A stretch of 64,000 bases of DNA from Ancylobacter defluvii (lineage in GTDB: Bacteria; Pseudomonadota; Alphaproteobacteria; Rhizobiales; Xanthobacteraceae): contig NZ_JAHBGD010000024.1 in assembly GCF_018390605.1 (NCBI RefSeq), positions 434,001 through 498,000 on the forward strand, written 5' to 3'. The position numbers were made by a program, and so were the translations under genes. This document shows, in pieces, positions 1-64,000 of the stretch (position 1 is the first letter of the stretch; every line of letters begins with the position of its first letter). The notes below the pieces were generated by a model. That model did not search any database. It was not told the DNA's origin and saw nothing but the letters and a program-made list of their open reading frames with translations.

Positions 1-1
1 C

Positions 2-367
2 TGCCAGGGCGGGCGGGCGCATGTGCTCGGCATCAACCGCCAGCATGTGGAGATTGTGGAGGGACGCTTCGGCTTCCACGGCGTCACCGTCGGCATCCGT
101 CCGCCGGCTGCGCGTGAGACCGGGATGGCGCAGGCGATCCACACCGCACTTCCGGGCTTGCATGGGCTGGTCGGCGTCGATTATCTGGCGACGCCCGCCG
201 GGCCGGTGGTGGTCGAGGTCAATCCGCGGCTGACCACCTCCTATGCCGGGCTGCGGCGGGCGCTCGGTGTCAACGTCCTCGCCTTCGTCGCCGATCTCAT
301 CCGCGACGGCGCGGTGCCGGAGCTGCCGCATCTTCCCCTGCCCACCCCGGTTGAGGTGCTTGTGTGA
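2..367 (+). CDS. ATP-grasp protein, C-terminal part (MfnD-like, tyramine-glutamate ligase type)
   Basis: The gene begins before the window; the open frame runs from base 2. The visible 121 residues are the C-terminal half of an ATP-grasp fold, with the metal/ATP-binding stretch VEVNPRLTTSYAGL near residues 70-83 of the visible part. The stop overlaps the next start as GTGA, so the two genes are translationally coupled. ATP-grasp proteins beside an MfnF-like gene in methylotrophs resemble archaeal MfnD, which joins glutamate to tyramine in methanofuran synthesis. The exact substrate is inferred from context, not from the sequence. Confidence 0.75.
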   Translation, partial: CQGGRAHVLGINRQHVEIVEGRFGFHGVTVGIRPPAARETGMAQAIHTALPGLHGLVGVDYLATPAGPVVVEVNPRLTTSYAGLRRALGVNVLAFVADLIRDGAVPELPHLPLPTPVEVLV

Positions 368-1407
368 CGACGATTTCGCGTTTGGGCTGGGATGTCGGCG
401 GCGCCCATGTGAAGCTGGCCGCCTTCGGCGAGGACGGCCGGCTCGCCGCCGTGCGCATCGCCCCCTGCCCGGTCTGGAAGGGCGCGCACCACCTGGGCGA
501 GGCGCTGCGCACGTTACGGGCCGAATTCCCGCCCGCCGCCGCTTCCGCCGTCACCATGACCGCCGAGGTCGCCGATCTGTGGCCGGATCGCCATGCCGGC
601 GTGGTCGGCACCGCGGCCCTGCTGATCGAGGAACTCGGCAGCGCGCCGCTGGCGCTGTTCGCCGGGCCGGAGGGCTTCGTGCCGGCCGACGAGGCCGCGG
701 CTCATTCGGCGACCATCGGCTCGGCAAACTGGTATGCCACCGCGGCGGTGCTGGCGCATCTGCTGCCCGCCGGCGTGCTGGTCGATATCGGTTCCACCAC
801 CGCCGATCTCATCGCCTTCGGCGACGGCCGGGTGCAGGCACGCGGCTTCACCGACGCCGAACGGCTCGCCAGCAGCGAACTGCTCTATACCGGCGTGGTC
901 CGCACACCGGCGATGGCGCTCGCCGAGCGGGCCCCCTTCGCCGGCCGCTTCGTGCCGCTGATGGCGGAACTCTACGCCACCACCGCCGACATCTACCGGC
1001 TGCTCGATCTCCTGCCCGACGATACCGACCTGCACCCGGCCGCCGATGGTGGCGACAAGACCGCCGAGGCCAGCGCCCGCCGGCTGCTGCGCATGGTCGG
1101 CGAGGACCTCACCCCCGCAAACCAGCCGCGCGTGCGCCGCCTCGCCTATCATCTGGGGCAGCAGCAGCTGCACCGCCTTGCCGGCGCGCTCGATGCGGTG
1201 GCCTCGGCACGGGACGACGATGTCGGCCTGGTGGTCGGCGCCGGCATCGGCCGCTTCCTGTCGCGCCAGCTCGCCGAGCGGCGCGGTGCCGCCTATCTCG
1301 ATCTCGCCGACGTCCTCACCGACGATCCCAAGCTGGCCGGCCCGGCGGCCGACTGCGCGCCGGCGGTGGCGGTCGGCCTGTTATCTGCCGCCCTGGCCCA
1401 GGGCTAA
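364..1407 (+). CDS. H4MPT-linked C1-transfer pathway protein, MfnF-like (hydantoinase/oxoprolinase family)
   Basis: This 347-residue protein belongs to the ASKHA-type family that includes MfnF, which joins the furan and glutamyl-tyramine halves of methanofuran in archaea. The N-terminal phosphate-binding loop WDVGGAHVKLA (residues 9-19) and a second loop GSTTADLI (near residue 142) are visible. It starts with GTG at 364, overlapping the stop of the ATP-grasp gene by GTGA, and folB follows after 27 bases. In methylotrophic bacteria these genes supply the cofactor for tetrahydromethanopterin/methanofuran formaldehyde oxidation. Family membership is secure; the biochemical step is inferred. Confidence 0.85.
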   Translation: MTTISRLGWDVGGAHVKLAAFGEDGRLAAVRIAPCPVWKGAHHLGEALRTLRAEFPPAAASAVTMTAEVADLWPDRHAGVVGTAALLIEELGSAPLALFAGPEGFVPADEAAAHSATIGSANWYATAAVLAHLLPAGVLVDIGSTTADLIAFGDGRVQARGFTDAERLASSELLYTGVVRTPAMALAERAPFAGRFVPLMAELYATTADIYRLLDLLPDDTDLHPAADGGDKTAEASARRLLRMVGEDLTPANQPRVRRLAYHLGQQQLHRLAGALDAVASARDDDVGLVVGAGIGRFLSRQLAERRGAAYLDLADVLTDDPKLAGPAADCAPAVAVGLLSAALAQG

Positions 1408-1434
1408 CGCATAAAAACAACCGGGAGCGCCTTC

Positions 1435-1800
1435 ATGTCCGACCGAATCTTCCTGCGCGGCATCGAGCTGCACGCCTATCACGGCCTCTATGAGGAGGAG
1501 GCCCGGCTCGGGCAGCGCTTCGTGATCGACGTCGACTGGTGGCTCGACGCCCACGCCGCCGCCGAGCACGACGATTATGGCGAGACCGTCGGCTACGAGA
1601 AGGTGTTCGAGACCGTGCACGCCGTGTCGTCCGGGCACCGCTTCCACATTCTCGAAGCCTTTGCCGAGGCGATCGCCGCCGAGATCCTGCGCCGCTACGC
1701 CCGCGTCGAACGGGTGCGGGTCGAGCTGCACAAGCCGCACGCCCCGATCCCCGGCGTGCTGCGCGACGTCGGGGTCGAGATCGTCCGTCAACGCAACTGA
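1435..1800 (+). CDS. folB: Dihydroneopterin aldolase FolB
   Basis: A 121-residue protein of normal FolB length. It cleaves 7,8-dihydroneopterin to 6-hydroxymethyl-dihydropterin and glycolaldehyde in the cytoplasm. The N-terminal LRGIELHAYHGLYEEE segment (residues 7-22) carries the conserved active-site glutamates, and ELHKPHAPIPG (residues 99-109) is the conserved C-terminal lysine/proline signature. A GGGAG ribosome site precedes the ATG. It is last in the MfnD-like/MfnF-like operon, so it probably serves pterin supply for the C1 cofactor as well as, or instead of, folate synthesis. Confidence 0.9.
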   Translation: MSDRIFLRGIELHAYHGLYEEEARLGQRFVIDVDWWLDAHAAAEHDDYGETVGYEKVFETVHAVSSGHRFHILEAFAEAIAAEILRRYARVERVRVELHKPHAPIPGVLRDVGVEIVRQRN

Positions 1801-1805
1801 ACGCT

Positions 1806-3047
1806 TCAGCGGCGCTTGATGCGGACCGGCACCGGCGCGCCGTAGCGCGGCGTAGTCCGGGTCGACGGCAGCAGGCTCGCGGGTTTTTCCTGCGCCCGTG
1901 CCAGCCGGGCGAAGCGGTCGCGCCACGGCACCTCGATCAGCCGGAAGCTCAGCGCCGCGAGCGCGACCACCAGTGCCACGACCAGCGCCAGCACGATGCC
2001 GGCACCGGCGGCACCGATGTCGTAGAGCTGCTTGCCGACGCCATCTATCACCACCTGATGGCGGAGATTGACGCCGGCCACATCGCCATAGGCCCACAGG
2101 CCGTAACTGACCGCCAGCACCAGCACCGGCATGTGGATGAGGTAGATAGAAAACGACCAGCGCCCGAGCGCCTGCAACGGTGCCAGCCGCATCAGCCGCG
2201 AGGCGAGGCCGCCTTCGCGCGCGAAGACCAGGATCGGCACCGCGAAGGCCAGCGGCGCCAGCACGCTCAGCGCGTGCGCCTTGTCGGGCCCCCGGCCGGC
2301 GGCAACGATGAATGCGGTGGCCAGAGCCAGCGAGGCCAGCTCGAGCAGGGTGGCGAAGGGCAGAGGCCGGCCGCGCAGCGCCGCATGCAGGTGATAGGCG
2401 CCGACGCCGGTGAAGAAGCCGGCGATGCAGCGTATATAGCCGAAATCAGCGGTGGAATTCATATAGGCCGGCGCGAAGACGACGATGATCGCCGCCGCCG
2501 CCGCCGCCAGGGCCGAGGACACCAGCAGCAGCTTGCGCCGGGCGACCAGCACCACCAGCGCGAACAGCAGATAGGTGTAGAATTCCGCGCCGATACTCCA
2601 GGCCGGCCCATTCCAGGCCGAGCCGTACAGCCCCATGGAATTGAGCAGGACCGCGTTGAGCAGCAACGCCTGCAACGAATAATTGCCGCTTCTGGCATCG
2701 ATCAGCAGCCGCTCGGGGTGATGGCCGGCGACGTTGATCGCCATCACGCCCAGCATCATGGCGAACAATATCGCCAGATGCAGCGGCCAAAGCCGGCCGA
2801 CACGGCGCAGCAGGAAGCCCGCAAACTGCCGCCGATCGCCGATGCGATCGCGATAGGCGTGGCAGACGACGAATCCGGACAGAACGAAGAAAAAATCGAC
2901 AAAAAGATATGAATTAAAAATAAATTCATTCTGCATAAACGGCGTGTTGACGATAAATATGAAGTGATAGACGACCACCATGACAGCGCAGACGCCGCGC
3001 CAGGAGTCGAGAACCTCGAATCTTTCGCCGGTTGCGGCAGCATGCAT
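1806..3047 (-). CDS. Acyltransferase 3 family membrane protein (OafA/YrhL type)
   Basis: A 413-residue polytopic membrane protein of the acyltransferase-3 family, which O-acylates sugars or other surface molecules using cytoplasmic acyl donors. The N-terminal LDSWRGVCAVMVVVYHF segment (residues 13-29) has the Arg and His of the family signature, and FFFVLSGFVVCHAYRDR (near residues 52-68) is the second conserved block. About ten hydrophobic helices follow. Bases 2880-2960 are markedly AT-rich compared with the rest of the window, hinting at a different origin for the 5' part. It converges with folB with only 5 bases between stops. The substrate cannot be told. Confidence 0.85.
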   Translation of the reverse strand: MHAAATGERFEVLDSWRGVCAVMVVVYHFIFIVNTPFMQNEFIFNSYLFVDFFFVLSGFVVCHAYRDRIGDRRQFAGFLLRRVGRLWPLHLAILFAMMLGVMAINVAGHHPERLLIDARSGNYSLQALLLNAVLLNSMGLYGSAWNGPAWSIGAEFYTYLLFALVVLVARRKLLLVSSALAAAAAAIIVVFAPAYMNSTADFGYIRCIAGFFTGVGAYHLHAALRGRPLPFATLLELASLALATAFIVAAGRGPDKAHALSVLAPLAFAVPILVFAREGGLASRLMRLAPLQALGRWSFSIYLIHMPVLVLAVSYGLWAYGDVAGVNLRHQVVIDGVGKQLYDIGAAGAGIVLALVVALVVALAALSFRLIEVPWRDRFARLARAQEKPASLLPSTRTTPRYGAPVPVRIKRR

Positions 3048-3238
3048 ATCGAATACCTCTCAGGTACATCCTGCCGCCAGACATTATCGACTCATGACTG
3101 TCGGCACTCCGCGGAATCGCTAACGACACAATGTGGCAAGAGTTCCGTTTTCAATTCGCGCTCTGGAGGGGTCGGGGGGACTTCCGGTCGTCGCCCCGAC
3201 GTTCTACAGCTTGCTCCTCGTGCATGCGGGAGTGAGCG

Positions 3239-5887
3239 ATGATGCGTGATTCCGACCCCAGCCCCGTTCGTCTCGCGGATTATCGGCCGCCGGACTGGCT
3301 GATCGATACCGTCGATCTCGACATCAGCCTCCACCCCACCGCCACGGTCATCCGCGCCCGGCTCGGCATGCGCCCCAACCCGGCGGGCCGCGAAGGATCG
3401 CCGATCGTGCTCGACGGCGACGAGCTGGTGCTGAAATCGCTGGCGCTCGACGGGGAGCGGCTGGCCGGCAACGCCTACAGCGTCACGCCGTCCTCGCTCA
3501 CCCTGCTGGCGCCGCCGCAGCGCCCGCTGGTGCTGGAGATCGAGACGCGGCTCGATCCCTCCGCCAACACCAAGCTGATGGGGCTCTATCGCTCCAGCGG
3601 CACCTACTGCACACAGTGCGAGGCCGAGGGATTCCGTCGCATCACCTATTTCCCGGACCGGCCAGACGTGCTGGCGGTCTACACCACCCGCATCGAGGCC
3701 GAGCGGGCCGAGGCGCCGGTGCTGCTCGGCAATGGCAACAAGGTCGAGGAGGGCGAGGTGCCCGGCACCAGCCGCCATTTCGCGGTGTGGCACGATCCGT
3801 GGCCGAAGCCCTGCTATCTGTTCGCGCTGGTCGGCGGGCGCCTTGACCGCGTCAGCGACCGCTTCGTCACCGCCACCGGGCGTGATGTCGAACTCGGCAT
3901 CTATGTCGAGCCCGGCAAGACCGCGCGGGCCGGCTACGCCATGGATGCGCTCAAGCGCTCCATGCGTTGGGACGAGAAAGCCTTCGGCTGCGAATACGAC
4001 CTCGACGTGTTCAACATCGTCGCCGTCGCTGATTTCAACATGGGCGCGATGGAGAATAAGGGCCTCAACGTCTTCAACGACAAATACGTGCTGGCAACCC
4101 CGGAAACCGCGACCGACAACGACTATGCCAGCATCGAGGGCATCATCGCCCACGAATATTTTCACAATTGGACCGGCAACCGCATCACCTGCCGCGACTG
4201 GTTCCAGCTGTGCCTGAAGGAAGGCCTCACCGTCTTCCGCGACCAGGAGTTCTCCTCCGACCAGCGCTCGCGGCCGGTGAAGCGCATCATCGACGTGCGG
4301 CTCCTGAAGGCCTACCAGTTCAGCGAGGATGCCGGTCCGCTGGCGCATCCGGTGCGGCCCAGCACCTATCGCGAGATCAACAATTTCTACACCGCTACCG
4401 TCTACGAGAAGGGCGCCGAGGTGGTGCGGATGCTGAAGACCCTGCTGGGTCCGGAAGGCTTCCGCAATGGCATGGACCTCTATTTCGAGCGCCATGACGG
4501 GCAGGCGGCGACCATCGAGGATTTCCTCGCCTGCTTCGCCGATGCCACCGGCACCGATCTCACCCATTTCGCCCTGTGGTACGCCCAGTCCGGCACCCCG
4601 CAGCTCACCGTGACCGGCGAGTGGAATCCGGCCGAGAACAGCTACCGGCTGGATGTCGAGCAGACCGTACCGCCGACGCCCGGCCAGCCGGACAAGCAGC
4701 CGATGCTCATCCCGCTCGCCATCGGCCTCGTCTCCCCCTCGGGAGAGGACCTGCCGCTCACCCTCGCCGACGGCACCTCGCCGGCGGGTGGCGTGCTGAC
4801 CATCGACAGCGCCCGGCAAAGCTTCGTGTTCCGCGACGTGGCGGAGCGCCCGGTGCCCTCGCTCAATCGCGGCTTCTCGGCGCCGGTGCGGCTCGCCAGC
4901 AACCTGTCGACCGACGACCTCGTCTTCCTCGCCCGCCACGACCACGACCCGTTCAACCGCTTCGAGGCGGTGCAGACCATCGCCTTCGCCTATCTCATCG
5001 AGGCGACGCAGGCGGTGACCTCCGGCCGCAACCTGCCCGGACCGGAGGCGCTGATCGCCGCCCTGGCGGCGAGCCTTGCCGATCCGGCGCTCGATCCGGC
5101 TTTTGTCGGCCAGGTGCTGACGATACCCTCGGAAGGCGACATCGCCCGCGAGATCGGCGGCGACGTCGATCCGGACGCGGTCTATGCCGCCCGGCGTAAC
5201 CTGCGCCGCGCCGTCGGCACCGCGCTCGCCGATCCTCTCGTCGGTGCCTTCGAGCGCTTCGCCGCTCCCGGCCCCTATTCTCCCGACGCCGCCTCGGCCG
5301 GCCGGCGCACGCTGCGCAACACCTGCCTCAGCCTGCTGGCGGAAGCGGGGGCCGGCGACGGCATCGCCCGCGCCCTCGGCCTGTACCGCGCCGCCGACAA
5401 CATGACCGATCGCCTGCAGGCGCTGATGACGCTGGTCCACTATGCTCCGGAGCATCGCGACGAGGCGTTGGGCGACTTTTACGAACGCTTCCGCGACGAT
5501 CCGCTGGTGATCGACAAGTGGTTCGGCATTCAGGCGCAGATCGCCGAGCCGGGGACGCTGGACCGGGTCCGGGAGCTGACCGGCCACCCCGCCTTCTCGA
5601 TGCGCAACCCGAACCGGGTGCGGGCGCTGATCGGCAGCTTCGCCACCGGCAACCCGACGCAGTTCAACCGTGCCGACGGCGCCGGCTTCGACTTCCTCAC
5701 CGACACGGTGCTTGGGCTCGACGGTGCCAACCCGCAGCTGGCGGCACGGCTGCTCGGGGCGTTCAAGAGCTGGCGGGTGCTGGAAGCGGGGCGGCGCGCA
5801 CAGGCGGAGGCGGCGCTGCGCCGCGTCGCCGGCACGCCCGGCCTGTCGCCGGACGTTACCGACATCGTCACCCGCTCGCTGGCGTAG
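3239..5887 (+). CDS. pepN: Aminopeptidase N (M1 family zinc metallopeptidase)
   Basis: An 882-residue protein of full PepN length that removes N-terminal residues from peptides in the cytoplasm. The exopeptidase motif GAMEN lies at residues 269-273 and the zinc site HEYFH at 305-309, with the third ligand E328 in LCLKEGLT, the spacing expected for M1 enzymes. The N-terminal beta domain, central catalytic domain, DUF3458 Ig-like domain (near 450-550) and C-terminal helical superhelix are all present. ATG at 3239 and ATG at 3242 are both possible starts. Expression is monocistronic as far as can be seen. Confidence 0.95.
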   Translation: MMRDSDPSPVRLADYRPPDWLIDTVDLDISLHPTATVIRARLGMRPNPAGREGSPIVLDGDELVLKSLALDGERLAGNAYSVTPSSLTLLAPPQRPLVLEIETRLDPSANTKLMGLYRSSGTYCTQCEAEGFRRITYFPDRPDVLAVYTTRIEAERAEAPVLLGNGNKVEEGEVPGTSRHFAVWHDPWPKPCYLFALVGGRLDRVSDRFVTATGRDVELGIYVEPGKTARAGYAMDALKRSMRWDEKAFGCEYDLDVFNIVAVADFNMGAMENKGLNVFNDKYVLATPETATDNDYASIEGIIAHEYFHNWTGNRITCRDWFQLCLKEGLTVFRDQEFSSDQRSRPVKRIIDVRLLKAYQFSEDAGPLAHPVRPSTYREINNFYTATVYEKGAEVVRMLKTLLGPEGFRNGMDLYFERHDGQAATIEDFLACFADATGTDLTHFALWYAQSGTPQLTVTGEWNPAENSYRLDVEQTVPPTPGQPDKQPMLIPLAIGLVSPSGEDLPLTLADGTSPAGGVLTIDSARQSFVFRDVAERPVPSLNRGFSAPVRLASNLSTDDLVFLARHDHDPFNRFEAVQTIAFAYLIEATQAVTSGRNLPGPEALIAALAASLADPALDPAFVGQVLTIPSEGDIAREIGGDVDPDAVYAARRNLRRAVGTALADPLVGAFERFAAPGPYSPDAASAGRRTLRNTCLSLLAEAGAGDGIARALGLYRAADNMTDRLQALMTLVHYAPEHRDEALGDFYERFRDDPLVIDKWFGIQAQIAEPGTLDRVRELTGHPAFSMRNPNRVRALIGSFATGNPTQFNRADGAGFDFLTDTVLGLDGANPQLAARLLGAFKSWRVLEAGRRAQAEAALRRVAGTPGLSPDVTDIVTRSLA

Positions 5888-5960
5888 GGTCGGGCCGAAG
5901 GGCCGCCCCGGCCGAACTTCTCCCCGCGCGCGAGGACGCAGTCGTGATAGTGTCCTCACA

Positions 5961-7394
5961 ATGCAGCAGGGGAAACCGTCGGCCATCATGGGCGAGAGGA
6001 CATCCGACGCGTTCGAGCCCCTTCCCACGCCGGTCACCGGGCCGGCCTATGAGTTGGCGCCGGTCGGGCTCTGCACCCTTGATCCCCAGCACCGGATCCT
6101 CGCCTGCAACCGGCGCTTCCGCAGCCTGATCGCGGCGGCGGAAGCCGAACCCGTCGGCGCCGCTCTCGGCGCGTGGCTGCCGGGCGCCGATGCACTGCTC
6201 GATCGTCTCGCCGAGCCCGCCGCGGCGGGAGAGACCGATCTGGCGATCGAACGCGACGGCCGGCGGCATATCCTGCGCCTCGCCGCCACCCGTCTCGACG
6301 ACGGCGTGTCATTGGCGGTTACCGACGTGACCGCCATGGTCGAGGTGCAGGAGGCCCTGCACCGCGCCGTCGAGCGGTCGAGCTTCGCGCTGGATAGTGC
6401 CGGCCAATGGGTCTGGGACTACGACATCGTCGCCAATCGCGTCTGGCGCTCGCAGCAGTGGAAGCGGGCGCTCGGCTACGCGCCAGGTGAACTCGCCGAT
6501 CAGGACGAGCCCTGGCGCATCGTGCATCCGTCCGACCGCAAGACGGTGCAGGCGGCGATGGCGCAGATCCACGCCGGCACGCGCAGCGACTTCGCGGCCA
6601 CCTACCGGCTGCGCCACAAGGATGGCAGCTGGCGCTTCATCCTCAGCCGCGGCAAGGTCGTCGCCCATACGCCGGAAGGCCGTCCGGCCCGCATGCTGGC
6701 CACCAGCGTCGACATCACCCCGCAGAAGGAGGTGGAGCGCGAACTGGAGGCCACCATCCGCCAGCGCCGGGCGCTCGAACACGATCTGATCGTCGCCAAT
6801 CGCCGCCTGCGGCTGCTGGCGGAGATCGATAGCCTCACCGAGCTGCCGAACCGCCGAAAGTTCGACAAATGCCTCGAACGCGAATTCCGGCGCACCCGGC
6901 GCGAGCGGCCCAGCATCGCGCTCGCGATGATCGACGTCGATTATTTCAAGTCGTTCAACGACCTGTACGGACATCAAGCCGGCGACGACTGCCTGCGTGC
7001 CGTGGCCGAGGCGCTCCAGCAGGTGGTCCGCCCCTCGCGGGACATCGTCACCCGCTATGGCGGCGAGGAGTTCGCCGCGATCTTCGTCGACATCGACGCC
7101 GCCGACGCTCTCTCCATCGCCCGGCGCATGGCCGAAGCGGTCGCCCGGCTCGCGGTTCTCCACCGCGGCAGTCCGTTCGGCGTGGTGACGATCTGCATCG
7201 GCCTGACGCTGTTCAGCTTTGGCCAGCAGCGCCGGCTGCGCACGCCCCATCAGCTGGTGCAGGCCGCCGACCGGGCCCTCTATGCCGCCAAGGAGGCCGG
7301 CCGCGACCAGATCGCCCTTGCCAGCCCGCTGGAGGACGGCCGTTTCGAGACCCGGCTCATCGGGCGCGACGCCAGCGCCGCGCCCGTCGGCTGA
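5961..7394 (+). CDS. PAS-PAS-GGDEF diguanylate cyclase
   Basis: A 477-residue cytosolic signalling protein without membrane segments. An N-terminal PAS-like region (residues about 20-115) is followed by a PAS/PAC domain with the WDYDIVANRVWRS and HKDGSWRF blocks (about 140-255). A short coiled linker leads to a GGDEF domain. The active-site motif is GGEEF at residues 367-371, preceded by DVDYFKSFND, so the enzyme should make cyclic di-GMP from GTP. The RxxD product-inhibition site that normally lies five residues before the motif is not present. The start is the first in-frame ATG after pepN; ATG at 5988 is an alternative. Confidence 0.88.
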   Translation: MQQGKPSAIMGERTSDAFEPLPTPVTGPAYELAPVGLCTLDPQHRILACNRRFRSLIAAAEAEPVGAALGAWLPGADALLDRLAEPAAAGETDLAIERDGRRHILRLAATRLDDGVSLAVTDVTAMVEVQEALHRAVERSSFALDSAGQWVWDYDIVANRVWRSQQWKRALGYAPGELADQDEPWRIVHPSDRKTVQAAMAQIHAGTRSDFAATYRLRHKDGSWRFILSRGKVVAHTPEGRPARMLATSVDITPQKEVERELEATIRQRRALEHDLIVANRRLRLLAEIDSLTELPNRRKFDKCLEREFRRTRRERPSIALAMIDVDYFKSFNDLYGHQAGDDCLRAVAEALQQVVRPSRDIVTRYGGEEFAAIFVDIDAADALSIARRMAEAVARLAVLHRGSPFGVVTICIGLTLFSFGQQRRLRTPHQLVQAADRALYAAKEAGRDQIALASPLEDGRFETRLIGRDASAAPVG

Positions 7395-7400
7395 TCGGCG

Positions 7401-7940
7401 TCAGTAGTCCACCACGCCATCCAGCGCGTAGTGCTTGATCGTCTTGCGGTTGGCGATCAGCTCATCCGCCGTCGGCTTGCCGGTGAGGGCGCGCTCGATG
7501 GCGATCTTCATCGCCTCGTAATTGGTGCGGTAGAGATCCTTCTGATCGAGGTTCGGATCCTCCGGGCAGCGGGGATCGAGCCACACCATCACGATCATGC
7601 ACAGCTCGTCGGCCTGATCCTTCGGCAGGATGCCCTCGGCCAGCGTGTCGACGATGGCGTCGCCGATCGCCGCCTGTACCACGCCGCCCAGCAGCTCGAC
7701 ATAAGCAGCCGAGGGAATGGTGACCTTGGAGGTCATCATCGTCGCCGGCCGCACCATCTGGTTGAGGTCGCGGATGACGAACATGCGGGTGTGGCCCGCC
7801 GCCTGGCCCATCATGGAGGCGAAGGCGTGGCCGGCGGGGCCGCGAACCGAGCCGATGAGGATCTCCGGCATGGCGTCGGTGAACTGGCCGTCGGCAGCGA
7901 GAACCGTCGCTTCGCCGGTGCGGAACCATATATCGGTCAT
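7401..7940 (-). CDS. Formaldehyde-activating enzyme (Fae) paralogue
   Basis: A 179-residue protein of the Fae family. True Fae condenses formaldehyde with tetrahydromethanopterin to methylene-H4MPT. Conserved Fae blocks are GEATVLAADG, ILIGSVRGPAGHAF, SKVTI, AEGILPKDQADEL and NYEAMKIAIERAL. The catalytic histidine that precedes the first glycine-rich block in true Fae appears replaced by Met24 (AMPEILIG), so this may be a non-canonical Fae2/Fae3-type protein. GGGAG eight bases before the ATG fixes the start. It stands alone, convergent with the cyclase gene, 5.6 kb from the MfnF-like gene. Confidence 0.88.
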   Translation of the reverse strand: MTDIWFRTGEATVLAADGQFTDAMPEILIGSVRGPAGHAFASMMGQAAGHTRMFVIRDLNQMVRPATMMTSKVTIPSAAYVELLGGVVQAAIGDAIVDTLAEGILPKDQADELCMIVMVWLDPRCPEDPNLDQKDLYRTNYEAMKIAIERALTGKPTADELIANRKTIKHYALDGVVDY

Positions 7941-8041
7941 GATTTTCTCCCTTCTGGGGCATTCTGCGGAGCGGCAATAGCATCCCGATCGGACCAGCGT
8001 CCATGCGGCTGATGCGCCATCCCGGCGTAACTGTCTGACAC

Positions 8042-8149
8042 GACTCGACTTGAGCCGAGCTCCACCCCTCAAAGTTGCTGAATCGTTAACTTGACTCCCA
8101 GAGACTCTGGACAGGAAGGGGCCGTTTCGATTCAAATCATCGGTGATTC
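8042..8149. promoter_or_regulatory. Cluster of six GANTC (CcrM-type) methylation sites upstream of the PleC/PdhS-like kinase
   Basis: GANTC occurs at 8042-8046, 8080-8084, 8093-8097, 8103-8107, 8129-8133 and 8145-8149. Chance predicts about one per 300 bases at this GC content. A TTGC-N7-TTAAC sequence at 8075-8090 resembles a degenerate CtrA box. GANTC is the target of CcrM, and methylated GANTC promoters are read by GcrA in related bacteria. The regulatory role is inferred. Confidence 0.45.
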
Positions 8150-8213
8150 GGCGGGCTGGGATGGTCGCGCCGGGCACTGGGATCAGGGCAAGAGTGATTG
8201 GGGGAGACCGGCG

Positions 8214-10562
8214 ATGGCACGCGCCAACGCTGCGGGCGCGTCCGTGCGCGTTCAGGCCATGCGCGGTCTGGCTCGTTCGGTCGCTCGACCCGCCTATCAG
8301 CGGCTGGTCGATGCCGAACCCTTCATGCGCAGGGCGGTGCCGGCGCTCATCGTCGCCTTCATCGCCATCGTCGCGGTGGCTGCCGTCGTGCAGATCCGTG
8401 CCTATCGCGCCGACTCCATTACCGATGCCAAGGACGAGCTGGCGCTGTTCACCCTCGCCGTCGCCAGCGAGCTGCGCCAGCACCAGGGGCAGGCGCAGGG
8501 CGGCACCGATCCGGCCGCGCTGGCCATATCCCTGAAAGCCAGCCTGCCGGTCCGCGCCGCCGAGGCGCGCCGACGCTACGCGCTTGCCGATGCGAGCGGC
8601 AATGTCCGCGCCTCCAGCGACGACGACCCCGCCATCATCGCGGATATCCGCTTCGTCCTCACCAACGCCCAGGCGCTGACGATCTTCGCCGAGAGCGCCG
8701 GCGTGCTCGATGTCACCCTCAGCGATGGCCGCGACGGCCTCGCCACGGTCCGCAACATTCCCGGCCAGCCGTTGCAGCTGGTGGCCATCCAGCCGCTCGC
8801 CGGCGCGCTGTCGACCTGGCAGTCGGACACCATCCTCACCGTCACGCTGCTCTCGACCACCGGCGGCGTGCTGCTGATCCTCGGCTTCGCCTTCCACTGG
8901 CAGGCGACCCGCGCCCGCGAGGCCGACGGCATCTACGACACGGTGCGCGCGCGCATCGACACCGCGCTTTCCCGCGGGCGCTGCGGCCTGTGGGACTGGG
9001 ACATGGGCCGCGGGCGCATGTTCTGGTCGGAATCGATGTTCGAGATGCTCGGGCTGGCACCGCGCGACGAACTCGTCTCGTTCGGCGACGTCAGCGGCCT
9101 CGTACATCCCGACGATGTCGATCTCTACGACGTGGCGAAGGAAATCGCCGACAAGCCGGGCCGCATCATCGAGCGCGTGTTCCGCATGCGGCATGCCGAT
9201 GGCCATTGGGTATGGCTGCGCGCTCGGGCGGAAGTCGTGCCGCAGGAGAATGGCGAGCCGCCGCATCTGATCGGCATCGCCGTCGATGTCACCGAGGAGC
9301 GCCGTCTCGCCGAGCGCACCGCCACCGCCGACATGCGGCTGCGCGACGCCATCGAGAGCATCTCGGAATCCTTCGTGCTGTGGGACAGCTCGAACCGCCT
9401 TGTGCTGTCCAACTCGAAGTTCCAGACCCTGCACGGCTTCGGCGACACCACCCTGGCTCCCGGCACGCCCTTCGACACCATCGCGACGCAGCTGCGCCAG
9501 CCGGTGGTGCGCATCCCGCTACGCTCCGAGGATCGGCCGGAAGAAGGTGCCCGCTCCTTCGAAGCGCAGATCGAGGGCGGGCGCTGGCTGAAGATCGCCG
9601 AGCGCCGCACCAAGGATGGCGGCTACGTTTCGGTCGGCACCGACATCACCACGCTGAAGCGCCACGAAGAGCGCCTGATGGACAACGAGAAGCGGCTGAT
9701 GGCGCTGGTTGCCGACCTGCGCAAGTCGCAGCAGACGCTGGAGATGCAGGCGCTGCAGCTGGCCGAGCTGGCGCAGAACTACTCCGACGAGAAGACCAAG
9801 GCCGAGGACGCCAACCGCGCCAAGTCGGAATTCCTCGCCAATATGAGCCATGAGCTGCGCACGCCGCTCAACGCCATCATCGGCTTCTCCGAACTGATGG
9901 AAAGCGGCCTGTTCGGCCCGCTCGGCAGCGAGAAGTACAACGAGTATTGCCGCGACATCCGCGATTCCGGCCGCTACCTCCTCGACGTCATCAACGATAT
10001 CCTCGACATGTCGCGCATCGAGGCCGGCCGCATGCAGCTGACCTTGCAGCCGACCAAGCTCGACGAGATCGTCACCGATGCCATTCGCGTCATGTCGGTG
10101 CGCGCCGACGAGAAGAAGCTGGCCGTCGTCTCCGAGGCCGACCCCGAGCTCATGGTCGAGGCCGACAAGCGGGCGCTGAAGCAGATCGCGCTGAACCTCA
10201 TCTCCAACGCCATCAAGTTCACCCCCGAGCACGGCCGCATCACCCTGCGCACCCGCCGCACCAAGCAGTCGGCGCTGCTGGTCATCGAGGATACCGGTAT
10301 CGGCATCCCGAGGAGCGCCCTCGCCAAGATCGGCCGGCCATTCGAGCAGGTCGAGAGCCAGTTCACCAAGACGCACAAGGGATCGGGCCTCGGCCTCGCC
10401 ATCGCCAAGTCGCTCGTGGAGTTGCATGGCGGCACCATGCGCATCCGCTCCTCCGAAGGCGTCGGCACCACGGTCATCATCCGCCTGCCGCTGAATGGCC
10501 GTCCCGGCCTGCAATACCGGAATGCCGCCGGCGAGTTGTCGGACGAGACCGAGGCGAGCTAG
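8214..10562 (+). CDS. PleC/PdhS-like PAS sensor histidine kinase
   Basis: A 782-residue membrane kinase. Two transmembrane helices (about 42-61 and 206-229) flank a periplasmic sensor region. Two PAS-type domains (about 255-370 and 375-470), a short coiled coil and a HisKA/HATPase core follow. The phosphorylated histidine is H546 in [11 protein letters not shown]; the [18 protein letters not shown] stretch after it is typical of the PleC/DivJ/PdhS cell-cycle kinases. DTGIGIP and [13 protein letters not shown] are the ATP-lid boxes. ATG at 8214 follows GGGGAGA; the frame stays open upstream but lacks a good site. The likely partner is a DivK-type regulator encoded elsewhere. Confidence 0.85.
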
Positions 10563-10594
10563 TTTCGGCCTCATCGCACACCGGATCGAACTGC

Positions 10595-11725
10595 ATGCCC
10601 GCGCCGCACATTGATGAAGCCGTCCCCGTCGATTGCGTGGTGGCGGGCGCCGGGGTGGTCGGGCTGGCGGTCGCGCGGGCGCTGGCGCTCGCCGGGCGGG
10701 ACGTGCTGGTGCTGGAAGCCGCCGGTCTGATCGGCTCGGAAACCTCGGCCCGCAACAGCGAGGTGATCCACGCCGGCATCTACTACAAGCCCGGCTCGCT
10801 GAAGGCCCGGCTCTGCGTCGCCGGCCGAAATGCGCTCTATGCCTATTGCGCCGAACGCGGCATCGGCCATAGGTGCTGCGGCAAGCTGATCGTCGCCAAT
10901 GGAGAAGCCGAGGCCGCCAAGCTCGATGCCATCCGCGTCCAGGCCGCCGCCTGCGGCGTCACCGATCTCGAACCGCTGGATCGTGGGACGCTGAGTGAAA
11001 TGGAACCGGCGCTCAGGGCGGACGCCGCGCTGCTGTCCCCCTCGACCGGTATCATCGACAGCCACGGCCTGATGCTGGCGTTGCAAGGCGATCTGGAAGA
11101 CCGCGGCGGAGCCATCGCCTTCAACGCCCCCATCCACGGCGGCAGCGTCACGCCTGCCGGCATATTCCTCGATGTCGGCGGCACCGAGCCGATGACGCTC
11201 CTCGCCACGACCTTCGTCAATTGCGCCGGCCATGGCGCCGTCGCGCTGGCCGGCGCCATCGAGGGGCTCGACCGAAGCCATGTGCCGACGGCCTATCTCT
11301 GCAAGGGCTCCTACTATTCCCTGCCAGGCCGCGCGCCCTTCTCGCGGCTGATCTACCCCGTGCCGGAGGGGGCGGGTCTCGGCGTCCACCTCACACTGGA
11401 TCTCGGTGGACAGGCGCGCTTCGGCCCCGACACCGAATGGATCGACACCATCAATTACGATGTCGATCCCATCCGCGCCGAGCGCTTCTACGATGCGATC
11501 CGCTGCTATTGGCCGGTATTGCCGGACGGCGCGCTGACCCCTGCCTATGCCGGCATCCGGCCGAAGATTACCCCACCGGGCGCCCCCGCCGCCGATTTCC
11601 GCATTGACGGACCGACCGAACATGGCGTGCCTGGGCTGGTGAACCTGTTCGGCATCGAATCCCCCGGTCTCACCGCCAGTCTCGCCATCGGCGATCTTGT
11701 CGTAGAAAAGCTTGCGGTGCGCTGA
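10595..11725 (+). CDS. FAD-dependent oxidoreductase, L-2-hydroxyglutarate oxidase (LhgO)-like
   Basis: A 376-residue DAO-family flavoprotein. The dinucleotide-binding GAGVVG is at residues 18-23. The [16 protein letters not shown] segment (about 49-64) is characteristic of the L-2-hydroxyglutarate dehydrogenase/oxidase group, and the [16 protein letters not shown]-terminus is the second FAD contact. It probably oxidises L-2-hydroxyglutarate or a similar 2-hydroxyacid at the membrane face. The start is the ATG 32 bases after the kinase stop; upstream in-frame sequence overlaps the kinase and is unlikely. It converges with glnE, the stops 3 bases apart. Confidence 0.82.
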
Positions 11726-11728
11726 CGC

Positions 11729-14710
11729 TCAGCGTTGCCGGCGGATCTGCGGGCCTGACAACAGGCGGAGAAAGACGCTTCTTACCTCCTGTTGCGTTTC
11801 GCGCAGATGCGCATCGAGGGTGGCGAAATCAGGCATGGTGCCTGCGCGGGCCAGCAATTGGCGAAGGGCGGGACTCGCGAGCGCCGGATCGAACGCGTCG
11901 GTCACAGCGAGGCGCAGCACCTGCGTCAGATCGTGCAGCAGGGAGCAGGCACGGGTGAGCAATTGCGTATCAACAGTGTCTAAAACCCCCAACCGCCCAG
12001 CACTCGCCAGGACCCGCACCGTGGAGGTCTGCATGATCTCGGGATGTGCCACGCCATGCGCGAGCACGAGAAACTGCGCGAGGAATTCGAGGTCTACCAA
12101 CCCACCCTGGGTGTATTTCAGGTCCCAAGCCTGACCGTCGCCCTTTTCTTCGGCGATGGCCAGGCGCATGTCGAGGATATCCGCCGCCAGCCGCACCGGA
12201 TCGCGCCTGCGGCGCAACACCGCTGAAATCGATTGTTCCACCCGCCCGCGGAAGACCGGCGACGCCAGCACCACCCGCGCCCGCGTCAGCGCCATGTGCT
12301 CCCAGGTCCAGGCCTCCTCGGCCTGATACACCTCAAAGGCCGGCAACCGCGTGGCGATCGGCCCGGCCCGGCCGGAAGGGCGCAGGCGAAGGTCGACTTC
12401 GTAGAGCCGGCCGGCATTGGTGGGGGTGGTGAGCGCGCTCACCAGCCGCTGCGTCAGCCGGGCATAATATTGTGTTCCGTGCAGCGGGCGCGGACCATCG
12501 GATTCCGGCGCCGCATCGTCGAAGTCGTAAAGCACGATGAGATCGAGATCGGAGCCGGCGGTCATCTCGCGGCCGCCAAGCTTGCCCATGGCCAGCACCG
12601 CCACCTCGCCGCCGGCAAGCACGCCGTGCGCCTCGCGGAAGCGGTCGATCACCTGCTCGCCCAGTACCCGGATCACCACATCGGCCAGGCGCGCGAAGGC
12701 ATCGCCCGCCTGCTCCGCCGGCAGCGTGCCGGAGAGCACGCGCACTCCCATCAGCACATGCTGCTCCTGGCGGAAGCGGCGGGCGCGGTCGAGCAGGTCT
12801 TCCTCGTCGCTCGCCTCGGCGAGTTGGCTCCGCAGCCGCCCCTCCAGAGCCACCTCGTCCGGCAACGGGCCAAAGAAGGCCGGATCGAGCAGCGCGTCGA
12901 ACAGCACCGGCCGCCGGGCAAGGATCTCGCCGAGCCGCGGCGCGGTCGAGAGAATCGTGGCAAGCAGGCGCACGAGGTCGGGATTGCGGGCCAACACCGA
13001 GAAGAGCCGCAACCCGACGGCAAGCTGGCGAAAGAAGCGGTCGGCGGCGATAAGCGCCAGATCGGGCTCGCCGCCGCGCGCCAGCGCATCGAGCAACAGC
13101 GGCACGATGGCGGCCAGCCGCTCGCGAGCAGTCGCATTATGCAGAACGCGCGGCTCTCCCGCCAGCCAGCCACGTACCGTGACGCTCGCCTGCTGCGGCT
13201 GCTGATAACCGAGCCGATGCAGCGTCGCCAGCGTCTCACGGTCGTCGGCCTTGGCGGGAAACTCCAACCGCCCCTCCACGGCAGCACGTGGCGGAGCGTC
13301 CTCGAACAGACGTGCATAATGACGCTGCACCCGTGTGAGCCGCCGGGTAAGTTCGGCCGCGAATGCCTCGCGCGAGGCATACCCCATGAAACCGGCGAAA
13401 TCCGCCAATAGCCGGGGCTCATCCGGCAGCGTATGGGTCTGCTCGTCGGCGACCATCTGCAACCGGTGCTCGACCCGGCGCAGATAAACATAGGCCTCGC
13501 TCAGTTCCTCGCGTGCAGACTTGCCGATCCAGCCATCTTCGGCGAGGCGCTCCAGCGCCTCCAGCGTGCGCGGCGTGCGCAACCGGGTATCACGGCCGCC
13601 GGCGATCAATTGCTGCGTCTGGGCGAAGAACTCGATCTCGCGAATGCCGCCGCGGCCGAGTTTGACATTGTGCCCTTCCACGGCCACCGCATCATGGCCG
13701 CGGAAGGCGTTGATCTCCTGCTTCATCGCGTGCACGTCGGCCACCGCCGCATAGTCCAGCGAGCGGCGCCACACGAATGGCGCCATCTGCTTCAGGAAGC
13801 TCTCGCCGAGCGCGAGATCGCCGGCGATCGGCCGCGCCTTGATATAGGCGGCGCGCTCCCAGGTGGCGCCCTCGCGCTCATAATAGTCGAGCGCGCTGTC
13901 GACGGAGAGCGCGGCCTGCGTCGAGGCCGGATCCGGCCGCAGCCGCAGATCGACGCGCGCCACGTAGCCGTCCGGCGTGCGCTCCTGGATAAGCCGCACA
14001 AGTTGACGCGTCAGCCGGACGAAGAAAGACGCCGCCTCGACATCCCTGCGAAGCGGCGCCTGCGACGGGTCGTAGAGGACGATAAGGTCGACATCGCTGG
14101 AATAGTTGAGTTCGCGCGCGCCGTGCTTACCCATGGCAAGCACCACATAACCACTGGCGCCACCGGTGAATTTCCGTGCCTTGCCGGCGCCGACCGCCTC
14201 GCGCAGCAGATAGTCGACTGCCGCCGAGATCGCCGCATCGGCGGTTGCGGTCAGTTCCGCCGTAACGGCCGCGAGATCGAACACCTCGCCGATATCGGCG
14301 AGCGCGACGGCAAGCGCCGTCTCGGCACGCAGCCGCCGCAAGGCGACCATCACCTCGGCTTCATCCGTGGCGGCCTGCACCGCCTCGGCCATGGCCATGC
14401 GTGCCCCGGCGAGACCGGCGGCGGGATCGGCGTGCAGCAGCCGCAGCAAGCGAGCCGGATCACGGCGGATCAGTTCGGCAAGAAACGGTGAATGGACGCA
14501 CACACTCGCCAGCACGGCCGCGGCGTCGGGATAGGCCGCCAGTTGCCCGGCAAGGCCTTGGCGGACACTGTCCTCTGCCGTCTCGATCAGGGCCGTGAGC
14601 GGATGCGGCGCCTTCGAAACGTCCGGCAGGCCGACTCCCGCGCGCATGTGCGCCGCCAGCCCGTTCTGTTCCTTCCGCGCTGCCTTTCGCCTGCCCTGTC
14701 GCTCCGCCAT
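11729..14710 (-). CDS. glnE: Bifunctional glutamine synthetase adenylyltransferase/adenylyl-removing enzyme
   Basis: About 993 residues, full length for GlnE, which adenylylates and deadenylylates glutamine synthetase in response to PII signals. Two nucleotidyltransferase halves are evident: GKHGARELNYSSDVDLIVLYD in the N-terminal (AR) half and GKLGGREMTAGSDLDLIVLYD in the C-terminal (AT) half, each with the GS-D-D metal site. The chosen ATG (14710) has GGAGG 12 bases upstream. An ATG at 14773 would add 21 unconserved residues, overlaps the kinase gene and has its purine run abutting the codon. It ends the degP-regulator-kinase run. Confidence 0.93.
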   Translation of the reverse strand: MAERQGRRKAARKEQNGLAAHMRAGVGLPDVSKAPHPLTALIETAEDSVRQGLAGQLAAYPDAAAVLASVCVHSPFLAELIRRDPARLLRLLHADPAAGLAGARMAMAEAVQAATDEAEVMVALRRLRAETALAVALADIGEVFDLAAVTAELTATADAAISAAVDYLLREAVGAGKARKFTGGASGYVVLAMGKHGARELNYSSDVDLIVLYDPSQAPLRRDVEAASFFVRLTRQLVRLIQERTPDGYVARVDLRLRPDPASTQAALSVDSALDYYEREGATWERAAYIKARPIAGDLALGESFLKQMAPFVWRRSLDYAAVADVHAMKQEINAFRGHDAVAVEGHNVKLGRGGIREIEFFAQTQQLIAGGRDTRLRTPRTLEALERLAEDGWIGKSAREELSEAYVYLRRVEHRLQMVADEQTHTLPDEPRLLADFAGFMGYASREAFAAELTRRLTRVQRHYARLFEDAPPRAAVEGRLEFPAKADDRETLATLHRLGYQQPQQASVTVRGWLAGEPRVLHNATARERLAAIVPLLLDALARGGEPDLALIAADRFFRQLAVGLRLFSVLARNPDLVRLLATILSTAPRLGEILARRPVLFDALLDPAFFGPLPDEVALEGRLRSQLAEASDEEDLLDRARRFRQEQHVLMGVRVLSGTLPAEQAGDAFARLADVVIRVLGEQVIDRFREAHGVLAGGEVAVLAMGKLGGREMTAGSDLDLIVLYDFDDAAPESDGPRPLHGTQYYARLTQRLVSALTTPTNAGRLYEVDLRLRPSGRAGPIATRLPAFEVYQAEEAWTWEHMALTRARVVLASPVFRGRVEQSISAVLRRRRDPVRLAADILDMRLAIAEEKGDGQAWDLKYTQGGLVDLEFLAQFLVLAHGVAHPEIMQTSTVRVLASAGRLGVLDTVDTQLLTRACSLLHDLTQVLRLAVTDAFDPALASPALRQLLARAGTMPDFATLDAHLRETQQEVRSVFLRLLSGPQIRRQR

Positions 14711-14759
14711 ATCGTCCGCGCACCTCCAATTCGCCGCCCACTCTATAGGCAAAGAATTG

Positions 14760-16202
14760 TCAAAGTGCTGCATCCTCCGGTGATGCGGCGACAGGATCCG
14801 CCACCTCCACCTCGGCGGGCAATTCGATCACGACACGCAGCCCGGGCTCGTTGTCCTCCAGACGGATCGAACCGCCATGCAGATGCACCACCGCGGCGAC
14901 CAGTGACAGACCCAGCCCCGAGCCCGGCTGGGTCCGGCTCTTCTCCAGCCTCACGAAGCGCTGCAGCACATGCGCGCGCTCCTCGGGCGCGATGCCCGTG
15001 CCGCCATCGGCGACGAGGAGACGAACCGTGTCCCCCTCGCGACTGGCGGCGATGGCGATGCGGCCGCGCGCACCCGGCATGTCCGGGGCACCGTATTTGA
15101 TGGCATTGTCCACGAGGTTCGACAGCGCCTGTCCGAGCAGTTCACGCACGCCTCGAACCATCAGCGGTCCGTCGATCGCCACGTCGAGATCGAGCCCCTG
15201 CTCGTCGGCGAGCGGCTCATAGAGTTCGGCGACGCCGGTCGCCGTTTCGGCGAGATCGACCGGCTGCATCGCCGACTGGCCCTGCCCCGCCTCCACTCGC
15301 GCGATCATCAGCAGCGCGTCGAAGGTGCGGATCAATCCGTCGGACTCGTCGATGGTCTGTTCGGTCGCCGCCCGCCAGTCATCGTCGGCGCGGGCGGTGC
15401 GCAGCGCATCCTCCGCCCGGTTGCGTAGCCGGGTGAGAGGGGTCTTGAGGTCGTGGGCGATGTTGTCGGATACCTGCTTCAGGCCCACCATGAGCGCCTC
15501 GATGCGCTCCAGCATGGCGTTGAGGCTCAAGGCCAGACGGTCGAATTCGTCGCCGGTGCCAGCCACCGACAGGCGCCCGGATAGGTTGCCGGCCATGATG
15601 CTCTCGGAAGTGGCGGTCATCTGGTCGATGCGCTTGAGCACCCTCCGCGTGACGAAGATGCCGCCGGCCACCCCGAGCACGACCAGCAGCGCCAACCCCC
15701 ACACCACCGGTCCGATGATGATCTTACGCAGTTCCTCGCGCTCGACGATGTCGCGGCCGATCAGCAGCCGGAACTCGCCGGGCAGATAGATGACGTGCAC
15801 CAGCGCCCGGCTCGGCGGCCGGATCGCATCGTCGGAGCGCAGATAATCGATCTCCTGCCAGCCTTCCTGCGACAGGAAATTCAGCGGCAGGTTCAGCACA
15901 TTGCCGGCCAGCGGCTCGCCGTTGAAGCTGGTCAGCAGCAGCAGCCCGGCATCAGGCGCACGCGAGCGACGGTTCACCACCTGCACCAGCCGCGAAATGC
16001 CGCCGCGCTCGAACTGGCTTTTCATGAAGTCGGTGTCGGCCTGGATGGATTCGCTCGCCTGACGGGTGACGAGGCGCTGGGTATGCCAGCCGAGATAGCC
16101 GATCAGCGAGCCAGCAAAGACCGCGAAGACGAGGAGATAGGCGGCGATCAGCTTGATTGCCGTGGTGCGGGCGAGCTTACCGAGCGATGTCACGAACGAC
16201 AT
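14760..16202 (-). CDS. Two-component sensor histidine kinase of the degP-glnE locus
   Basis: A 480-residue inner-membrane kinase. TM1 lies at about residues 15-37, a periplasmic sensor region follows, and TM2 is near 165-185. A HAMP domain precedes HisKA with H250 in IAHDLKTPLTRLR; the N box is NLVDNAIKYG and the G2 box GSGLGLSLVAAV. The ATG at 16202 overlaps the end of the response-regulator gene by 26 bases, showing tight coupling. The stimulus is unknown; the position next to degP suggests envelope stress sensing, but that is inference. A longer N-terminus is open in frame but would overlap more of the regulator gene. Confidence 0.9.
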   Translation of the reverse strand: MSFVTSLGKLARTTAIKLIAAYLLVFAVFAGSLIGYLGWHTQRLVTRQASESIQADTDFMKSQFERGGISRLVQVVNRRSRAPDAGLLLLTSFNGEPLAGNVLNLPLNFLSQEGWQEIDYLRSDDAIRPPSRALVHVIYLPGEFRLLIGRDIVEREELRKIIIGPVVWGLALLVVLGVAGGIFVTRRVLKRIDQMTATSESIMAGNLSGRLSVAGTGDEFDRLALSLNAMLERIEALMVGLKQVSDNIAHDLKTPLTRLRNRAEDALRTARADDDWRAATEQTIDESDGLIRTFDALLMIARVEAGQGQSAMQPVDLAETATGVAELYEPLADEQGLDLDVAIDGPLMVRGVRELLGQALSNLVDNAIKYGAPDMPGARGRIAIAASREGDTVRLLVADGGTGIAPEERAHVLQRFVRLEKSRTQPGSGLGLSLVAAVVHLHGGSIRLEDNEPGLRVVIELPAEVEVADPVAASPEDAAL

Positions 16203-16857
16203 ATCCGGCCCCGCGCACCGTGTGCAGAAGCGGCGGATCGAACCCCTTGTCGATCTTGGAGCGCAACCGCGAGACATGGACGTCGATCACGTTGGTTTGC
16301 GGATCGAAGTGATAATCCCAGACATTCTCCAGCAGCATGGTGCGGGTCACCACCTGCCCGGCATGGCGCATGAGATATTCGAGCAATCGGAACTCTCGGG
16401 GCTGCAGTACGATCTCCTGACCGGCACGGGTGACGCGGTGCGCCAGCCGGTCGAGCTCCAGATTCGCGACGCGATAGACCGTGTCCGCCGCCTGCGGCCC
16501 ACCACGGCGGGCCAATGCCTCGACACGGGCGAGCAGTTCGGAGAAGGCGTAGGGCTTGGGCAGGTAATCATCGCCGCCGGCGCGCAGGCCGGTCACCCGG
16601 TCGTCGACCTGGCCGAGCGCGGAGAGGATCAGCGTTGGAGTCGCATCGCCGCGCCCGCGCAACTCGGTGATCAGCGAGAGCCCGTCGCGGCGCGGCAGCA
16701 TGCGATCGACCACCAGCACGTCGTAGCCGCCGTCGAGCGCGAGGGCGAGTCCCTCCTCGCCGTCGCCAGCGATGTCGGCGATGTGTCCCGCCTCGCGGAA
16801 CGCCTTGCGCAGATAGTCGGCGGCGGAGCGGTCGTCTTCGACGATGAGCAAACGCAT
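16177..16857 (-). CDS. OmpR-family response regulator of the degP-glnE locus
   Basis: A 226-residue DNA-binding regulator: receiver domain (1-115) with phospho-acceptor D51 in VLVVDRMLP, and a winged-helix domain (about 130-223) ending in LRSKIDKGF and GAGYVV. It is the cognate partner of the kinase that follows. The ATG at 16857 begins the canonical MRLLIVEDD. The frame is open for another 71 codons upstream with in-frame ATGs (for example MSQPTS at 16962), but that extension is proline/alanine-rich and unlike the family. The 274-base gap upstream to degP probably holds the promoter. Confidence 0.9.
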   Translation of the reverse strand: MRLLIVEDDRSAADYLRKAFREAGHIADIAGDGEEGLALALDGGYDVLVVDRMLPRRDGLSLITELRGRGDATPTLILSALGQVDDRVTGLRAGGDDYLPKPYAFSELLARVEALARRGGPQAADTVYRVANLELDRLAHRVTRAGQEIVLQPREFRLLEYLMRHAGQVVTRTMLLENVWDYHFDPQTNVIDVHVSRLRSKIDKGFDPPLLHTVRGAGYVVRDIAR

Positions 16858-17131
16858 GGTGAAGTCTTCAGCGGAGGGACCGCCGGCCGTCGACACGTCG
16901 GCGGCGTCCGCGTGACGCGCCGGCGGCCGAAGGGAATCGGCAGCGGAAGTCGGTTGCGACATGATGTACGGCATAATCAGTCTCCCGCCTATCGCAGAGG
17001 TACCTTGCGGTGTTCTTTGCAGCTCCCCGCAAACGACAGACGCGGGAGCCCTTTCGGACCCCCGCGCCATCGGACCGGCTACAACCCAAGGGGCGACGGA
17101 ACGGACCGCAGCCGGAACCGATCGGGGTCGA

Positions 17132-18682
17132 TCAGCCGCGCTGCTGGCCGAGCGAAATGGCGACGAAACGCGTCCCCTGCTCGGACTTCACCCGCATCAG
17201 CACCGCCTTGCGGTTGTCCTTGCGGGCATCCGCGAGGCCGGCACGCACGTCCGCCGGGCTGGAGACCGGCTTGCCGCCAACGTCCAGAATGACGTCGCCC
17301 GCCTTGATGCCACGCTCGGCGGCCGGGCCGTTCGGGTCGACCTCGGTCACCACCACGCCCTGCTCGCCGGCACCGGCGACGCCCTTGGCGGGAGCCAGCG
17401 ACAGGCCGAGACGGGGACCGTTGCGGTCGCCCTTGTCCTGCTCGCCGTCCTTCTGGTCGTTGGAGGCGACATCGGTGGGCAGTTGCTCGAGGTTTACCGA
17501 CACGGTGATCGGCTTGCTGTCGCGCAGCACGCTCAGCTTCACGCTGGTGCCGGGCTTCAGCTTGGCGATCTCACGCGACATCTCGCGGGAGTCCTTGATC
17601 TCCTTGCCGTCGATTGCGGTGACGACGTCACCCGCCTTCAGGCCGGCCTTCTCGCCGGGCGTATTCGGCTGCACCTGGGCGATCAGCGCACCCTGGGCAT
17701 CCTTGAGGCCGAGCGCCTCGGCGACGTCCTCGTTCACCGGCTGGATCTGGACGCCGACATAGCCGCGCGCCACCGTTCCACCGTTCTTGAGGGCGTCCAC
17801 GACTTCCGACACCGTCTCCGACGGGATCGCGAAGGCGATACCGACATTGCCGCCCGAGGGCGAGACGATGGCGGTGTTCACGCCGATGACTTCGCCATTG
17901 AGGCCGAAGGTCGGGCCGCCCGAATTGCCGCGATTGATCGGCGCGTCAATCTGGATGAAGTCGTCATAGGGGCCGGAGCCGATGTCGCGGCCGCGGGCCG
18001 AAACGATGCCAGCGGTCACCGTGCCGCCGAGGCCAAACGGGTTGCCGACCGCGACCACCCAGTCACCGACGCGCGGCGGAGCACCCGCCAGCTTCACCCA
18101 AGGGAAGTTGTCCTTGCCATCGACCTTAAGCAGCGCGACGTCGGTGCGCGGATCGGTGCCGATCACTTTGGCGGTGTAGCTCTTGCCGTCGGTGGTGGTC
18201 ACATCGACTTCGGAGGCGCCGTCGACCACGTGGTTGTTGGTGACGACATAGCCGTCGCCGGAGATGAAGAAGCCGGAGCCCTGGCCGACGACACGGCCAT
18301 GACCCTGCGGGCCGGGGCCACGACCGGGGCCGCCCGGGCCGCCGGGACCGAAGCCGAAGCGGCGCATGAAACGCTCGATCTGCGGCGGCACGTTCTGCGC
18401 GCCGGGCTCGTCGTCATTGGCCACCATCTCGTCGGTCGCGTCCTTCTTCACCTTCACGCTCACCACGGCAGGGGAGACCTTCTCGACGATGTCGGCGAAG
18501 GAGAAGGTGTTGGCCGGCTGGTTGGTGGTGATCTGGGCGAAGGCCGGCGTCACCGCCTCCGGCATCACGAAGGCGCCGACTGCACCGCCGGCGAGCGCCA
18601 GGGTGAACACACCGGCGAGCAGCCGGCTGCGGCTCTTGCGCAGGGTGGACGTCTTGGTTTCGGGAAGCGCGTTGCGCGACAT
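17132..18682 (-). CDS. degP: DegP/HtrA-type periplasmic serine endoprotease
   Basis: A 516-residue Do-family protease/chaperone for misfolded envelope proteins. An N-terminal signal segment ends near AFA (about residue 49). The trypsin-like domain has the triad H151 (NNHVVDG), D181 (RTDVALL) and S254 (GNSGGP). Two PDZ domains follow (about 325-410 and 430-510). A glycine/proline-rich insert (about 110-130) lies before the catalytic histidine. It is between ccmH and a two-component pair, an order seen in other Hyphomicrobiales. The downstream regulator may control it, but no operator was identified. Confidence 0.95.
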   Translation of the reverse strand: MSRNALPETKTSTLRKSRSRLLAGVFTLALAGGAVGAFVMPEAVTPAFAQITTNQPANTFSFADIVEKVSPAVVSVKVKKDATDEMVANDDEPGAQNVPPQIERFMRRFGFGPGGPGGPGRGPGPQGHGRVVGQGSGFFISGDGYVVTNNHVVDGASEVDVTTTDGKSYTAKVIGTDPRTDVALLKVDGKDNFPWVKLAGAPPRVGDWVVAVGNPFGLGGTVTAGIVSARGRDIGSGPYDDFIQIDAPINRGNSGGPTFGLNGEVIGVNTAIVSPSGGNVGIAFAIPSETVSEVVDALKNGGTVARGYVGVQIQPVNEDVAEALGLKDAQGALIAQVQPNTPGEKAGLKAGDVVTAIDGKEIKDSREMSREIAKLKPGTSVKLSVLRDSKPITVSVNLEQLPTDVASNDQKDGEQDKGDRNGPRLGLSLAPAKGVAGAGEQGVVVTEVDPNGPAAERGIKAGDVILDVGGKPVSSPADVRAGLADARKDNRKAVLMRVKSEQGTRFVAISLGQQRG

Positions 18683-18775
18683 ATGTCTGTCCTCGTTCTT
18701 CGACCTTAGCTGCCTCTCGGGGAGGCTTGAACGAGAACCTAGATGCCGTCGCCTTAACGCAGGCTGGCTGACAGC

Positions 18776-19267
18776 TTAAACATTTGTAATGCTGTCGTCC
18801 GACTTGCTCATCAACTCGTCAAACTTCCGCCGTTCTTCGACAGTCAGCGCGGATACGGCCACCGGCGCGGCGCGACGCCGGCGCGCGCGCAGCCAGATCG
18901 CAAGCCCGCCGCCGATCAGGATCAGGAACGGCGCCGTCCACAGGATCGCATTGGCTCCGTGCCAGGTCGGGCGCAACAGCACGAATTCGCCATAGCGGGC
19001 GACAAGAAAATCAAGCACCGCCTGGTCGTCGTCTCCGGCGCGTATCCGCTCGCGCACCAGCAGGCGCAGATCCTTGGCAAGCGGCGCGTCGGAATCGTCG
19101 ATGGACTGGTTCTGGCAGACCATGCAGCGCAGTTCTTTCGAGAGCGTCCGCGCGCGCGCTTCCTGCGCCGGGTCGGCCAGCACCTCGTCCGGCTGCACGG
19201 CATGCAGGGGCGTCAGCCCGACGACGAGCAGCGCCAATGCGGCAAGCAGGCTGCGCAGCCGTCTCAT
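18776..19267 (-). CDS. ccmH: Cytochrome c maturation protein CcmH (CycL)
   Basis: A 163-residue membrane-anchored thiol-disulphide protein that reduces apocytochrome c cysteines for haem ligation. The signal peptide (1-23) is followed by the redox motif LRCMVCQNQ and the conserved APLAKDLRLLVRERI. A single C-terminal helix near residues 105-125 anchors it facing the periplasm. The ATG overlaps the ccmF stop as ATGA, so it is translationally coupled. It is the last gene of the cycHJKL-type operon. ccmABCDG are not in the window. Confidence 0.95.
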   Translation of the reverse strand: MRRLRSLLAALALLVVGLTPLHAVQPDEVLADPAQEARARTLSKELRCMVCQNQSIDDSDAPLAKDLRLLVRERIRAGDDDQAVLDFLVARYGEFVLLRPTWHGANAILWTAPFLILIGGGLAIWLRARRRRAAPVAVSALTVEERRKFDELMSKSDDSITNV

Positions 19268-21255
19268 TCCGCGGCCACCGGCTTGGGTACCGGTGCCACC
19301 TTGCGGGCCGGTTTCGGCGCACCGACGCGCAGCCGCCGGTCGCTCAGCGACAACGTGCCGCCCAGCGCCATGATAAGGGCGCCGATCCAGATCAGCGTCA
19401 CCAGCGGTTTCCAATAGGCACGGATGGCAAGGCCGCCGCCCGGCAATTCGTCTCCGAGGCTGACATAGAGCTGGCTGAAGCCGAAGGTGCGGATGCCCGC
19501 CTCGGTGGTTGGCATGTTGCGGGCGGTGAACAGGCGCTTCGACGATTCGACGCTGCCGACGCTCGCCCCGCCCTGGCGGATGTCGAACACCCCGACCAGT
19601 TCGCGATAATTCGGCCCGGTGCGCGGCTCCACGCGGGCCAGCGTCAGCTCGTAGCGTCCGACCGGGAAGCTGTCGCCAACCTTGGCGCCGAGGATCGTCT
19701 CGTGGTTCCAGCTGGTCTCGGCGACGATGCCGAACAGGCAGACGCCGACGCCGGCATGCGCCAGCGCCGCTCCCATCGCCGCGCGCGGCAGGCCCTTGAA
19801 GCGCGCGAATGCCGTCGCCGCCGGCAGCCGGCCGATGCCGGACCGCTCGGCGATGTCGACCACGGCACCGAGGAACACGAAGGCGGCCAGCCCGATTCCG
19901 ATCGGCGCCAGCGCCGGCCCGCCGCCCTGCGCATAGGCGGCCACGCCGGCCGCCACCAGCCCGAGCAGGAAGGCGAGCATCAGGCGCTGCGCCGCTCCCG
20001 CGAGATCGCCGCGCTTCCAGGCCAGCAGCGGCCCGAACGGCATGGCGAACACCACCGGCAGCATCAACGCCCCGATGGTGAGGTTGAAATAGGGCGGCCC
20101 GACGGTGATCTTCGCCCCGGTCGTCGCCTCCAGGGCGAGCGGATAGAGCGTGCCGACGAACACCGCCGCCGCCGCCGCGGTGAGCAGCAGGTTGTTCAGC
20201 ACCAGCGCCCCCTCGCGGGAGATCGGGGCGAAGATCCCTCCCTGCCTGAGGCTGCTGGCGCGGGCGGCGAACAGCGTCAGCGAGCCGCCGATGAAGATCA
20301 CCAGAATGGCGAGGATGAACACGCCGCGCGTCGGGTCGGTGGCGAAGGCATGCACCGAGGTCAGCACACCGGAGCGCACCAGAAAGGTGCCGAGCAGCGA
20401 CAGCGAGAAGGCAAGGATGGCGAGCAGCACCGTCCATACCTTGAGCGCGTCCCGCTTTTCCATGACGACTGCGGAGTGGATCAGCGCCGTGCCGGCAAGC
20501 CACGGCATCAGCGAGGCGTTCTCCACCGGGTCCCAGAACCACCAGCCGCCCCAGCCGAGCTCGTAATAGGCCCAGTAGGAACCCATGGCGATGCCCAGCG
20601 TCAGGAACGCCCAGGCACCCAGCGCCCAGGGCCGCACCCAGCGCGCCCAGGCGGCGTCGATGCGCCCGTCGATCAGCGCCGCCACCGCGAAGGCGAAGGT
20701 CACCGAGAAACCGACATAGCCGAGATAGAGCAGCGGCGGATGGATCGCGAGGCCGATATCTTGCAGCACCGGATTGAGGTCGTTGCCCTCGGCCGGCGCC
20801 GGGATGACACGGGCGAACGGATTGGAGGTGAGCAGCAGGAAGGCGATGAAGGCCACGCCGATCGAACCCTGCACGCCGAGCACGTTCGCCTTCAGCCGCG
20901 CCGGCAGGTTGCCGCCGAACAGCGCGACGGTGGCACCGAAGATCGCCAACACCAGCGCCCAGAGCAGCATCGAGCCCTCATGGTTGCCCCAGGTTCCGGT
21001 GATCCGGTAAAGCAGCGGCTTCAGCGAATGCGAGTTCTCGACGACGTTCAGCACCGAGAAGTCGGAGCGGACATAGGCGCTCACCAGCACCGCGAACGAC
21101 AGCGCGACGAAGCCGCAAAAGGCCAGCGCCAGCGAAGGCCCCACCCGCATCAGCGCCGCGTCGTTGGCGCGCGCGCCCCAGATCGGCAGCACGGTCTGCA
21201 GGATCGCGACGGCGAGCGCCAGCACCAGCGCGTAATGGCCGATCTCGGGGTTCAT
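19264..21255 (-). CDS. ccmF: Haem lyase subunit CcmF (CycK)
   Basis: A 663-residue polytopic protein that ligates haem from CcmE to apocytochrome c with CcmH and CcmI. The haem-handling WWD signature [17 protein letters not shown] is near residues 230-246, and the family's periplasmic histidines are present in the flanking helices. Fifteen or so membrane helices span the protein. The length is normal. Both ends overlap neighbours by four bases (with ccmE and ccmH), indicating one mRNA. Confidence 0.95.
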
Positions 21256-21731
21256 TGCACGGTGTTCCCTTGGCTCGCCTTGACCGGGGCGCCGTTCGCG
21301 CCTTCCTGCCAGACACCCTGCTTCTTGAGCGCGTCGACCACCTCGCGCGGCATGTATTTCTCGTCATGCTTGGCCAGAATGCTGTCGGCGGTGAAGCTCA
21401 TGGGCCCGGTCAGCTTCCCTTCCGCGATCACCCCCTGCCCCTCGCGGAACAGGTCCGGCAGGATGCCGACATAGGCGACCTCGACATCCGCGCCGCCATC
21501 GGTGATGGCGAAGCGCACATGCACGTTATCACTCTTCACCACGCTGCCGTCCTTCACCAGCCCGCCGATTCGCAGCCGCGTGCCGGGAGCTGTGTGCTCC
21601 TGCGCGATCTCGCTCGGCGAACGGAAGAACACGATGGTGTCGTTGAGCGCGAACAGCACCAGCCCGGCCGCGATCGTGAGCACGCCCAGCGCGGCGGAAA
21701 TGAGGACGAGGCGTCGGCCCTTGCGGGTCAT
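21252..21731 (-). CDS. ccmE: Haem chaperone CcmE (CycJ)
   Basis: A 159-residue periplasmic haem chaperone with an N-terminal membrane anchor (about residues 8-28) and an OB-fold body. Haem is held covalently by H122 in the [11 protein letters not shown] motif, with Y126 as the axial ligand. The ATG (MTRKGRR) lies 2 bases beyond the ccmI stop; the longer upstream frame overlaps ccmI and lacks family similarity. It passes haem to CcmF. Confidence 0.95.
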
Positions 21732-21735
21732 GCAT

Positions 21736-22854
21736 TCAACTCCCGAGGCCCAGTTCGCGGGCAAGCGCGTCGATGCGGCCGAGCGCCTGCGTATCGGCGG
21801 CGAACTGCACCCGCGCCTTGGCGGCGGCGGCACGTGCCTCGTCGCCCTCGCCGAGCACGTTCCACGCCCGCATCAACCGCAGCCAGCCGTCGAGATCGTT
21901 GCCGTTCTCGGCAAGCCGCTGCGACAGCCGGTCGACCATGCCGCGCACCATGGCACCGCGTTCTTCGGCGCTCATCTGCTGGGCGGCCGCGACATCCTGC
22001 GCGTTCGGTCCGGGGGCGGTTACGACAGGAGCGCCTACCCGCGCCAGCGCAGTGGCCAGCATCGGCCGCCAGGGAGCGTCTGCCGGTGAATCGGCGGCGA
22101 GCGCCGACCACATCGCCGCCGCCTCCTGCGGCCGGCCGTCCTGCTCGGCGGCGAGCCCGAGGAAATAGCGCGCCCGGGGATCGGCAGGGTCGGCCGTCCG
22201 CGCCGCCTCGAACGCCACCTTGGCCTCGGCGGTGACAACGCCACCGGATTGCGCCAGCAGCGCCTCGCCGAGCCCGTTCTGCCGCCGGGTATCGGAGCCG
22301 TTCAGCCGGATGGCGTTCGTCCAGGCCCGCGCCGCGTCCTCGAAGCGTCCGACCCGCATATAGACCGGCGCAATCACCTCATAGCCGCGGCCATCGTCGG
22401 GATTGGCGGTCAGGTGATCCTCGACCCGGCGCACCAGAATGGCGACATCCGCCTGGCCCGGCTGCGCGTCGAGCCGCGCCGCCAGCGGCTGGCCGTCCTG
22501 CTGCGGCGATCCGAGCGCGAAATACAGGCCGCCGGCAAAGAGTGGCACGCCGATGAGCGCCACCACCGCCGCCACCCGTCGCCGCCGGTCGCCGCCACTC
22601 GCCACCACATCGGCGGCATCGGCCTCGGCGACGCGCAGCATGCGCCGGGCAAGCTCGGTACGCGCCGCCTCGCCCTCGGCGGCACCGATCAGCCCGGCGG
22701 CGCGGTCGCGCTCGATCTCGGCCAGTTGGTCGCGATAGACGGCGAGATCGGCCTGCCCGTCGGACACGCCGTCACCCGCGCGGGGACGCAGGGGCCACAG
22801 CACCGCCATGATGGCGGCGCCGGTCATCAGGGATATGGCCAGCCACAGCAACAT
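21736..22854 (-). CDS. ccmI: Cytochrome c biogenesis factor CcmI (CycH)
   Basis: A 372-residue protein that presents apocytochrome c to the CcmF/H lyase. Two N-terminal membrane helices (about 1-22 and 92-112) flank a cytoplasmic leucine-zipper-like loop, followed by periplasmic tetratricopeptide repeats (about 145-300) that bind the apocytochrome tail. AGAGG eight bases before the ATG supports this start. It is the first gene of ccmIEFH. In Rhizobium leguminosarum the equivalent cycHJKL operon and feuPQ lie together and both affect iron uptake, and the same arrangement is seen here. Confidence 0.93.
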
Positions 22855-22931
22855 TAGTTTTCCTCTAATGCGCTCAGGTAGCCGACGCAGCGGGCGCCGC
22901 CAATCCGTAACAACCTCGGTCCGATCGACGC

Positions 22932-22982
22932 AGCCTCACAGTCACGCGAGAAATCGGGCCGCGCTCACGCGACTGTGAGGCT
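22932..22982. repeat. Long imperfect inverted repeat upstream of ccmI
   Basis: Arms of 12 perfect bases at 22932-22943 and 22971-22982 extend inward with 5 of 7 further pairs, giving a stem of about 19 bp around a short loop. There is no T-tract on either strand. It lies between the ccmI start and the terminator of the lipoprotein gene. It could be a transcript-stabilising hairpin, a second terminator element or a regulator site. Confidence 0.6.
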
Positions 22983-22992
22983 ACGCACAAGC

Positions 22993-23025
22993 AAAAACCG
23001 CCCGCCGGCATAGGCCAGCGGGCGG
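22993..23025 (-). terminator. Intrinsic terminator after the glycine-zipper lipoprotein gene
   Basis: On the minus strand an 8-bp stem (22998-23005 with 23018-23025, GCGGGCGG/CCGCCCGC) with extra inner pairs is followed by five T. It lies about 60 bases beyond the lipoprotein stop and separates it from ccmI, so ccmI should have its own promoter. Confidence 0.8.
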
Positions 23026-23083
23026 CAAGATCGATGGAAATATCCACCAACCCGATCGATCCGGACCGATCGGGGGAGCCCAC

Positions 23084-23551
23084 TCAGCCCGCCACCGGCG
23101 CCCAGGTGCCGTCCGGGTTGCGGCAGGCGGTGCCGCGCGCGGTCTGCGGCTGGCCGTCGATATAGATGGTGTGGGTGAATTCGCGGCAACGCGGCGAGGA
23201 GCCGCGGGCATAGGTCGGGCCGGGCACGATGGTACCGTAATTGCCGTCCTCGCCACGCCAGCTCACCGGCGCGCCGGGATTGCCATATTCCAGCGCCTGC
23301 ATCTCGGCCTGCCGCGCGCGCTGACGGTCCTGCTCGTCGAGAGCGCTGCCGATGGCGCCGCCGATCAGGCCGCCGGCCAGCGCGCCGATGGCCGCACCCG
23401 CCACATTGCGTCCGGCAATCGCGCCGATCACGCCGCCGGCGAGCGCGCCTGTCGCCGCACCGCCGACCATGTTGGGATTTTCCTGCGTGGCGGTGCAGCC
23501 TGCAAGCGTGGCGCCGATCAGCGCAACGGCAACGAATTGAGTAACGCGCAT
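23084..23551 (-). CDS. Glycine-zipper outer-membrane lipoprotein (17-kDa surface antigen type)
   Basis: A 155-residue lipoprotein. The signal ends at the lipobox LAGC with the lipidated cysteine at residue 19. A glycine-zipper region of GAATGALAGGVIGAIAG and GALAGGLIGGAIGSA type (about 30-70) may insert in a membrane, and a C-terminal domain includes REFTHTIYIDG. GAAGGG eight bases before the ATG sets the start; the frame is open upstream without support. The family is similar to the rickettsial 17-kDa antigen/RT0821 group. Its exact role is unknown. It is inserted between feuQ and ccmI with its own terminator. Confidence 0.88.
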   Translation of the reverse strand: MRVTQFVAVALIGATLAGCTATQENPNMVGGAATGALAGGVIGAIAGRNVAGAAIGALAGGLIGGAIGSALDEQDRQRARQAEMQALEYGNPGAPVSWRGEDGNYGTIVPGPTYARGSSPRCREFTHTIYIDGQPQTARGTACRNPDGTWAPVAG

Positions 23552-23637
23552 CAAGAATCCCTTCCGAAAATTCCCCAGACCAGAGCGGTGCGGCGCAGAT
23601 GGCGTGAGGATTTGGGCAAAACCGCGGCTTTCGCGCT

Positions 23638-25023
23638 TCATGCGGCCGGCAACCGTACCACGCAGCGTAAACCGCCGAACGGCGATCGGTCGAGCGCGAG
23701 CGAGCCGCCATAGAGCCCGACCAGCTCCGACACGATGGAGAGACCCAGCCCCGAGCCCGGCTGTGTTTCGTCGAGGCGGCGCCCGCGCTTCATGGCTTCG
23801 CCGCGCTGCGCCTCGGTGAGGCCGGGGCCGTCGTCGTCGATGACGATCTCAAAGACGGCTCGTCGTCCCGGCCCCTCGACCGCCGGACCAACGCTCACCT
23901 CCACCAGGGTGCGGGCCCATTTGCAGCCATTGTCGACGAGATTGCCGATAATCTCCTCGAGATCCTGCCGCTCGCCGCGGAAGCGCGCGCCTCCGGCGAT
24001 CTCGGTCTCCACATCGATGCCGCGGCGGCGGTAGACCTTGCCGAGCGAGGCCGCCAGCTTCTCGACCACCGGCCCCACCTCCTCCACCGTGGTGACGACC
24101 TGGGCGCGGGCGGCTATGCGCGCACGTTCCAGATGATGCGCCACCTGGCCCTTCATCACCTCGGCCTGCTCCTGCACCTTGGTGGCAAGCACCGAATCGG
24201 GCGTGCCGGCCAGCATCCGCCCGGCTTCGTTCTGCAGCACCGAGATCGGGGTTTTCAGCGCATGGGCGAGGTTGCCGACATGGGTGCGCGCACGCTCGAC
24301 GATCTCGCGATTGGTGTCGATGAGCGCGTTCATCTCCGCCACCACCGGTGCTACTTCGACGGGATAGTCGCCCTCCAGCCGTTCGGCGCGCCCCTCGCGC
24401 ACGGCGGCGAGCGCGGTCAGCATCCGTTTGAGCGGCCGCAGTCCGAACAGCACCTGGAACGCCACCGTCATCAGGAAGACGAGGCCGAGCACCGCCAGCG
24501 TGACGATCAGCGCGGTATCGAATCCCTCGACCTCATCGTCGATCTCGCCGGCGTCGGCGGCAACCGCGATGGCGTAGCGCCCGTCCTCGCCGAGATCGAC
24601 CACTCGTTCGACGATGCGCAGCCGCTGGGCGGCCGGCCCCTTGGCATAGTCCTCGCGCAGGCCGGTGAGGTCGGCTCCGGTGCCCTTGTCGACCAGCAGT
24701 GGCAGCGTGCCCTCGGGCATGGAGCGCGAGGTTTTCACCTCCTTGGCCGTGCGGTCGAGGCGGGTGATCTGCCAGTACCAGCCGGAAAGCGGAAACGAGA
24801 AGATCGGGTCGCCGAGCGTCGTCGGCTCCGGCATCTGGCCGGCGGTCGAATTGGCGACGTCGGCGACAATGGTTTTCAGATAGACGTCGAGCCGCCGGTC
24901 GAAGGCCCGCTCCACCGCCTGCTGATAGGCGGTGGACAGCACGAAGCCGGTCACGGCGAGCACCGCCACGATCACCAGCGTGGCGGAGACGAACAGCCGG
25001 AGCGCCAGCGAGCGCGAGCGCAT
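23638..25023 (-). CDS. feuQ: FeuQ-type sensor histidine kinase
   Basis: A 461-residue inner-membrane kinase: TM1 about 9-31, periplasmic sensor region to about 170, TM2 about 175-197, HAMP-like linker and kinase core with H254 in LAHALKTPISVL. The N box is NLVDNGCKWA and the G2 box GSGLGLSIVSEL. The PhoQ-like architecture and the position directly after an OmpR-type regulator and before cycHJKL match FeuQ, which with FeuP controls iron uptake in R. leguminosarum and osmoadaptation/cyclic glucan export in Sinorhizobium. Start and preceding stop share one base (TGATG). Confidence 0.85.
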   Translation of the reverse strand: MRSRSLALRLFVSATLVIVAVLAVTGFVLSTAYQQAVERAFDRRLDVYLKTIVADVANSTAGQMPEPTTLGDPIFSFPLSGWYWQITRLDRTAKEVKTSRSMPEGTLPLLVDKGTGADLTGLREDYAKGPAAQRLRIVERVVDLGEDGRYAIAVAADAGEIDDEVEGFDTALIVTLAVLGLVFLMTVAFQVLFGLRPLKRMLTALAAVREGRAERLEGDYPVEVAPVVAEMNALIDTNREIVERARTHVGNLAHALKTPISVLQNEAGRMLAGTPDSVLATKVQEQAEVMKGQVAHHLERARIAARAQVVTTVEEVGPVVEKLAASLGKVYRRRGIDVETEIAGGARFRGERQDLEEIIGNLVDNGCKWARTLVEVSVGPAVEGPGRRAVFEIVIDDDGPGLTEAQRGEAMKRGRRLDETQPGSGLGLSIVSELVGLYGGSLALDRSPFGGLRCVVRLPAA

Positions 25024-25694
25024 CAGCGCGGCGGGTCCGGCATTGCGAGCAGGTAGCCGAGCCCGCGCACGGTCTGGATCACGTCGATGCCGAGCTTCTT
25101 GCGCAGCCGGCCGACAAAGACCTCGATGGTGTTGGAATCGCGGTCGAAATCCTGGTCGTAGAGATGCTCGACCAGCTCGGTGCGCGACACCACCCGCCCG
25201 GCATGGTGCATGAGATAGGCGAGCAGCCGGTATTCGTGTGAGGTGAGCTTCACCGCTCGCCCGTCCACCGTCACCCGGCCCGAGCGGGTGTCGAGCATCA
25301 CCGGTCCGCAGGTCAGCTCGCTGGCGGCATGGCCGGCGGCGCGGCGCAGCAGCGCGCGGATGCGGGCGAGCACCTCCTCCATGTGGAAGGGCTTGGCCAC
25401 GTAGTCGTCGGCGCCGGCATCGAAGCCCTGCACCTTGTCGCTCCAGCGGTCGCGGGCGGTGAGCACCAGCACCGGCATCTTCTTGCCGTCGCGCCGCCAG
25501 GCCTCCAGCACCGAGAGCCCGTCCATCTTCGGCAGGCCGATGTCGAGCACCACCGCGTCATAGGGCTCGCTCTCGCCGAGAAAGTGCCCCTCCTCGCCGT
25601 CATGCGCGCGGTCGACCGCATAGCCGGCATCGGTCAGCGCCTCGGTGAGCTGGCGGTTGAGATCGGGATCGTCTTCGACGACGAGCAGACGCAC
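25023..25694 (-). CDS. feuP: FeuP-type OmpR-family response regulator
   Basis: A 223-residue regulator with receiver domain (1-115, D51 in AVVLDIGLPKMDG) and winged-helix DNA-binding domain (about 125-218) with SNTIEVFVGRLRKKLG. It is partner to the FeuQ-type kinase, coupled by TGATG. No separate feuN-like small gene (the inhibitor described in Sinorhizobium) is seen upstream, where only about 100 bases separate it from the lysozyme gene. The assignment rests on synteny with cycHJKL plus domain architecture. Confidence 0.85.
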   Translation of the reverse strand: MRLLVVEDDPDLNRQLTEALTDAGYAVDRAHDGEEGHFLGESEPYDAVVLDIGLPKMDGLSVLEAWRRDGKKMPVLVLTARDRWSDKVQGFDAGADDYVAKPFHMEEVLARIRALLRRAAGHAASELTCGPVMLDTRSGRVTVDGRAVKLTSHEYRLLAYLMHHAGRVVSRTELVEHLYDQDFDRDSNTIEVFVGRLRKKLGIDVIQTVRGLGYLLAMPDPPR

Positions 25695-25795
25695 GGGCAG
25701 GCCCTTTCACACGACGAATCGCCGCGCGCCGTTGCGGGCGCGCGGCTCGTGCGAGGGAGCATGCCATTGCGGCATCCGCTTGTCAGGCGAGCGGA

Positions 25796-26497
25796 TCAGG
25801 CGAGCCCCGCATCCTCGCGGGCGCGACGCAGGGCGCCATGGAGCGCGAAGGCGACACCGAGCACGGTCAGCGCGACGAAGGCGTGCTTGGCGATCTGCGA
25901 CACCTCGGTGAAGGGCGATAGCTGCTGCGCCGCTTCCGCCACCGCCGCCCCGACGGTGCCGAACGTCGCGGCGAGCGCTCCCTTGCCAGCAGTCGTTGCG
26001 GTCGCCGCCGCCTTGGCAGCCGGCTCGACATAGTTGGAGGCGACGAACGCGCCCCTGGCCCACAGCCCCGCCTCCGCGGCGCGGCGATTGGCGAGGCCGG
26101 CAAGCACCCGGCCGCCCGCCTTGTTCCATTTGGCGAGTTCACCCGGCACCGCGGCATGGTTGCCGGCGTTCAGCTTGTTGAGCAGCGTCGAGCCGAGGAA
26201 ATTGCCCGGCCCGACATTGAAGCAGAACGAGACCAGCGCGGCGAACTGGTTGTCGGTGAGCCGCACCGTCACCGCCGCCTCGACCGCCGCCTCATACTGG
26301 GCGAGGTCGGCGCGCAGCATCGCCTCGGCCTGCGCCTCGGAGATCTTCAGCCCCCGTTTGACCGCCGGCGGCCCGGCGGCGTCGGTATGGCCGTAGCCGA
26401 TGGTCCAGACGCCCACCGGGTCCTTATAGGCCGTGAGCCTCCTGCCCTCCCACTGCTTGATGAGGGCGAGGCCCGCCTCGTTCACGTTGCGCGGCAT
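25796..26497 (-). CDS. GH24 lysozyme (endolysin) with a C-terminal membrane segment
   Basis: A 233-residue protein. The N-terminal T4-type lysozyme domain has E17 (QWEG), D26 (YKDPVG) and T32 (WTIGYGHT) at exactly the E-8x-D-5x-T spacing of T4 lysozyme, and should cut peptidoglycan. After about residue 150 an Ala-rich linker leads to one hydrophobic helix (FVALTVLGVAFALHGAL, about 205-221) near the C-terminus. No N-terminal signal is visible. AGGAG eight bases before the ATG sets the start. It ends the GTA-type cluster and is a candidate for cell lysis and particle release. Confidence 0.85.
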   Translation of the reverse strand: MPRNVNEAGLALIKQWEGRRLTAYKDPVGVWTIGYGHTDAAGPPAVKRGLKISEAQAEAMLRADLAQYEAAVEAAVTVRLTDNQFAALVSFCFNVGPGNFLGSTLLNKLNAGNHAAVPGELAKWNKAGGRVLAGLANRRAAEAGLWARGAFVASNYVEPAAKAAATATTAGKGALAATFGTVGAAVAEAAQQLSPFTEVSQIAKHAFVALTVLGVAFALHGALRRAREDAGLA

Positions 26498-26570
26498 GGC
26501 GATCTCCTGATGCACCGGCACAAAAAAGCCGCCCGAAGGGCGGCGGCGAACCAACGACAGGCCGAGGCGG

Positions 26571-27962
26571 TCAGGCGAGCTGCGACACGTCGATCGCCCC
26601 GGACGCCGCCACCGCCAGGTTGGCGAAGCGCGTCGGATGGATGCCGTCGGCGGTGTAGGTGCCGGCGGCGCCGTCCACCTTCCATTTGCCGGAGTTGCGG
26701 CTGCTCTCCAGCACGTCGGCGACGTCGAACACGCCGTGGAGCGGATGCCCGGTTTCGCCGGCCCGCACCGCGCCGGCCGTGCCGATCGCCACCGGCACGC
26801 CGGCGAGGATCGGCGCCTGGTCGCGCAGCCAGTCGTTCAGCTGCTCGCGCACCCCGTCGCCGGAGATCGAGAAGTTGGTCCGCGCCGTCTGGTTCGCCAG
26901 CGTCGCCCAGCTGTCGGTCGAATTGGTCTCCGGCGTGATCGTGGTCTGGAACAGGCGGGAACCGGACCGCGCGATCTGGCCGCCACGTTCCCACAGCGCC
27001 AGCATGTTGGCCTTTGTCGCCTCGAGGCCCGCGCCGCCGGCAATGCTGTTCACCCCGTGCTCGAAGATGATGTTCTTCACATAATGGGCGAGCGACAGAC
27101 GCTTGGTGCAGCTCTTGAGAATGGTCTCGATATCGTCGCCGGCCATGGCGCCGCTGATATAGGCATGGGTGCCGGACACCGCGCGGCCGATCAGCCCGAA
27201 GCCGCCGTCGCTGGCATCGGCAGCGGCGTAGGAATCGCCGGTGCCCTCGACGATGCTGTCGCCGATCCCCAGCACGCCGCCATGGGTCGTGCGGGCGATG
27301 ATGCCGATCGGCCAGGTGCCGACCGAGCGCGTGGCGGGATCGGGCGTGCCGAAGCGCCGCGTCAGGTCGCCGACGCGGGCGGTGGAACCGGTCGAGCCTT
27401 CCGCCGCATAGTCGTTCTGGCGAAAATTGGCGTGGATGTAGCCGGTCGAGCTGAACAGGGCGATGCGTATCTTGATCTCGGTTCCGGCCGGCAGGCTGAT
27501 CGGCAGGAAGTCGGTGCAGATCTCGCCTCCGGCATCCATGAAGCCTTGCGACGCCCCGTTGAACGACATCAGCACCAGCGTGCCGGCGGGATATTCGATC
27601 GACACCGAAACCGCCGTCTGCGCCTGGACTGCGGTCTCGAACTTGTCGCCGTTGCGCATGGCGAACCAGTTGGGGAGGCGCACCGCGAGCTCGGTCACGT
27701 CGGCGCGCAGGGTGTGGCGGTTGCGGGTGAACACGCTGATGCCGCCGTCCGAGGCCTGCGCGGTGGCGATGCGGCAATTGGTGGCGACCTGGCCGTAATA
27801 CTCGCCGCCGCCACGCAGCGGATAGGTGGCGGCATTGGCCGGCAGCGCCCCGGAGAGACTGCGGATCGAGGCCAGCGAATGCCGCCCCCAATAGCCGTCC
27901 ACGTCATGCCCGACGAGATGGGTGAGCGCGCGCTGCGGCGCGAGTTCGATTTCGCCCGACAT
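26571..27962 (-). CDS. SGNH/GDSL-hydrolase-containing tail-associated protein
   Basis: A 463-residue protein. The N-terminal half (1-225) is beta-rich and unlike known enzymes. The C-terminal half is an SGNH hydrolase with the nucleophile S236 in VLGIGDSIVEG and the catalytic pair D439/H442 in ADGIHPTR. Such domains remove acyl groups from polysaccharides. The start overlaps the DUF2793 stop as TGATG, tying it to the GTA cluster, so a role in modifying recipient or producer surface glycans is plausible but inferred. There is no signal peptide, as expected for a virion-type component. Confidence 0.75.
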   Translation of the reverse strand: MSGEIELAPQRALTHLVGHDVDGYWGRHSLASIRSLSGALPANAATYPLRGGGEYYGQVATNCRIATAQASDGGISVFTRNRHTLRADVTELAVRLPNWFAMRNGDKFETAVQAQTAVSVSIEYPAGTLVLMSFNGASQGFMDAGGEICTDFLPISLPAGTEIKIRIALFSSTGYIHANFRQNDYAAEGSTGSTARVGDLTRRFGTPDPATRSVGTWPIGIIARTTHGGVLGIGDSIVEGTGDSYAAADASDGGFGLIGRAVSGTHAYISGAMAGDDIETILKSCTKRLSLAHYVKNIIFEHGVNSIAGGAGLEATKANMLALWERGGQIARSGSRLFQTTITPETNSTDSWATLANQTARTNFSISGDGVREQLNDWLRDQAPILAGVPVAIGTAGAVRAGETGHPLHGVFDVADVLESSRNSGKWKVDGAAGTYTADGIHPTRFANLAVAASGAIDVSQLA

Positions 27963-28783
27963 CAGCTGACCTTTCCTGAAAGTTGCGAATGGGAATCGTC
28001 CGGCGATCGGCCGGCGAGAAGGAAGACGCCCTCGGGCTGGCGGCCGGCGAGCAGCACGCGGCCGGTCGAGGGCTCGGGGGCGGGGCCGCCGGGCGCGGTG
28101 AGCACCAGCGTGCTCAGGGCAAGGCGCACCCGGCCGCCGGTGAAGACACCGCCGATGGCAGAGACGGTGACCGGCGTATCGGCATAGAAGGCCTGCGGGC
28201 CGATGACGCCGATATTGGTGGAGCCGATCGCCCCGCCGAGCCCGTCGCCGAACTTGCCCGCCTCGCCGGTGATCCCGATGCGACAGGCGCTGGCGCCGGT
28301 GATGGCGACGAGAATGCGGCTGGCCACGCCGAGGCAGATCGCCCGGTCGGGGATGACGAGCGCGGTCGTCACCGAAGCGCCGGCAAGGTCGATCTCGGTC
28401 TCGTCCACCCGCAGCGCCACCCCGGCACCGGAGGGCGAGAAGGCCAGCGCGTCGCGCCAGCCGGTGCCGTCGAAGCCGACGCTGCGCCCCTCGGCGACGA
28501 CATGCGCCCGCCATCCGGCACGGGGGGACAGGAACCGCCAGCCGGCGCCGTCATGCAGCGCCACCGTCCCGCCCCGCCCGATCCAGTCGCCGCCGGCGCC
28601 GGCGGCGACGATGTGACGGTCGCCGGGGGACGGCGCCGAAGGCGGCGCGGTGCGCGTGCGGTCGATCACCGCCAGTTGCACCGCGGCATCCAGCAGCAGC
28701 AGGGCCTCGTTGTGGGTCACGTGCTTCTGCGCCTGCGCCGCCGCGAGCAGCGGCAGCGCGAGCAACGGTGTCGTCTCGCTCAT
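27962..28783 (-). CDS. DUF2793 tail protein
   Basis: A 273-residue protein with the DUF2793 signature LLAAAQAQKHVTHNEALLLLDAAVQ (residues about 12-36, here cited in part: AAAQAQKHVTHNEAL). The domain is found in alphaproteobacterial prophages and gene transfer agents downstream of the host-specificity protein and likely attaches fibres to the tail tip. The remainder is beta-rich and glycine-rich. It is coupled to the SGNH-hydrolase gene and lies 39 bases beyond gp15. The function of the domain is not experimentally clear to me. Confidence 0.8.
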   Translation of the reverse strand: MSETTPLLALPLLAAAQAQKHVTHNEALLLLDAAVQLAVIDRTRTAPPSAPSPGDRHIVAAGAGGDWIGRGGTVALHDGAGWRFLSPRAGWRAHVVAEGRSVGFDGTGWRDALAFSPSGAGVALRVDETEIDLAGASVTTALVIPDRAICLGVASRILVAITGASACRIGITGEAGKFGDGLGGAIGSTNIGVIGPQAFYADTPVTVSAIGGVFTGGRVRLALSTLVLTAPGGPAPEPSTGRVLLAGRQPEGVFLLAGRSPDDSHSQLSGKVS

Positions 28784-28822
28784 GATTGTCTCGTGCTGTT
28801 GTGGCGATCAGGCCGGCGGATC

Positions 28823-31800
28823 TCAGGTGGCGAGCCGCGCCAGGAGCGGCGTTCCCGCCCCGACGCTGGCGGAGAGCTGCGCGATGCGCAGGTCGAGGAA
28901 GCTCTGGGCGGCACCGAAATCGGCGATCTCCTCCGCCGCTGGATAAATGAAGGCCGGGAGCGAAACCGCCACCGTCCGCACCACGGTGGTGCCGTCCAGT
29001 ACCTCGACCCGATAGGCTTCGGAGGCTTCGCCGAGCGGCACCTCCACGACGTCCCAGTTGTCGCCCTGCTGCCGGGTGCGGCGGATCCAGCCGATCTCGA
29101 CCCCCGCCGCCGTCCGCCGCGCCCGCGCATGCACCGGGGCAAGCGGCGTCAGCGCCCGGCCGGAGACGGTGGCGTCCAGCTGCGCGACGGCGGGGTCGCC
29201 ATGGTCGCGGTCGGCCCGCCCGGCCCGCAGCGTCAGCGCCCGGCCGACCAGCTCGGTACCCTCGGCCACCCCGGCGAGGTTGCGGTCGAGCCGCACGAAC
29301 AGCGTGCCGGCCGGCCATTCCATCGCCGCCCGCGCCTCGGTGCCGCCCTGCCCGCGCAGAAGCCCGCCAAGCGACCACAGCCGCGTGCCGACCAGTTCGG
29401 CCTCGGTGAACTGGATCACCTCGACGGCGCCGTCGGGGGCCATCAGCGCCGCCAGATTGGCGCCGTTCAGCACCGCCTCCTCGCTTGCCGCCGCCAGCAG
29501 TCCGCCATGCAGTTCGACCGTCAGCGGCGAACTGCGCTGCCACAGCCAGGGCGCCCCCGGCGCCAGCGGCTCGGTCAGCCGCCCCATCACCGAGGGCGCC
29601 GGCAGCGTCGCCACCCGCTCGAAGCTCGCCCCGTCGACGCCGCGCCACACCGCCAGCGCTCCCGGCCAGGGCGAGACGAAGCCGGCGAGCCAGACGAGCG
29701 TCGGCGTCGCCTCGCTCGCGGAAGGCAGCGCCGGCAGAGCGAGCACCGCCATCTCCGGCGGCCCGGCCGCCGCCGGCAGCGCCACGCCCGTCTCGCGCGG
29801 CTCGCGCACCGCCAGCGCGAACACGCCGGGATCGATGCTGCGGCCGGTCACCTCCCGCGCTTCGGTGTCGTCGATCTGCACGATCTCGACCAGCCGCCGC
29901 CGGCCGTCGCGGGTCACGCCGACCACGTCGCCGGGTTCCAGTGCCAGCGTCGAGGGCGGCAGGGCGAAGCGCACGCTCTCGCGTCCCGCCCACACGTCCT
30001 GCAGCCACATTTCGGCGAGGCCGGAGACCAGCCCGTCATGCGTCGCCATGGCGACATCGAGGCTGGTCTCGACCCGCGCCGCCCCGGCGAGCCGGCGCGA
30101 GGCCCCGGTGGAACGCCGGTAATCCGCCATCACATCGACAAAGCCGATGGCCACCGATAGCGGCAGCTCGCTTTCCGAGCCGCGGGTGAAGCTTGGGACC
30201 GGCCGACCCTCGTCGCCGAGGAAATCCTCGTCGGTCAGCTCCGCCTTCACCCGCCCGCCGCGCGGGCGCAACGCCATGCCGTCGCCATTCTCGGTCAGGT
30301 CGAAGCCGAACACACGGGCGAGCGGCTCCAGCGCCGCGCGGGCGCTCATCGGCCGGTCGACGACATAGCCATCGACCACTCCGCGCAGTTGCGAGGCGTC
30401 GAGCCCCGCCACCCCGGCATCGGCGGCGATTGCCGCGCAGGTCTCCGCAAGAGGCGCTGCGCCCAGCCGCCCGGTCAGCCAGTGGCCTGTCAGCCAGTTC
30501 GCCCCATCCGCCCACACATCGGTGGCGAGCGGAAACGCCGGGAACGGCCGCGCGTCCCAGGTCCAGGCATAGAGGCCGCCCGCCTCGATCATCCGCCCGC
30601 CCGGCAGGCCGGCGGCGACCGGATTGACCGCATCGGCGGCGAAGGCGTCGAACGAGGCTTCGAGATGCCGGCGCTGGATCAGGTCGTCGCGCCGGCCGCT
30701 GGAGAACGGCGGCAGGCCGTTTTCCACCGATTTCGGGTCGGGAAACACGCTCGGCCGGTTCGCGCCCTTGTCGACCGCCGCGCAGCCGATCTCGGTGAGC
30801 CGCACCGGCTTCGATCCCGGCACATAGGCGGTCGGGCTCGGGAGCCGCACCCCGCCGACGCGCTCGTGATGGGCACTGGCCCACCAGGCGGCGATGTCTT
30901 TCTGGCGGAACACCCAGGGTTCGCCATAGGCACCGTCGGTGATCGGCAGCCGGGTCTGGCTCGCCCGCCCCGCCTCGTCGGCATAGTACCAGTCGAAGCC
31001 CTCGCCGCCGGCGACATTGGCGGCGAGATAGGCGGTCTCGTAGCCGCTCTCATATTCCGCGGCGTCGAGATGCGCATTGCCGTCGCGCCAGTCGGCGAGC
31101 GGCGCGTACCAGTCGATGCCGATGAAATCGATCGCCGGCGCTGCCCACAGCGGATCAAGCGGAAACCGCACCTCGGCCCCGCCCTCCAGCGCATGCGAAC
31201 CGTATTCCGTCCAGTCGGCGGCATAGGAGACCAGCGTGCCCGCCCCCACCACCGCCTTCACCTCACCGGCCAGCGCCGCATAGGCGTTCGCCGCCGGATA
31301 GAGGCCGGAGCCGGCGCGCACCCGCGTCAGCGCCGCCATTTCCGAGCCGATCAGGATCGCCTCCACCCCGCCGGCCAGCACGCTGAGCTTGGCATAGTGC
31401 AGCGCCATGCGGTTGAGGCCCCATTCGACCGGGCCGGAATAGCTGACCTCGCCGCCGGCAATCGCGAAATGCGCCGCCGCCGCGCTGCCGAACAGCGCCG
31501 CCACCTGCGTCCCTGCCGTCGCGGTGCCGTCCGGCGAGCCGGGCCGCCCCGGCGCCGGATCGCAGCTGATGCGCCCGCGCCAGGGAAAGCCGGGCTGGTC
31601 GGCATTGCCGCTCCACGGGTCGGGCCGACCATTGCCGGCCGGCACGTCCATCATGATGAACGGGTAGAGCGTCACCTTGAGCCCGCGCGCCTTCAGCGCC
31701 TGGATGGCGCGCACCACGCTGCGGTCGGAGGGCGTGCCGCCATAGGCCGGACGCCCCTCATGCGAGCTGACCAGATGCGCATCGGCCCGCACGCGGCCGG

Positions 31801-32737
31801 CCACCCGCCACGCTTCGGTCGTCGTGCCGGCCTTGACGGTCTTGTCCCGCCGCTCGACGCCGGGATGCACCTCGCAGTGGCCCGCCCGCAGGTCGGTGCC
31901 GAACCACGACACCACCAGCGCCACCCGCTCGAGATTGGGACAGCAGGCGAGCAGCCGGTCGAGCGACGCCTCGAAATCGCTGTCGGCGACGGTGACATGG
32001 CGGTTCTCCGCCGCATAGGCGCCCGGACCTCGCGCCTGCACCAGCTCCGTGGTGTCGTAGCCGAATTCGGTGGCGGCGGGGATCATCGTCACCGCCTTGA
32101 GGCGCGGCTCCAGCGCCCCGACCGCCCGCTCCACCTCGACGGAGAGCTGCGGCAGCCGGTTGCCGAAATCGGCCAGCGGCAGCCGCTCGAAGACGAGATA
32201 AGCGAGCCCGCGATAGGCCGGCGCGCTCTCGCCGTGCAGCGCCGCGATCAGCGGGTCGGGCATCTGCTGCTCGCCGCCGAGATAGGTGCGGACGTTCAAC
32301 CCCTGCAGGTCCAGCTCGCGGCCATCGGCCCAGACCCGGCCGATCCAGCTCACCGGTCCCTCGCTGAGCCCGACGGCGAAGCTGGCATAGTAGGTATAGG
32401 TCGTGGTGGTGCTGCTGCCGCCGCCGAGCGAGGATCCCTTGCCGCCTGCCGAGGTGGTTTCGGTCGAGACCACCTCCTCGACATCCGCCGCCCAGATCAG
32501 CTGCGCCGAAAGCCGCGCGCGGCCATAGAGCCGCGGCATCGGCGCCCCGTCGACCGAGGTCATGACGTCGAGATCGGCGAGGCGCGGGCCTTCCACCGAG
32601 CGGCCGGGTGTGAGCAGCGCCCGGTCGATCACCGCGCCGCCGAGCGCGCCGATGGCGCGGCCGGCAATGGCGCCGAGCGGCCCGAACAGCGAGCCGCCCA
32701 GCGCCGCCCCCGCGCCGCCGAGAATAAGTGTCGCCAT
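28823..32737 (-). CDS. GTA gp15-type baseplate/host-specificity protein
   Basis: A 1304-residue megatron-type protein, the largest of the cluster. The N-terminus has a glycine-rich hydrophobic stretch (LGGAGAALGGSLFGPLGA). A GTA TIM-barrel domain (roughly 430-740, with AILIGSEMAAL and FIGIDWYAPL) resembles glycoside hydrolases, followed by phage-tail and C-terminal beta domains. In Rhodobacter GTA the homologue caps the tail and contacts recipient cells. No Shine-Dalgarno sequence is evident before the chosen ATG (MATLILGG). Further upstream sequence is repeat DNA and not coding. Confidence 0.9.
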   Translation of the reverse strand: MATLILGGAGAALGGSLFGPLGAIAGRAIGALGGAVIDRALLTPGRSVEGPRLADLDVMTSVDGAPMPRLYGRARLSAQLIWAADVEEVVSTETTSAGGKGSSLGGGSSTTTTYTYYASFAVGLSEGPVSWIGRVWADGRELDLQGLNVRTYLGGEQQMPDPLIAALHGESAPAYRGLAYLVFERLPLADFGNRLPQLSVEVERAVGALEPRLKAVTMIPAATEFGYDTTELVQARGPGAYAAENRHVTVADSDFEASLDRLLACCPNLERVALVVSWFGTDLRAGHCEVHPGVERRDKTVKAGTTTEAWRVAGRVRADAHLVSSHEGRPAYGGTPSDRSVVRAIQALKARGLKVTLYPFIMMDVPAGNGRPDPWSGNADQPGFPWRGRISCDPAPGRPGSPDGTATAGTQVAALFGSAAAAHFAIAGGEVSYSGPVEWGLNRMALHYAKLSVLAGGVEAILIGSEMAALTRVRAGSGLYPAANAYAALAGEVKAVVGAGTLVSYAADWTEYGSHALEGGAEVRFPLDPLWAAPAIDFIGIDWYAPLADWRDGNAHLDAAEYESGYETAYLAANVAGGEGFDWYYADEAGRASQTRLPITDGAYGEPWVFRQKDIAAWWASAHHERVGGVRLPSPTAYVPGSKPVRLTEIGCAAVDKGANRPSVFPDPKSVENGLPPFSSGRRDDLIQRRHLEASFDAFAADAVNPVAAGLPGGRMIEAGGLYAWTWDARPFPAFPLATDVWADGANWLTGHWLTGRLGAAPLAETCAAIAADAGVAGLDASQLRGVVDGYVVDRPMSARAALEPLARVFGFDLTENGDGMALRPRGGRVKAELTDEDFLGDEGRPVPSFTRGSESELPLSVAIGFVDVMADYRRSTGASRRLAGAARVETSLDVAMATHDGLVSGLAEMWLQDVWAGRESVRFALPPSTLALEPGDVVGVTRDGRRRLVEIVQIDDTEAREVTGRSIDPGVFALAVREPRETGVALPAAAGPPEMAVLALPALPSASEATPTLVWLAGFVSPWPGALAVWRGVDGASFERVATLPAPSVMGRLTEPLAPGAPWLWQRSSPLTVELHGGLLAAASEEAVLNGANLAALMAPDGAVEVIQFTEAELVGTRLWSLGGLLRGQGGTEARAAMEWPAGTLFVRLDRNLAGVAEGTELVGRALTLRAGRADRDHGDPAVAQLDATVSGRALTPLAPVHARARRTAAGVEIGWIRRTRQQGDNWDVVEVPLGEASEAYRVEVLDGTTVVRTVAVSLPAFIYPAAEEIADFGAAQSFLDLRIAQLSASVGAGTPLLARLAT

Positions 32738-32822
32738 GAGAGGATTCCATTTGGGATCAAAGGGGTGGCACGGCGCCGATGCACGCGGCGAGGGCACCCG
32801 CCCGGCTCGCGCGAAGCCAAAT

Positions 32823-32924
32823 GCAGCCGTCGTCCCGGCCGCGGCGAAGCGGAGAGCCGGGATCGCTCTCCGCTGTATGCGCGATCCCGGATCGGCCTGC
32901 GGTCGTCCGGGATGACGGCTTCCG
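32823..32924. repeat. Palindromic element with GTC.CCGG / CCGGGATGAC ends
   Basis: The ends CCGTCGTCCCGG and CCGGGATGACGG face each other, and an inner GGAGAGCCGGGATC/GATCGCTCTCC pair forms a second stem. Such elements are common between genes in Hyphomicrobiales. Only one copy is seen in the window. Confidence 0.6.
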
Positions 32925-32928
32925 GCCC

Positions 32929-33049
32929 CTTCCTTTCCTCTCCCCATTGGGGAGCGGTGGCCCGCGAAGCGGGTCGGTGAGGGGAGACAACATTGGGAAG
33001 CGTCGAGCCTCCCTTACCCCACCCCATCCCCACGGGGAGAAGGGGCAGG
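32929..33049. repeat. Dispersed CTCTCCCC repeat, copy 1
   Basis: Contains CCTCTCCCCATTGGGGAG, the GCCCGCGAAGCGGGTCGGTG block and a closing CACGGGGAGAAGGGG. The same blocks recur at 39266, 41837 and 51795. Confidence 0.75.
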
Positions 33050-33063
33050 TCGTTCCAGCCTCC

Positions 33064-33504
33064 TCACTCCGCTCCCGGAAAGGCGAAGGCGAACGCCAGC
33101 CGGCGCCGCCACCAGGGCGCGAAGGCCACCTCCGCCACCGCCGCGCCGTCATGGGCGTGCACCATGCGGTCCGGCGTCACCAGGATCGCCGCATGCTTGG
33201 CCGGCAGATGCGCTCGCCAGCGGAACAGCAGCACGTCGCCCGGCCGCACGGCCTCCAGCGCCACCGGCACGAGATGCCGGAAGCCGGCCCCGGCCAGTTG
33301 CTCGGCCCGCTTGGCCTCCGCCCAGTCCGGCGCATAGGCCGGCAGCGTCTCGGGCTCGGCGCCGATCGCCGCCCGCCACACCCCGCGCACCAGGCCGAGG
33401 CAGTCGGCCCCCGCGCCCTTGCACGAGGCGCGGTGAAGATAGGGCGTGCCGATCCACGCGCGGGCTTCCTCGATCACCCGCGCCCGCAATTCCATGCCGC
33501 TCAT
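33064..33504 (-). CDS. GTA gp14-type NlpC/P60 peptidase
   Basis: A 146-residue NlpC/P60 cysteine peptidase expected to cut peptidoglycan peptides during particle entry. The nucleophile is C35 in GAGADCLGL and the histidine lies in AKHAAILVT (near residue 108). The start MSGMELRAR is one base beyond the gp13 stop; a second ATG three codons on is possible. Homologues in Rhodobacter GTA are tail-tip peptidases. The gene order gp13-gp14-gp15 is conserved. Confidence 0.9.
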   Translation of the reverse strand: MSGMELRARVIEEARAWIGTPYLHRASCKGAGADCLGLVRGVWRAAIGAEPETLPAYAPDWAEAKRAEQLAGAGFRHLVPVALEAVRPGDVLLFRWRAHLPAKHAAILVTPDRMVHAHDGAAVAEVAFAPWWRRRLAFAFAFPGAE

Positions 33505-33505
33505 G

Positions 33506-34372
33506 TCAGCTGCCCCCCGGCCGCGCGATGCGCACCACCGCGTCATTGCCGGGCATATGCGGCATGCCGCGGAAGTTCGTCGCGTTGGAAAAACGGTCGC
33601 GACAGGTCGAGAGCCGCTTGTCGCAGCCGGCGGTGACGGTAAAGGCCTCACCCGCCGCCAGAGGCTCCGGCGGCCGCTGCCACAGCTCGATCCGCACCGC
33701 GCCGCCAGTCTTTCCGTGCGTCTTCACCTCGGTGGCGAAGCCCTGATTGGCGCCACCGGTGAAGGCGAGCCGCCCCTGGGTGAACCGGCCCGCCGCGAAG
33801 CCGTCGAGCCCGTCCGCGCGGAACAGCCCGGCGCCCTCCACCACCGCCACCACTCCCTCGCCGCGCAAGCCCGGCGCCGCGAGATCGACCCGGCAGCGCG
33901 CATCGCCGAGATCGGCATCGCAGCTCCGCGTGAACAGCCGCCCGCGCACCTGCCCGAGCGCATCGGACAGCGCCCGCAATTCGGCGACGAACACCCCGTT
34001 CTCGCGCCGCACCTCGCCGAGATGGCCCCGCCGCAGCCGGAGGAAGCTGGCCGGGTTCGACCAGTCGACCAGCAACAGCTCCACCGCCGCGCCGTCATAG
34101 AGCCCGGCCGCGAGATCCCGCTCGTCGAGCTGGTCGGCGGCCAACGCCCCCGTGAGTTCGCCGCCGGCGGCGGAAAATCCCAGCGCCGCCGGGTTCTCGC
34201 TGCCGCCGACGCCGGCCGCCGCCAGGAACAGCGTGCCATCCACCGTCAGGTCGCCATCGTGCTCGGTCAGCCCCAGCACCGCGCCGTCGCGGCGGGTGAG
34301 CCGCCAGCAACGCGCCAGCGTCGTCGCGCCGGTGGCCAGCGCGGCGGAAAATTCCGTCGGCAGCGTCCTCAT
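33506..34372 (-). CDS. GTA gp13-type tail hub protein (DUF2163)
   Basis: A 288-residue DUF2163 protein. Paired cysteines in RSCDADLGDARC (near 151-162) and AGCDKRLSTC (near 249-258) are the expected metal or Fe-S cluster ligands; the Rhodobacter GTA hub protein was reported to hold such a cluster. It should form the distal tail hub. Start and gp12 stop overlap as ATGA. Confidence 0.9.
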   Translation of the reverse strand: MRTLPTEFSAALATGATTLARCWRLTRRDGAVLGLTEHDGDLTVDGTLFLAAAGVGGSENPAALGFSAAGGELTGALAADQLDERDLAAGLYDGAAVELLLVDWSNPASFLRLRRGHLGEVRRENGVFVAELRALSDALGQVRGRLFTRSCDADLGDARCRVDLAAPGLRGEGVVAVVEGAGLFRADGLDGFAAGRFTQGRLAFTGGANQGFATEVKTHGKTGGAVRIELWQRPPEPLAAGEAFTVTAGCDKRLSTCRDRFSNATNFRGMPHMPGNDAVVRIARPGGS

Positions 34373-35010
34373 GGCCGTATCTCCAAAATCGGGATGCGCG
34401 GGATCTGCCCGGCCTCGAAGGCGGTGAGGTTCACCTCGAGAAAGTCGGTGTCGAAGCGCACCGGCACGTCGAACTGAAAACCCGCCGTCACCGCCGCTCC
34501 CGCCCCCGGCACATGGCCGGCGAAGAAGGTGACGGTGCCGAGCGTGGCATCGAGCGCGTAATGCGTCCCCTCGGCCCGCTCGGCGCCGTCCACCGCCACC
34601 CGCACCGTGCCGCCGACCGGCTTGGCGATCGGCCGCGCATAGGGCGCATGCGCGCCGCCATAGGTCTTGGTGAGCGCGAACTGCGCCTGCGTGCCGGTGC
34701 CGGTGCCGAGCGCCTGGTCGAGCGGCCCGGGCGCCGTACCCGGCGCGGCCGAGGAATGATCCAGCCGGTCGCGCCAGCGAAAGCCGGTGAGCCGCCCGCG
34801 CCGCTCCTCGAAGAAGGCGACCACGCTGGCGAGCTGGACCAGCGAGGTGACGCCGTAGCCGGCGTCCCAGCGCCGCCGCGAATGGGCGAGGCGGGTATTG
34901 CGTTCCTCGCGGCCGGTCAGGGTGGTGACGATCTCGGTCGCCCGCTCCGGCCCGCCCGCCGCGCCGAGCGCGATGTCGAGCGGGAACAGCACCTCGTGGA
35001 AGGCGGCCAT
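34369..35010 (-). CDS. GTA gp12-type distal tail protein (DUF2460)
   Basis: A 213-residue DUF2460 protein. The N-terminal FHEVLFPLDIALGAAGGPER block and the RRRWDAGYGV segment (near 45-54) are typical. It should form the distal tail ring between tail tube and hub. AAAGG lies before the ATG. It is coupled to gp13 through a four-base overlap. Confidence 0.9.
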   Translation of the reverse strand: MAAFHEVLFPLDIALGAAGGPERATEIVTTLTGREERNTRLAHSRRRWDAGYGVTSLVQLASVVAFFEERRGRLTGFRWRDRLDHSSAAPGTAPGPLDQALGTGTGTQAQFALTKTYGGAHAPYARPIAKPVGGTVRVAVDGAERAEGTHYALDATLGTVTFFAGHVPGAGAAVTAGFQFDVPVRFDTDFLEVNLTAFEAGQIPRIPILEIRP

Positions 35011-35053
35011 GATCGAGCCTTTCGTTGCAAATGCGGGAGAGTGGCGAAGGGCG

Positions 35054-35650
35054 TCAGGCGCTGCGCTCGCCGCGCGCCACCGCGCGGCTTACCAGCCCGG
35101 CGAGATAGGCCTCCGAGCGCCGGAACGAGCCGGCATCGGGCGTCGAGACGTTGACGGTAACGTTCACCGCCCGCCCGCCGCCACCGGCGGCGACGCCGAG
35201 CCGGCCGTCCGCCCCGCGCGCCAGCGGCAGGATCGCCTCGGCGCCCGCCTCGCCCATCAGTCCGGTGCGCCCGCCGGCGAGCGGGAAATAGGTCGGGCTC
35301 GCCACCACCCCGCCGGAGGCGAACGGCACCACCCGGCCGCCCTCGAAGGCGCCGCCCTTCGCGAAGCCGAGCGCGCCGCCGAACAGCCCCTGCACCAGGC
35401 TGGCAAAGCCCTGCTCCACCGGCCGCAGGGCCATGTCGAGCGCCAGCGAGGACAGCCGCAGCCCGAGCGCGCGGATCACGTCGTCGGCCTCCTTGCCCTT
35501 CACCGCCGCGCCGGTGAGCGCATCGCCCACCGCCCGGCCGAAGCCGCGCGCCAGCCGCTCGGCATCGGAGAGTTCACGGCGGAAAGCGGTGGTGTCGGCG
35601 GAAATCTCGACAGTGAGGCTCTCCGCCGCGAAGGTGTCGTTCTCGGTCAT
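35054..35650 (-). CDS. GTA gp11-type tape measure protein
   Basis: A 198-residue tail tape-measure protein. An N-terminal helical region (SADTTAFRRELSDAERLARGFGR) is followed by a glycine-rich LFGGALGFAKGGAFEGG stretch and the conserved AGEAGAEAILPLARG-like block (near 134-146). It is short for a siphophage but close to the length of the Rhodobacter GTA protein, which fits a short tail. It is separated from gp12 by 43 bases. Confidence 0.87.
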   Translation of the reverse strand: MTENDTFAAESLTVEISADTTAFRRELSDAERLARGFGRAVGDALTGAAVKGKEADDVIRALGLRLSSLALDMALRPVEQGFASLVQGLFGGALGFAKGGAFEGGRVVPFASGGVVASPTYFPLAGGRTGLMGEAGAEAILPLARGADGRLGVAAGGGGRAVNVTVNVSTPDAGSFRRSEAYLAGLVSRAVARGERSA

Positions 35651-35683
35651 GTCGGCTCCGTCGGATCGGTAGGGACGTCGGGT

Positions 35684-35896
35684 TCAATCGGGAAACCGCG
35701 CCATCAGCCCGGCGAGGCCGGCGCGATCGAGCGGCAGGCGTGCGGGACCGGCGAGCGCGCGCATGGCGGCGGCGAGCTCGCGCGGGGTCAGCGCCCAGAA
35801 ATCGCGCGCGGCAAGCCGCAGCCGGCCGAAGCCGAAGGCCATGGCATCGGCCCAGGGAAAGGCCGCGACGGGCCGCGGACCATCGGCCGCGCTCAG
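35684..35896 (-). CDS. GTA tail assembly chaperone (gp10.1-type, phage TAC family)
   Basis: A 70-residue ORF in the position of the GTA tail assembly chaperone. The FPWADAMAFGFGRL and DFWALTPRELAAM blocks match the family pattern. No ATG, GTG or TTG lies in frame before the conserved part. The likely initiator is CTG at 35896, which overlaps the gp10 stop as CTGA; the first ATG inside (51 codons before the stop) would cut the FPW motif. The product probably coats the tape measure during tail assembly. Confidence 0.75.
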   Translation of the reverse strand: MSAADGPRPVAAFPWADAMAFGFGRLRLAARDFWALTPRELAAAMRALAGPARLPLDRAGLAGLMARFPD

Positions 35897-36276
35897 TCCC
35901 GCCGCGGCACCCGAGGGTCCGGCGGCGGCTCCGTCGCCGGCCGGCCGTCGTCCGGCACGCCGCCGAAGGTGGCGGCGATCAGCTCGCCGACGATGCGGGC
36001 GAAGCCGGTGGCCCCGCCGGGGGTGGTCATGTCGGCCACCTCCTCGATGCTGACCGACTCGCCGGCGCCGTTGAGCCCGGCGGCGATGATGCGCACGGCA
36101 TCGCGGGCGGAGAGCCGCCCGGCACCGAAGCGCTCGGCCAGCGCGACGAGGTCCTGCGCCCCGAAGGCATCCTCCAGCTCGGCCAGCGCGCCGAGGGTCA
36201 GCACCAGCCGGCGCCGGCGCCCGTCGAGTTCGGCGGCGATCTCGCCGCGATGCCGGTTGATCGCGAAAACGCTCAT
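35893..36276 (-). CDS. GTA gp10 family protein
   Basis: A 127-residue protein of the GTA gp10 family, likely an upstream part of the tail assembly chaperone system. The conserved core is FAINRHRGEIAAELDG and TLGALAELEDAFG (residues 4-45). The ATG at 36276 is preceded by GAGGAG nine bases away; an in-frame ATG at 36291 overlaps the gp9 stop and has no site. The end overlaps the chaperone ORF. Confidence 0.9.
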   Translation of the reverse strand: MSVFAINRHRGEIAAELDGRRRRLVLTLGALAELEDAFGAQDLVALAERFGAGRLSARDAVRIIAAGLNGAGESVSIEEVADMTTPGGATGFARIVGELIAATFGGVPDDGRPATEPPPDPRVPRRD

Positions 36277-36287
36277 CCGCCCGCTCC

Positions 36288-36695
36288 TCACAGCGCGACG
36301 AAGGCGAGTTCGCCGGCGCTCTCCAGCGCGATGTCGAAAGTCACCTCGCGGTCGTGCTCGGCGGCGATCTCCAGCGAGGAGATCTGGAACGGCCCGGTAA
36401 CGGTGCCGAAATCCGGCACCAGCAGCTGGGCGTTCTGCACCGCGCCGTCGAAGAAGCTCTGGCGGATCAGCGCATCGGAGGCGGCGTCCTTGAACACGCC
36501 GGAGCCGGAGACGGACGCCCGCTTCACCCCCGCCCCGGCAAGCAGCTCGCGCCAGCGCCCGGCGCTCTCGGCATGGGTGACGTCGACCGTCTCGGTGTTG
36601 AAGGCGATCTGCCGCGAGCGCAGCCCGGCGACCGTCACATAGGCCGAGCCGTCATGGATCTTCAAAAGCAGGTCCTTGCCCTTTTGCGCGGCCAT
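36288..36695 (-). CDS. GTA gp9 major tail protein (TP901-1 family)
   Basis: A 135-residue tail tube protein. KGKDLLLKIHDGSAYVTVAGLRS (residues 5-27, here partial: GKDLLLKIHDG) and the DVTHAESAGRWREL block are typical of TP901-1-type tube subunits. AGGAGA precedes the ATG. A 217-base gap upstream, unusual within this compact cluster, carries a cluster of GANTC sites and direct repeats and may hold an internal promoter. Confidence 0.92.
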   Translation of the reverse strand: MAAQKGKDLLLKIHDGSAYVTVAGLRSRQIAFNTETVDVTHAESAGRWRELLAGAGVKRASVSGSGVFKDAASDALIRQSFFDGAVQNAQLLVPDFGTVTGPFQISSLEIAAEHDREVTFDIALESAGELAFVAL

Positions 36696-36748
36696 GGCCG
36701 TCTCCTGTTCTGGTAGTGAGGGACCGTTAACCGCCCTGCGGTAACCTT

Positions 36749-36879
36749 GAGTCAGTATCGGCAGCCAGCGACCGGCGCCGGCGGCACCTTCATCTTCTGA
36801 ATCAACATAAGGAAATGCCGCTAAGCGACTTCATCTTCCGATTCAGGATGAGGGTATCTTCCTGAATCGCAGCCGACTC
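36749..36879. promoter_or_regulatory. Cluster of five GANTC sites and three direct repeats before gp9
   Basis: GANTC sites lie at 36749-36753, 36799-36803, 36840-36844, 36864-36868 and 36875-36879. Read on the minus strand, GA(T/A)TC(A/G)GGAAGATGAAG-like units start at 36868, 36844 and 36803. The pair 36840-36848 and 36860-36868 is a perfect 9-base inverted repeat (GATTCAGGA/TCCTGAATC). An internal, methylation-sensitive promoter for the tail genes is a reasonable guess. Confidence 0.5.
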
Positions 36880-36912
36880 TTGCTCGGCTTTCCCGAAGTC
36901 GAACGAACATCT

Positions 36913-37317
36913 TCAATTCGGTTCCGTCACCGCGCGAAACCGGACGATGGCGCGATAGGTGCGCCCGCCGGATTCCCGCCGGATCTCGGCGCCGGTGTGG
37001 CGCAGATTGATCAGCCGCCCCTCGGCGAGCGGCAGCGCCGCGTCGTGCAGCGCCTCCTGCACCAGCGCCGCGATGCGGTGTGCCTCGCCATGCCCGCCCT
37101 GGCGCGACCAGACATGCAGCGTCAGCCGATGCTCCTCGCCGCGTTCGGTGGCGGTGGACCAGTCGAGCACCTGCGCCTCGCCCAGCGTCACATAGGGAAA
37201 GTCCGGCGATGCCGGCGGCACGTCGTGGATGCGCCCACCGCCCAGCGCGGCGGTCAGCGGTGCGTCGGCGAGCAGTGCCTGGTAGAGCGCGGCCCGCAAG
37301 GCCGTCGCCGCGCTCAT
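36913..37317 (-). CDS. GTA gp8 tail terminator-type protein (DUF3168)
   Basis: A 134-residue DUF3168 protein with LRAALYQALLADAPL at the N-terminus and FPYVTLGEAQVLDWST near residues 40-55. It should terminate the tail at the head-tail joint. The start overlaps the 36-residue ORF stop as ATGA; the longer frame upstream overlaps gp7 and is not supported. Confidence 0.9.
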   Translation of the reverse strand: MSAATALRAALYQALLADAPLTAALGGGRIHDVPPASPDFPYVTLGEAQVLDWSTATERGEEHRLTLHVWSRQGGHGEAHRIAALVQEALHDAALPLAEGRLINLRHTGAEIRRESGGRTYRAIVRFRAVTEPN

Positions 37318-37424
37318 CGCCCCGCCTCCCGCCCGATGGCGGCTTCGCGGCGGGCCGCCCGACGGCGCAAGGCGGCGATCAGCCGGGCGAGCGCGCCCGG
37401 CTTCAATGTCGATGCGAAATTCAT
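37314..37424 (-). CDS. 36-residue conserved-looking ORF between gp7 and gp8
   Basis: MNFASTLKPGALARLIAALR followed by an Arg/Ala-rich tail to residue 36. It is very basic (about ten Arg/Lys) and probably helical. A strong GGAGGAG eight bases upstream, an ATGA overlap with the gp7 stop and another ATGA overlap with the gp8 start argue that it is translated. It may be an assembly factor or merely a coupling peptide. No family is recognised. Confidence 0.65.
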   Translation of the reverse strand: MNFASTLKPGALARLIAALRRRAARREAAIGREAGR

Positions 37425-37741
37425 GGTGTCTCCTCCCGGCAGCGGCAGGCGAGCCGCCGTCCGCGCCCATCCGGATCGCTCACCGTCTCGACCAGCAGCA
37501 CCCGCGCGCCGAGCCGCAGCCGGTCGCCCGGCTTCACCGCCGCCGGCGCGCGCAGCGTCACCCGATGCGTCAGCACCGCGCCGGGCCGGTCGGCGATCTC
37601 GGCGGGCGCCGCCTCGCTGCGGATCGCGCCCCACAACTGGTCCACCGCCACGAAGACGACCCCGGCGCCGCCGAGCCCGTCGGGCGTGGCCACCGGCGTC
37701 TCATGGATCAGCCGGTGGCGCAGCGCACCTACCGCGCTCAC
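37421..37741 (-). CDS. GTA gp7 head closure protein
   Basis: A 106-residue phage head-closure (head-tail joining) protein. LRHRLIHETPVATPDGLGG and LWGAIRSEAAPAE are recognisable blocks. It starts with GTG at 37741, overlapping the gp6 stop as GTGA. It should close the portal channel and join head to tail. Confidence 0.88.
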   Translation of the reverse strand: MSAVGALRHRLIHETPVATPDGLGGAGVVFVAVDQLWGAIRSEAAPAEIADRPGAVLTHRVTLRAPAAVKPGDRLRLGARVLLVETVSDPDGRGRRLACRCREETP

Positions 37742-38304
37742 AGCCGCGTCACCCGATAGGGCGCGACCAGCGCGCCGAGCGCGGCGGGGAAGCCGCCAGC
37801 TGTGCCGGTCTCGTCGCGATGCTCGTAGAAATGCGCCAGCACCAGCCGCACCGCCTCGATCAGCGGCGCCGGCACGTCGGCGGCGTCTGGCCCGTGCCCG
37901 GCGGTGATGTCGAGCGCGATGCCGGCCAGCGGCCGCAGCGGCGCCGGCACCGCCGGGCGGTGGACGCGGATCAGCCCCGGCAGCCGCGCGGTATCGATGA
38001 GGAAGCCGGCGAGCGGCACCGCCACCTCGTCGCCATCGCCATCGATCAATGACACCGCGTCGAGCGAGCGCAGCGGCGAGATCGGCAGCGGGACCAGCCC
38101 GCTCGCCGGCCAGGCATCGCGCACCAGCCGCCAGCTCTGGTCGATCAGCGCCCGGCGGGTCAGCGTCTCGACCGTGGCGCGCGCGGCAACGATCATCGAG
38201 GTGATCAGCGCGTCCTCGGCGTCGTGGTCGACGCGCAGGAATTCCTTCGCCTCGGCCAGCGTAAGCGGTTCGCTCGCGGGTCCCGCGAGCAGCAAAGCGG
38301 GCAT
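37738..38304 (-). CDS. GTA gp6 head-tail connector protein
   Basis: A 188-residue gp6-like connector. The ASEPLTLAEAKEFLRVDHD block (residues about 9-27) and HRDETGTAGGFPAALGALV near the C-terminus are typical of the HK97 gp6/SPP1 gp15-type ring protein below the portal. GGGAGGGG precedes the ATG. The serine protease gene diverges from it 117 bases away. Confidence 0.9.
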   Translation of the reverse strand: MPALLLAGPASEPLTLAEAKEFLRVDHDAEDALITSMIVAARATVETLTRRALIDQSWRLVRDAWPASGLVPLPISPLRSLDAVSLIDGDGDEVAVPLAGFLIDTARLPGLIRVHRPAVPAPLRPLAGIALDITAGHGPDAADVPAPLIEAVRLVLAHFYEHRDETGTAGGFPAALGALVAPYRVTRL

Positions 38305-38421
38305 CGGCCCCTCCCCTGATGTGCTGAAACGGCACGGCGACGAGGCGAGGGCGTCGCGCCGCCGCCTTGACGCCGGCCGGCCCGGACGGCAGAACCGCGC
38401 CACCCCTGCCGAGGAAGCCCG

Positions 38422-39192
38422 ATGCGCGCCGTCCGCATGTGCCTGAAGCGTCCCGTCCCAAAGCGTGCCCTTGGGCTCCGCCTCGCCCTCGCGGCAGTGC
38501 TGGCCGGCGTTGCCGCGCCGGCCTCCGCCATCGTCGGCGGTCGTCCGGCGGACGAGGCGACCAAGGCGCAGACCGCGCTGATCGTCTCGACGCGCGGCGC
38601 CTCCTGCACCGGCGTGGTGATTTCCCCGCAGGTCCTGCTCACCGCCGCCCATTGCGTGCAGCCGGCGGCGAACTATGCGGCGGTGGCGTTCGAGGCCTCC
38701 GGCCCGCGCCTCATCGAGGTCAGCCGGGTCGCGCTGCACCCGCGGTTCGACCCGGCCTCGTTCGAAACCCGCCGGCCGACGCCGGACCTCGCTTTGGTGA
38801 GGCTGTCAGCGCCGCTGCCGGCGAGTTTCCGCCCGGCGCGGCTGTCCGACGAGCCGGCGCTGCCGGCCCGCCGCACCGCCTTCACCCTCGCCGGCTACGG
38901 CGTGGTGAAGGATGGCGACGGCAAGTCGGCCGGCACGCTGCGCGTGGTCAGCCTGCCGAGCATCGGCACCACCGGCGGCATCATGATCCGCCTGTCGGAC
39001 GGGGCGAGCAAAGGCGGCTGCACCGGCGACAGCGGCGGCCCGGTCTTCCTCGACGGCACCGTCGCCGGCATCATCGGCTGGTCGACGGCGGCCGGCGGCG
39101 CCCGCGGCTGCGGCGGCGTCACCGGGGCGACGCTGGTCGGTCCCCAGCGCGCCTGGATCGACGCCACCGCCCGCGCCCTGGAGGCGAACTAG
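38422..39192 (+). CDS. Secreted trypsin-like serine protease inside the GTA cluster
   Basis: A 256-residue S1-family protease and the only plus-strand gene in the cluster. The signal peptide ends at PASA (about residue 36), leaving the mature N-terminus IVGG as in activated trypsins. The triad is H77 (LTAAHC), D122 (PDLALV) and S204 (GDSGGP), with four cysteines placed for disulphides. An alternative ATG lies five codons on. It has no counterpart in the Rhodobacter GTA cluster. It could be unrelated cargo, or a protease that modifies particles or cell-surface proteins. Confidence 0.88.
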   Translation: MRAVRMCLKRPVPKRALGLRLALAAVLAGVAAPASAIVGGRPADEATKAQTALIVSTRGASCTGVVISPQVLLTAAHCVQPAANYAAVAFEASGPRLIEVSRVALHPRFDPASFETRRPTPDLALVRLSAPLPASFRPARLSDEPALPARRTAFTLAGYGVVKDGDGKSAGTLRVVSLPSIGTTGGIMIRLSDGASKGGCTGDSGGPVFLDGTVAGIIGWSTAAGGARGCGGVTGATLVGPQRAWIDATARALEAN

Positions 39193-39265
39193 GCGCGGGG
39201 AATGAGGGCGAACGGCCCGTACCCGCCCGTGCCCCATACCCCCATGCCCCGCAGACATCAGCGGC

Positions 39266-39300
39266 CTTTCCTTCCCTCTCCCCATTGGGGAGAGAGGGCA
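39266..39300. repeat. Dispersed CTCTCCCC repeat, copy 2 (partial)
   Basis: CCTTCCCTCTCCCCATTGGG followed by GAGAGAGGG. Only the first palindrome of the element is present. It lies between the convergent protease gene and gp5 and could act as a weak bidirectional terminator. Confidence 0.65.
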
Positions 39301-39329
39301 GCTTCCACTGGTGTTCGTCCCGGCCCCTT

Positions 39330-40583
39330 TTACGACGCCGCGAACTTCAGCAGCTTGATGGCGTCGAAGTCCTGCACGCCGCCGCCGACGCGCTTGGTGG
39401 TGTAGAACAGCACATAGGGCTTGGCGGAATACGGGTCGCGCAGCACCCGCACCCCGGCGCGGTCGACCACCAGATAGCCACGGCGGAAATCACCGAACGC
39501 CACCGAGAGGCTGCCGGCGCCAATATTCGGCATGTCCTCCGCCTCATGGACCGGGAAGCCCAGCAGGCTCGGCGGCTGGCCGGGGCCGGTCGGCGGCGCC
39601 CACAGATACTGGCCGTTCTCGTCCTTGAGCTTGCGCACCGCGCCTTGCGTGCGCCGGCTCATCACGAAGCTGCCGTTCTGGCGGTAGCCGGCCTTCAGCG
39701 CGTAGACGAGGTCGACCAGCGGATCCGACGGATTGGCGCTCGGGAAGTCGCCCGCCGCGCCGGTGGCGATGAAGCCGAGCGAGCCCCACGCCCAGGCGCT
39801 CTCGGCCACGCTCGTATAGCTCAGGAAGCCCTTCGGCTTGCCCACGCCGTCGCCGGCGATGAAGGCGGTGCCCTCCTGGCTGGCGAAGGCGGCCTCCACC
39901 TCGATGGCGAGCCATTCGTCGATGTTGACCGCCGCGTCGTCGAGCAGCGTCTGCGTCGCCGCCGGCATGGCATAGAGCTCCATCGCCGGGAAGCTCAGCT
40001 CGTCCAGCACCGGGCTGGCGGTCTGGGCGCGGGCGGCGGTCTCCGCCACCCAGCCGACCGCCGGGCCGGAGGTCATGAACGGCTTCTTGTAGGTGCCGGC
40101 CGAGATGGTGCGCACATCGGCGATGGCGCGGATCGGGGAAAGCGCCGCCAGCCGCTTGCCGATCTCGCGCTCGGTCTCGCTCGGCACGACATAGCCGCCA
40201 TCGGCGGCGACGCCGGCCGACATCGCCTTGGCCTCGATGCGCTTGAGGCCGGCGGCCTCGCCATGGCGCACATAGGCGTCGAAGGCGGCCTTGTGCTCGC
40301 GCGCCGCGAGGTCGGTGACCAGGTCGGCGCGGCCCGAAAGCCCCGGCCGGCGCGCCTTGAGCACCAGCTCGTCGATCAGCGTCTTCTGGCTGTCGAGCGC
40401 GGCATTGATGCGCTCGACCTTGTCATGGGTCACCGCATCGACGCCGCGCCGCTCCAGTTCGCCGAGCCGCTGGTCGTTGGCGTCCTTGAACGCCTCGAAG
40501 GCGCCCATGAACTCCTCGAAGGCGGCGCTCACTTCCGGGCCGCCCGCCGATTTCACTTCGAGGCCGTCATTCTGGTTCTGCAT
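39330..40583 (-). CDS. GTA gp5 major capsid protein (HK97 fold)
   Basis: A 417-residue HK97-type capsid protein. The N-terminal coiled delta/scaffold domain (about 1-100) is presumably cut off by the neighbouring prohead protease. The shell domain has GGYVVPSETEREIG, FPAMELYAMPAATQTLLDDAAVNID and VAFGDFRRGYLVVDR blocks (each quoted in part). Length and position fit GTA gp5. Confidence 0.95.
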   Translation of the reverse strand: MQNQNDGLEVKSAGGPEVSAAFEEFMGAFEAFKDANDQRLGELERRGVDAVTHDKVERINAALDSQKTLIDELVLKARRPGLSGRADLVTDLAAREHKAAFDAYVRHGEAAGLKRIEAKAMSAGVAADGGYVVPSETEREIGKRLAALSPIRAIADVRTISAGTYKKPFMTSGPAVGWVAETAARAQTASPVLDELSFPAMELYAMPAATQTLLDDAAVNIDEWLAIEVEAAFASQEGTAFIAGDGVGKPKGFLSYTSVAESAWAWGSLGFIATGAAGDFPSANPSDPLVDLVYALKAGYRQNGSFVMSRRTQGAVRKLKDENGQYLWAPPTGPGQPPSLLGFPVHEAEDMPNIGAGSLSVAFGDFRRGYLVVDRAGVRVLRDPYSAKPYVLFYTTKRVGGGVQDFDAIKLLKFAAS

Positions 40584-40597
40584 GAAGGATCATCCTT

Positions 40598-41188
40598 TCA
40601 GGGGAGAGAGGGGGCCGGCGCGCCAATGGCGCCGAGCGCGCGCAGACGCCGGGCGCCGCGGCGGATGGTGGCGGCGAGTGGCGAGCGGCAGGCCGCCACA
40701 CGCTTAACCGCGTCGATCCGGGCGTCGGGCTGCATGGGAAAGGTGACGATCGACACCTCCCACAGATCGATGCGGGTGAGGCGGCGCACCCGCGAGCGCG
40801 GATCGGTGCGGCCTTCCACGGCGCGAAAGCCGATGGAGAGCCCGTCGATCGCCCCGGCGCGCATCAGCGCCAGCACCTCGCGGGCCCGGGCGACGTCCGG
40901 CATCAGCCGGCCGCGCACGAACAGCCCGGTGGCATCCTCGCGCAGCTCGGTCCAGATGCCGATCGGCTCGGCGGGATCGTGCTGGAACAGCATGCGCACG
41001 CCGCCGGCGCCGCGCTCGGCCAGCGAACGGGCGAAGGCGCCGCGCACGATCAGGTCGCGGCCGAGATCGACCCGGGCGAACAGGGCGGCATAGCCCTCGA
41101 AGCGGCCATCGGCCTCGATCTCGGCCAGCGCCGGGCCGGCCTTCACCTCGATGGCCGGGCCGGCGGACGGAACACGGGCATGGATCAT
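40598..41188 (-). CDS. GTA gp4 HK97-family prohead protease
   Basis: A 196-residue prohead protease. GRFEGYAALFARVDLGRD, FQHDPAEPIG (candidate catalytic histidine) and AGAIDGLSIGFRAVEG (candidate serine) are the family blocks. It matures the capsid shell. Its ATG overlaps the stop of the 71-residue ORF as ATGA; the frame is open upstream only as antisense to that ORF. Confidence 0.92.
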   Translation of the reverse strand: MIHARVPSAGPAIEVKAGPALAEIEADGRFEGYAALFARVDLGRDLIVRGAFARSLAERGAGGVRMLFQHDPAEPIGIWTELREDATGLFVRGRLMPDVARAREVLALMRAGAIDGLSIGFRAVEGRTDPRSRVRRLTRIDLWEVSIVTFPMQPDARIDAVKRVAACRSPLAATIRRGARRLRALGAIGAPAPSLP

Positions 41189-41400
41189 GCGCTCGCGCCT
41201 CCCTGGCCGGCCTTGCCGCGCTTCTTGCCGGGCCTGCCGGCAGGTGCGGCGGCAGGCGTGCCGACATGGGCGGCGCGGTCGAGCTTGCCGAGGGTGCGGC
41301 CGAAATCGCGGAACACTTTCGGCGCGTCGCCGGCGCGGGTCGGCGCCGGCAGCCGTGGCCGTCCGGGCAGGAAGGCCCGTATGCGGGGGGTGACCTTCAT
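41185..41400 (-). CDS. 71-residue basic ORF between gp3.5 and gp4
   Basis: A 71-residue Arg/Lys/Pro-rich protein (FRDFGRTLGKLDRAAHVG in the middle, GKKRGKAGQGG at the end). GGAGA precedes the ATG. It is coupled by four-base overlaps to both gp3.5 and gp4. No family is recognised. The composition suggests nucleic-acid or acidic-partner binding. Confidence 0.6.
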   Translation of the reverse strand: MKVTPRIRAFLPGRPRLPAPTRAGDAPKVFRDFGRTLGKLDRAAHVGTPAAAPAGRPGKKRGKAGQGGASA

Positions 41401-41597
41401 TCGTCGTCTCCGAACGTGGCGTTGATTTTGGCGTTGAAGCGCGCGATCTCGCGCACGAAGTCGTCGAAGCGCCGCACACTGGCAGCGAGCTCGCGCAGGG
41501 CGACATAGGCAAAGGCGGAGGCGCCGAGCGCCCAGGCGAGCAGCGCCAGATGCGCGAGATCGCCCCGCGCCACGAAGGCGTCGATGAGCTTGTCCAT
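41397..41597 (-). CDS. Small membrane protein in the GTA gp3.5 position
   Basis: A 66-residue protein with one hydrophobic helix (LALLAWALGASAFAYVAL, about residues 17-34) followed by a charged amphipathic tail. Rhodobacter GTA also has a small gene between portal and protease. No strong ribosome site is seen. Function unknown. Confidence 0.65.
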   Translation of the reverse strand: MDKLIDAFVARGDLAHLALLAWALGASAFAYVALRELAASVRRFDDFVREIARFNAKINATFGDDE

Positions 41598-41982
41598 GGG
41601 CGGTCTCGTCTGGGAGGCGCAGCGCCTCGTTCACGCAACGCAGCCGCGAGCGCCGCCGTACACAGGCGCGCGGCGCCGGGTTAAGCTCGGCCTCGCCACC
41701 CGCGAAGAGCAGGGCCATGTCGAGCGTGTTCGAAATGTTCGTGCGGTCGGCGCGCGTGAGCCGATCGCCTGCGTCTATGACGGCCATGCCCGCCAGCTCT
41801 GCGTGCATGTGGTCGCGCGAGGAAATGCGCAGTGGCCCTCCTTCCCTCTCCCCGTCGGGGAGAGGTGGCCCGCGTAGCGGGTCGGTGAGGGGAGAGCCAT
41901 TGGGAAGCCTCGAAGACCCCTCACCCCAACCCTCTCCCCGACGGGGAGAGGGAGCCGGTCGCTCCGGTAGGCTCCCTACCCC
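41598..41982. other. Gap between portal and gp3.5 with repeat copy 3
   Basis: No convincing gene is seen in 385 bases. The portal-proximal third is repeat copy 3 (41837-41955). The remainder has short open frames on both strands without ribosome sites or recognisable products. Confidence 0.6.
41837..41955. repeat. Dispersed CTCTCCCC repeat, copy 3
   Basis: Full-length: CCCTCTCCCCGTCGGGGAGA, GGCCCGCGTAGCGGGTCGGT, then CCCTCACCCCAACCCTCTCC and GACGGGGAGAGGG. Terminal palindromes face each other. Confidence 0.78.
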
Positions 41983-43134
41983 TTACCCCTCGCCATACCC
42001 CACGGCCGCGCGTTTCTCGTCATCGGTGAGGAAGCCGGCCTCGCCGACCCGGCGCCACAGCGCCTCTCGCTCAGCGCTCAGCGCCTCGATGGCGTCGAGG
42101 TCCGGCACCAGTTCCAGCACCGCCTCCCCGAAGCCGGGCGCCAGCCAGCGCGCCAGCCCCTCGCCGATGCGCCGCGCCATCGGCAGCACCGCCTGGCGCC
42201 AGAACACCCGGTTGGCCTCGGAATAATTGGCGTAGGTGGCGTCGCCGGGGATACCGAGCAGCATCGGCGGCACCCCGAAGGCCAGCGCGATCTCCCGTGC
42301 CGCGGCGTTGCGCGCCTCGAGGAAGTCCATCTCCTTCGGCGACAGCGACAGCGGCCGCCAGTCGAGCCCGCCTTCCAGCAGCAATGGCCGCCCGGCATTG
42401 GCGGCGCCGGAGAAATTGCTCTCCAGCTCCTCCTTCAGCCGGTCGAACTGCTCGTCGGAGAGGTTGCCCGCCCCGCCATAGACCAGCGCGCCGGAAGGCC
42501 GCGCCGCATTGTCGAGCAGCGCCTTGTTCCAGGCACCGGCGGCATTGTGCAGGTCGAGCGCGGTCTGCGCCGCCTCCAAAGGCGGGGTGCCGTAATGGTC
42601 GTCGAGCGGGTTGAACAGAGCGAGGTGCAGGATCGGCGGCAAAACCCCATCCTGCAGGAAGCGCAGCGTGCGCCCGCCCACCGTGTAGTCATAGGCGTCG
42701 GCCCAGCCATCGGCGCCGGGCACCACCTTCATGCGGTCGGGGCGCAGCACATGCAGCTCGCGCACCCGCCCGTCGAGGCTCACCGCCTCGACATAGGCGT
42801 TGCCGGCAAGCAGCAGATGCCCCGCCACCGCCTCGATGAAGCCGCCGCCGGTGGCCCGCGCATTCGGCCGGGCGATGAGGTCGAGCAGCGGATGCTCGGC
42901 ATGCTCCTGCGCGCCCTCCATCAGCGAGAAGCGCACCTGCGCCGCACCCTCGGCGATCATCCGCACGCAGCGATGGGCGACGGCGTTGCGCAGATAGCCC
43001 TCCCCGGCCAGCGCCGCATAGTCGCGCGGCGTCCAGCGCGGCCGCCCGGCGGAGATGAGCGCCACCAGCGGCGCCGCGCGGGAGGCCTTGACGTCCGGCG
43101 GCGCGGGGGCGCGGGAGAAAAAGGGCAGCTTCAT
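41983..43134 (-). CDS. GTA gp3 portal protein (HK97 family)
   Basis: A 383-residue portal protein. AHRCVRMIAEGAAQVRFSL and LLLAGNAYVEAVS (N-terminal half), GVPPMLLGIPGDATYANYSEAN (quoted in part) and FWRQAVLPMARRI are the conserved wing/stem/crown landmarks. It forms the dodecameric DNA entry channel and terminase docking site. Length is normal. Confidence 0.94.
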   Translation of the reverse strand: MKLPFFSRAPAPPDVKASRAAPLVALISAGRPRWTPRDYAALAGEGYLRNAVAHRCVRMIAEGAAQVRFSLMEGAQEHAEHPLLDLIARPNARATGGGFIEAVAGHLLLAGNAYVEAVSLDGRVRELHVLRPDRMKVVPGADGWADAYDYTVGGRTLRFLQDGVLPPILHLALFNPLDDHYGTPPLEAAQTALDLHNAAGAWNKALLDNAARPSGALVYGGAGNLSDEQFDRLKEELESNFSGAANAGRPLLLEGGLDWRPLSLSPKEMDFLEARNAAAREIALAFGVPPMLLGIPGDATYANYSEANRVFWRQAVLPMARRIGEGLARWLAPGFGEAVLELVPDLDAIEALSAEREALWRRVGEAGFLTDDEKRAAVGYGEG

Positions 43135-43251
43135 GGGAGGGTTCCTGTCGTGAAGCGTCAGCGCCGCCGGCCGGCAGGAGTCGCCTCCCGCCCATGCCGG
43201 CAGCCTCGAAATCGGTCGAATGTCGTGTCGTGCCGAAATGCGCCGCGCGCG

Positions 43252-44622
43252 TTACACCCGCCTTACCCGCGGCGCGTTCTCCTTCGGGCCGAGCGCCAGC
43301 GCGGTGATCGCCCAGACCAGCGCGTCCAGACGGTCCGGCGAGCGCCCGCCGGATAGCCCGTCCGGGCCGAAATCGCACAGCTCGTCCTCCAGCGCCGGAA
43401 AGATCCCGGCATGGCGTACCCGGCCGCGCTCATAGAGCGCCGCCACCGGCTCGGCGCGCAGCCATTTGCCGCGCGTCGCCCGCACCTCGGTCACCGGCAG
43501 CGACGGGTCGATGCCGGCGAGGATGCTGCGCACCATCTCGCCGCCCTGGTTGATCTCCACCACCACCCGGTCGGCGGCGAGCTTGTGGAACAGCGCCACC
43601 GTCCGAGCGCCCCAGGCGCCCGGCGTCAGCCCGTGCCCGCTCTCGTCGGCCAGCACATGCACCATGCCCTCGCCATCGAGCCCGGCGGCGACGATTCCGC
43701 AGGCATCCGCCCCCTTGCGCGAGGAGGCCGGCGGGTCCACCGCCACCACGATGCGCGTCAGCGACGGCGCCGCGTCCTCGCGAGCGGCCTCCAGCGCCGC
43801 CCGGCTCCAGAGCGCGTCGGCGCGATCCTCGATCAGCTCGCCTTCCAGCTCCTGCCGCCCGAGCCGTGTGCCGGCATAGCGCCCGACCACGGCTTCCAGA
43901 AAGGTCGGCGCCAGATGCGCGGCGTTCTCCGCCGTGCCCATGCGGGTGATGGCGGTGGTCGGATCGGCGATCAGCCGCCGCATCAGCGCGGTGGCGCGCG
44001 GCGTCGTCGTCACCATCTGCCGCGGCCGCTCGCCCAGCCGCAGCCCGAATTGCAGCATGTCGAACGCCGCCTCGGCATAGCGCCATTTGGCGAGCTCGTC
44101 GCACCAGGCGGCGTCGAATTGCGGCCCGCGCAGGCTTTCCGGGTCGTCGGCGGAAAACCCCTGCGCGATCGCCCCGTTCGGCCATTCCAGCCGGCGGCGG
44201 GTCGGCTCCCAGCGCGGGCGCTCGTGGCGCGGATGCACCGCCATCAGGCCGGACACCCCCTCCACCATCACCTCGCGCATATCGGCGAAGGTCTCGGCGA
44301 CGAGGGCGATCCGTCCCGCGGGGCGGGTGGAAAATCCCGGCGCGCCGAGCGCCAGCCCGCGCACCCATTCGGCGCCGGCGCGGGTCTTGCCGGCACCGCG
44401 CCCGCCCATCACCAGCCAGGTGGTCCAGTCGCTGCCCCCCTGCGAAAGCTCGGGCGGCAGCTGCGTCGGCCGCGCCAGCAGGCTCCAGCAATGCAGCAGC
44501 CAGTGCGATACGCCGGGGCTGAGCCCGGCGACCGCTGCGTCAAGCCGCCCGCTCCGCCAGCACGCGCTCAAGAGTTTCCGCAAGCTCGCGTCGGTAGGCG
44601 TCGGCGTCACGGAACATGTCAT
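43252..44622 (-). CDS. GTA gp2 terminase large subunit
   Basis: A terminase of about 456 residues. The Walker A motif VMGGRGAGKTRAG is followed by the WPNGAIAQGFSADDPESLRGPQFDAAWCDE region with Walker B, and the nuclease domain begins at IVVAVDPPASS. It packages DNA in head-sized pieces. The start is unsure: ATG at 44622 overlaps gp1 by 83 bases; TTG at 44571 would give 439 residues, closer to the family length. Confidence 0.92.
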   Translation of the reverse strand: MTCSVTPTPTDASLRKLLSACWRSGRLDAAVAGLSPGVSHWLLHCWSLLARPTQLPPELSQGGSDWTTWLVMGGRGAGKTRAGAEWVRGLALGAPGFSTRPAGRIALVAETFADMREVMVEGVSGLMAVHPRHERPRWEPTRRRLEWPNGAIAQGFSADDPESLRGPQFDAAWCDELAKWRYAEAAFDMLQFGLRLGERPRQMVTTTPRATALMRRLIADPTTAITRMGTAENAAHLAPTFLEAVVGRYAGTRLGRQELEGELIEDRADALWSRAALEAAREDAAPSLTRIVVAVDPPASSRKGADACGIVAAGLDGEGMVHVLADESGHGLTPGAWGARTVALFHKLAADRVVVEINQGGEMVRSILAGIDPSLPVTEVRATRGKWLRAEPVAALYERGRVRHAGIFPALEDELCDFGPDGLSGGRSPDRLDALVWAITALALGPKENAPRVRRV

Positions 44623-45088
44623 TGGCGCTGGCGTCCCCGGCATCCTCGTCCTCGTCGCGGGCGATGGCGGCGAGCTCGCGCATCGCGCGCACCAATATGG
44701 CAAGGGTGCGCGCCGCCCTCTCGGCATCCGCGCCGGTGCGGCCGGCATTCAGCCCGGCGCGCGCCACCAGCCGCTCGACGGCGGCGATCTCGCTCTCCAT
44801 GCGCGCCACCAGCCGGGCGATCAGCAGCCGGCGCGACAGCGGCCCGTCCACTTCCGCCGCAGCGGGCGCAGTCTCGGCCGGGGCGACGCCGGGGACCGGC
44901 GCCGCCGTTGTCGCCGCCAGCCGATCCTTGCGCCGCTTCCAGCCCCAGTGGCCGATGCGCACATTCAGCGTCGAGCGGCTGATGCCGAGCAGGTCGGCAA
45001 TGTGCTGGTTCGGCACGCTGGTATGTTCGTAAAGCCGGCGCGCCTCCTCGATCGCCTCGGGCGAGACGTCGCGCTTGGGTATCGTCAT
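44540..45088 (-). CDS. GTA gp1 small terminase-type protein
   Basis: A 182-residue protein with an N-terminal HTH (NQHIADLLGISRSTLNVRIG, about 27-46) followed by WGWKRRKDR and a C-terminal coiled helical half (about 100-180). The Rhodobacter GTA gp1 acts as a small terminase. ATG at 45088 starts MTIPKRDVS. It is first in the long operon, with the promoter and hairpin in its leader. Confidence 0.85.
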   Translation of the reverse strand: MTIPKRDVSPEAIEEARRLYEHTSVPNQHIADLLGISRSTLNVRIGHWGWKRRKDRLAATTAAPVPGVAPAETAPAAAEVDGPLSRRLLIARLVARMESEIAAVERLVARAGLNAGRTGADAERAARTLAILVRAMRELAAIARDEDEDAGDASANDMFRDADAYRRELAETLERVLAERAA

Positions 45089-45126
45089 GATCCGTGGTTC
45101 CCTTGGAATCTCGGCCCCGCCACAAC

Positions 45127-45154
45127 AAAAAAAAGCCGGCCTTGCCGGCCGGCT
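45127..45154 (-). terminator. Strong intrinsic terminator/attenuator in the gp1 leader
   Basis: Minus-strand stem of 8 bp (45147-45154 with 45134-45141, AGCCGGCC/GGCCGGCT) with a 5-base loop and eight T at 45127-45134. It ends 39 bases before the gp1 ATG and lies downstream of the predicted promoter, so it would stop most transcripts unless antitermination occurs. Confidence 0.8.
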
Positions 45155-45215
45155 GACGGATACGGCGCCCTCGCCGGCAGGGCCGGCCCCGGACGCAACT
45201 GTGGAGCATGGCAAA

Positions 45216-45244
45216 AACCTACCCGAGCAGCGTCACGCTGTCAA
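45216..45244 (-). promoter_or_regulatory. Predicted sigma70-type promoter of the GTA operon
   Basis: On the minus strand TTGACA (45239-45244), a 17-base spacer and TAGGTT (45216-45221). The start of transcription would be near 45209, about 120 bases before gp1. Confidence 0.5.
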
Positions 45245-45442
45245 GGCATTTATTCCTACACGCGGAAATTTTCTCGCATCTTATGCGTGCCCCGGCGACC
45301 GGCACGCCGGGCGCCGCCTCGGCTGGCATCCGTCGTGGACTCGCGAGGCTGTGCCGCCACGGCTAAGCTGCGGCTGTGCGCCGGGCGTCCCGTGGGCCGC
45401 TCCGCGCCGCCCCCGGACGCAACCGAAGAGGGAGCCGACGAA

Positions 45443-45838
45443 ATGCGAGACAGCGCCCCGACCAAGGACCCCTCCCCCTCGCAGCGGATCGACGCGCGCA
45501 TCGCGGAACTGGGCGACTGGAGAGGCGAGACGCTGGCGCGTGTCCGTGCGCTCATCAGGCAGGCGATCCCCGATGTGGTCGAGGAATGGAAATGGCGCGG
45601 CGTTCCGGTCTGGTACCGCGATGGCATGATCTGCACCGGCGAAACCTATAAGAGCGCGGTAAAGCTGACCTTCGCCAAGGGCGCCACGCTTGCCGATCCG
45701 TCAGGCCTGTTCAACGCCAGCCTCGACGGCAATACGCGGCGCGCCATCGATCTTCACCAAGGCGATCAACTGGACGAGGAGGCGTTCCGCACCCTCCTTC
45801 GTGCAGCCGTGGCGCTGAACCGCTCCTCGGCACGATAG
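45443..45838 (+). CDS. DUF1801 domain protein
   Basis: A 131-residue DUF1801 (YdhG-like) protein. Typical landmarks are RALIRQAIPDVVEEWKWRGVPVW (quoted in part: AIPDVVEEWKWRGVP) and GETYKSAVKLTFAKGA. GGGAG precedes the ATG. The biochemical role of the family is unknown. It converges with the TetR gene. Confidence 0.85.
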   Translation: MRDSAPTKDPSPSQRIDARIAELGDWRGETLARVRALIRQAIPDVVEEWKWRGVPVWYRDGMICTGETYKSAVKLTFAKGATLADPSGLFNASLDGNTRRAIDLHQGDQLDEEAFRTLLRAAVALNRSSAR

Positions 45839-45860
45839 TCGAGCGGCTCTCGCAGCGATC

Positions 45861-46517
45861 CTAGCGGCCAGGTCCGGCCAGCGCCCGCACCGCCTGCACC
45901 GCCGCCGCCACCGCCGCCGCCCGCTCGGCCTCGCCGGCCGGCTCGGGCTCGAACAGCGCCCGGTGGTGCAGGTCGCCGGCCACCATGTCGTGGAAAAGCC
46001 GGGCCAGCAGTTGGACGTCCGGCATCGCCGAGCCGGGCCGCGCAGCCAGCCGGCGGGTGAGGAAGGCGGCGAAAATGGCCTGCGAGGTTGCCGGCCCGGC
46101 GGCGTACCAGGCGGCGCCGAGCCGGGGAAAGCGCCCGGCCTCGCCCACCAGCGTGCGGTGCAGCGCCAGCGCCGGCGGGGACAGCAGCGCGTCGATCAGC
46201 GCCCGTCCCAGCCGGGTCAGCCCCGCCTCCAGCCCCTGCCCCTGGGTGTCCGCCTCGGTGAGCGGCCGCAGCACCTCGCTCAGGGCCTCCTCTATGGCGG
46301 CGACGAACAAGCCTTCCTTGCCGCCATAGAAGGCGTAGATATTGGTTTTCGACCCGCCAGCGGCCTGCACGATCTCGTCGAGGCTCACCCCGTCATAGCC
46401 GCGGGAGACGAACAGGCAGGCGGCGACGCGGCGCAGCCGCTCGCAGGTCGCCTGCCCGCGGCCGGTGCGGCGGCTGGAGCTACGACGGGCGGTGGAACGC
46501 GCCGCCGCGTCCGGCAC
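45861..46517 (-). CDS. TetR-family transcriptional regulator
   Basis: A 218-residue repressor-type protein. The N-terminal HTH is GVSLDEIVQAAGGSKTNIYAFYGGK (quoted in part: VSLDEIVQAAGGSKTNIY), and the ligand-binding C-terminal domain is Ala/Leu-rich. It starts with GTG. It follows the FMN-reductase gene by 49 bases, and a 16-base palindrome upstream of that gene is its likely operator. Confidence 0.88.
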   Translation of the reverse strand: MPDAAARSTARRSSSRRTGRGQATCERLRRVAACLFVSRGYDGVSLDEIVQAAGGSKTNIYAFYGGKEGLFVAAIEEALSEVLRPLTEADTQGQGLEAGLTRLGRALIDALLSPPALALHRTLVGEAGRFPRLGAAWYAAGPATSQAIFAAFLTRRLAARPGSAMPDVQLLARLFHDMVAGDLHHRALFEPEPAGEAERAAAVAAAVQAVRALAGPGR

Positions 46518-46566
46518 GGCCGGCGACGCCGGTTCCCCGACGCCGCTATGGTCGTCCGGGCCCGTC

Positions 46567-47139
46567 TCAGGCCCCCTTCTTCAGGTGCTCGACGAAGCGG
46601 ATCTCGGTGATGAGCGCCTCGACGCCGCTCAGTACGAAATTCTTGGTCTTGTCGTCGGTGAAGGCGCCGTCCTTCACCTTCTCGGCGACGGCCGGCACCG
46701 CCACATGCGGAACCACGGCGACGCGGGCGCCGGCGGCGGTGAGCGACTCGCGCAGCTGCGCCTGGGCGCGGATGCCGCCGGTCGAGCCGGGCGAGGAGGT
46801 GACGACCAGCACCGGCTTGCCGAGCAGCGCGCCCTTGGCATAGGGACGCGAGCCCCAGTCGATGGCATTCTTCATCGCGCCGGAGGTACCGAAATTATAT
46901 TCCGGCGAGGAGAAGATCACGCCGTCCGCCTCGGCAATGGCCGCGCGCAGCGCCGCGGCGCCGGCCGGCGGGGTGGCGGTGTCCTCGTCCTGGTTGTAGA
47001 GCGGCACGTCGTTCAGGCGATAGACGGTCAGCTCCGCCTTGTCCGCCAGCGCCGCCTTGATGGCCTCGAGGACGGCGGTGGAGAAGGAAGCGGCGCGCAG
47101 GCTGCCGGAAATGCCGAGAAGCTTGAAACGAGCGGACAT
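46567..47139 (-). CDS. NAD(P)H-dependent FMN reductase (azoreductase/chromate reductase-like)
   Basis: A 190-residue flavodoxin-fold protein. LLGISGSLRAASFSTAVLEA holds the FMN phosphate loop (residues 7-26) and SSPEYNFGTSGAMKNAIDW (near 76-94, quoted in part) is the isoalloxazine contact typical of the ChrR/YieF/SsuE-like group. It probably reduces quinones or other electrophiles in the cytoplasm. Start ATG at 47139; an AGGAG lies 12 bases upstream. It is likely controlled by the TetR regulator encoded next. Confidence 0.88.
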   Translation of the reverse strand: MSARFKLLGISGSLRAASFSTAVLEAIKAALADKAELTVYRLNDVPLYNQDEDTATPPAGAAALRAAIAEADGVIFSSPEYNFGTSGAMKNAIDWGSRPYAKGALLGKPVLVVTSSPGSTGGIRAQAQLRESLTAAGARVAVVPHVAVPAVAEKVKDGAFTDDKTKNFVLSGVEALITEIRFVEHLKKGA

Positions 47140-47166
47140 GGGAAAGAACGTCTCCTGGGAATGAAC

Positions 47167-47182
47167 GATACTGGTCAGTATC
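47167..47182. promoter_or_regulatory. Probable TetR operator
   Basis: GATACTG-GT-CAGTATC: perfect 7-base arms with a 2-base centre, 28 bases upstream of the FMN-reductase ATG. The AT-rich CATATGAAAT beside it could be the -10 element. Confidence 0.6.
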
Positions 47183-47318
47183 ATTTCATATGTAATATTT
47201 GCCGCGCAAGCGCCGTTTCGCGGTTGCAACAGATTTGCGCTGCGACGCCACCCTCGCGCGAGGCCGGCAATCATGTTACCGATCATGGGCTTGTCTCGCG
47301 TAAACGGGGTGCCTGCCC

Positions 47319-47876
47319 TTGATCCTGACCGATCGCGACATTCGCGACGCGCTGGCCGCCGGCCTGCTCCGCATCGACCCGCCGCCGCCGGCGGAGTTCT
47401 ATGCGCCGAACGGGGTCGATCTGCGCCTCGATTCCCGGCTCACCCTCTATCGCCCCCCGGCGGAGGGAGAGGACCCGGTCATCGATCCCGCCGGTCCCGG
47501 CTACAGTTTCCGCGAGGCGATCCTCGCCATGGCCGGTGATATCGAGATCGGCGAGCAGGGCTTCGTGCTCGATCCCGGCCGGCTGGTGCTGGGGTGGACC
47601 TGCGAGAAGGTCGACCTGATGCCCGGCGCCCGGCTCGCCGCGCGGGTGGAGGGCAAGAGCTCGCTGGCCCGCATCGGCCTCATCGTCCACCTCACCGCAC
47701 CCACCATCCATGCCGGCTCGACCGGCCGCATCCAGCTCGAGATCATCAATCTGGGTCCGCGCCCCATCCGCCTGCGCACCGGCATGAAGGTGTGCCAGCT
47801 GATCCTGGAGCAGACGCTGGGCGTGCCGGAAGTCGGCTATCGCGGCCAGTTCGCCGGCCAGCGCGCCGCCGGCTAA
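47319..47876 (+). CDS. dcd: dCTP deaminase (Dcd family)
   Basis: A 185-residue dCTP deaminase/dUTPase-fold protein producing dUTP for thymidylate synthesis. Landmarks are APNGVDLRLDS, RVEGKSSLARIGL (catalytic region) and HLTAPTIHAGSTGRIQLEI (quoted in part: IHAGSTGRIQLEI), GMKVCQL. The start is TTG at 47319, which gives the MILTDRDI N-terminus typical of the family. It converges with the lactate regulator gene 3 bases from its stop. Confidence 0.9.
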   Translation: MILTDRDIRDALAAGLLRIDPPPPAEFYAPNGVDLRLDSRLTLYRPPAEGEDPVIDPAGPGYSFREAILAMAGDIEIGEQGFVLDPGRLVLGWTCEKVDLMPGARLAARVEGKSSLARIGLIVHLTAPTIHAGSTGRIQLEIINLGPRPIRLRTGMKVCQLILEQTLGVPEVGYRGQFAGQRAAG

Positions 47877-47879
47877 CGG

Positions 47880-48647
47880 TCAGGCGCCGGAGATCAGCGT
47901 CGAGCGGTTGAGCCGGCGCAGGGCCAGGTTGGTGCGCGCCTCGTCGCGACGGAAGCGCTCGACGCTCTGGCCGGTATAGACGAGGTGGCGCAGCGCCGCC
48001 TCCTCCGCTGCCGACGCATCGCCTTCGATCACCGAATGGCCTATCGCCTTGTGCTGGCTGAGCAATTCCTCGCGGAACTCGTCGATGGCGAACAGCTGTG
48101 CCCGGTTGAAGAAGATATCGTGCCGCAGCATCTCGCTGAAGGCCCGCATCACGTGCAGGATGACGAGGTTGTGCGAGGCGCCGTAGATCAGCCGGTGCAG
48201 CACGATGTCCGCCTCCGCCTCGCGGTCGGGTTCGTTGGCGTCGTAGGCCGCCTGCATCTCGGCGAGGCATTCGCGGATCGCCTGCCGCTCCGGGTCGCTG
48301 GCCCTCACCGCGGCAAGCCCGGTCGCCTTGCGCTCCACCGCCTCGCGATACTCGAAATAGTCGGCCGTCACCTGCTCGTTGGAATGCAGCAGCCCCGCCA
48401 GCGGCTCGGTGAGCGGGGCGAGGAACTGCGTCACGCGCGTGCCGTCGCGGCCGATCGCCAGAAGTCCGCGTTCCTCAAGGATTTGCAGCGCATCGCGCAG
48501 CGAGGGGCGCGAGACCTCCAGCTGCTCGGAGAGGTCGCGCTCGCTCGCCAGCCGCTCGCCGGGACGCAGCACGCCTTCGAGGATCAGCCGCTCGATATGC
48601 TCGGCAATGGCCTGCGCCAGTTTGGGCGTGCGCAGCCGCGCGGTCAT
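47880..48647 (-). CDS. GntR/FadR-family regulator of lactate utilisation (LldR-like)
   Basis: A 255-residue regulator: N-terminal winged HTH (LAQAIAEHIERLILEGVLRPGERL, quoted in part: RLILEGVLRPGERL, then SRPSLRDALQILEERGLL) and C-terminal FCD ligand domain with conserved DIVLHRLIYGASHN and HKAIGHSVIEGD metal-ligand histidines. It is divergent from the lactate permease gene, with a clear palindrome between, so it likely represses lctP-lldD in the absence of L-lactate. The ligand is inferred. Confidence 0.87.
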   Translation of the reverse strand: MTARLRTPKLAQAIAEHIERLILEGVLRPGERLASERDLSEQLEVSRPSLRDALQILEERGLLAIGRDGTRVTQFLAPLTEPLAGLLHSNEQVTADYFEYREAVERKATGLAAVRASDPERQAIRECLAEMQAAYDANEPDREAEADIVLHRLIYGASHNLVILHVMRAFSEMLRHDIFFNRAQLFAIDEFREELLSQHKAIGHSVIEGDASAAEEAALRHLVYTGQSVERFRRDEARTNLALRRLNRSTLISGA

Positions 48648-48742
48648 GTTTTTCCTGCTCCGAATTGATTTCCCACTGCTTTTTCCACTTTCCGGCCCGC
48701 GCGTCTACAACCAAGAGCTAAGCTTCTAACCAGTTGACTCCA

Positions 48743-48763
48743 TTGGTAAGACAATTTTACCAA
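48743..48763. promoter_or_regulatory. Probable LldR/FadR-type operator
   Basis: TTGGTAA-N7-TTACCAA, perfect 7-base arms, midway between the divergent regulator and lactate permease genes. It resembles operators of FCD-type GntR regulators (TGGT-ACCA cores). Confidence 0.7.
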
Positions 48764-48883
48764 ACGAAACTCCTATTGCCACCTTCCCTAAGGGGGCGGG
48801 TTTAAAGGTGCCGCCGACCGGCACCCAATCGCGAATGCGCAAAACGGACGTCAAGTCCGCGGTTCTCTGGGAGGAAACGGATT

Positions 48884-50566
<1,683 letters not shown>

Positions 50567-50574
50567 CGTCACGC

Positions 50575-50598
50575 AGGGGAGGCCGAGGCGCCTCCCCT
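50575..50598 (+). terminator. Intercistronic hairpin between lctP and lldD
   Basis: AGGGGAGGC-N6-GCCTCCCCT: a perfect 9-bp stem followed by CCTCTTT. The T-run is short, so it may be a partial terminator or mRNA-stabilising hairpin that sets lldD below lctP. Confidence 0.5.
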
Positions 50599-50626
50599 CC
50601 TCTTTGGAAGTATAGGAGCCGGGCCA

Positions 50627-51763
50627 ATGGCCACCGTCACGAATATCCAGGATCTTCGCGCCATCGCCATGAAGAAGGTGCCGCGCGCGATCTTCCACTA
50701 TGCCGACCGCGGCTCCTATGACGAGACCACCCTCAAGGCCAACAAGGCGGACCTCTCTGCCATCCCGCTGCGCCAGCGGGTGATGATCGACGTCTCCGAG
50801 CGCTCGACCAAGACCACGATGATCGGCGAGGAGGTCTCCCTGCCGCTCGCCATCGCTCCCACCGGCCTCACCGGCCTGTTCCATGGCGACGGCGAGATCC
50901 ATGGCTGCCGCGCCGCCCAGGCCGCCGGCATCCCCTTCACGCTCTCCACCATGTCGATCTGCTCGATCGAGGACGTGGCGGCGGCGGTGAGCAAGCCGTT
51001 CTGGTTCCAGCTCTATGTGATGAAGGACCGCAAGTTCTCCGAGTCGCTGATCGAGCGCGCCAAGGCGGCGAAGTGCTCGGCGCTGGTGCTGACGCTCGAC
51101 CTGCAGATCCAGGGCCAGCGCCACATGGACATCAAGAACGGCCTCGCCGTTCCGCCCAAGCTCACCCTCGCCAACGCGCTCGACATCGCCACCAAGCCGG
51201 CCTGGGCGCTGAGCGTGCTGATGGGCAAGCGCCATTCCTTCGGCAACCTCGCGGTGCGCAAGGAGAGCGACAGCCTCACCACCCTGTCGCAGTGGATCGC
51301 CGGCCAGTTCGACCCCTCGCTGTCGTGGAAGGATGTCGAGTGGGTGCGCTCGATCTGGCCGGGCAAGCTGATCCTCAAGGGCGTGCTGGACGTCGAGGAC
51401 GCCAAGATCGCCGCGCAGACCGGCGCCGACGCCATCGTGGTGTCCAACCATGGCGGCCGCCAGCTCGACGGCGCGGTCTCCTCGATCTCGGCGCTGCCCA
51501 AGGTGGTCGACGCCATTGGCGGCGGCAAGAGCGAGATCTGGTTCGATGGCGGCATCCAGTCCGGCCAGGATGTGCTCAAGGCGGTGGCGCTGGGCGCCAA
51601 GGGCTGCATGATGGGCAAGTCGTTCCTGTGGTCGCTGGCCGCCGGCGGCCAGGCCGGCGTCGCCCAGGCCATCGAGATCATCCGCAAGGAGCTCGATGTC
51701 TCCATGGCGCTTACCGGAACCAAGGATATCAAGAACGTCGACAAGAGCGTGCTGGCGCTCTGA
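50627..51763 (+). CDS. lldD: L-lactate dehydrogenase (FMN-dependent)
   Basis: A 378-residue FMN-dependent alpha-hydroxyacid dehydrogenase that oxidises L-lactate to pyruvate and feeds electrons to quinone. The FMN-binding APTGLTGLFHGDGE and the active-site SNHGGRQLDG with H275 are clear. The LDLQIQGQRHMDI block (near 160) is typical of LldD. With LctP and the FCD regulator it forms a compact lactate module. Confidence 0.94.
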   Translation: MATVTNIQDLRAIAMKKVPRAIFHYADRGSYDETTLKANKADLSAIPLRQRVMIDVSERSTKTTMIGEEVSLPLAIAPTGLTGLFHGDGEIHGCRAAQAAGIPFTLSTMSICSIEDVAAAVSKPFWFQLYVMKDRKFSESLIERAKAAKCSALVLTLDLQIQGQRHMDIKNGLAVPPKLTLANALDIATKPAWALSVLMGKRHSFGNLAVRKESDSLTTLSQWIAGQFDPSLSWKDVEWVRSIWPGKLILKGVLDVEDAKIAAQTGADAIVVSNHGGRQLDGAVSSISALPKVVDAIGGGKSEIWFDGGIQSGQDVLKAVALGAKGCMMGKSFLWSLAAGGQAGVAQAIEIIRKELDVSMALTGTKDIKNVDKSVLAL

Positions 51764-51794
51764 ACCTTCGGCGCGTGGCGGAAGAGCGTTGACC

Positions 51795-51899
51795 TCTTCC
51801 TTCCCCCTCTCCCCGTCGGGGAGAGGGATGGGGTGAGGGGCGTGCGACGCCTCCCCATGGCGCTCCTCACCGCCCACTAAGGCGGGCCACCTCTCCCCC
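51795..51899. repeat. Dispersed CTCTCCCC repeat, copy 4
   Basis: CCCTCTCCCCGTCGGGGAGA, GGGTGAGGGG and a closing CCACCTCTCCCCC. A variant with a different centre. It lies between lldD and the LysE-type remnant. Confidence 0.7.
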
Positions 51900-51913
51900 G
51901 GCGCCACCGGCGG

Positions 51914-52396
51914 CATGCGCCGCGCGCTGCCGCTGATGCCGGCCGAGATCGGCGGCCAGCTCATCTCGATCAGCCTGCTCGGCCTGGTGCCGGGTCCGGC
52001 CATTACCGCCTCGCCGGTCCTCAGCCTGGGTCTGCGCTTGATCGTCGGGCTTTAAACTGATCGCCACCGGCCTGGTCGCTGTGGCGGCGCTCCGGCAATG
52101 CGTCCGGCGCGGTCGGCGGGGTGGTGACACCCTCACGGGTGTTCCTCACCACCCTGCTCAATCCCAAGGCGATCCTGTTCGCGCTCGGCGTGGTGCCGTT
52201 CGGCGCGGAACGGGTGTGGCCCTATCGCGCCGGCTTCGCCGGGCTCCGCGCGCTGGTGGCGCTGGGCTGGATCGGCTTCGGCGCCCTCGCCGGCCGCGCC
52301 GCGGCGGCGACCGGGCGCGGACATACCATCCCGCGCATCGCCGCCGTTGTCGCCGGCTTCGCGGCCCAGCTGCTGACCTCGCCGCTGCTACGCTGA
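51914..52396 (+). pseudogene. Degraded LysE/RhtB-type amino-acid exporter
   Basis: Two broken pieces of one gene. The first frame (51914-52054) encodes ISISLLGLVPGPAITAS, the N-terminal PGP motif of the family, and stops at LIVGL. The second, in another frame (52121-52396), encodes FLTTLLNPKAILFALGVVPF and a helical C-terminus. The intact family is about 200 residues. An internal deletion and frameshift are indicated, and repeat copy 4 lies just before it. No functional product is expected. Confidence 0.65.
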
Positions 52397-52903
52397 GCGG
52401 GTCTTGCGACGGCGGCTCGCCGCCCCTTTGGGCAGGCGCAGCGGCCAGCGCACCATATGGTCGACAAAATCCTCCAGCGGCAGCTCGTCCTCCAGCGCCG
52501 CCACCCGGCCGCGCACCGAGACGCCCGCCGCATGCACCGTGTCCCGGTCGCCGGAGACGAGGGGGTGCCACCAATAGAGGTCGCGCCCCTCGGCGATCAG
52601 CCGATAGCCGCAGGAGGGCGGCAGCCATGCCAGCGTGCGCACCACTTCGGGGGTGAGGCGCACGCAATCCGGCACCTGCGCCTGCCGATTGGGGTAGTCG
52701 CGGCAGTGGCAACCGAAATCGTCGAGCAGCTGGCAGCCAATGTCGGTATAGGCGATCGCCTCGGTGTCCTCGTCCTGCAATTTCACCAGGCAGCAGCGCC
52801 CGCAGCCGTCGCACAGGCTCTCCCACTCCTCCGCGCTCATCGCTTCCAGCGGCTTGCGTTTCCAGAACGGCAGGTCCGGGGCGGCGTCGGTTTCGGCAGT
52901 CAT
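52388..52903 (-). CDS. YcgN-type cysteine cluster protein (UPF0260)
   Basis: A 171-residue protein. [19 protein letters not shown] (quoted in part: CDGCGRCC) and [10 protein letters not shown] form the metal- or Fe-S-binding cysteine cluster; [19 protein letters not shown] (in part) is the N-terminal signature. GAGAGG precedes the ATG at 52903. The function of the family is unknown. Confidence 0.9.
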
Positions 52904-53082
52904 CGGACCTCTCGGGGGCAAGGGCGTCCCGCTTCGCGGCGGTCGCCCCGCTTCACGGCTTGGCAATCAAACCTTAGATAGCTTCGGCGTCCCGCCATGG
53001 CGAGCCCGCACCCTCAAGTGGTGTGCCCCCGGCGTCTCGGCTATAAGGGCGAACAGGTAGAGTACCTCGCGGAGAGCGCGGC

Positions 53083-55329
53083 TTGGACGACGGGTCGATG
53101 AAGGACGGTGCTCCTGCGGGAGGCGCGGGGTCGGAAAACTCCCCTCCCGGTGAGGAACGGCCGCGCCGGCGCCGTCTGCGCAATATCCTTCTCGCCATCG
53201 ATTCCTGGATCGATTCGACCATCTATACCGGCGGGGTGCGGCTGCGCGCCGGCTGGGACGCCTTCGTCGCCCTCACCGAGCGCTTCAACCTGCAGGGACC
53301 AGCCCGCTGGGGCGTCGAGATCGCCTCGGAGGGCATGACCTGGGGCGCGGTCGGCGCGGTGCTGATGCTGGCGCTCGCCATTCCCGCCTTCCACGAGACG
53401 TCGGATGACTGGCTGAAGCGCTCCGAGCTTTCGGTGACCTTTCTCGACCGCTATGGCAGCACCATCGGCGAGCGCGGCATCCGCCACAACGACACCGTGC
53501 CGCTGGAGGAGTTCCCCGATCATCTGATCAAGGCGGTGCTCGCCACCGAGGACCGGCGCTTCTACGAGCATTTCGGCATCGACATCCCCGGCACCTTCCG
53601 GGCGGTGCTGTCGAATGCCCGCGCCGGCGGCGTGGTGCAGGGCGGCTCCTCGCTCACCCAGCAGCTCGCCAAGAACCTGTTCCTGTCGAACGAGCGCACG
53701 CTGGAGCGCAAGATCAAGGAAGCCTTCCTGGCGCTGTGGCTGGAGTTCCACCTCACCAAGAACCAGATCCTCAAGCTCTATCTCGACCGCGCCTATATGG
53801 GCGGCGGCGCCTTCGGCGTGGACGCGGCGGCGCAGTATTATTTCGGCAAGTCCGCGCGCGAGGTCACGCTCGCCGAGGCCGCGATGCTGGCCGGCCTGTT
53901 CAAGGCGCCGTCGAAATTCGCCCCGCACATCAACCTTCCGGCCGCCCGCGGCCGGGCATCGGTGGTGCTCGACAATCTGGTCGATGCCGGTTTCATGACC
54001 GAGGGCCAAGTGTTCGGCGCCCGCCGCAACCCGGCAACCCCGATCAACCGCAAGCAGGAAGACACGCCGGATTACTATCTGGACTACGCCTTTAACCAGG
54101 TGAAGACCGTGGTCGAGACGCTGCCGAAAAACTATTCCGAGCGCTCCTTCGTGGTACGCACCGCGCTCGATCCCAACATCCAGAAGGCCGCCGATACCGC
54201 CATCCGCGACAGCCTTAAGCAGTTCGGCAAGGATTACGGCGCCAGCCAGTCCGCCATGGTGGTGATGGAGCCGAACGGCGCGGTGCGCGCCATGGTCGGC
54301 GGCCGCGACTATGGCGAGAGCCAGTTCAACCGCGCCACCGACGCGCTGCGCCAGCCCGGTTCGTCCTTCAAGCCCTATGTCTACACCGCCGCGCTGATGA
54401 CCGGGAAATACACGCCGCAGACCATGGTGGTGGACGGACCGATCTGCATCGGCAACTGGTGCCCGCAGAATTACGGCCGCTCCTATGCCGGGCGCATCCC
54501 GCTGATCACCGCGCTGACCCGCTCGCTCAACACGGTGGCGGTGAAGCTCGCCGAGGCGATCGGTCGCGGGCGCATCGTCGACCTCGCCCATGCCATGGGC
54601 GTGAGGAGCGAGCTCAAGATCACCCGCGCCTTGCCGCTCGGCGCCGCCGAGGTGACGGTGATCGATCAGACCACCGGCTACGCCGTGTTCGCCAATAACG
54701 GCATGTCGGTGGATCCGCATGCCATATTGGAGATGCGCACTCCTGCCGGCGAACCGGTGTGGAGCTTCGACCGCAACGGGCCGAAGCCGCACCGTGTCAT
54801 CCCGGAGAACATCATCGCCATGATCAACCCGATGCTGAACAGCGTGGTGGAGCATGGCACCGGCCGGCGGGCGATGATTCCCGGCACCAAGGTTTCCGGC
54901 AAGACCGGCACCACCAATGCCTATCGCGACGCCTGGTTCGTCGGTTTCACCGGCAACTATGCCGGCGCCATCTGGTTCGGCAATGACGACTTCACCCCCA
55001 CCCGCAAGATGACTGGCGGTTCGCTGCCGGCGATGACCTGGCAGAAGGTGATGGCCTTCGCGCATCAGGGCATCGAACTCAAGCCGACACCCGGCCTCGG
55101 CAACCAGCCGGCGCCGAAGCTCGACGGCGCGGTGGCGGAGGCGTCGTCGCTCGATATTGACGGCTTCCAGCGCCCGGTGACCCTCGCTCCCGCCACCGCG
55201 GTGCGGCTGATGGCCCTGTCGGAGCGGATGCGCCTGGCGGCCGAGGCCTCGCGCCGGCCGAGCGCCTCGCTGCCGGCAAGCGAACAGTTCGCCGGCGCTG
55301 GCGCCAGCCCGGCGATCGACCGCAATTGA
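53083..55329 (+). CDS. Class A penicillin-binding protein (PBP1A family)
   Basis: A 748-residue bifunctional peptidoglycan synthase. A basic cytoplasmic N-terminus and one membrane helix (about 87-103) precede the GT51 domain with catalytic E156 in ATEDRRFYEHFG and GGSSLTQQLAKNL. The transpeptidase has S427 (PGSSFKP), SLN near 484 and K607 (SGKTGT). TTG at 53083 is seven bases from GGAGAG; ATG at 53098 has no site. The C-terminus is Ala/Pro-rich. It builds cell-wall glycan in the periplasm. Confidence 0.93.
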   Translation: MDDGSMKDGAPAGGAGSENSPPGEERPRRRRLRNILLAIDSWIDSTIYTGGVRLRAGWDAFVALTERFNLQGPARWGVEIASEGMTWGAVGAVLMLALAIPAFHETSDDWLKRSELSVTFLDRYGSTIGERGIRHNDTVPLEEFPDHLIKAVLATEDRRFYEHFGIDIPGTFRAVLSNARAGGVVQGGSSLTQQLAKNLFLSNERTLERKIKEAFLALWLEFHLTKNQILKLYLDRAYMGGGAFGVDAAAQYYFGKSAREVTLAEAAMLAGLFKAPSKFAPHINLPAARGRASVVLDNLVDAGFMTEGQVFGARRNPATPINRKQEDTPDYYLDYAFNQVKTVVETLPKNYSERSFVVRTALDPNIQKAADTAIRDSLKQFGKDYGASQSAMVVMEPNGAVRAMVGGRDYGESQFNRATDALRQPGSSFKPYVYTAALMTGKYTPQTMVVDGPICIGNWCPQNYGRSYAGRIPLITALTRSLNTVAVKLAEAIGRGRIVDLAHAMGVRSELKITRALPLGAAEVTVIDQTTGYAVFANNGMSVDPHAILEMRTPAGEPVWSFDRNGPKPHRVIPENIIAMINPMLNSVVEHGTGRRAMIPGTKVSGKTGTTNAYRDAWFVGFTGNYAGAIWFGNDDFTPTRKMTGGSLPAMTWQKVMAFAHQGIELKPTPGLGNQPAPKLDGAVAEASSLDIDGFQRPVTLAPATAVRLMALSERMRLAAEASRRPSASLPASEQFAGAGASPAIDRN

Positions 55330-55390
55330 CCCTCGCCGCCGGCAGTTCCATTGCCGGCACCGCACCCCTGATACCGGATTCGTCCCGACC

Positions 55391-55966
55391 GTGCGTCCGC
55401 TGCTCTTCATCCTGACCCTCGCCATCGGCGCCGTCGTCGGCCTTGGCCTTGTCTGGTTCGCGACCGCCAATGGCTACGGCCCCGGCGTGGTACGCGCCGG
55501 AGCGTGGAAGGCGTGGCCCAAGGCCGGCACCGAAGACGCCGATCCCTATGCGCGCGCAGCGCTGGCCCGCGCCGGCGAATTGCCGCTGGAACTCGCCGAT
55601 GGGCTGGCCTTCGTCGCCGCCACCGACGACAGCGGCAAGTCGCTGGACGGGCGCTGCGACATCCGGCTCTCCGGCACCGTGCCACAGGCGCGGTTCTGGA
55701 CCCTGACGCTCACGGACCATGACGGCAATCTCGTCGACAACGCCGCCGACCGCCATGGCTTCACCTCGACGGAAGTGGTGTGGAATCGCGATGGCACCGT
55801 CGATGTCGCGCTTGGCCCGCGGGCGCGCGCCGGCAACTGGCTGCCCACCGGCGCCCGTGATCGCCTGGTGCTGACGCTGCGCCTCTATGATGCGCCCGTC
55901 GGCCTTGCCAGTCGCACCAGCGACGCGCCGGACATGCCGAAGCTGATCACGGAGCGCTGCCCGTGA
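55391..55966 (+). CDS. DUF1214 membrane-anchored protein
   Basis: A 191-residue DUF1214 protein with an N-terminal helix (about 3-24). FWTLTLTDHDGNLVDNA and NWLPTGARDRLVLTLRLYD (each partly quoted) are the domain landmarks. It starts with GTG and overlaps the following DUF1254 gene as GTGA. The two domains are usually fused or paired in a protein of unknown function. Confidence 0.85.
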   Translation: MRPLLFILTLAIGAVVGLGLVWFATANGYGPGVVRAGAWKAWPKAGTEDADPYARAALARAGELPLELADGLAFVAATDDSGKSLDGRCDIRLSGTVPQARFWTLTLTDHDGNLVDNAADRHGFTSTEVVWNRDGTVDVALGPRARAGNWLPTGARDRLVLTLRLYDAPVGLASRTSDAPDMPKLITERCP

Positions 55967-56508
55967 AGCGTCTCGTGGTTCCCATCCTCGCCGGCTTGGT
56001 GCTCGGCGCCATCGTCCACCTCATCGGCGTGCTGATGATGCCCTATGTGGCGGAACGCGACGCCTATGCGCGGCTGTCAGGCGTCGGCCAGGTGAACGCC
56101 CTCGCGCTGATCGAGGATCCCCGCACGCTCGCGACGGCGCTACCGGCCTCCGACCCGGCCTTCGTGACCGCAGTCTGCCTCTACGATCTCACCGAAGGGC
56201 CGCTGAAGGTGCGCACGCCGACGACAGAGGACTACACCTCGATTTCCTTCTACACGCGGTACGGCCTGCCATTTTACGCCATCAACGACCGTTCAGCCGG
56301 CCGGACCGTGATCGAGCTCGACCTGATGAATGCCCGCCAGAAGGCGGCGATGCCGGAGGATGAGGAAGTGACGGTCGCCGATCGGCTGGTCGTGGAATCG
56401 CCGACACAGGAAGGCATCGTCATCATTCGCGGCATGGCGCGCGAACGCAGCGCCCGCGACGAGGTGAAAGCCGCGATCGCTTCGGCGAGTTGCACCCCGG
56501 CCCCTTGA
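55963..56508 (+). CDS. DUF1254 membrane-anchored protein
   Basis: A 181-residue protein with one N-terminal helix (about 5-27) and a DUF1254 body (YTSISFYTRYGLPFYAIND near 88-106). It starts with GTG, coupled to the DUF1214 gene. It likely forms a complex with that protein outside the cytoplasm. Function unknown. Confidence 0.83.
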   Translation: MKRLVVPILAGLVLGAIVHLIGVLMMPYVAERDAYARLSGVGQVNALALIEDPRTLATALPASDPAFVTAVCLYDLTEGPLKVRTPTTEDYTSISFYTRYGLPFYAINDRSAGRTVIELDLMNARQKAAMPEDEEVTVADRLVVESPTQEGIVIIRGMARERSARDEVKAAIASASCTPAP

Positions 56509-56520
56509 ACCGCCGGCCGT

Positions 56521-56694
56521 TCAGGCCTTGGGCGGTGCCGCAGTCGCCGACGCGGCAGTGGCCGGCACCGACCGCGAAACGCGGATGGCCGGCAGGATCA
56601 CCACTTTTGCCGAAACGGGTAATACGGGCTCCCGGCGACGATCACGCCGCACGCGCAGCTTGCGGGAGGCAGGAAACGGTACGACCGAACCCAT
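56521..56694 (-). CDS. Small 57-residue basic ORF
   Basis: Starts MGSVVPFPASRKLRVRRDRR and continues with hydrophobic patches (VVILPAIRV) and an Ala-rich end. GGAGA lies five bases before the ATG. It is on the opposite strand to its neighbours. No family is recognised. The ribosome site and third-base GC bias support it, but it may be fortuitous. Confidence 0.45.
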   Translation of the reverse strand: MGSVVPFPASRKLRVRRDRRREPVLPVSAKVVILPAIRVSRSVPATAASATAAPPKA

Positions 56695-56747
56695 TCTGCG
56701 TCTCCGACCTTAGCCAAACCGGATAGTTAAAGGCTAGTTCGGCATGG

Positions 56748-56763
56748 TTAACGGGTTGCTAAC
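56748..56763. promoter_or_regulatory. CtrA-like box
   Basis: TTAA-N7-CTAAC, one mismatch from the alphaproteobacterial CtrA consensus TTAA-N7-TTAAC, 69 bases upstream of the DUF2336 start. Confidence 0.4.
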
Positions 56764-56831
56764 GTTCATGGCGCAATTTGGTTCGGCCGGTCCCGGCGCC
56801 CTCCCCTTCTCGTTCGAACCTGTCGTCCTTC

Positions 56832-57836
56832 ATGCCCTCCACCGTCGGCCCCAGTCTCAAGGCCACCATCGAGGATTCCCGCCGCCGTGGCGCCGATACG
56901 CGCCCGGCGCTGCTGGCGCTCTTGGTCGATCGCGTGACCGAGGAAGGTGCCGGCGACGCCGATTCCATCCGCCGGCTCGGCATATTGCTGCCGCGGCTGA
57001 TGGAAGGGGTCGCGCCCGCGCTCGCCCGCGAGGCCGCCGAGCGCCTGGCGGGGCGTGCCGACCTGCCGGCGGAACTCGTCCATCGGCTGGCATCCGGTCC
57101 GATCGACAGCGCCGCGCCGCTGCTGCGGCTGTCGCCGGCGCTGGACGAAACCGCCCTGATCCAGCTCGCCACCGGTGCGGAAACCGCACGGCTGCAGGCG
57201 ATTGCCGCCCGCCGCGATGTTTCTCCCGAGCTGGCCAAGCGGCTCGCCTCCACCGTCCATCACGCGCGCGAGGCGCATCAGCGGCGACCCTATTCCGCGC
57301 CGGATTTCTTCGCAGCCGCGCCGGAGGAGCGCACGGCCATCCTGCACCGCCTGCTCACCCTGCCTCCGCTGCCATTGGCGGAACGGGTTGGCGCCCAGGG
57401 GGGAGCCTTCACCGACAGCCTGCTTGCCGCCGCCAGGCGCGAGGACCGCGCCGCGCTCGTCCTGTTGCTGGAACGGGCGCTGGCGCTGCCAGCCGACGCC
57501 GCCGGGCGCATTGTCGAGGACGAAGCGGGACAGGCGCTCGCCATCGCCGCCCGGGCGCTCGGCCTCAGCTTCGCCGTGCTGTCGCGGATCCTGTTCCGGC
57601 TGCATCCCGGCGTCGGCCGCTCGTCGAACGACATGGCGCGCCTGGCCGACCTGTTCGATGGGCTGCCCTTGACCAGCGCGCAGCACATGGTAGCGATCTG
57701 GCGCGGTGCCCGCCGTGCCGGCGTGCCGCGCCCTGCCGCCGAAACCCCGTCCATGCGCGATTTCGCGGTGCCTCGCCCGGCTCCCGCCCCCGCGCAGGCC
57801 GGCGACACACTGGCCGAGCCGCGCCGTCAGGGCTAG
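56832..57836 (+). CDS. DUF2336 helical-repeat protein
   Basis: A 334-residue cytoplasmic protein made of alpha-helical repeats (DUF2336), for example VTEEGAGDADSIRRLGILLPRL and ALPADAAGRIVEDEAGQAL (quoted in part). The family is found across alphaproteobacteria and its role is unknown. ATG at 56832 starts MPSTVGPSLK; a TTG 18 codons upstream is possible. It converges with the DUF1491 gene (4-base overlap of stops). Confidence 0.82.
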   Translation: MPSTVGPSLKATIEDSRRRGADTRPALLALLVDRVTEEGAGDADSIRRLGILLPRLMEGVAPALAREAAERLAGRADLPAELVHRLASGPIDSAAPLLRLSPALDETALIQLATGAETARLQAIAARRDVSPELAKRLASTVHHAREAHQRRPYSAPDFFAAAPEERTAILHRLLTLPPLPLAERVGAQGGAFTDSLLAAARREDRAALVLLLERALALPADAAGRIVEDEAGQALAIAARALGLSFAVLSRILFRLHPGVGRSSNDMARLADLFDGLPLTSAQHMVAIWRGARRAGVPRPAAETPSMRDFAVPRPAPAPAQAGDTLAEPRRQG

Positions 57837-58177
57837 CGCTGCTGGGCGATGTCGAGGAAGCTGCGCCCGGCGCGATCCTCGATCTCGACGAACCACAGAT
57901 CCGGGTCGAAGCGGAGCTCCTTGCCCATCCGCTCTTCCGCCTCGGCTTCCGGCCGATCGGCCGGCACGATGGCAACGAAGCGGCGCTCGGGGCTGTCCTC
58001 ATCGTCGAGGGAGGGGGGAGCCGGTCCGTAAAGTGCCGCCTTGCCGTCCAGCGTCGCGATCTTGACGAAGACCGCTCCCGCTTCTTCGGCACCGCGCCGG
58101 CGCACGGCGGCAAAGGCCCCGGCGCCATTGGCGCGCCGGATCAGGGCGGAAACCAAGATGGCGCTCTTCAGGCGCAT
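57833..58177 (-). CDS. DUF1491 family protein
   Basis: A 114-residue DUF1491 protein: SALIRRANGAGAFAAVRRRG and GAVFVKIATLDGKAALYGPAP. Cytoplasmic, function unknown. It follows the peptidoglycan-binding gene by 9 bases on the same strand, so they are probably cotranscribed. Confidence 0.87.
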   Translation of the reverse strand: MRLKSAILVSALIRRANGAGAFAAVRRRGAEEAGAVFVKIATLDGKAALYGPAPPSLDDEDSPERRFVAIVPADRPEAEAEERMGKELRFDPDLWFVEIEDRAGRSFLDIAQQR

Positions 58178-58186
58178 GACGCTCTC

Positions 58187-58849
58187 CTACTGGATGGAGA
58201 AGCCGGCGACGGCGTTGAGCTCGCGCACCAGCCGGTCGGAAACCTGGCCGGTCACCGGCAGGCGACGGTCGCGCTCGAAATCCTTGATCGCCTTCTCCGT
58301 CGCCTCGCTGGCCCGCCCGTCGATGCGGATCGGCCCATAGCCCAGGCGGGCCAGTGCCTTCTGCACCTCCAGCATGCGCGCAGATATCGCGACCTCGGCC
58401 GGCGGACGTACCGGCGCGGCGGTCGTCGGCGACGCCGAAGCTGCGGCGCCCACCAGCGCCCCGATACCGCCGGCATCGGCCTTGGCAGCCGGCTTCGGCA
58501 CGGGTGGCTTGACCGGCGGCAGCGGCATCGCGGCAGCGGCCGGCGGCGTCACCGGCTCGCTGGTACGGGCGACCGGGGCGGCGGCGACCGGGGAAGAGTT
58601 GGAGGGGGAAGCGGCAGCCGGGCGGCTCGCGGTCGGGGCGGGAGGCGGCACCGGCGTGCCGCCACTCTCGCGGCGCCCCTCCTGGAACACGAAGGCATTG
58701 GCGAGCACGGCGGCGCTGGCGGCGGCGGCCATGAGCACCATGAACAGATCCGAGCGCCGGTGCCTCGGGCGCTCGGGCACGACCAGGCCGCGCTGGGCAC
58801 CGAGATCGATGCCATCCACGAGAAGGTCGCTCGCATATGAACGCGGCAT
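58187..58849 (-). CDS. Peptidoglycan-binding domain protein with one membrane helix
   Basis: A 220-residue protein: short cytoplasmic N-terminus, one helix (about 37-55), a long Ala/Pro/Lys-rich linker (about 65-150) able to span periplasm, and a C-terminal PG_binding_1 domain (LEVQKALARLGYGPIRIDG, DFERDRRLPVTGQVSDRLV). GGGGAG before the ATG sets the start. It probably links inner membrane and cell wall. Confidence 0.87.
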   Translation of the reverse strand: MPRSYASDLLVDGIDLGAQRGLVVPERPRHRRSDLFMVLMAAAASAAVLANAFVFQEGRRESGGTPVPPPAPTASRPAAASPSNSSPVAAAPVARTSEPVTPPAAAAMPLPPVKPPVPKPAAKADAGGIGALVGAAASASPTTAAPVRPPAEVAISARMLEVQKALARLGYGPIRIDGRASEATEKAIKDFERDRRLPVTGQVSDRLVRELNAVAGFSIQ

Positions 58850-59088
58850 CCCGCACTCCCCAGCCGCCGACCGTGCCGGCCGGCTCTCCCACGGCACCCG
58901 CCACCGGCGCCCTTGCGCGAGGATCATGGCGCCGGCGTGCTTAACATCCGCTTTCCGCAATCGACTGATTTTGCGCGATTGCGACACCGGTTGCGCAACG
59001 TCTGCGCGCTAATATCGCCGAAGATGGGCGACAGGAGGGCGTGCGAGGGACGCCGGCGGCGCCTGTCCCGGAGATGAGAGACACGGCG

Positions 59089-59604
59089 ATGTTCTTCCTT
59101 CTGCGTATCGGGTTCTGGCTCACCATCGTGCTGCTGCTGTTGCCCTCGCTTCCGGGCACGCAGCAATCGGGGACGGACGCGCCGGGCGGAGCGCAAGTCG
59201 ATCCGCTCCGGGCATTGTCCGCCGCAACGTCCGCGGTCTCCGATGCCGGCGGCTTCTGCGAGCGCCAGCCGCAGGCCTGCGCCATCGGCAGTGAAATCAT
59301 CACGCAGCTGGGCACCCGCGCAGAGGCCGGCGCCCAGCTGCTGCTCGGCTATATCGGCGACCAGATCTCCGAGCAGAAGCGGAAGGCCGCCGAGCGCGCC
59401 GCCGCCAATCCGGCCGGCGACACCCTCACCGCCCACGACCTCAGCCCGGCCTGGCAGGCGCCGATCGGCGGTGAGGCCGGCGCGCGCGCCGACGCCTCCT
59501 CGTCCGCGATATTCGGTCCACCAGTGGCGACCCCCGCCTCTGCCGACGCCACCCCGGCCGCCGCGGCTCCCTCGGTACCCAAGCCACCGCGCCGCCCGAG
59601 TTGA
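59089..59604 (+). CDS. DUF5330 protein
   Basis: A 171-residue exported or membrane-anchored protein. MFFLLRIGFWLTIVLLLLPS (residues 1-20) is the anchor and GGFCERQPQACAIG the conserved cysteine pair of DUF5330. The C-terminal third is Ala/Pro-rich. An ATG five codons upstream is possible. Function unknown. Confidence 0.82.
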   Translation: MFFLLRIGFWLTIVLLLLPSLPGTQQSGTDAPGGAQVDPLRALSAATSAVSDAGGFCERQPQACAIGSEIITQLGTRAEAGAQLLLGYIGDQISEQKRKAAERAAANPAGDTLTAHDLSPAWQAPIGGEAGARADASSSAIFGPPVATPASADATPAAAAPSVPKPPRRPS

Positions 59605-59665
59605 AGCCCGGCCATTGCGCTCGGGGCGGTCGCCCCCCTATATGCGCGTCGAGGGGCGCAGCGAC

Positions 59666-60094
59666 ATGGCCATGAGCATCGACGACATCATCGACGACTT
59701 CGAACTGCTCGACAGCTGGGACGACCGCTACCGTTTCCTCATCGAGCTGGGCCGGAAGCTGCCGCCCTTCCCGGAAGCCGAGCGCTCGGAAACGACCAAG
59801 GTGCAAGGCTGCACCAGCCAGGTATGGCTGGTGAGCGGCATGGCGGAGACGGCCGATGGGCCGCGCCTGACCTTCGTCGGCGATTCCGACGCCCATATCG
59901 TGCGCGGCCTCATCGCCATCCTGCTGGCGCTCTATTCCGACAAGCCGGCCCGCGACATACTCGCCATCGACCCCGCTGCCGTCTTCAACCGGATCGGCCT
60001 GCGCGAGCATCTGACGCCGCAGCGCTCGAACGGCTTGCGCTCGATGGTGGAGCGTATCCGCGCCGATGCGCGCGGCGCGCTAGCCGCCGTCTGA
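59666..60094 (+). CDS. sufE: Cysteine desulphurase activator SufE
   Basis: A 142-residue SufE protein that accepts persulphide sulphur from SufS for Fe-S cluster assembly. The acceptor is C49 in KVQGCTSQVWL; IIDDFELLDSWDDRYRFLIELG (in part) and GLREHLTPQRSNGL are conserved. Start ATG at 59666; in-frame ATGs at 59642 and 59672 are alternatives. The suf operon itself is not in the window. Confidence 0.93.
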   Translation: MAMSIDDIIDDFELLDSWDDRYRFLIELGRKLPPFPEAERSETTKVQGCTSQVWLVSGMAETADGPRLTFVGDSDAHIVRGLIAILLALYSDKPARDILAIDPAAVFNRIGLREHLTPQRSNGLRSMVERIRADARGALAAV

Positions 60095-60652
60095 TCGTCC
60101 CGCCGCGTCCGGCGGCGCACTCCAGCTGCGTATCGCGCCCCGCTCCGGCCCCTTCACTTCGCGCGACAGGCCATAGTGACGCGCCAGCCGGTTGAGACCG
60201 AGACCCAGGATCACCTTGCCGGAGCGCGCCGGCCAGCCCAGGTCGTGCTCCACCTGCTCTATTCCCTGCAGGAAGCAGCACACATCGAGCAGCACGCCGG
60301 AAAATTCCGGCCCGACGACCTCCATTGCCCGCGCGACCCGCTGCTTGGCGGCGAGGACCGCCTCCGAGACATCGAGGCCGGTGCGGCCGGCGTGACGCGC
60401 CGGCGGGCGCCCCATCCCGCTCCAGTCGGCGGTGGTGCGCGGCATCATCTGCGCGCGGGTGAAATCGGCCCTGAGCCTCTCACCGGCCATCAATTGCACC
60501 GCATCGATGAAGCTGCGTCCGTCACGGCCGCGGCGCCGCGCCAGCCAGGCGAGCGGGCTCTCGGTGATGTCCACCTCGACCCAGCTGCGGTGGCCGTCGA
60601 TCACGATCTCCAGTCGCTCGATGATCCGTCCGGTCGCGCGTTCATTCGCCAT
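60080..60652 (-). CDS. DUF6456 domain protein
   Basis: A 190-residue protein with the DUF6456 block ESPLAWLARRRGRDGRSFID and AGERLRADFTRAQMMPR (near 31-67), followed by a helical CCFLQGIEQVEHDLGWP and KVILGLGLNRLARHYG HTH-like end. It overlaps the DnaA-like gene by 11 bases. The pair is conserved in Hyphomicrobiales and is probably a DNA-binding regulator. Its 3' end overlaps sufE by 15 bases. Confidence 0.83.
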   Translation of the reverse strand: MANERATGRIIERLEIVIDGHRSWVEVDITESPLAWLARRRGRDGRSFIDAVQLMAGERLRADFTRAQMMPRTTADWSGMGRPPARHAGRTGLDVSEAVLAAKQRVARAMEVVGPEFSGVLLDVCCFLQGIEQVEHDLGWPARSGKVILGLGLNRLARHYGLSREVKGPERGAIRSWSAPPDAAGRSDGG

Positions 60653-60989
60653 GGCCGGCCTCCGTCGCGCGGCGCAGCCGCTGCTCGAGCCCGTCGATCC
60701 AGCCATCGCAGCCGTGCTCCTCGCGATGTTCCTCGATGCGGCGACAGGCATGGGCGACGGTGGAGCGGTGCCGGCGGAAATCCAGCGCGACCCGCCCCAT
60801 GGGTTCGCCAAGACCGACATGGGCGAGATACATGGCGAGCGCCCGGGCCGAGGCGCTGGCATGCCTCCCCCTTCGCACATGCAGGATTTCGTGAAGGGGC
60901 AGGCCGGAGCTTTCGGCCGCGAGACGGGCGGCGAGCAGGCTGGGACGGCCCATCGGCCCGGTCGGCGGGGGAGCAGCGCATTGCGTCAT
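60642..60989 (-). CDS. DnaA-domain-IV-like helix-turn-helix protein
   Basis: A 115-residue protein consisting of little more than a DnaA C-terminal-type DNA-binding domain: ASARALAMYLAHVGLGEPMGRVALDF and RRHRSTVAHACRRIEEH, which matches the HTH and signature loop that read DnaA boxes. No AAA+ domain is present. It may bind DnaA-box-like sites as a regulator. ATG at 60989 has GAG at nine bases; ATG at 60995 is the alternative. Confidence 0.8.
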   Translation of the reverse strand: MTQCAAPPPTGPMGRPSLLAARLAAESSGLPLHEILHVRRGRHASASARALAMYLAHVGLGEPMGRVALDFRRHRSTVAHACRRIEEHREEHGCDGWIDGLEQRLRRATEAGHGE

Positions 60990-61091
60990 GAGCATATACT
61001 CTTACTTGCAGGAATTTAAACCTACACGCAAGAGATGCATTTAACAAGACACCTGATGCCCCCGCTTCAGGGAGGAAACTCAAGGCGATAA

Positions 61092-61107
61092 AGGTATTTC
61101 AATACCT
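61092..61107. promoter_or_regulatory. Palindrome between the divergent DnaA-like and 61167 genes
   Basis: AGGTAT-N4-ATACCT, flanked by A/T runs, in the 177-base gap between divergent genes. A likely operator for one of the nearby HTH proteins. Confidence 0.45.
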
Positions 61108-61166
61108 GTTTTATCCGCCCAGCCTCCGCGGCCCGCCACAATGGCGGTGATGTCACGGAGCTTCCC

Positions 61167-61457
61167 ATGAGACGAACACAATCAAGACGTGCAACCGTGC
61201 GGGCGATACGCATGCACGAGCCCGCGGAGGCAATAGCCGCCAAGGTCGCGGCACTGAGGCCGTTTCTGGGTCACGGTACCGTCGAGCGGCGCACGCGCCT
61301 GGCAAGGCTGTTGCGGGCCGAGCGCCGCGCCGCCCTCACCGGCATCGGCTATGACGCCACCCGACATGCCGCCCTGCGACGACTGGACGCCGAGACCGTG
61401 GCGGACATGAAAAAGGCCGCCACGGGAACCGCGACGGCCTTTCGCATCAAGACGTGA
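61167..61457 (+). CDS. Hypothetical basic 96-residue protein
   Basis: An Arg-rich (about 20 percent), helical cytoplasmic protein (AAKVAALRPFLGHGTVERRTR). GGAG precedes the ATG. No family is recognised. It is convergent with mucR. A hairpin (AAAGGCCG/CGGCCTTT near 61421-61443) overlaps its last codons. Confidence 0.6.
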   Translation: MRRTQSRRATVRAIRMHEPAEAIAAKVAALRPFLGHGTVERRTRLARLLRAERRAALTGIGYDATRHAALRRLDAETVADMKKAATGTATAFRIKT

Positions 61458-61480
61458 TCTTCCGAGTGGCGTGGCAGCCC

Positions 61481-61900
61481 TCAGTGAGCGCCACGACGCC
61501 TCTGCTGGCCGAGCCCCATCTGCTTGGCCAGTTCGGAACGGGCCGCAGCATAGTTCGGCGCCACCATCGGATAGTCGGCCGGCAGCCCCCACTTCTCGCG
61601 ATACTGCTCCGGCGTCATGCCATACTGGGTACGCAGATGGCGCTTGAGCGACTTGAACTTCTTGCCGTCCTCGAGACAGACTAGGTAGTCCGGCGCGATC
61701 GACTTCTTCACCGGCACCGCCGGCCTCAGCGGCTCCGGCGCCGGCTCCTCGGCAACCTTGCCGAGAGACTGCAACGCCGCATGCACCTCGCCGATCAGGC
61801 TCGGCAGGTCGTTCGACATCACCGCATTGTTGCTCACATAAGCGGAGACGATGTCGGCGGCGAGTTCAATATATTTCTCGATATCAGTATTTTCGCTCAT
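61481..61900 (-). CDS. mucR: MucR/Ros-family transcriptional regulator
   Basis: A 139-residue MucR-type regulator: N-terminal oligomerisation region and C-terminal zinc-finger-like domain (CLEDGKKFKSLKRHLRTQYG, GMTPEQYREKWGLP). The second zinc cysteine is replaced by Asp (CLED instead of C-x2-C), a variant known in some rhizobial members. These H-NS-like proteins silence AT-rich genes and control exopolysaccharide and motility. ATG at 61900 starts MSENTD. The AT-rich upstream gap may be an autoregulatory target. Confidence 0.92.
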   Translation of the reverse strand: MSENTDIEKYIELAADIVSAYVSNNAVMSNDLPSLIGEVHAALQSLGKVAEEPAPEPLRPAVPVKKSIAPDYLVCLEDGKKFKSLKRHLRTQYGMTPEQYREKWGLPADYPMVAPNYAAARSELAKQMGLGQQRRRGAH

Positions 61901-62317
61901 GAGTCGTTCTTTTTCGCCAGATCGGCAGAAGAGCCACCGACCATCCATCTACCGCAACGTCGGTTTGAGGACGAATCCACACTGCATCCGCAGCTATGTG
62001 CGTTTCTACCCCTTTTAGATAAGATTTTTTTTGACCGACATCAAGAACATTCGAATTTGAAACACCTTTCGGCGGCCGGCGACATGTGTTGTCGCTTTTA
62101 ATCGTCCGAAACACCGCCTACTCAACTGATTGTGTTCGACCGAACCGCCACCGGCTGCACAGTCACCCTATCGATATAGCCTATCCTCGACGGACTTTTC
62201 ATGAAATTCCGGCAAGGTAGCACTGCCTAGGTTGCAGAAGCCGGCGGATCGACCGCACAGGCTTGAAGACCGCGGTGCCGGCGCTTATTTCAAGGCGGTT
62301 CAGCAGGAATTTCCAAA
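61901..62317. other. AT-rich gap between mucR and msrB
   Basis: 417 bases without a supported gene. It is much more AT-rich than the window, with several A/T tracts (for example near 62020-62035), and holds the divergent promoters of mucR and msrB. It would suit MucR binding. Confidence 0.55.
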
Positions 62318-62770
62318 ATGGTCGATACCGCCCGCCGGCCCAAGGTTGTGAAGACGGAGGCCGAATGGCGCGCCCTGCTCACACCCGAGCAGTTCCGCGT
62401 CACCCGCGGCCACGGCACCGAATGCGCCTTCACCGGACCGCATCTGTCGCAGAAGGAAGCCGGCACCTATAGCTGCGTGTGCTGTGGCGAGCCGCTGTTC
62501 CACTCCGCGGCGAAGTTCGAATCCGGTACTGGCTGGCCAAGCTTCTTCCAGCCGGTCTCCAAGGACGCGGTCACCGCCATCCACGATCACTCACATGGCA
62601 TGCACCGCATCGAGGTCCGCTGCGCCAGCTGCGACGCGCATCTCGGCCACGTTTTTCCGGACGGCCCGCGCCCGACCGGCCTGCGCTACTGCATGAACGG
62701 CGTCGCCATGAACTTCCAGGCCGACAGCGACACCGGATCCGCCGGAAGCGAGCCCGCCGGTGAGCGCTGA
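62318..62770 (+). CDS. msrB: Peptide-methionine (R)-S-oxide reductase MsrB
   Basis: A 150-residue MsrB. The zinc ligands are in [10 protein letters not shown] and [10 protein letters not shown], the [11 protein letters not shown] block is conserved, and the catalytic cysteine is C125 in RYCMNG. It reduces methionine-R-sulphoxide in oxidised proteins. No signal peptide is seen. AGGAA precedes the ATG. It overlaps the oligopeptidase gene by 11 bases. Confidence 0.94.
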
Positions 62771-64000
62771 CATCCCGGCGAAGCCTCCCCACGCTCCTCT
62801 TGTCCGCCAGTTCCACGGCGAAACGCTGGTCGATCCCTTTGCCTGGCTGCGCGCCGACAATTGGCGCGACGTCATGCGCGACCCCTCCGTGCTGGCGCCC
62901 GACATCCGTGCGCATCTGGAAGCGGAGAACCGGGCGGCCGACGCCTGGTTCGCTCCGCAGGCGCCGCTGTGCCGGACGCTGGTCAAGGAGATGCGCGGAC
63001 GGATCAAGGAAGACGATTCCTCCGTCCCCTCGCCCGACGGTCCCTTCGCCTATTACATGCGCTTCCGCGAGGGCGGCCAGCACCCGCTCTATTGCCGGAT
63101 TCCGACCGGCGGCGGGGATGAGCAGCTGCTGCTCGACGGCGATGCGCTTGGACAGACCCTGGCCTATTTCAGCTTCGGCGACATCCAGCCCTCGCCTGAC
63201 CACCGCTTGATCGCGTGGACCGCCGATAGTGCCGGCTCGGAATATTACGCGCTGCGCCTGCGCGACAGCACCTCGGGCATCGACTTGCCGGACGCCATCG
63301 AGGAAACCACCGGCGACGTCTTATGGAGCGCCGACGGTCGCCATGTCTTCTATATCCGCCGCGACGCCGAGCACCGGCCGAGCTTCGTCTACCGCCACGC
63401 GCTCGGCAGCGAGCCGTCCGCCGACGTGCTCGTCTATGAGGAGCCGGACAAGGGCTTCTTCGTCTCGCTGGGCCGCACCCAGTCCGAGCGCTTCGGGCTG
63501 ATCTCCTGCGGCGACCACGACACCAGCGAGGTACATCTGCTCGATCTCGCCGCGCCGCTCGCCCCGCCGCGCCTCGTCGAGCCGCGCAGCCCCGGCATGC
63601 GCTACAGCGTCGAGCACCACCCGGATCTCGCCGGTGTGGAAACGCTGGTGCTGCTCACCAATGCCGGCGGCGCCGAAGATTTCAAGATCGTCGCCACTCC
63701 CCTCGCCACGCCCGGCCGGGCAAGCTGGCGCGACCTCGTGCCGCACGAATCCGGCCGGCTGATCCTGTCGCATAGCGTCTTCCGCGGCCATCTGGTGCGG
63801 CTGGAGCGCGAGGACGGGCTGCCGCGCCTGGTTGTCCGCACCCTCGCCGATGGCGCCGAGCACATCGTCGCCTTCGAGGAACAGGCCTACTCGCTTGGCC
63901 TCGACCCCGGCCATGGCTTCGACAAGACCCTTATACGCTTCACCTATTCCTCGATGACCACGCCGAGCGAGGTGTGGGACTACGACATCGCCTCGCGCGA
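62760..64000 (+). CDS. Oligopeptidase B (S9 family), N-terminal part
   Basis: The gene starts with GTG at 62760, overlapping the msrB stop, and runs off the window after 413 codons. The visible part is the beta-propeller domain of a prolyl-oligopeptidase-type S9 peptidase: [19 protein letters not shown], then [28 protein letters not shown] (each quoted in part) and [29 protein letters not shown] marks the approach to the catalytic domain, which is not in the window. It cleaves peptides after basic residues. Confidence 0.9.

Follow-up and report, generated by a model that had tools for sequence, protein, structure and literature searches.

Two gene transfer agents (GTAs), RcGTA of Rhodobacter capsulatus and CcGTA of Caulobacter crescentus, are the described systems to which the locus reported here is compared. 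In RcGTA, the genes for the DUF2793 fibre and the lysozyme are located elsewhere, apart from the g1-g15 cluster. CcGTA possesses GafYZ, a two-protein activator of which the first protein resembles domain IV of DnaA (PMC9632790). Its release involves LypABC, in which a CARD-like domain and an ATPase partner occur together with a trypsin-like domain, and holin-endolysin genes were not found there (PMC13236601).

A full RcGTA-type cluster, comprising g1 to g15 followed by genes for a DUF2793 fibre, an SGNH esterase and a lysozyme, occupies positions 25796-45088 on the minus strand of the window, i.e. the complete 64,000-nucleotide stretch of Ancylobacter defluvii DNA analysed, to which all coordinates refer. 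A preliminary description had placed the cluster here in RcGTA gene order, which is borne out by profile matches for most genes; g1 and g3.5 are named from their place only, the other RcGTA structural genes by profile. The cluster shares with RcGTA the content and order of g1-g15 and the families of its capsid, megatron, hub and tape measure, besides the rcc01693 family. Points of difference from RcGTA are the DUF2793 fibre and lysozyme genes, which come after g15 within the cluster, a protease gene lying antisense between g5 and g6, and an activator that, like the one of Caulobacter, apparently consists of two proteins.

The small-terminase position is held by g1 (44540-45088, minus strand like all genes of this paragraph), which shows sub-cut-off HTH_7 and Xre-like HTH matches and whose orthologues occupy the corresponding position in Ancylobacter loci. 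It is followed by the large terminase g2 (43252-44622, start uncertain with candidates from 44571 to 44622; Terminase_6N, 1.2e-28; Terminase_6C, 2.3e-22) and the portal g3 (41983-43134; Phage_portal, 1.1e-90; portal_HK97). The Mu-type portal family PF06074 was rejected as the wrong family for g3, its match representing a separate Mu-like element. Both the g3.5-like small ORF (41397-41597) and a further small ORF between g3.5 and g4 (41185-41397) are conserved in Ancylobacter loci, and profile searches gave no family match for either. The prohead protease g4 (40598-41188; Peptidase_S78, 6.7e-37; proheadase_HK97) precedes the HK97 major capsid protein g5 (39330-40583; Phage_capsid, 7.7e-90; RcGTA capsid 6tb9, 1e-104), whose two best solved relatives are RcGTA capsid chains. 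Then come the head-tail connector g6 (37738-38304; TIGR02215, 4.7e-48), head closure g7 (37421-37741; Phage_HCP, 1.4e-16), tail completion g8 (36913-37317; Tail_completion_gp17, 3.2e-42), tail tube g9 (36288-36695; Phage_tail_2, 7.1e-46), g10 (35893-36276; Phage_TAC_11 (GTA-gp10), 3.8e-28, longer start used) and the tail assembly chaperone g10.1 (35684-35893, putative start; Phage_TAC_6, 7.3e-19; TIGR02216, rcc01693 family, above cut-off). For the short tape measure g11 (35054-35650, 198 aa), the best match is NF058675 RcGTA_tape with 186.9 bits, which is under the model cut-off of 220. Distal tail g12 (34369-35010; DUF2460, 1.6e-79; TIGR02217), baseplate hub g13 (33506-34372; PF09931, 2e-53; TIGR02218, phage/gene transfer agent baseplate hub), NlpC/P60 peptidase g14 (33064-33504; TIGR02219, 8e-56) and megatron g15 (28823-32737; NF048004 GTA_megatron, 1718.9 bits, cut-off 800) complete the series. 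The extension of the cluster by three further genes, likewise proposed earlier, was confirmed by profile matches to a DUF2793 tail-fibre protein (27962-28765; DUF2793, 1.6e-29 with the longer start; solved relative 8gtc_S, 1e-42), an SGNH-type esterase (26571-27962; under cut-off for Pfam GDSL, strong to phrog_8480 lysophospholipase L1-like esterase, 9.9e-50) and a phage-type lysozyme (25796-26521, start 26521 or 26554; Phage_lysozyme, 1.2e-49). The conserved downstream flank consists of a histidine kinase and a response regulator (23638-25694; Pfam), which in relatives adjoin either the cluster or the protease gene described below.

Setting two junctions aside, coupling of the genes by overlaps of one to four bases holds at only five junctions (g3.5/small ORF, small ORF/g4, g6/g7, g12/g13 and DUF2793/SGNH); six others have gaps of 103 to 1013 bp (g2-g3, g3-g3.5, g5-g6, g7-g8, g8-g9 and g14-g15), overlap and gap sizes depending on the start codons chosen. 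Three of these six gaps contain a palindrome with a spacer of 3 bases, of which 5 copies occur in the window versus 0.05 expected; 3 genome-wide sites with a spacer of 4 are no count of this repeat. The palindromes were rejected as att sites because copies lie within the cluster and one outside.

The claim that all genes share one strand is contradicted by TRYP (38422-39192, plus strand), coding for an S1 (trypsin-fold) serine protease (Trypsin PF00089, 2.8e-25) and located antisense between g5 and g6. No antisense protease had been foreseen in the earlier reading. In an alignment of 28 loci upstream of g6, too gappy for a promoter to be called, one short TTGAC-like motif seemed to be common on the strand of TRYP. 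The 256-aa product has a signal-peptide-like N terminus, yields only Trypsin matches in the profile search and has a single match within its own genome. The catalytic triad H, D, S is intact in all 114 aligned sequences, an alignment that excludes L197 (the stop-containing copy from genome G194), L213 and L214. In 24 of the 114, the mature N-terminal residue is Met, which is less suited to the usual activation. At what is presumably the Asp189 position in trypsin numbering, 113 of the 114 sequences carry Gly and one carries Ala, so that a preference of TRYP for Arg/Lys is not expected. With its trypsin-fold family assignment by profile, its complete triad and its IVGG-type mature end, TRYP belongs to the S1 protease family as a putative enzyme and resembles secreted S1 serine proteases, from which it differs in the Gly residue and in being lodged in a GTA cluster. 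Homology to LypABC was rejected, since the domain make-up differs and the 256 aa give Trypsin matches only. Compared to CcGTA, this locus has a lysozyme in the cluster and, inside it, a secreted-looking single-domain protease.

At a distance of 15 kb from the cluster and within the same window, a gafYZ-like pair was detected (60080-60995, minus strand). It consists of a GafY-like, DnaA domain-IV-like protein (60642-60995; Bac_DnaA_C, 1.6e-8, 34.9 bits, cut-off 31.5) and a GafZ-like DUF6456 protein (60080-60649, putative start; DUF6456, 2.4e-50), both assigned by Pfam domain and distribution; GafZ we take to be a member of DUF6456. As in CcGTA, the activator apparently comprises two proteins, the first DnaA domain-IV-like, here as judged from the genes. 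Among 30 genomes of the genus, 28 contain the gafZ-like gene, those lacking it being G021 and G023. Across the family it occurs in 86 of 89 capsid-positive versus 20 of 60 capsid-negative genomes; the distribution of the gafZ-like gene follows that of the GTA.

Ancylobacter loci that extend to the flanks have the cluster at one chromosomal place with identical neighbours. Comparison of the window with three close relatives gave dN/dS <1 for every cluster gene, with 0.05-0.08 for g9, 0.13-0.18 for g5, 0.27-0.43 for TRYP and 0.52-0.67 for g6. Within the genus, a megatron match is missing in 2 of 30 genomes (again G021 and G023). The 149 family genomes divide into 89 with and 60 without the GTA capsid, capsid matches of <50% identity (G014, G167, G170 and G178) being excluded from the positive count. 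The cluster is vertically inherited at one place under purifying selection.

TRYP was found in all 30 genomes of the genus and in 125 of the 149 family genomes, including 87 of the 89 capsid-positive ones. In 82 of these 87, capsid and TRYP lie within 15 kb on one contig, and in 5 on separate contigs; a TRYP far from the capsid on the same contig was encountered in none. All 65 loci with g5, TRYP and g6, some of which are one genome fetched twice, show the order g5-TRYP-g6 with TRYP antisense. Another 43 named GTA loci possess both g5 and g6 and are devoid of TRYP. Conversely, 35 capsid-less family genomes retain TRYP, a set from which G087, G107 and G128, with g6 onwards on the TRYP contig, were removed. 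The response regulator is located within 3 kb of TRYP in 18 of the 35 and GTA pieces adjoin TRYP in 4; in 16 the response regulator is not beside TRYP, and orthology there is based on the TRYP tree. G021 and G023 have TRYP alone between both cluster flanks. In genus g96, TRYP is kept in 5 of 5 sampled genomes, in which the capsid is absent at E 1e-100 or represented by a match of only 46%. Values of dN/dS for TRYP amount to 0.08-0.29 in 19 capsid-less pairs versus 0.12-0.43 in 16 GTA-positive pairs. On the TRYP tree (quick method, no bootstrap; 9 rows unlabelled in the state count), the GTA changed state a minimum of 12 times, a number that does not separate loss from gain. Neither capsid nor TRYP was found in 22 of the 149 genomes, many of them incomplete drafts and 10 with the gafZ-like gene; TRYP can therefore be lost too, and the best TRYP matches of G190 and G194 each contain an internal stop.

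TRYP was rejected as a phage gene: relatives were absent from 50,697 phage records (tblastn, E 1e-3), 606 of which are matched by the capsid. Three IMG/VR contigs contain TRYP, each with GTA genes around it. In the open full-text literature searched, as far as the accessible text extends, no GTA cluster was reported to enclose a gene for an S1 protease, including in term searches of PMC6821227, PMC9836097, PMC6209664, PMC9765227, PMC10783043, PMC3338782 and PMC10883770.

Taken together, the GTA locus has probably undergone repeated erosion around TRYP, a host gene lodged inside it that is independently selected. The locus is an RcGTA-type cluster that is passed on with the chromosome, and its probable activator is the gafYZ-like pair close by; judged from the family, small-headed, short-tailed particles would package host DNA and exit by lysis. 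TRYP probably leaves the cytoplasm via its signal peptide, and cleavage directly before the IVGG-type end would yield the active protease without a zymogen step. The gene probably joined the cluster before the Xanthobacteraceae and some neighbouring families had diverged from their ancestor. It would have a host function of its own, selected with or without the GTA, so that deletions removing the GTA would be kept only if TRYP was spared.

It is unlikely that TRYP has a working role in the GTA life cycle, e.g. as an envelope protease aiding particle release, and was retained for another purpose once the GTA had been lost. Capsid-less relatives keep TRYP at low dN/dS with the gafZ-like gene mostly gone, the 43 loci mentioned above do without it, its strand is opposite to that of the cluster, and the latter already has a lysozyme; these observations speak against such a role, to which the constant place between g5 and g6 would lend itself. 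PMC13236601 bears on both sides, as Caulobacter GTA release needs the trypsin-like peptidases LypA and LypC, and LypABC are multi-domain proteins with an architecture unlike TRYP. Equally doubtful is a role of TRYP as a selected GTA companion with which cells could coexist with GTA-producing kin, receive from them or survive them; lineages ceasing production would then drop the gafZ-like activator along with the structural genes and keep TRYP. Slightly more doubtful still, TRYP could serve the receiving or defending cell by opening or protecting its surface against GTA particles or sister-cell lysis. This would account for lineages that no longer make GTAs and still keep TRYP, and the intact triad after loss of production and the secreted-looking N terminus agree with it; genus g96, however, keeps TRYP without a capsid, and there may be no GTA there to receive.

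Pfam scans of 56 ORFs of the window yielded no integrase, recombinase or replication gene, as anticipated for integrase and replication genes, and no tRNA was found. Exact direct repeats shared by the two flanks (23001-25796 and 45089-48500) do not exceed 17 bp, a length also attained in 6% of 300 randomly drawn pairs of segments of the same sizes, in keeping with the reported lack of att-like repeats. An ordinary or decaying prophage, to which the phage-like structural genes, the lysozyme and the partial or whole loss of the cluster in some relatives might point, is very unlikely given that no integrase turned up among the scanned ORFs and no att-like repeat between these flanks, the same place genus-wide, open genes under purifying selection throughout and the GafYZ-like pair. 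That a domesticated GTA fits better, as first suggested, is supported by these features and also by the gafZ-like gene being gone in exactly those 2 of 30 genus genomes that have no megatron match.

Why GTA clusters persist despite the death of producer cells is an open question in the field. In the relatives studied here, a single recognisable site has apparently seen the loss of the GTA many times over, and decay fragments are left behind; this set also offers an independently selected marker gene in mid-cluster and an activator whose presence follows that of the GTA. With such relatives, the rate of loss, the order of decay and any benefit of the GTA would become testable across sister species. 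Annotation may misfile a host protease as a part of the GTA, or a GTA as a virus.

A complete particle gene set of the type known from the gene transfer agent (GTA) of Rhodobacter capsulatus (RcGTA) occupies the minus strand at 25796–45088, in RcGTA order as judged from profiles together with gene position. Profile matches span g2 to g15: terminase, portal, prohead protease, capsid (g5), connectors, tail tube, g10, g10.1, tape measure and g12 to g15 were identified with Pfam, NCBIfam or PHROGs profiles, and position served to name or place g1, g3.5 and the small ORF that precedes g4. The protein encoded by g15 (megatron) matches the GTA_megatron profile with 1719 bits (cut-off 800), and RcGTA chains are the two best solved relatives of the capsid. 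The preliminary description of such a cluster is confirmed in this respect, including its continuation on the same strand with genes for three further proteins (DUF2793 protein, SGNH esterase, phage lysozyme). The sole solved match of the DUF2793 protein is 8gtc_S, labelled Ribonuclease III by its depositors and presumably part of a roseophage baseplate. Of 13 Ancylobacter downstream stretches (L142–L150, L156 and L158–L160), four encode the SGNH esterase (L146, L158, L159 and L160), and the stretch from fibre to lysozyme appears variable among Ancylobacter loci, perhaps representing a receptor module. The RcGTA tail fibre is a DUF2793 protein according to PMC10883770. In genome G017 (loci L009 and L158) g15 is seemingly shortened, its match beginning at profile position 370.

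The reported coupling of genes by overlaps of one to four bases holds for five junctions only; at six others, gaps of 103 to 1013 bp occur with the starts chosen. A short GC-rich palindrome is present in five window copies (32938, 39276, 41846, 41932 and 51807; 0.05 expected), four of which are intergenic within the GTA cluster; three of the six gaps contain it. The GC content of the cluster is 0.723 versus 0.681 and 0.679 for its flanks, every cluster gene has a dN/dS below 1 against three close relatives, and capsids of named Ancylobacter records share 83 to 94 % identity with the one encoded here, which places the host in or very close to Ancylobacter. Named Ancylobacter loci reaching far enough carry genes for FMN reductase, dCTP deaminase and often a TetR regulator upstream, and for a response regulator and a histidine kinase downstream. 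About 5 kb past the histidine kinase, a DegP-like protease (trypsin-like and PDZ domains; 17132–18682) adjoins cytochrome c maturation genes. A peptidase M1 gene (PepN-like by Pfam) locates at 3239–5887; pepN is listed among genes co-evolving with GTAs in PMC10883770. The 5.28 Mb host genome, of which the window covers positions 434001–498000 of contig C17, also contains a Mu-type portal gene indicative of a separate Mu-like element (G000:C25:222812-223822).

Contrary to the preliminary description, the cluster is not confined to one strand: between g5 and g6, the plus strand (38422–39192) encodes a 256-aa S1 (trypsin-fold) serine protease, here termed TRYP (Trypsin profile match, 2.8e-25), for which no second match was found in the same genome. 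TRYP was detected in all 30 genus genomes, and stands antisense between g5 and g6 in all 65 loci holding the three genes (31 named, 26 genus and 8 later loci, some being one genome fetched twice). Both g5 and g6 occur without TRYP in 43 of 80 named loci, including Rhizobium, Neorhizobium and Mesorhizobium records, and in two Rhodoplanes loci TRYP and g6 are still adjacent with g5 located 9–10 kb away. The catalytic His, Asp and Ser as well as the Asp preceding Ser are invariant in 114 aligned sequences (window included, three poor rows omitted; 92 after removal of genes fetched twice). The predicted mature protein would start with an IVGG-like end behind an A-x-A-type stretch, as signal peptidase would leave it, with I (73), M (24), L (11) or V (6) as first residue. 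The position of trypsin Asp189 is occupied by Gly in 113 sequences and by Ala in one. TRYP dN/dS ranged from 0.08 to 0.29 in 19 pairs of capsid-less relatives (four g50 genomes among them still carrying a gafZ-like gene) and from 0.12 to 0.43 in 16 pairs of GTA-positive Ancylobacter, the pairs being non-independent within each group and some g96 pairs possibly matching different tandem copies. Two tandem copies were observed in several genomes of f20, f42 and f50 (L202, L212, L204, L205, L206–L210). IMG/VR files GTA clusters as viruses (L225–L227, L228 onward), and its three TRYP-bearing contigs all have GTA genes.

Among 149 family genomes, TRYP was found in 125 and the GTA capsid in 89 (93 at E 1e-40 minus four with less than 50 % identity). 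Both occur together in 87, within 15 kb on one contig in 82 and on different contigs in five; in none of the 87 were they far apart on one contig. Capsid without TRYP was restricted to G067 (truncated cluster) and G148 (contig ending in g5). The 38 capsid-less carriers of TRYP were reduced to 35 by removing three with g6 onwards on the contig. In 18 of these 35, the response regulator lies less than 3 kb from TRYP, where the cluster would have stood, and GTA pieces adjoin TRYP in four (G159, G183, G156 and G014). Within the genus, G014 carries g1, g2, TRYP and g6 to g9, its only megatron match (44 % identity) belonging to another element; in G023 and G021 TRYP stands alone, flanked by the histidine kinase and response regulator genes and, at its other side, by those for TetR and FMN reductase. 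In G014 (L154), G018 (L155) and G022 (L157), a further diverged cluster, GTA-like or of phage type, has DUF2793 and a megatron of 36–44 % identity; it stands in addition to the main cluster or in its place. On a quick TRYP tree (83 labelled of 92 rows), GTA state must have changed at least 12 times. Against the reading that TRYP outlasts the GTA count the 16 of 35 capsid-less genomes in which the regulator is not beside TRYP (in 12 of them both sides were covered for 8 to 10 kb or nearly so, and others end early), the internal stop in the best TRYP match of G190 and G194, and the 22 of 149 family genomes with neither capsid nor TRYP, 10 of which have a gafZ-like gene.

A response regulator 76 % identical to that of the window follows the TRYP-less clusters of L066 (Mesorhizobium) and L056 (other Hyphomicrobiales), which suggests that the regulator already had the GTA as its neighbour when TRYP came in, and that deletion left TRYP next to the regulator where no GTA is found. 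Of 199 genomes sampled across the order, 134 had a strong capsid match and 30 a TRYP match: seven in the same family, six in f20 (five beside g5), six in f42 (all beside g5), five in f50 (the regulator adjoining TRYP in 5/5, none with a strong capsid match next to it) and six weak ones in f35, away from g5 and probably paralogues.

The preliminary description had overlooked a candidate regulator pair at 60080–60995. A genome search for Bac_DnaA_C yielded three matches, one of which (60735–60917) lies within a 117-aa ORF (60642–60995, minus strand), overlapped on its downstream side by the gene of a DUF6456 protein (60080–60649, minus strand). GafZ itself is taken to belong to DUF6456, hence the cautious name GafYZ-like for the pair. 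All genus genomes but G021 and G023 have the gafZ-like gene (28 of 30), and no others than these two lack a megatron match; in the family it accompanies 86 of 89 capsid-positive versus 20 of 60 capsid-negative genomes (counts ignoring kinship), and in three of the latter 20 further GTA genes share the contig with TRYP. This distribution supports the name. In Caulobacter, the GTA activator consists of two proteins, GafY (a DnaA domain IV homologue) and GafZ (PMC9632790).

Judged from sequence, the GTA cluster most likely makes particles under the control of the GafYZ-like pair, and TRYP would most likely be exported and serve the host as a protease in its own right. A role of TRYP in the GTA is a fair rival, since Caulobacter depends on the trypsin-like peptidases LypA and LypC to release its GTA (PMC13236601); TRYP, however, differs from them in architecture, and its persistence without a GTA speaks against an exclusive GTA role. 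Searches of the open literature yielded no report of a conserved antisense host protease gene inside a GTA cluster. While the GTA itself is of a known kind, the novelty is a conserved antisense host gene in mid-cluster, with the GTA eroding around it.
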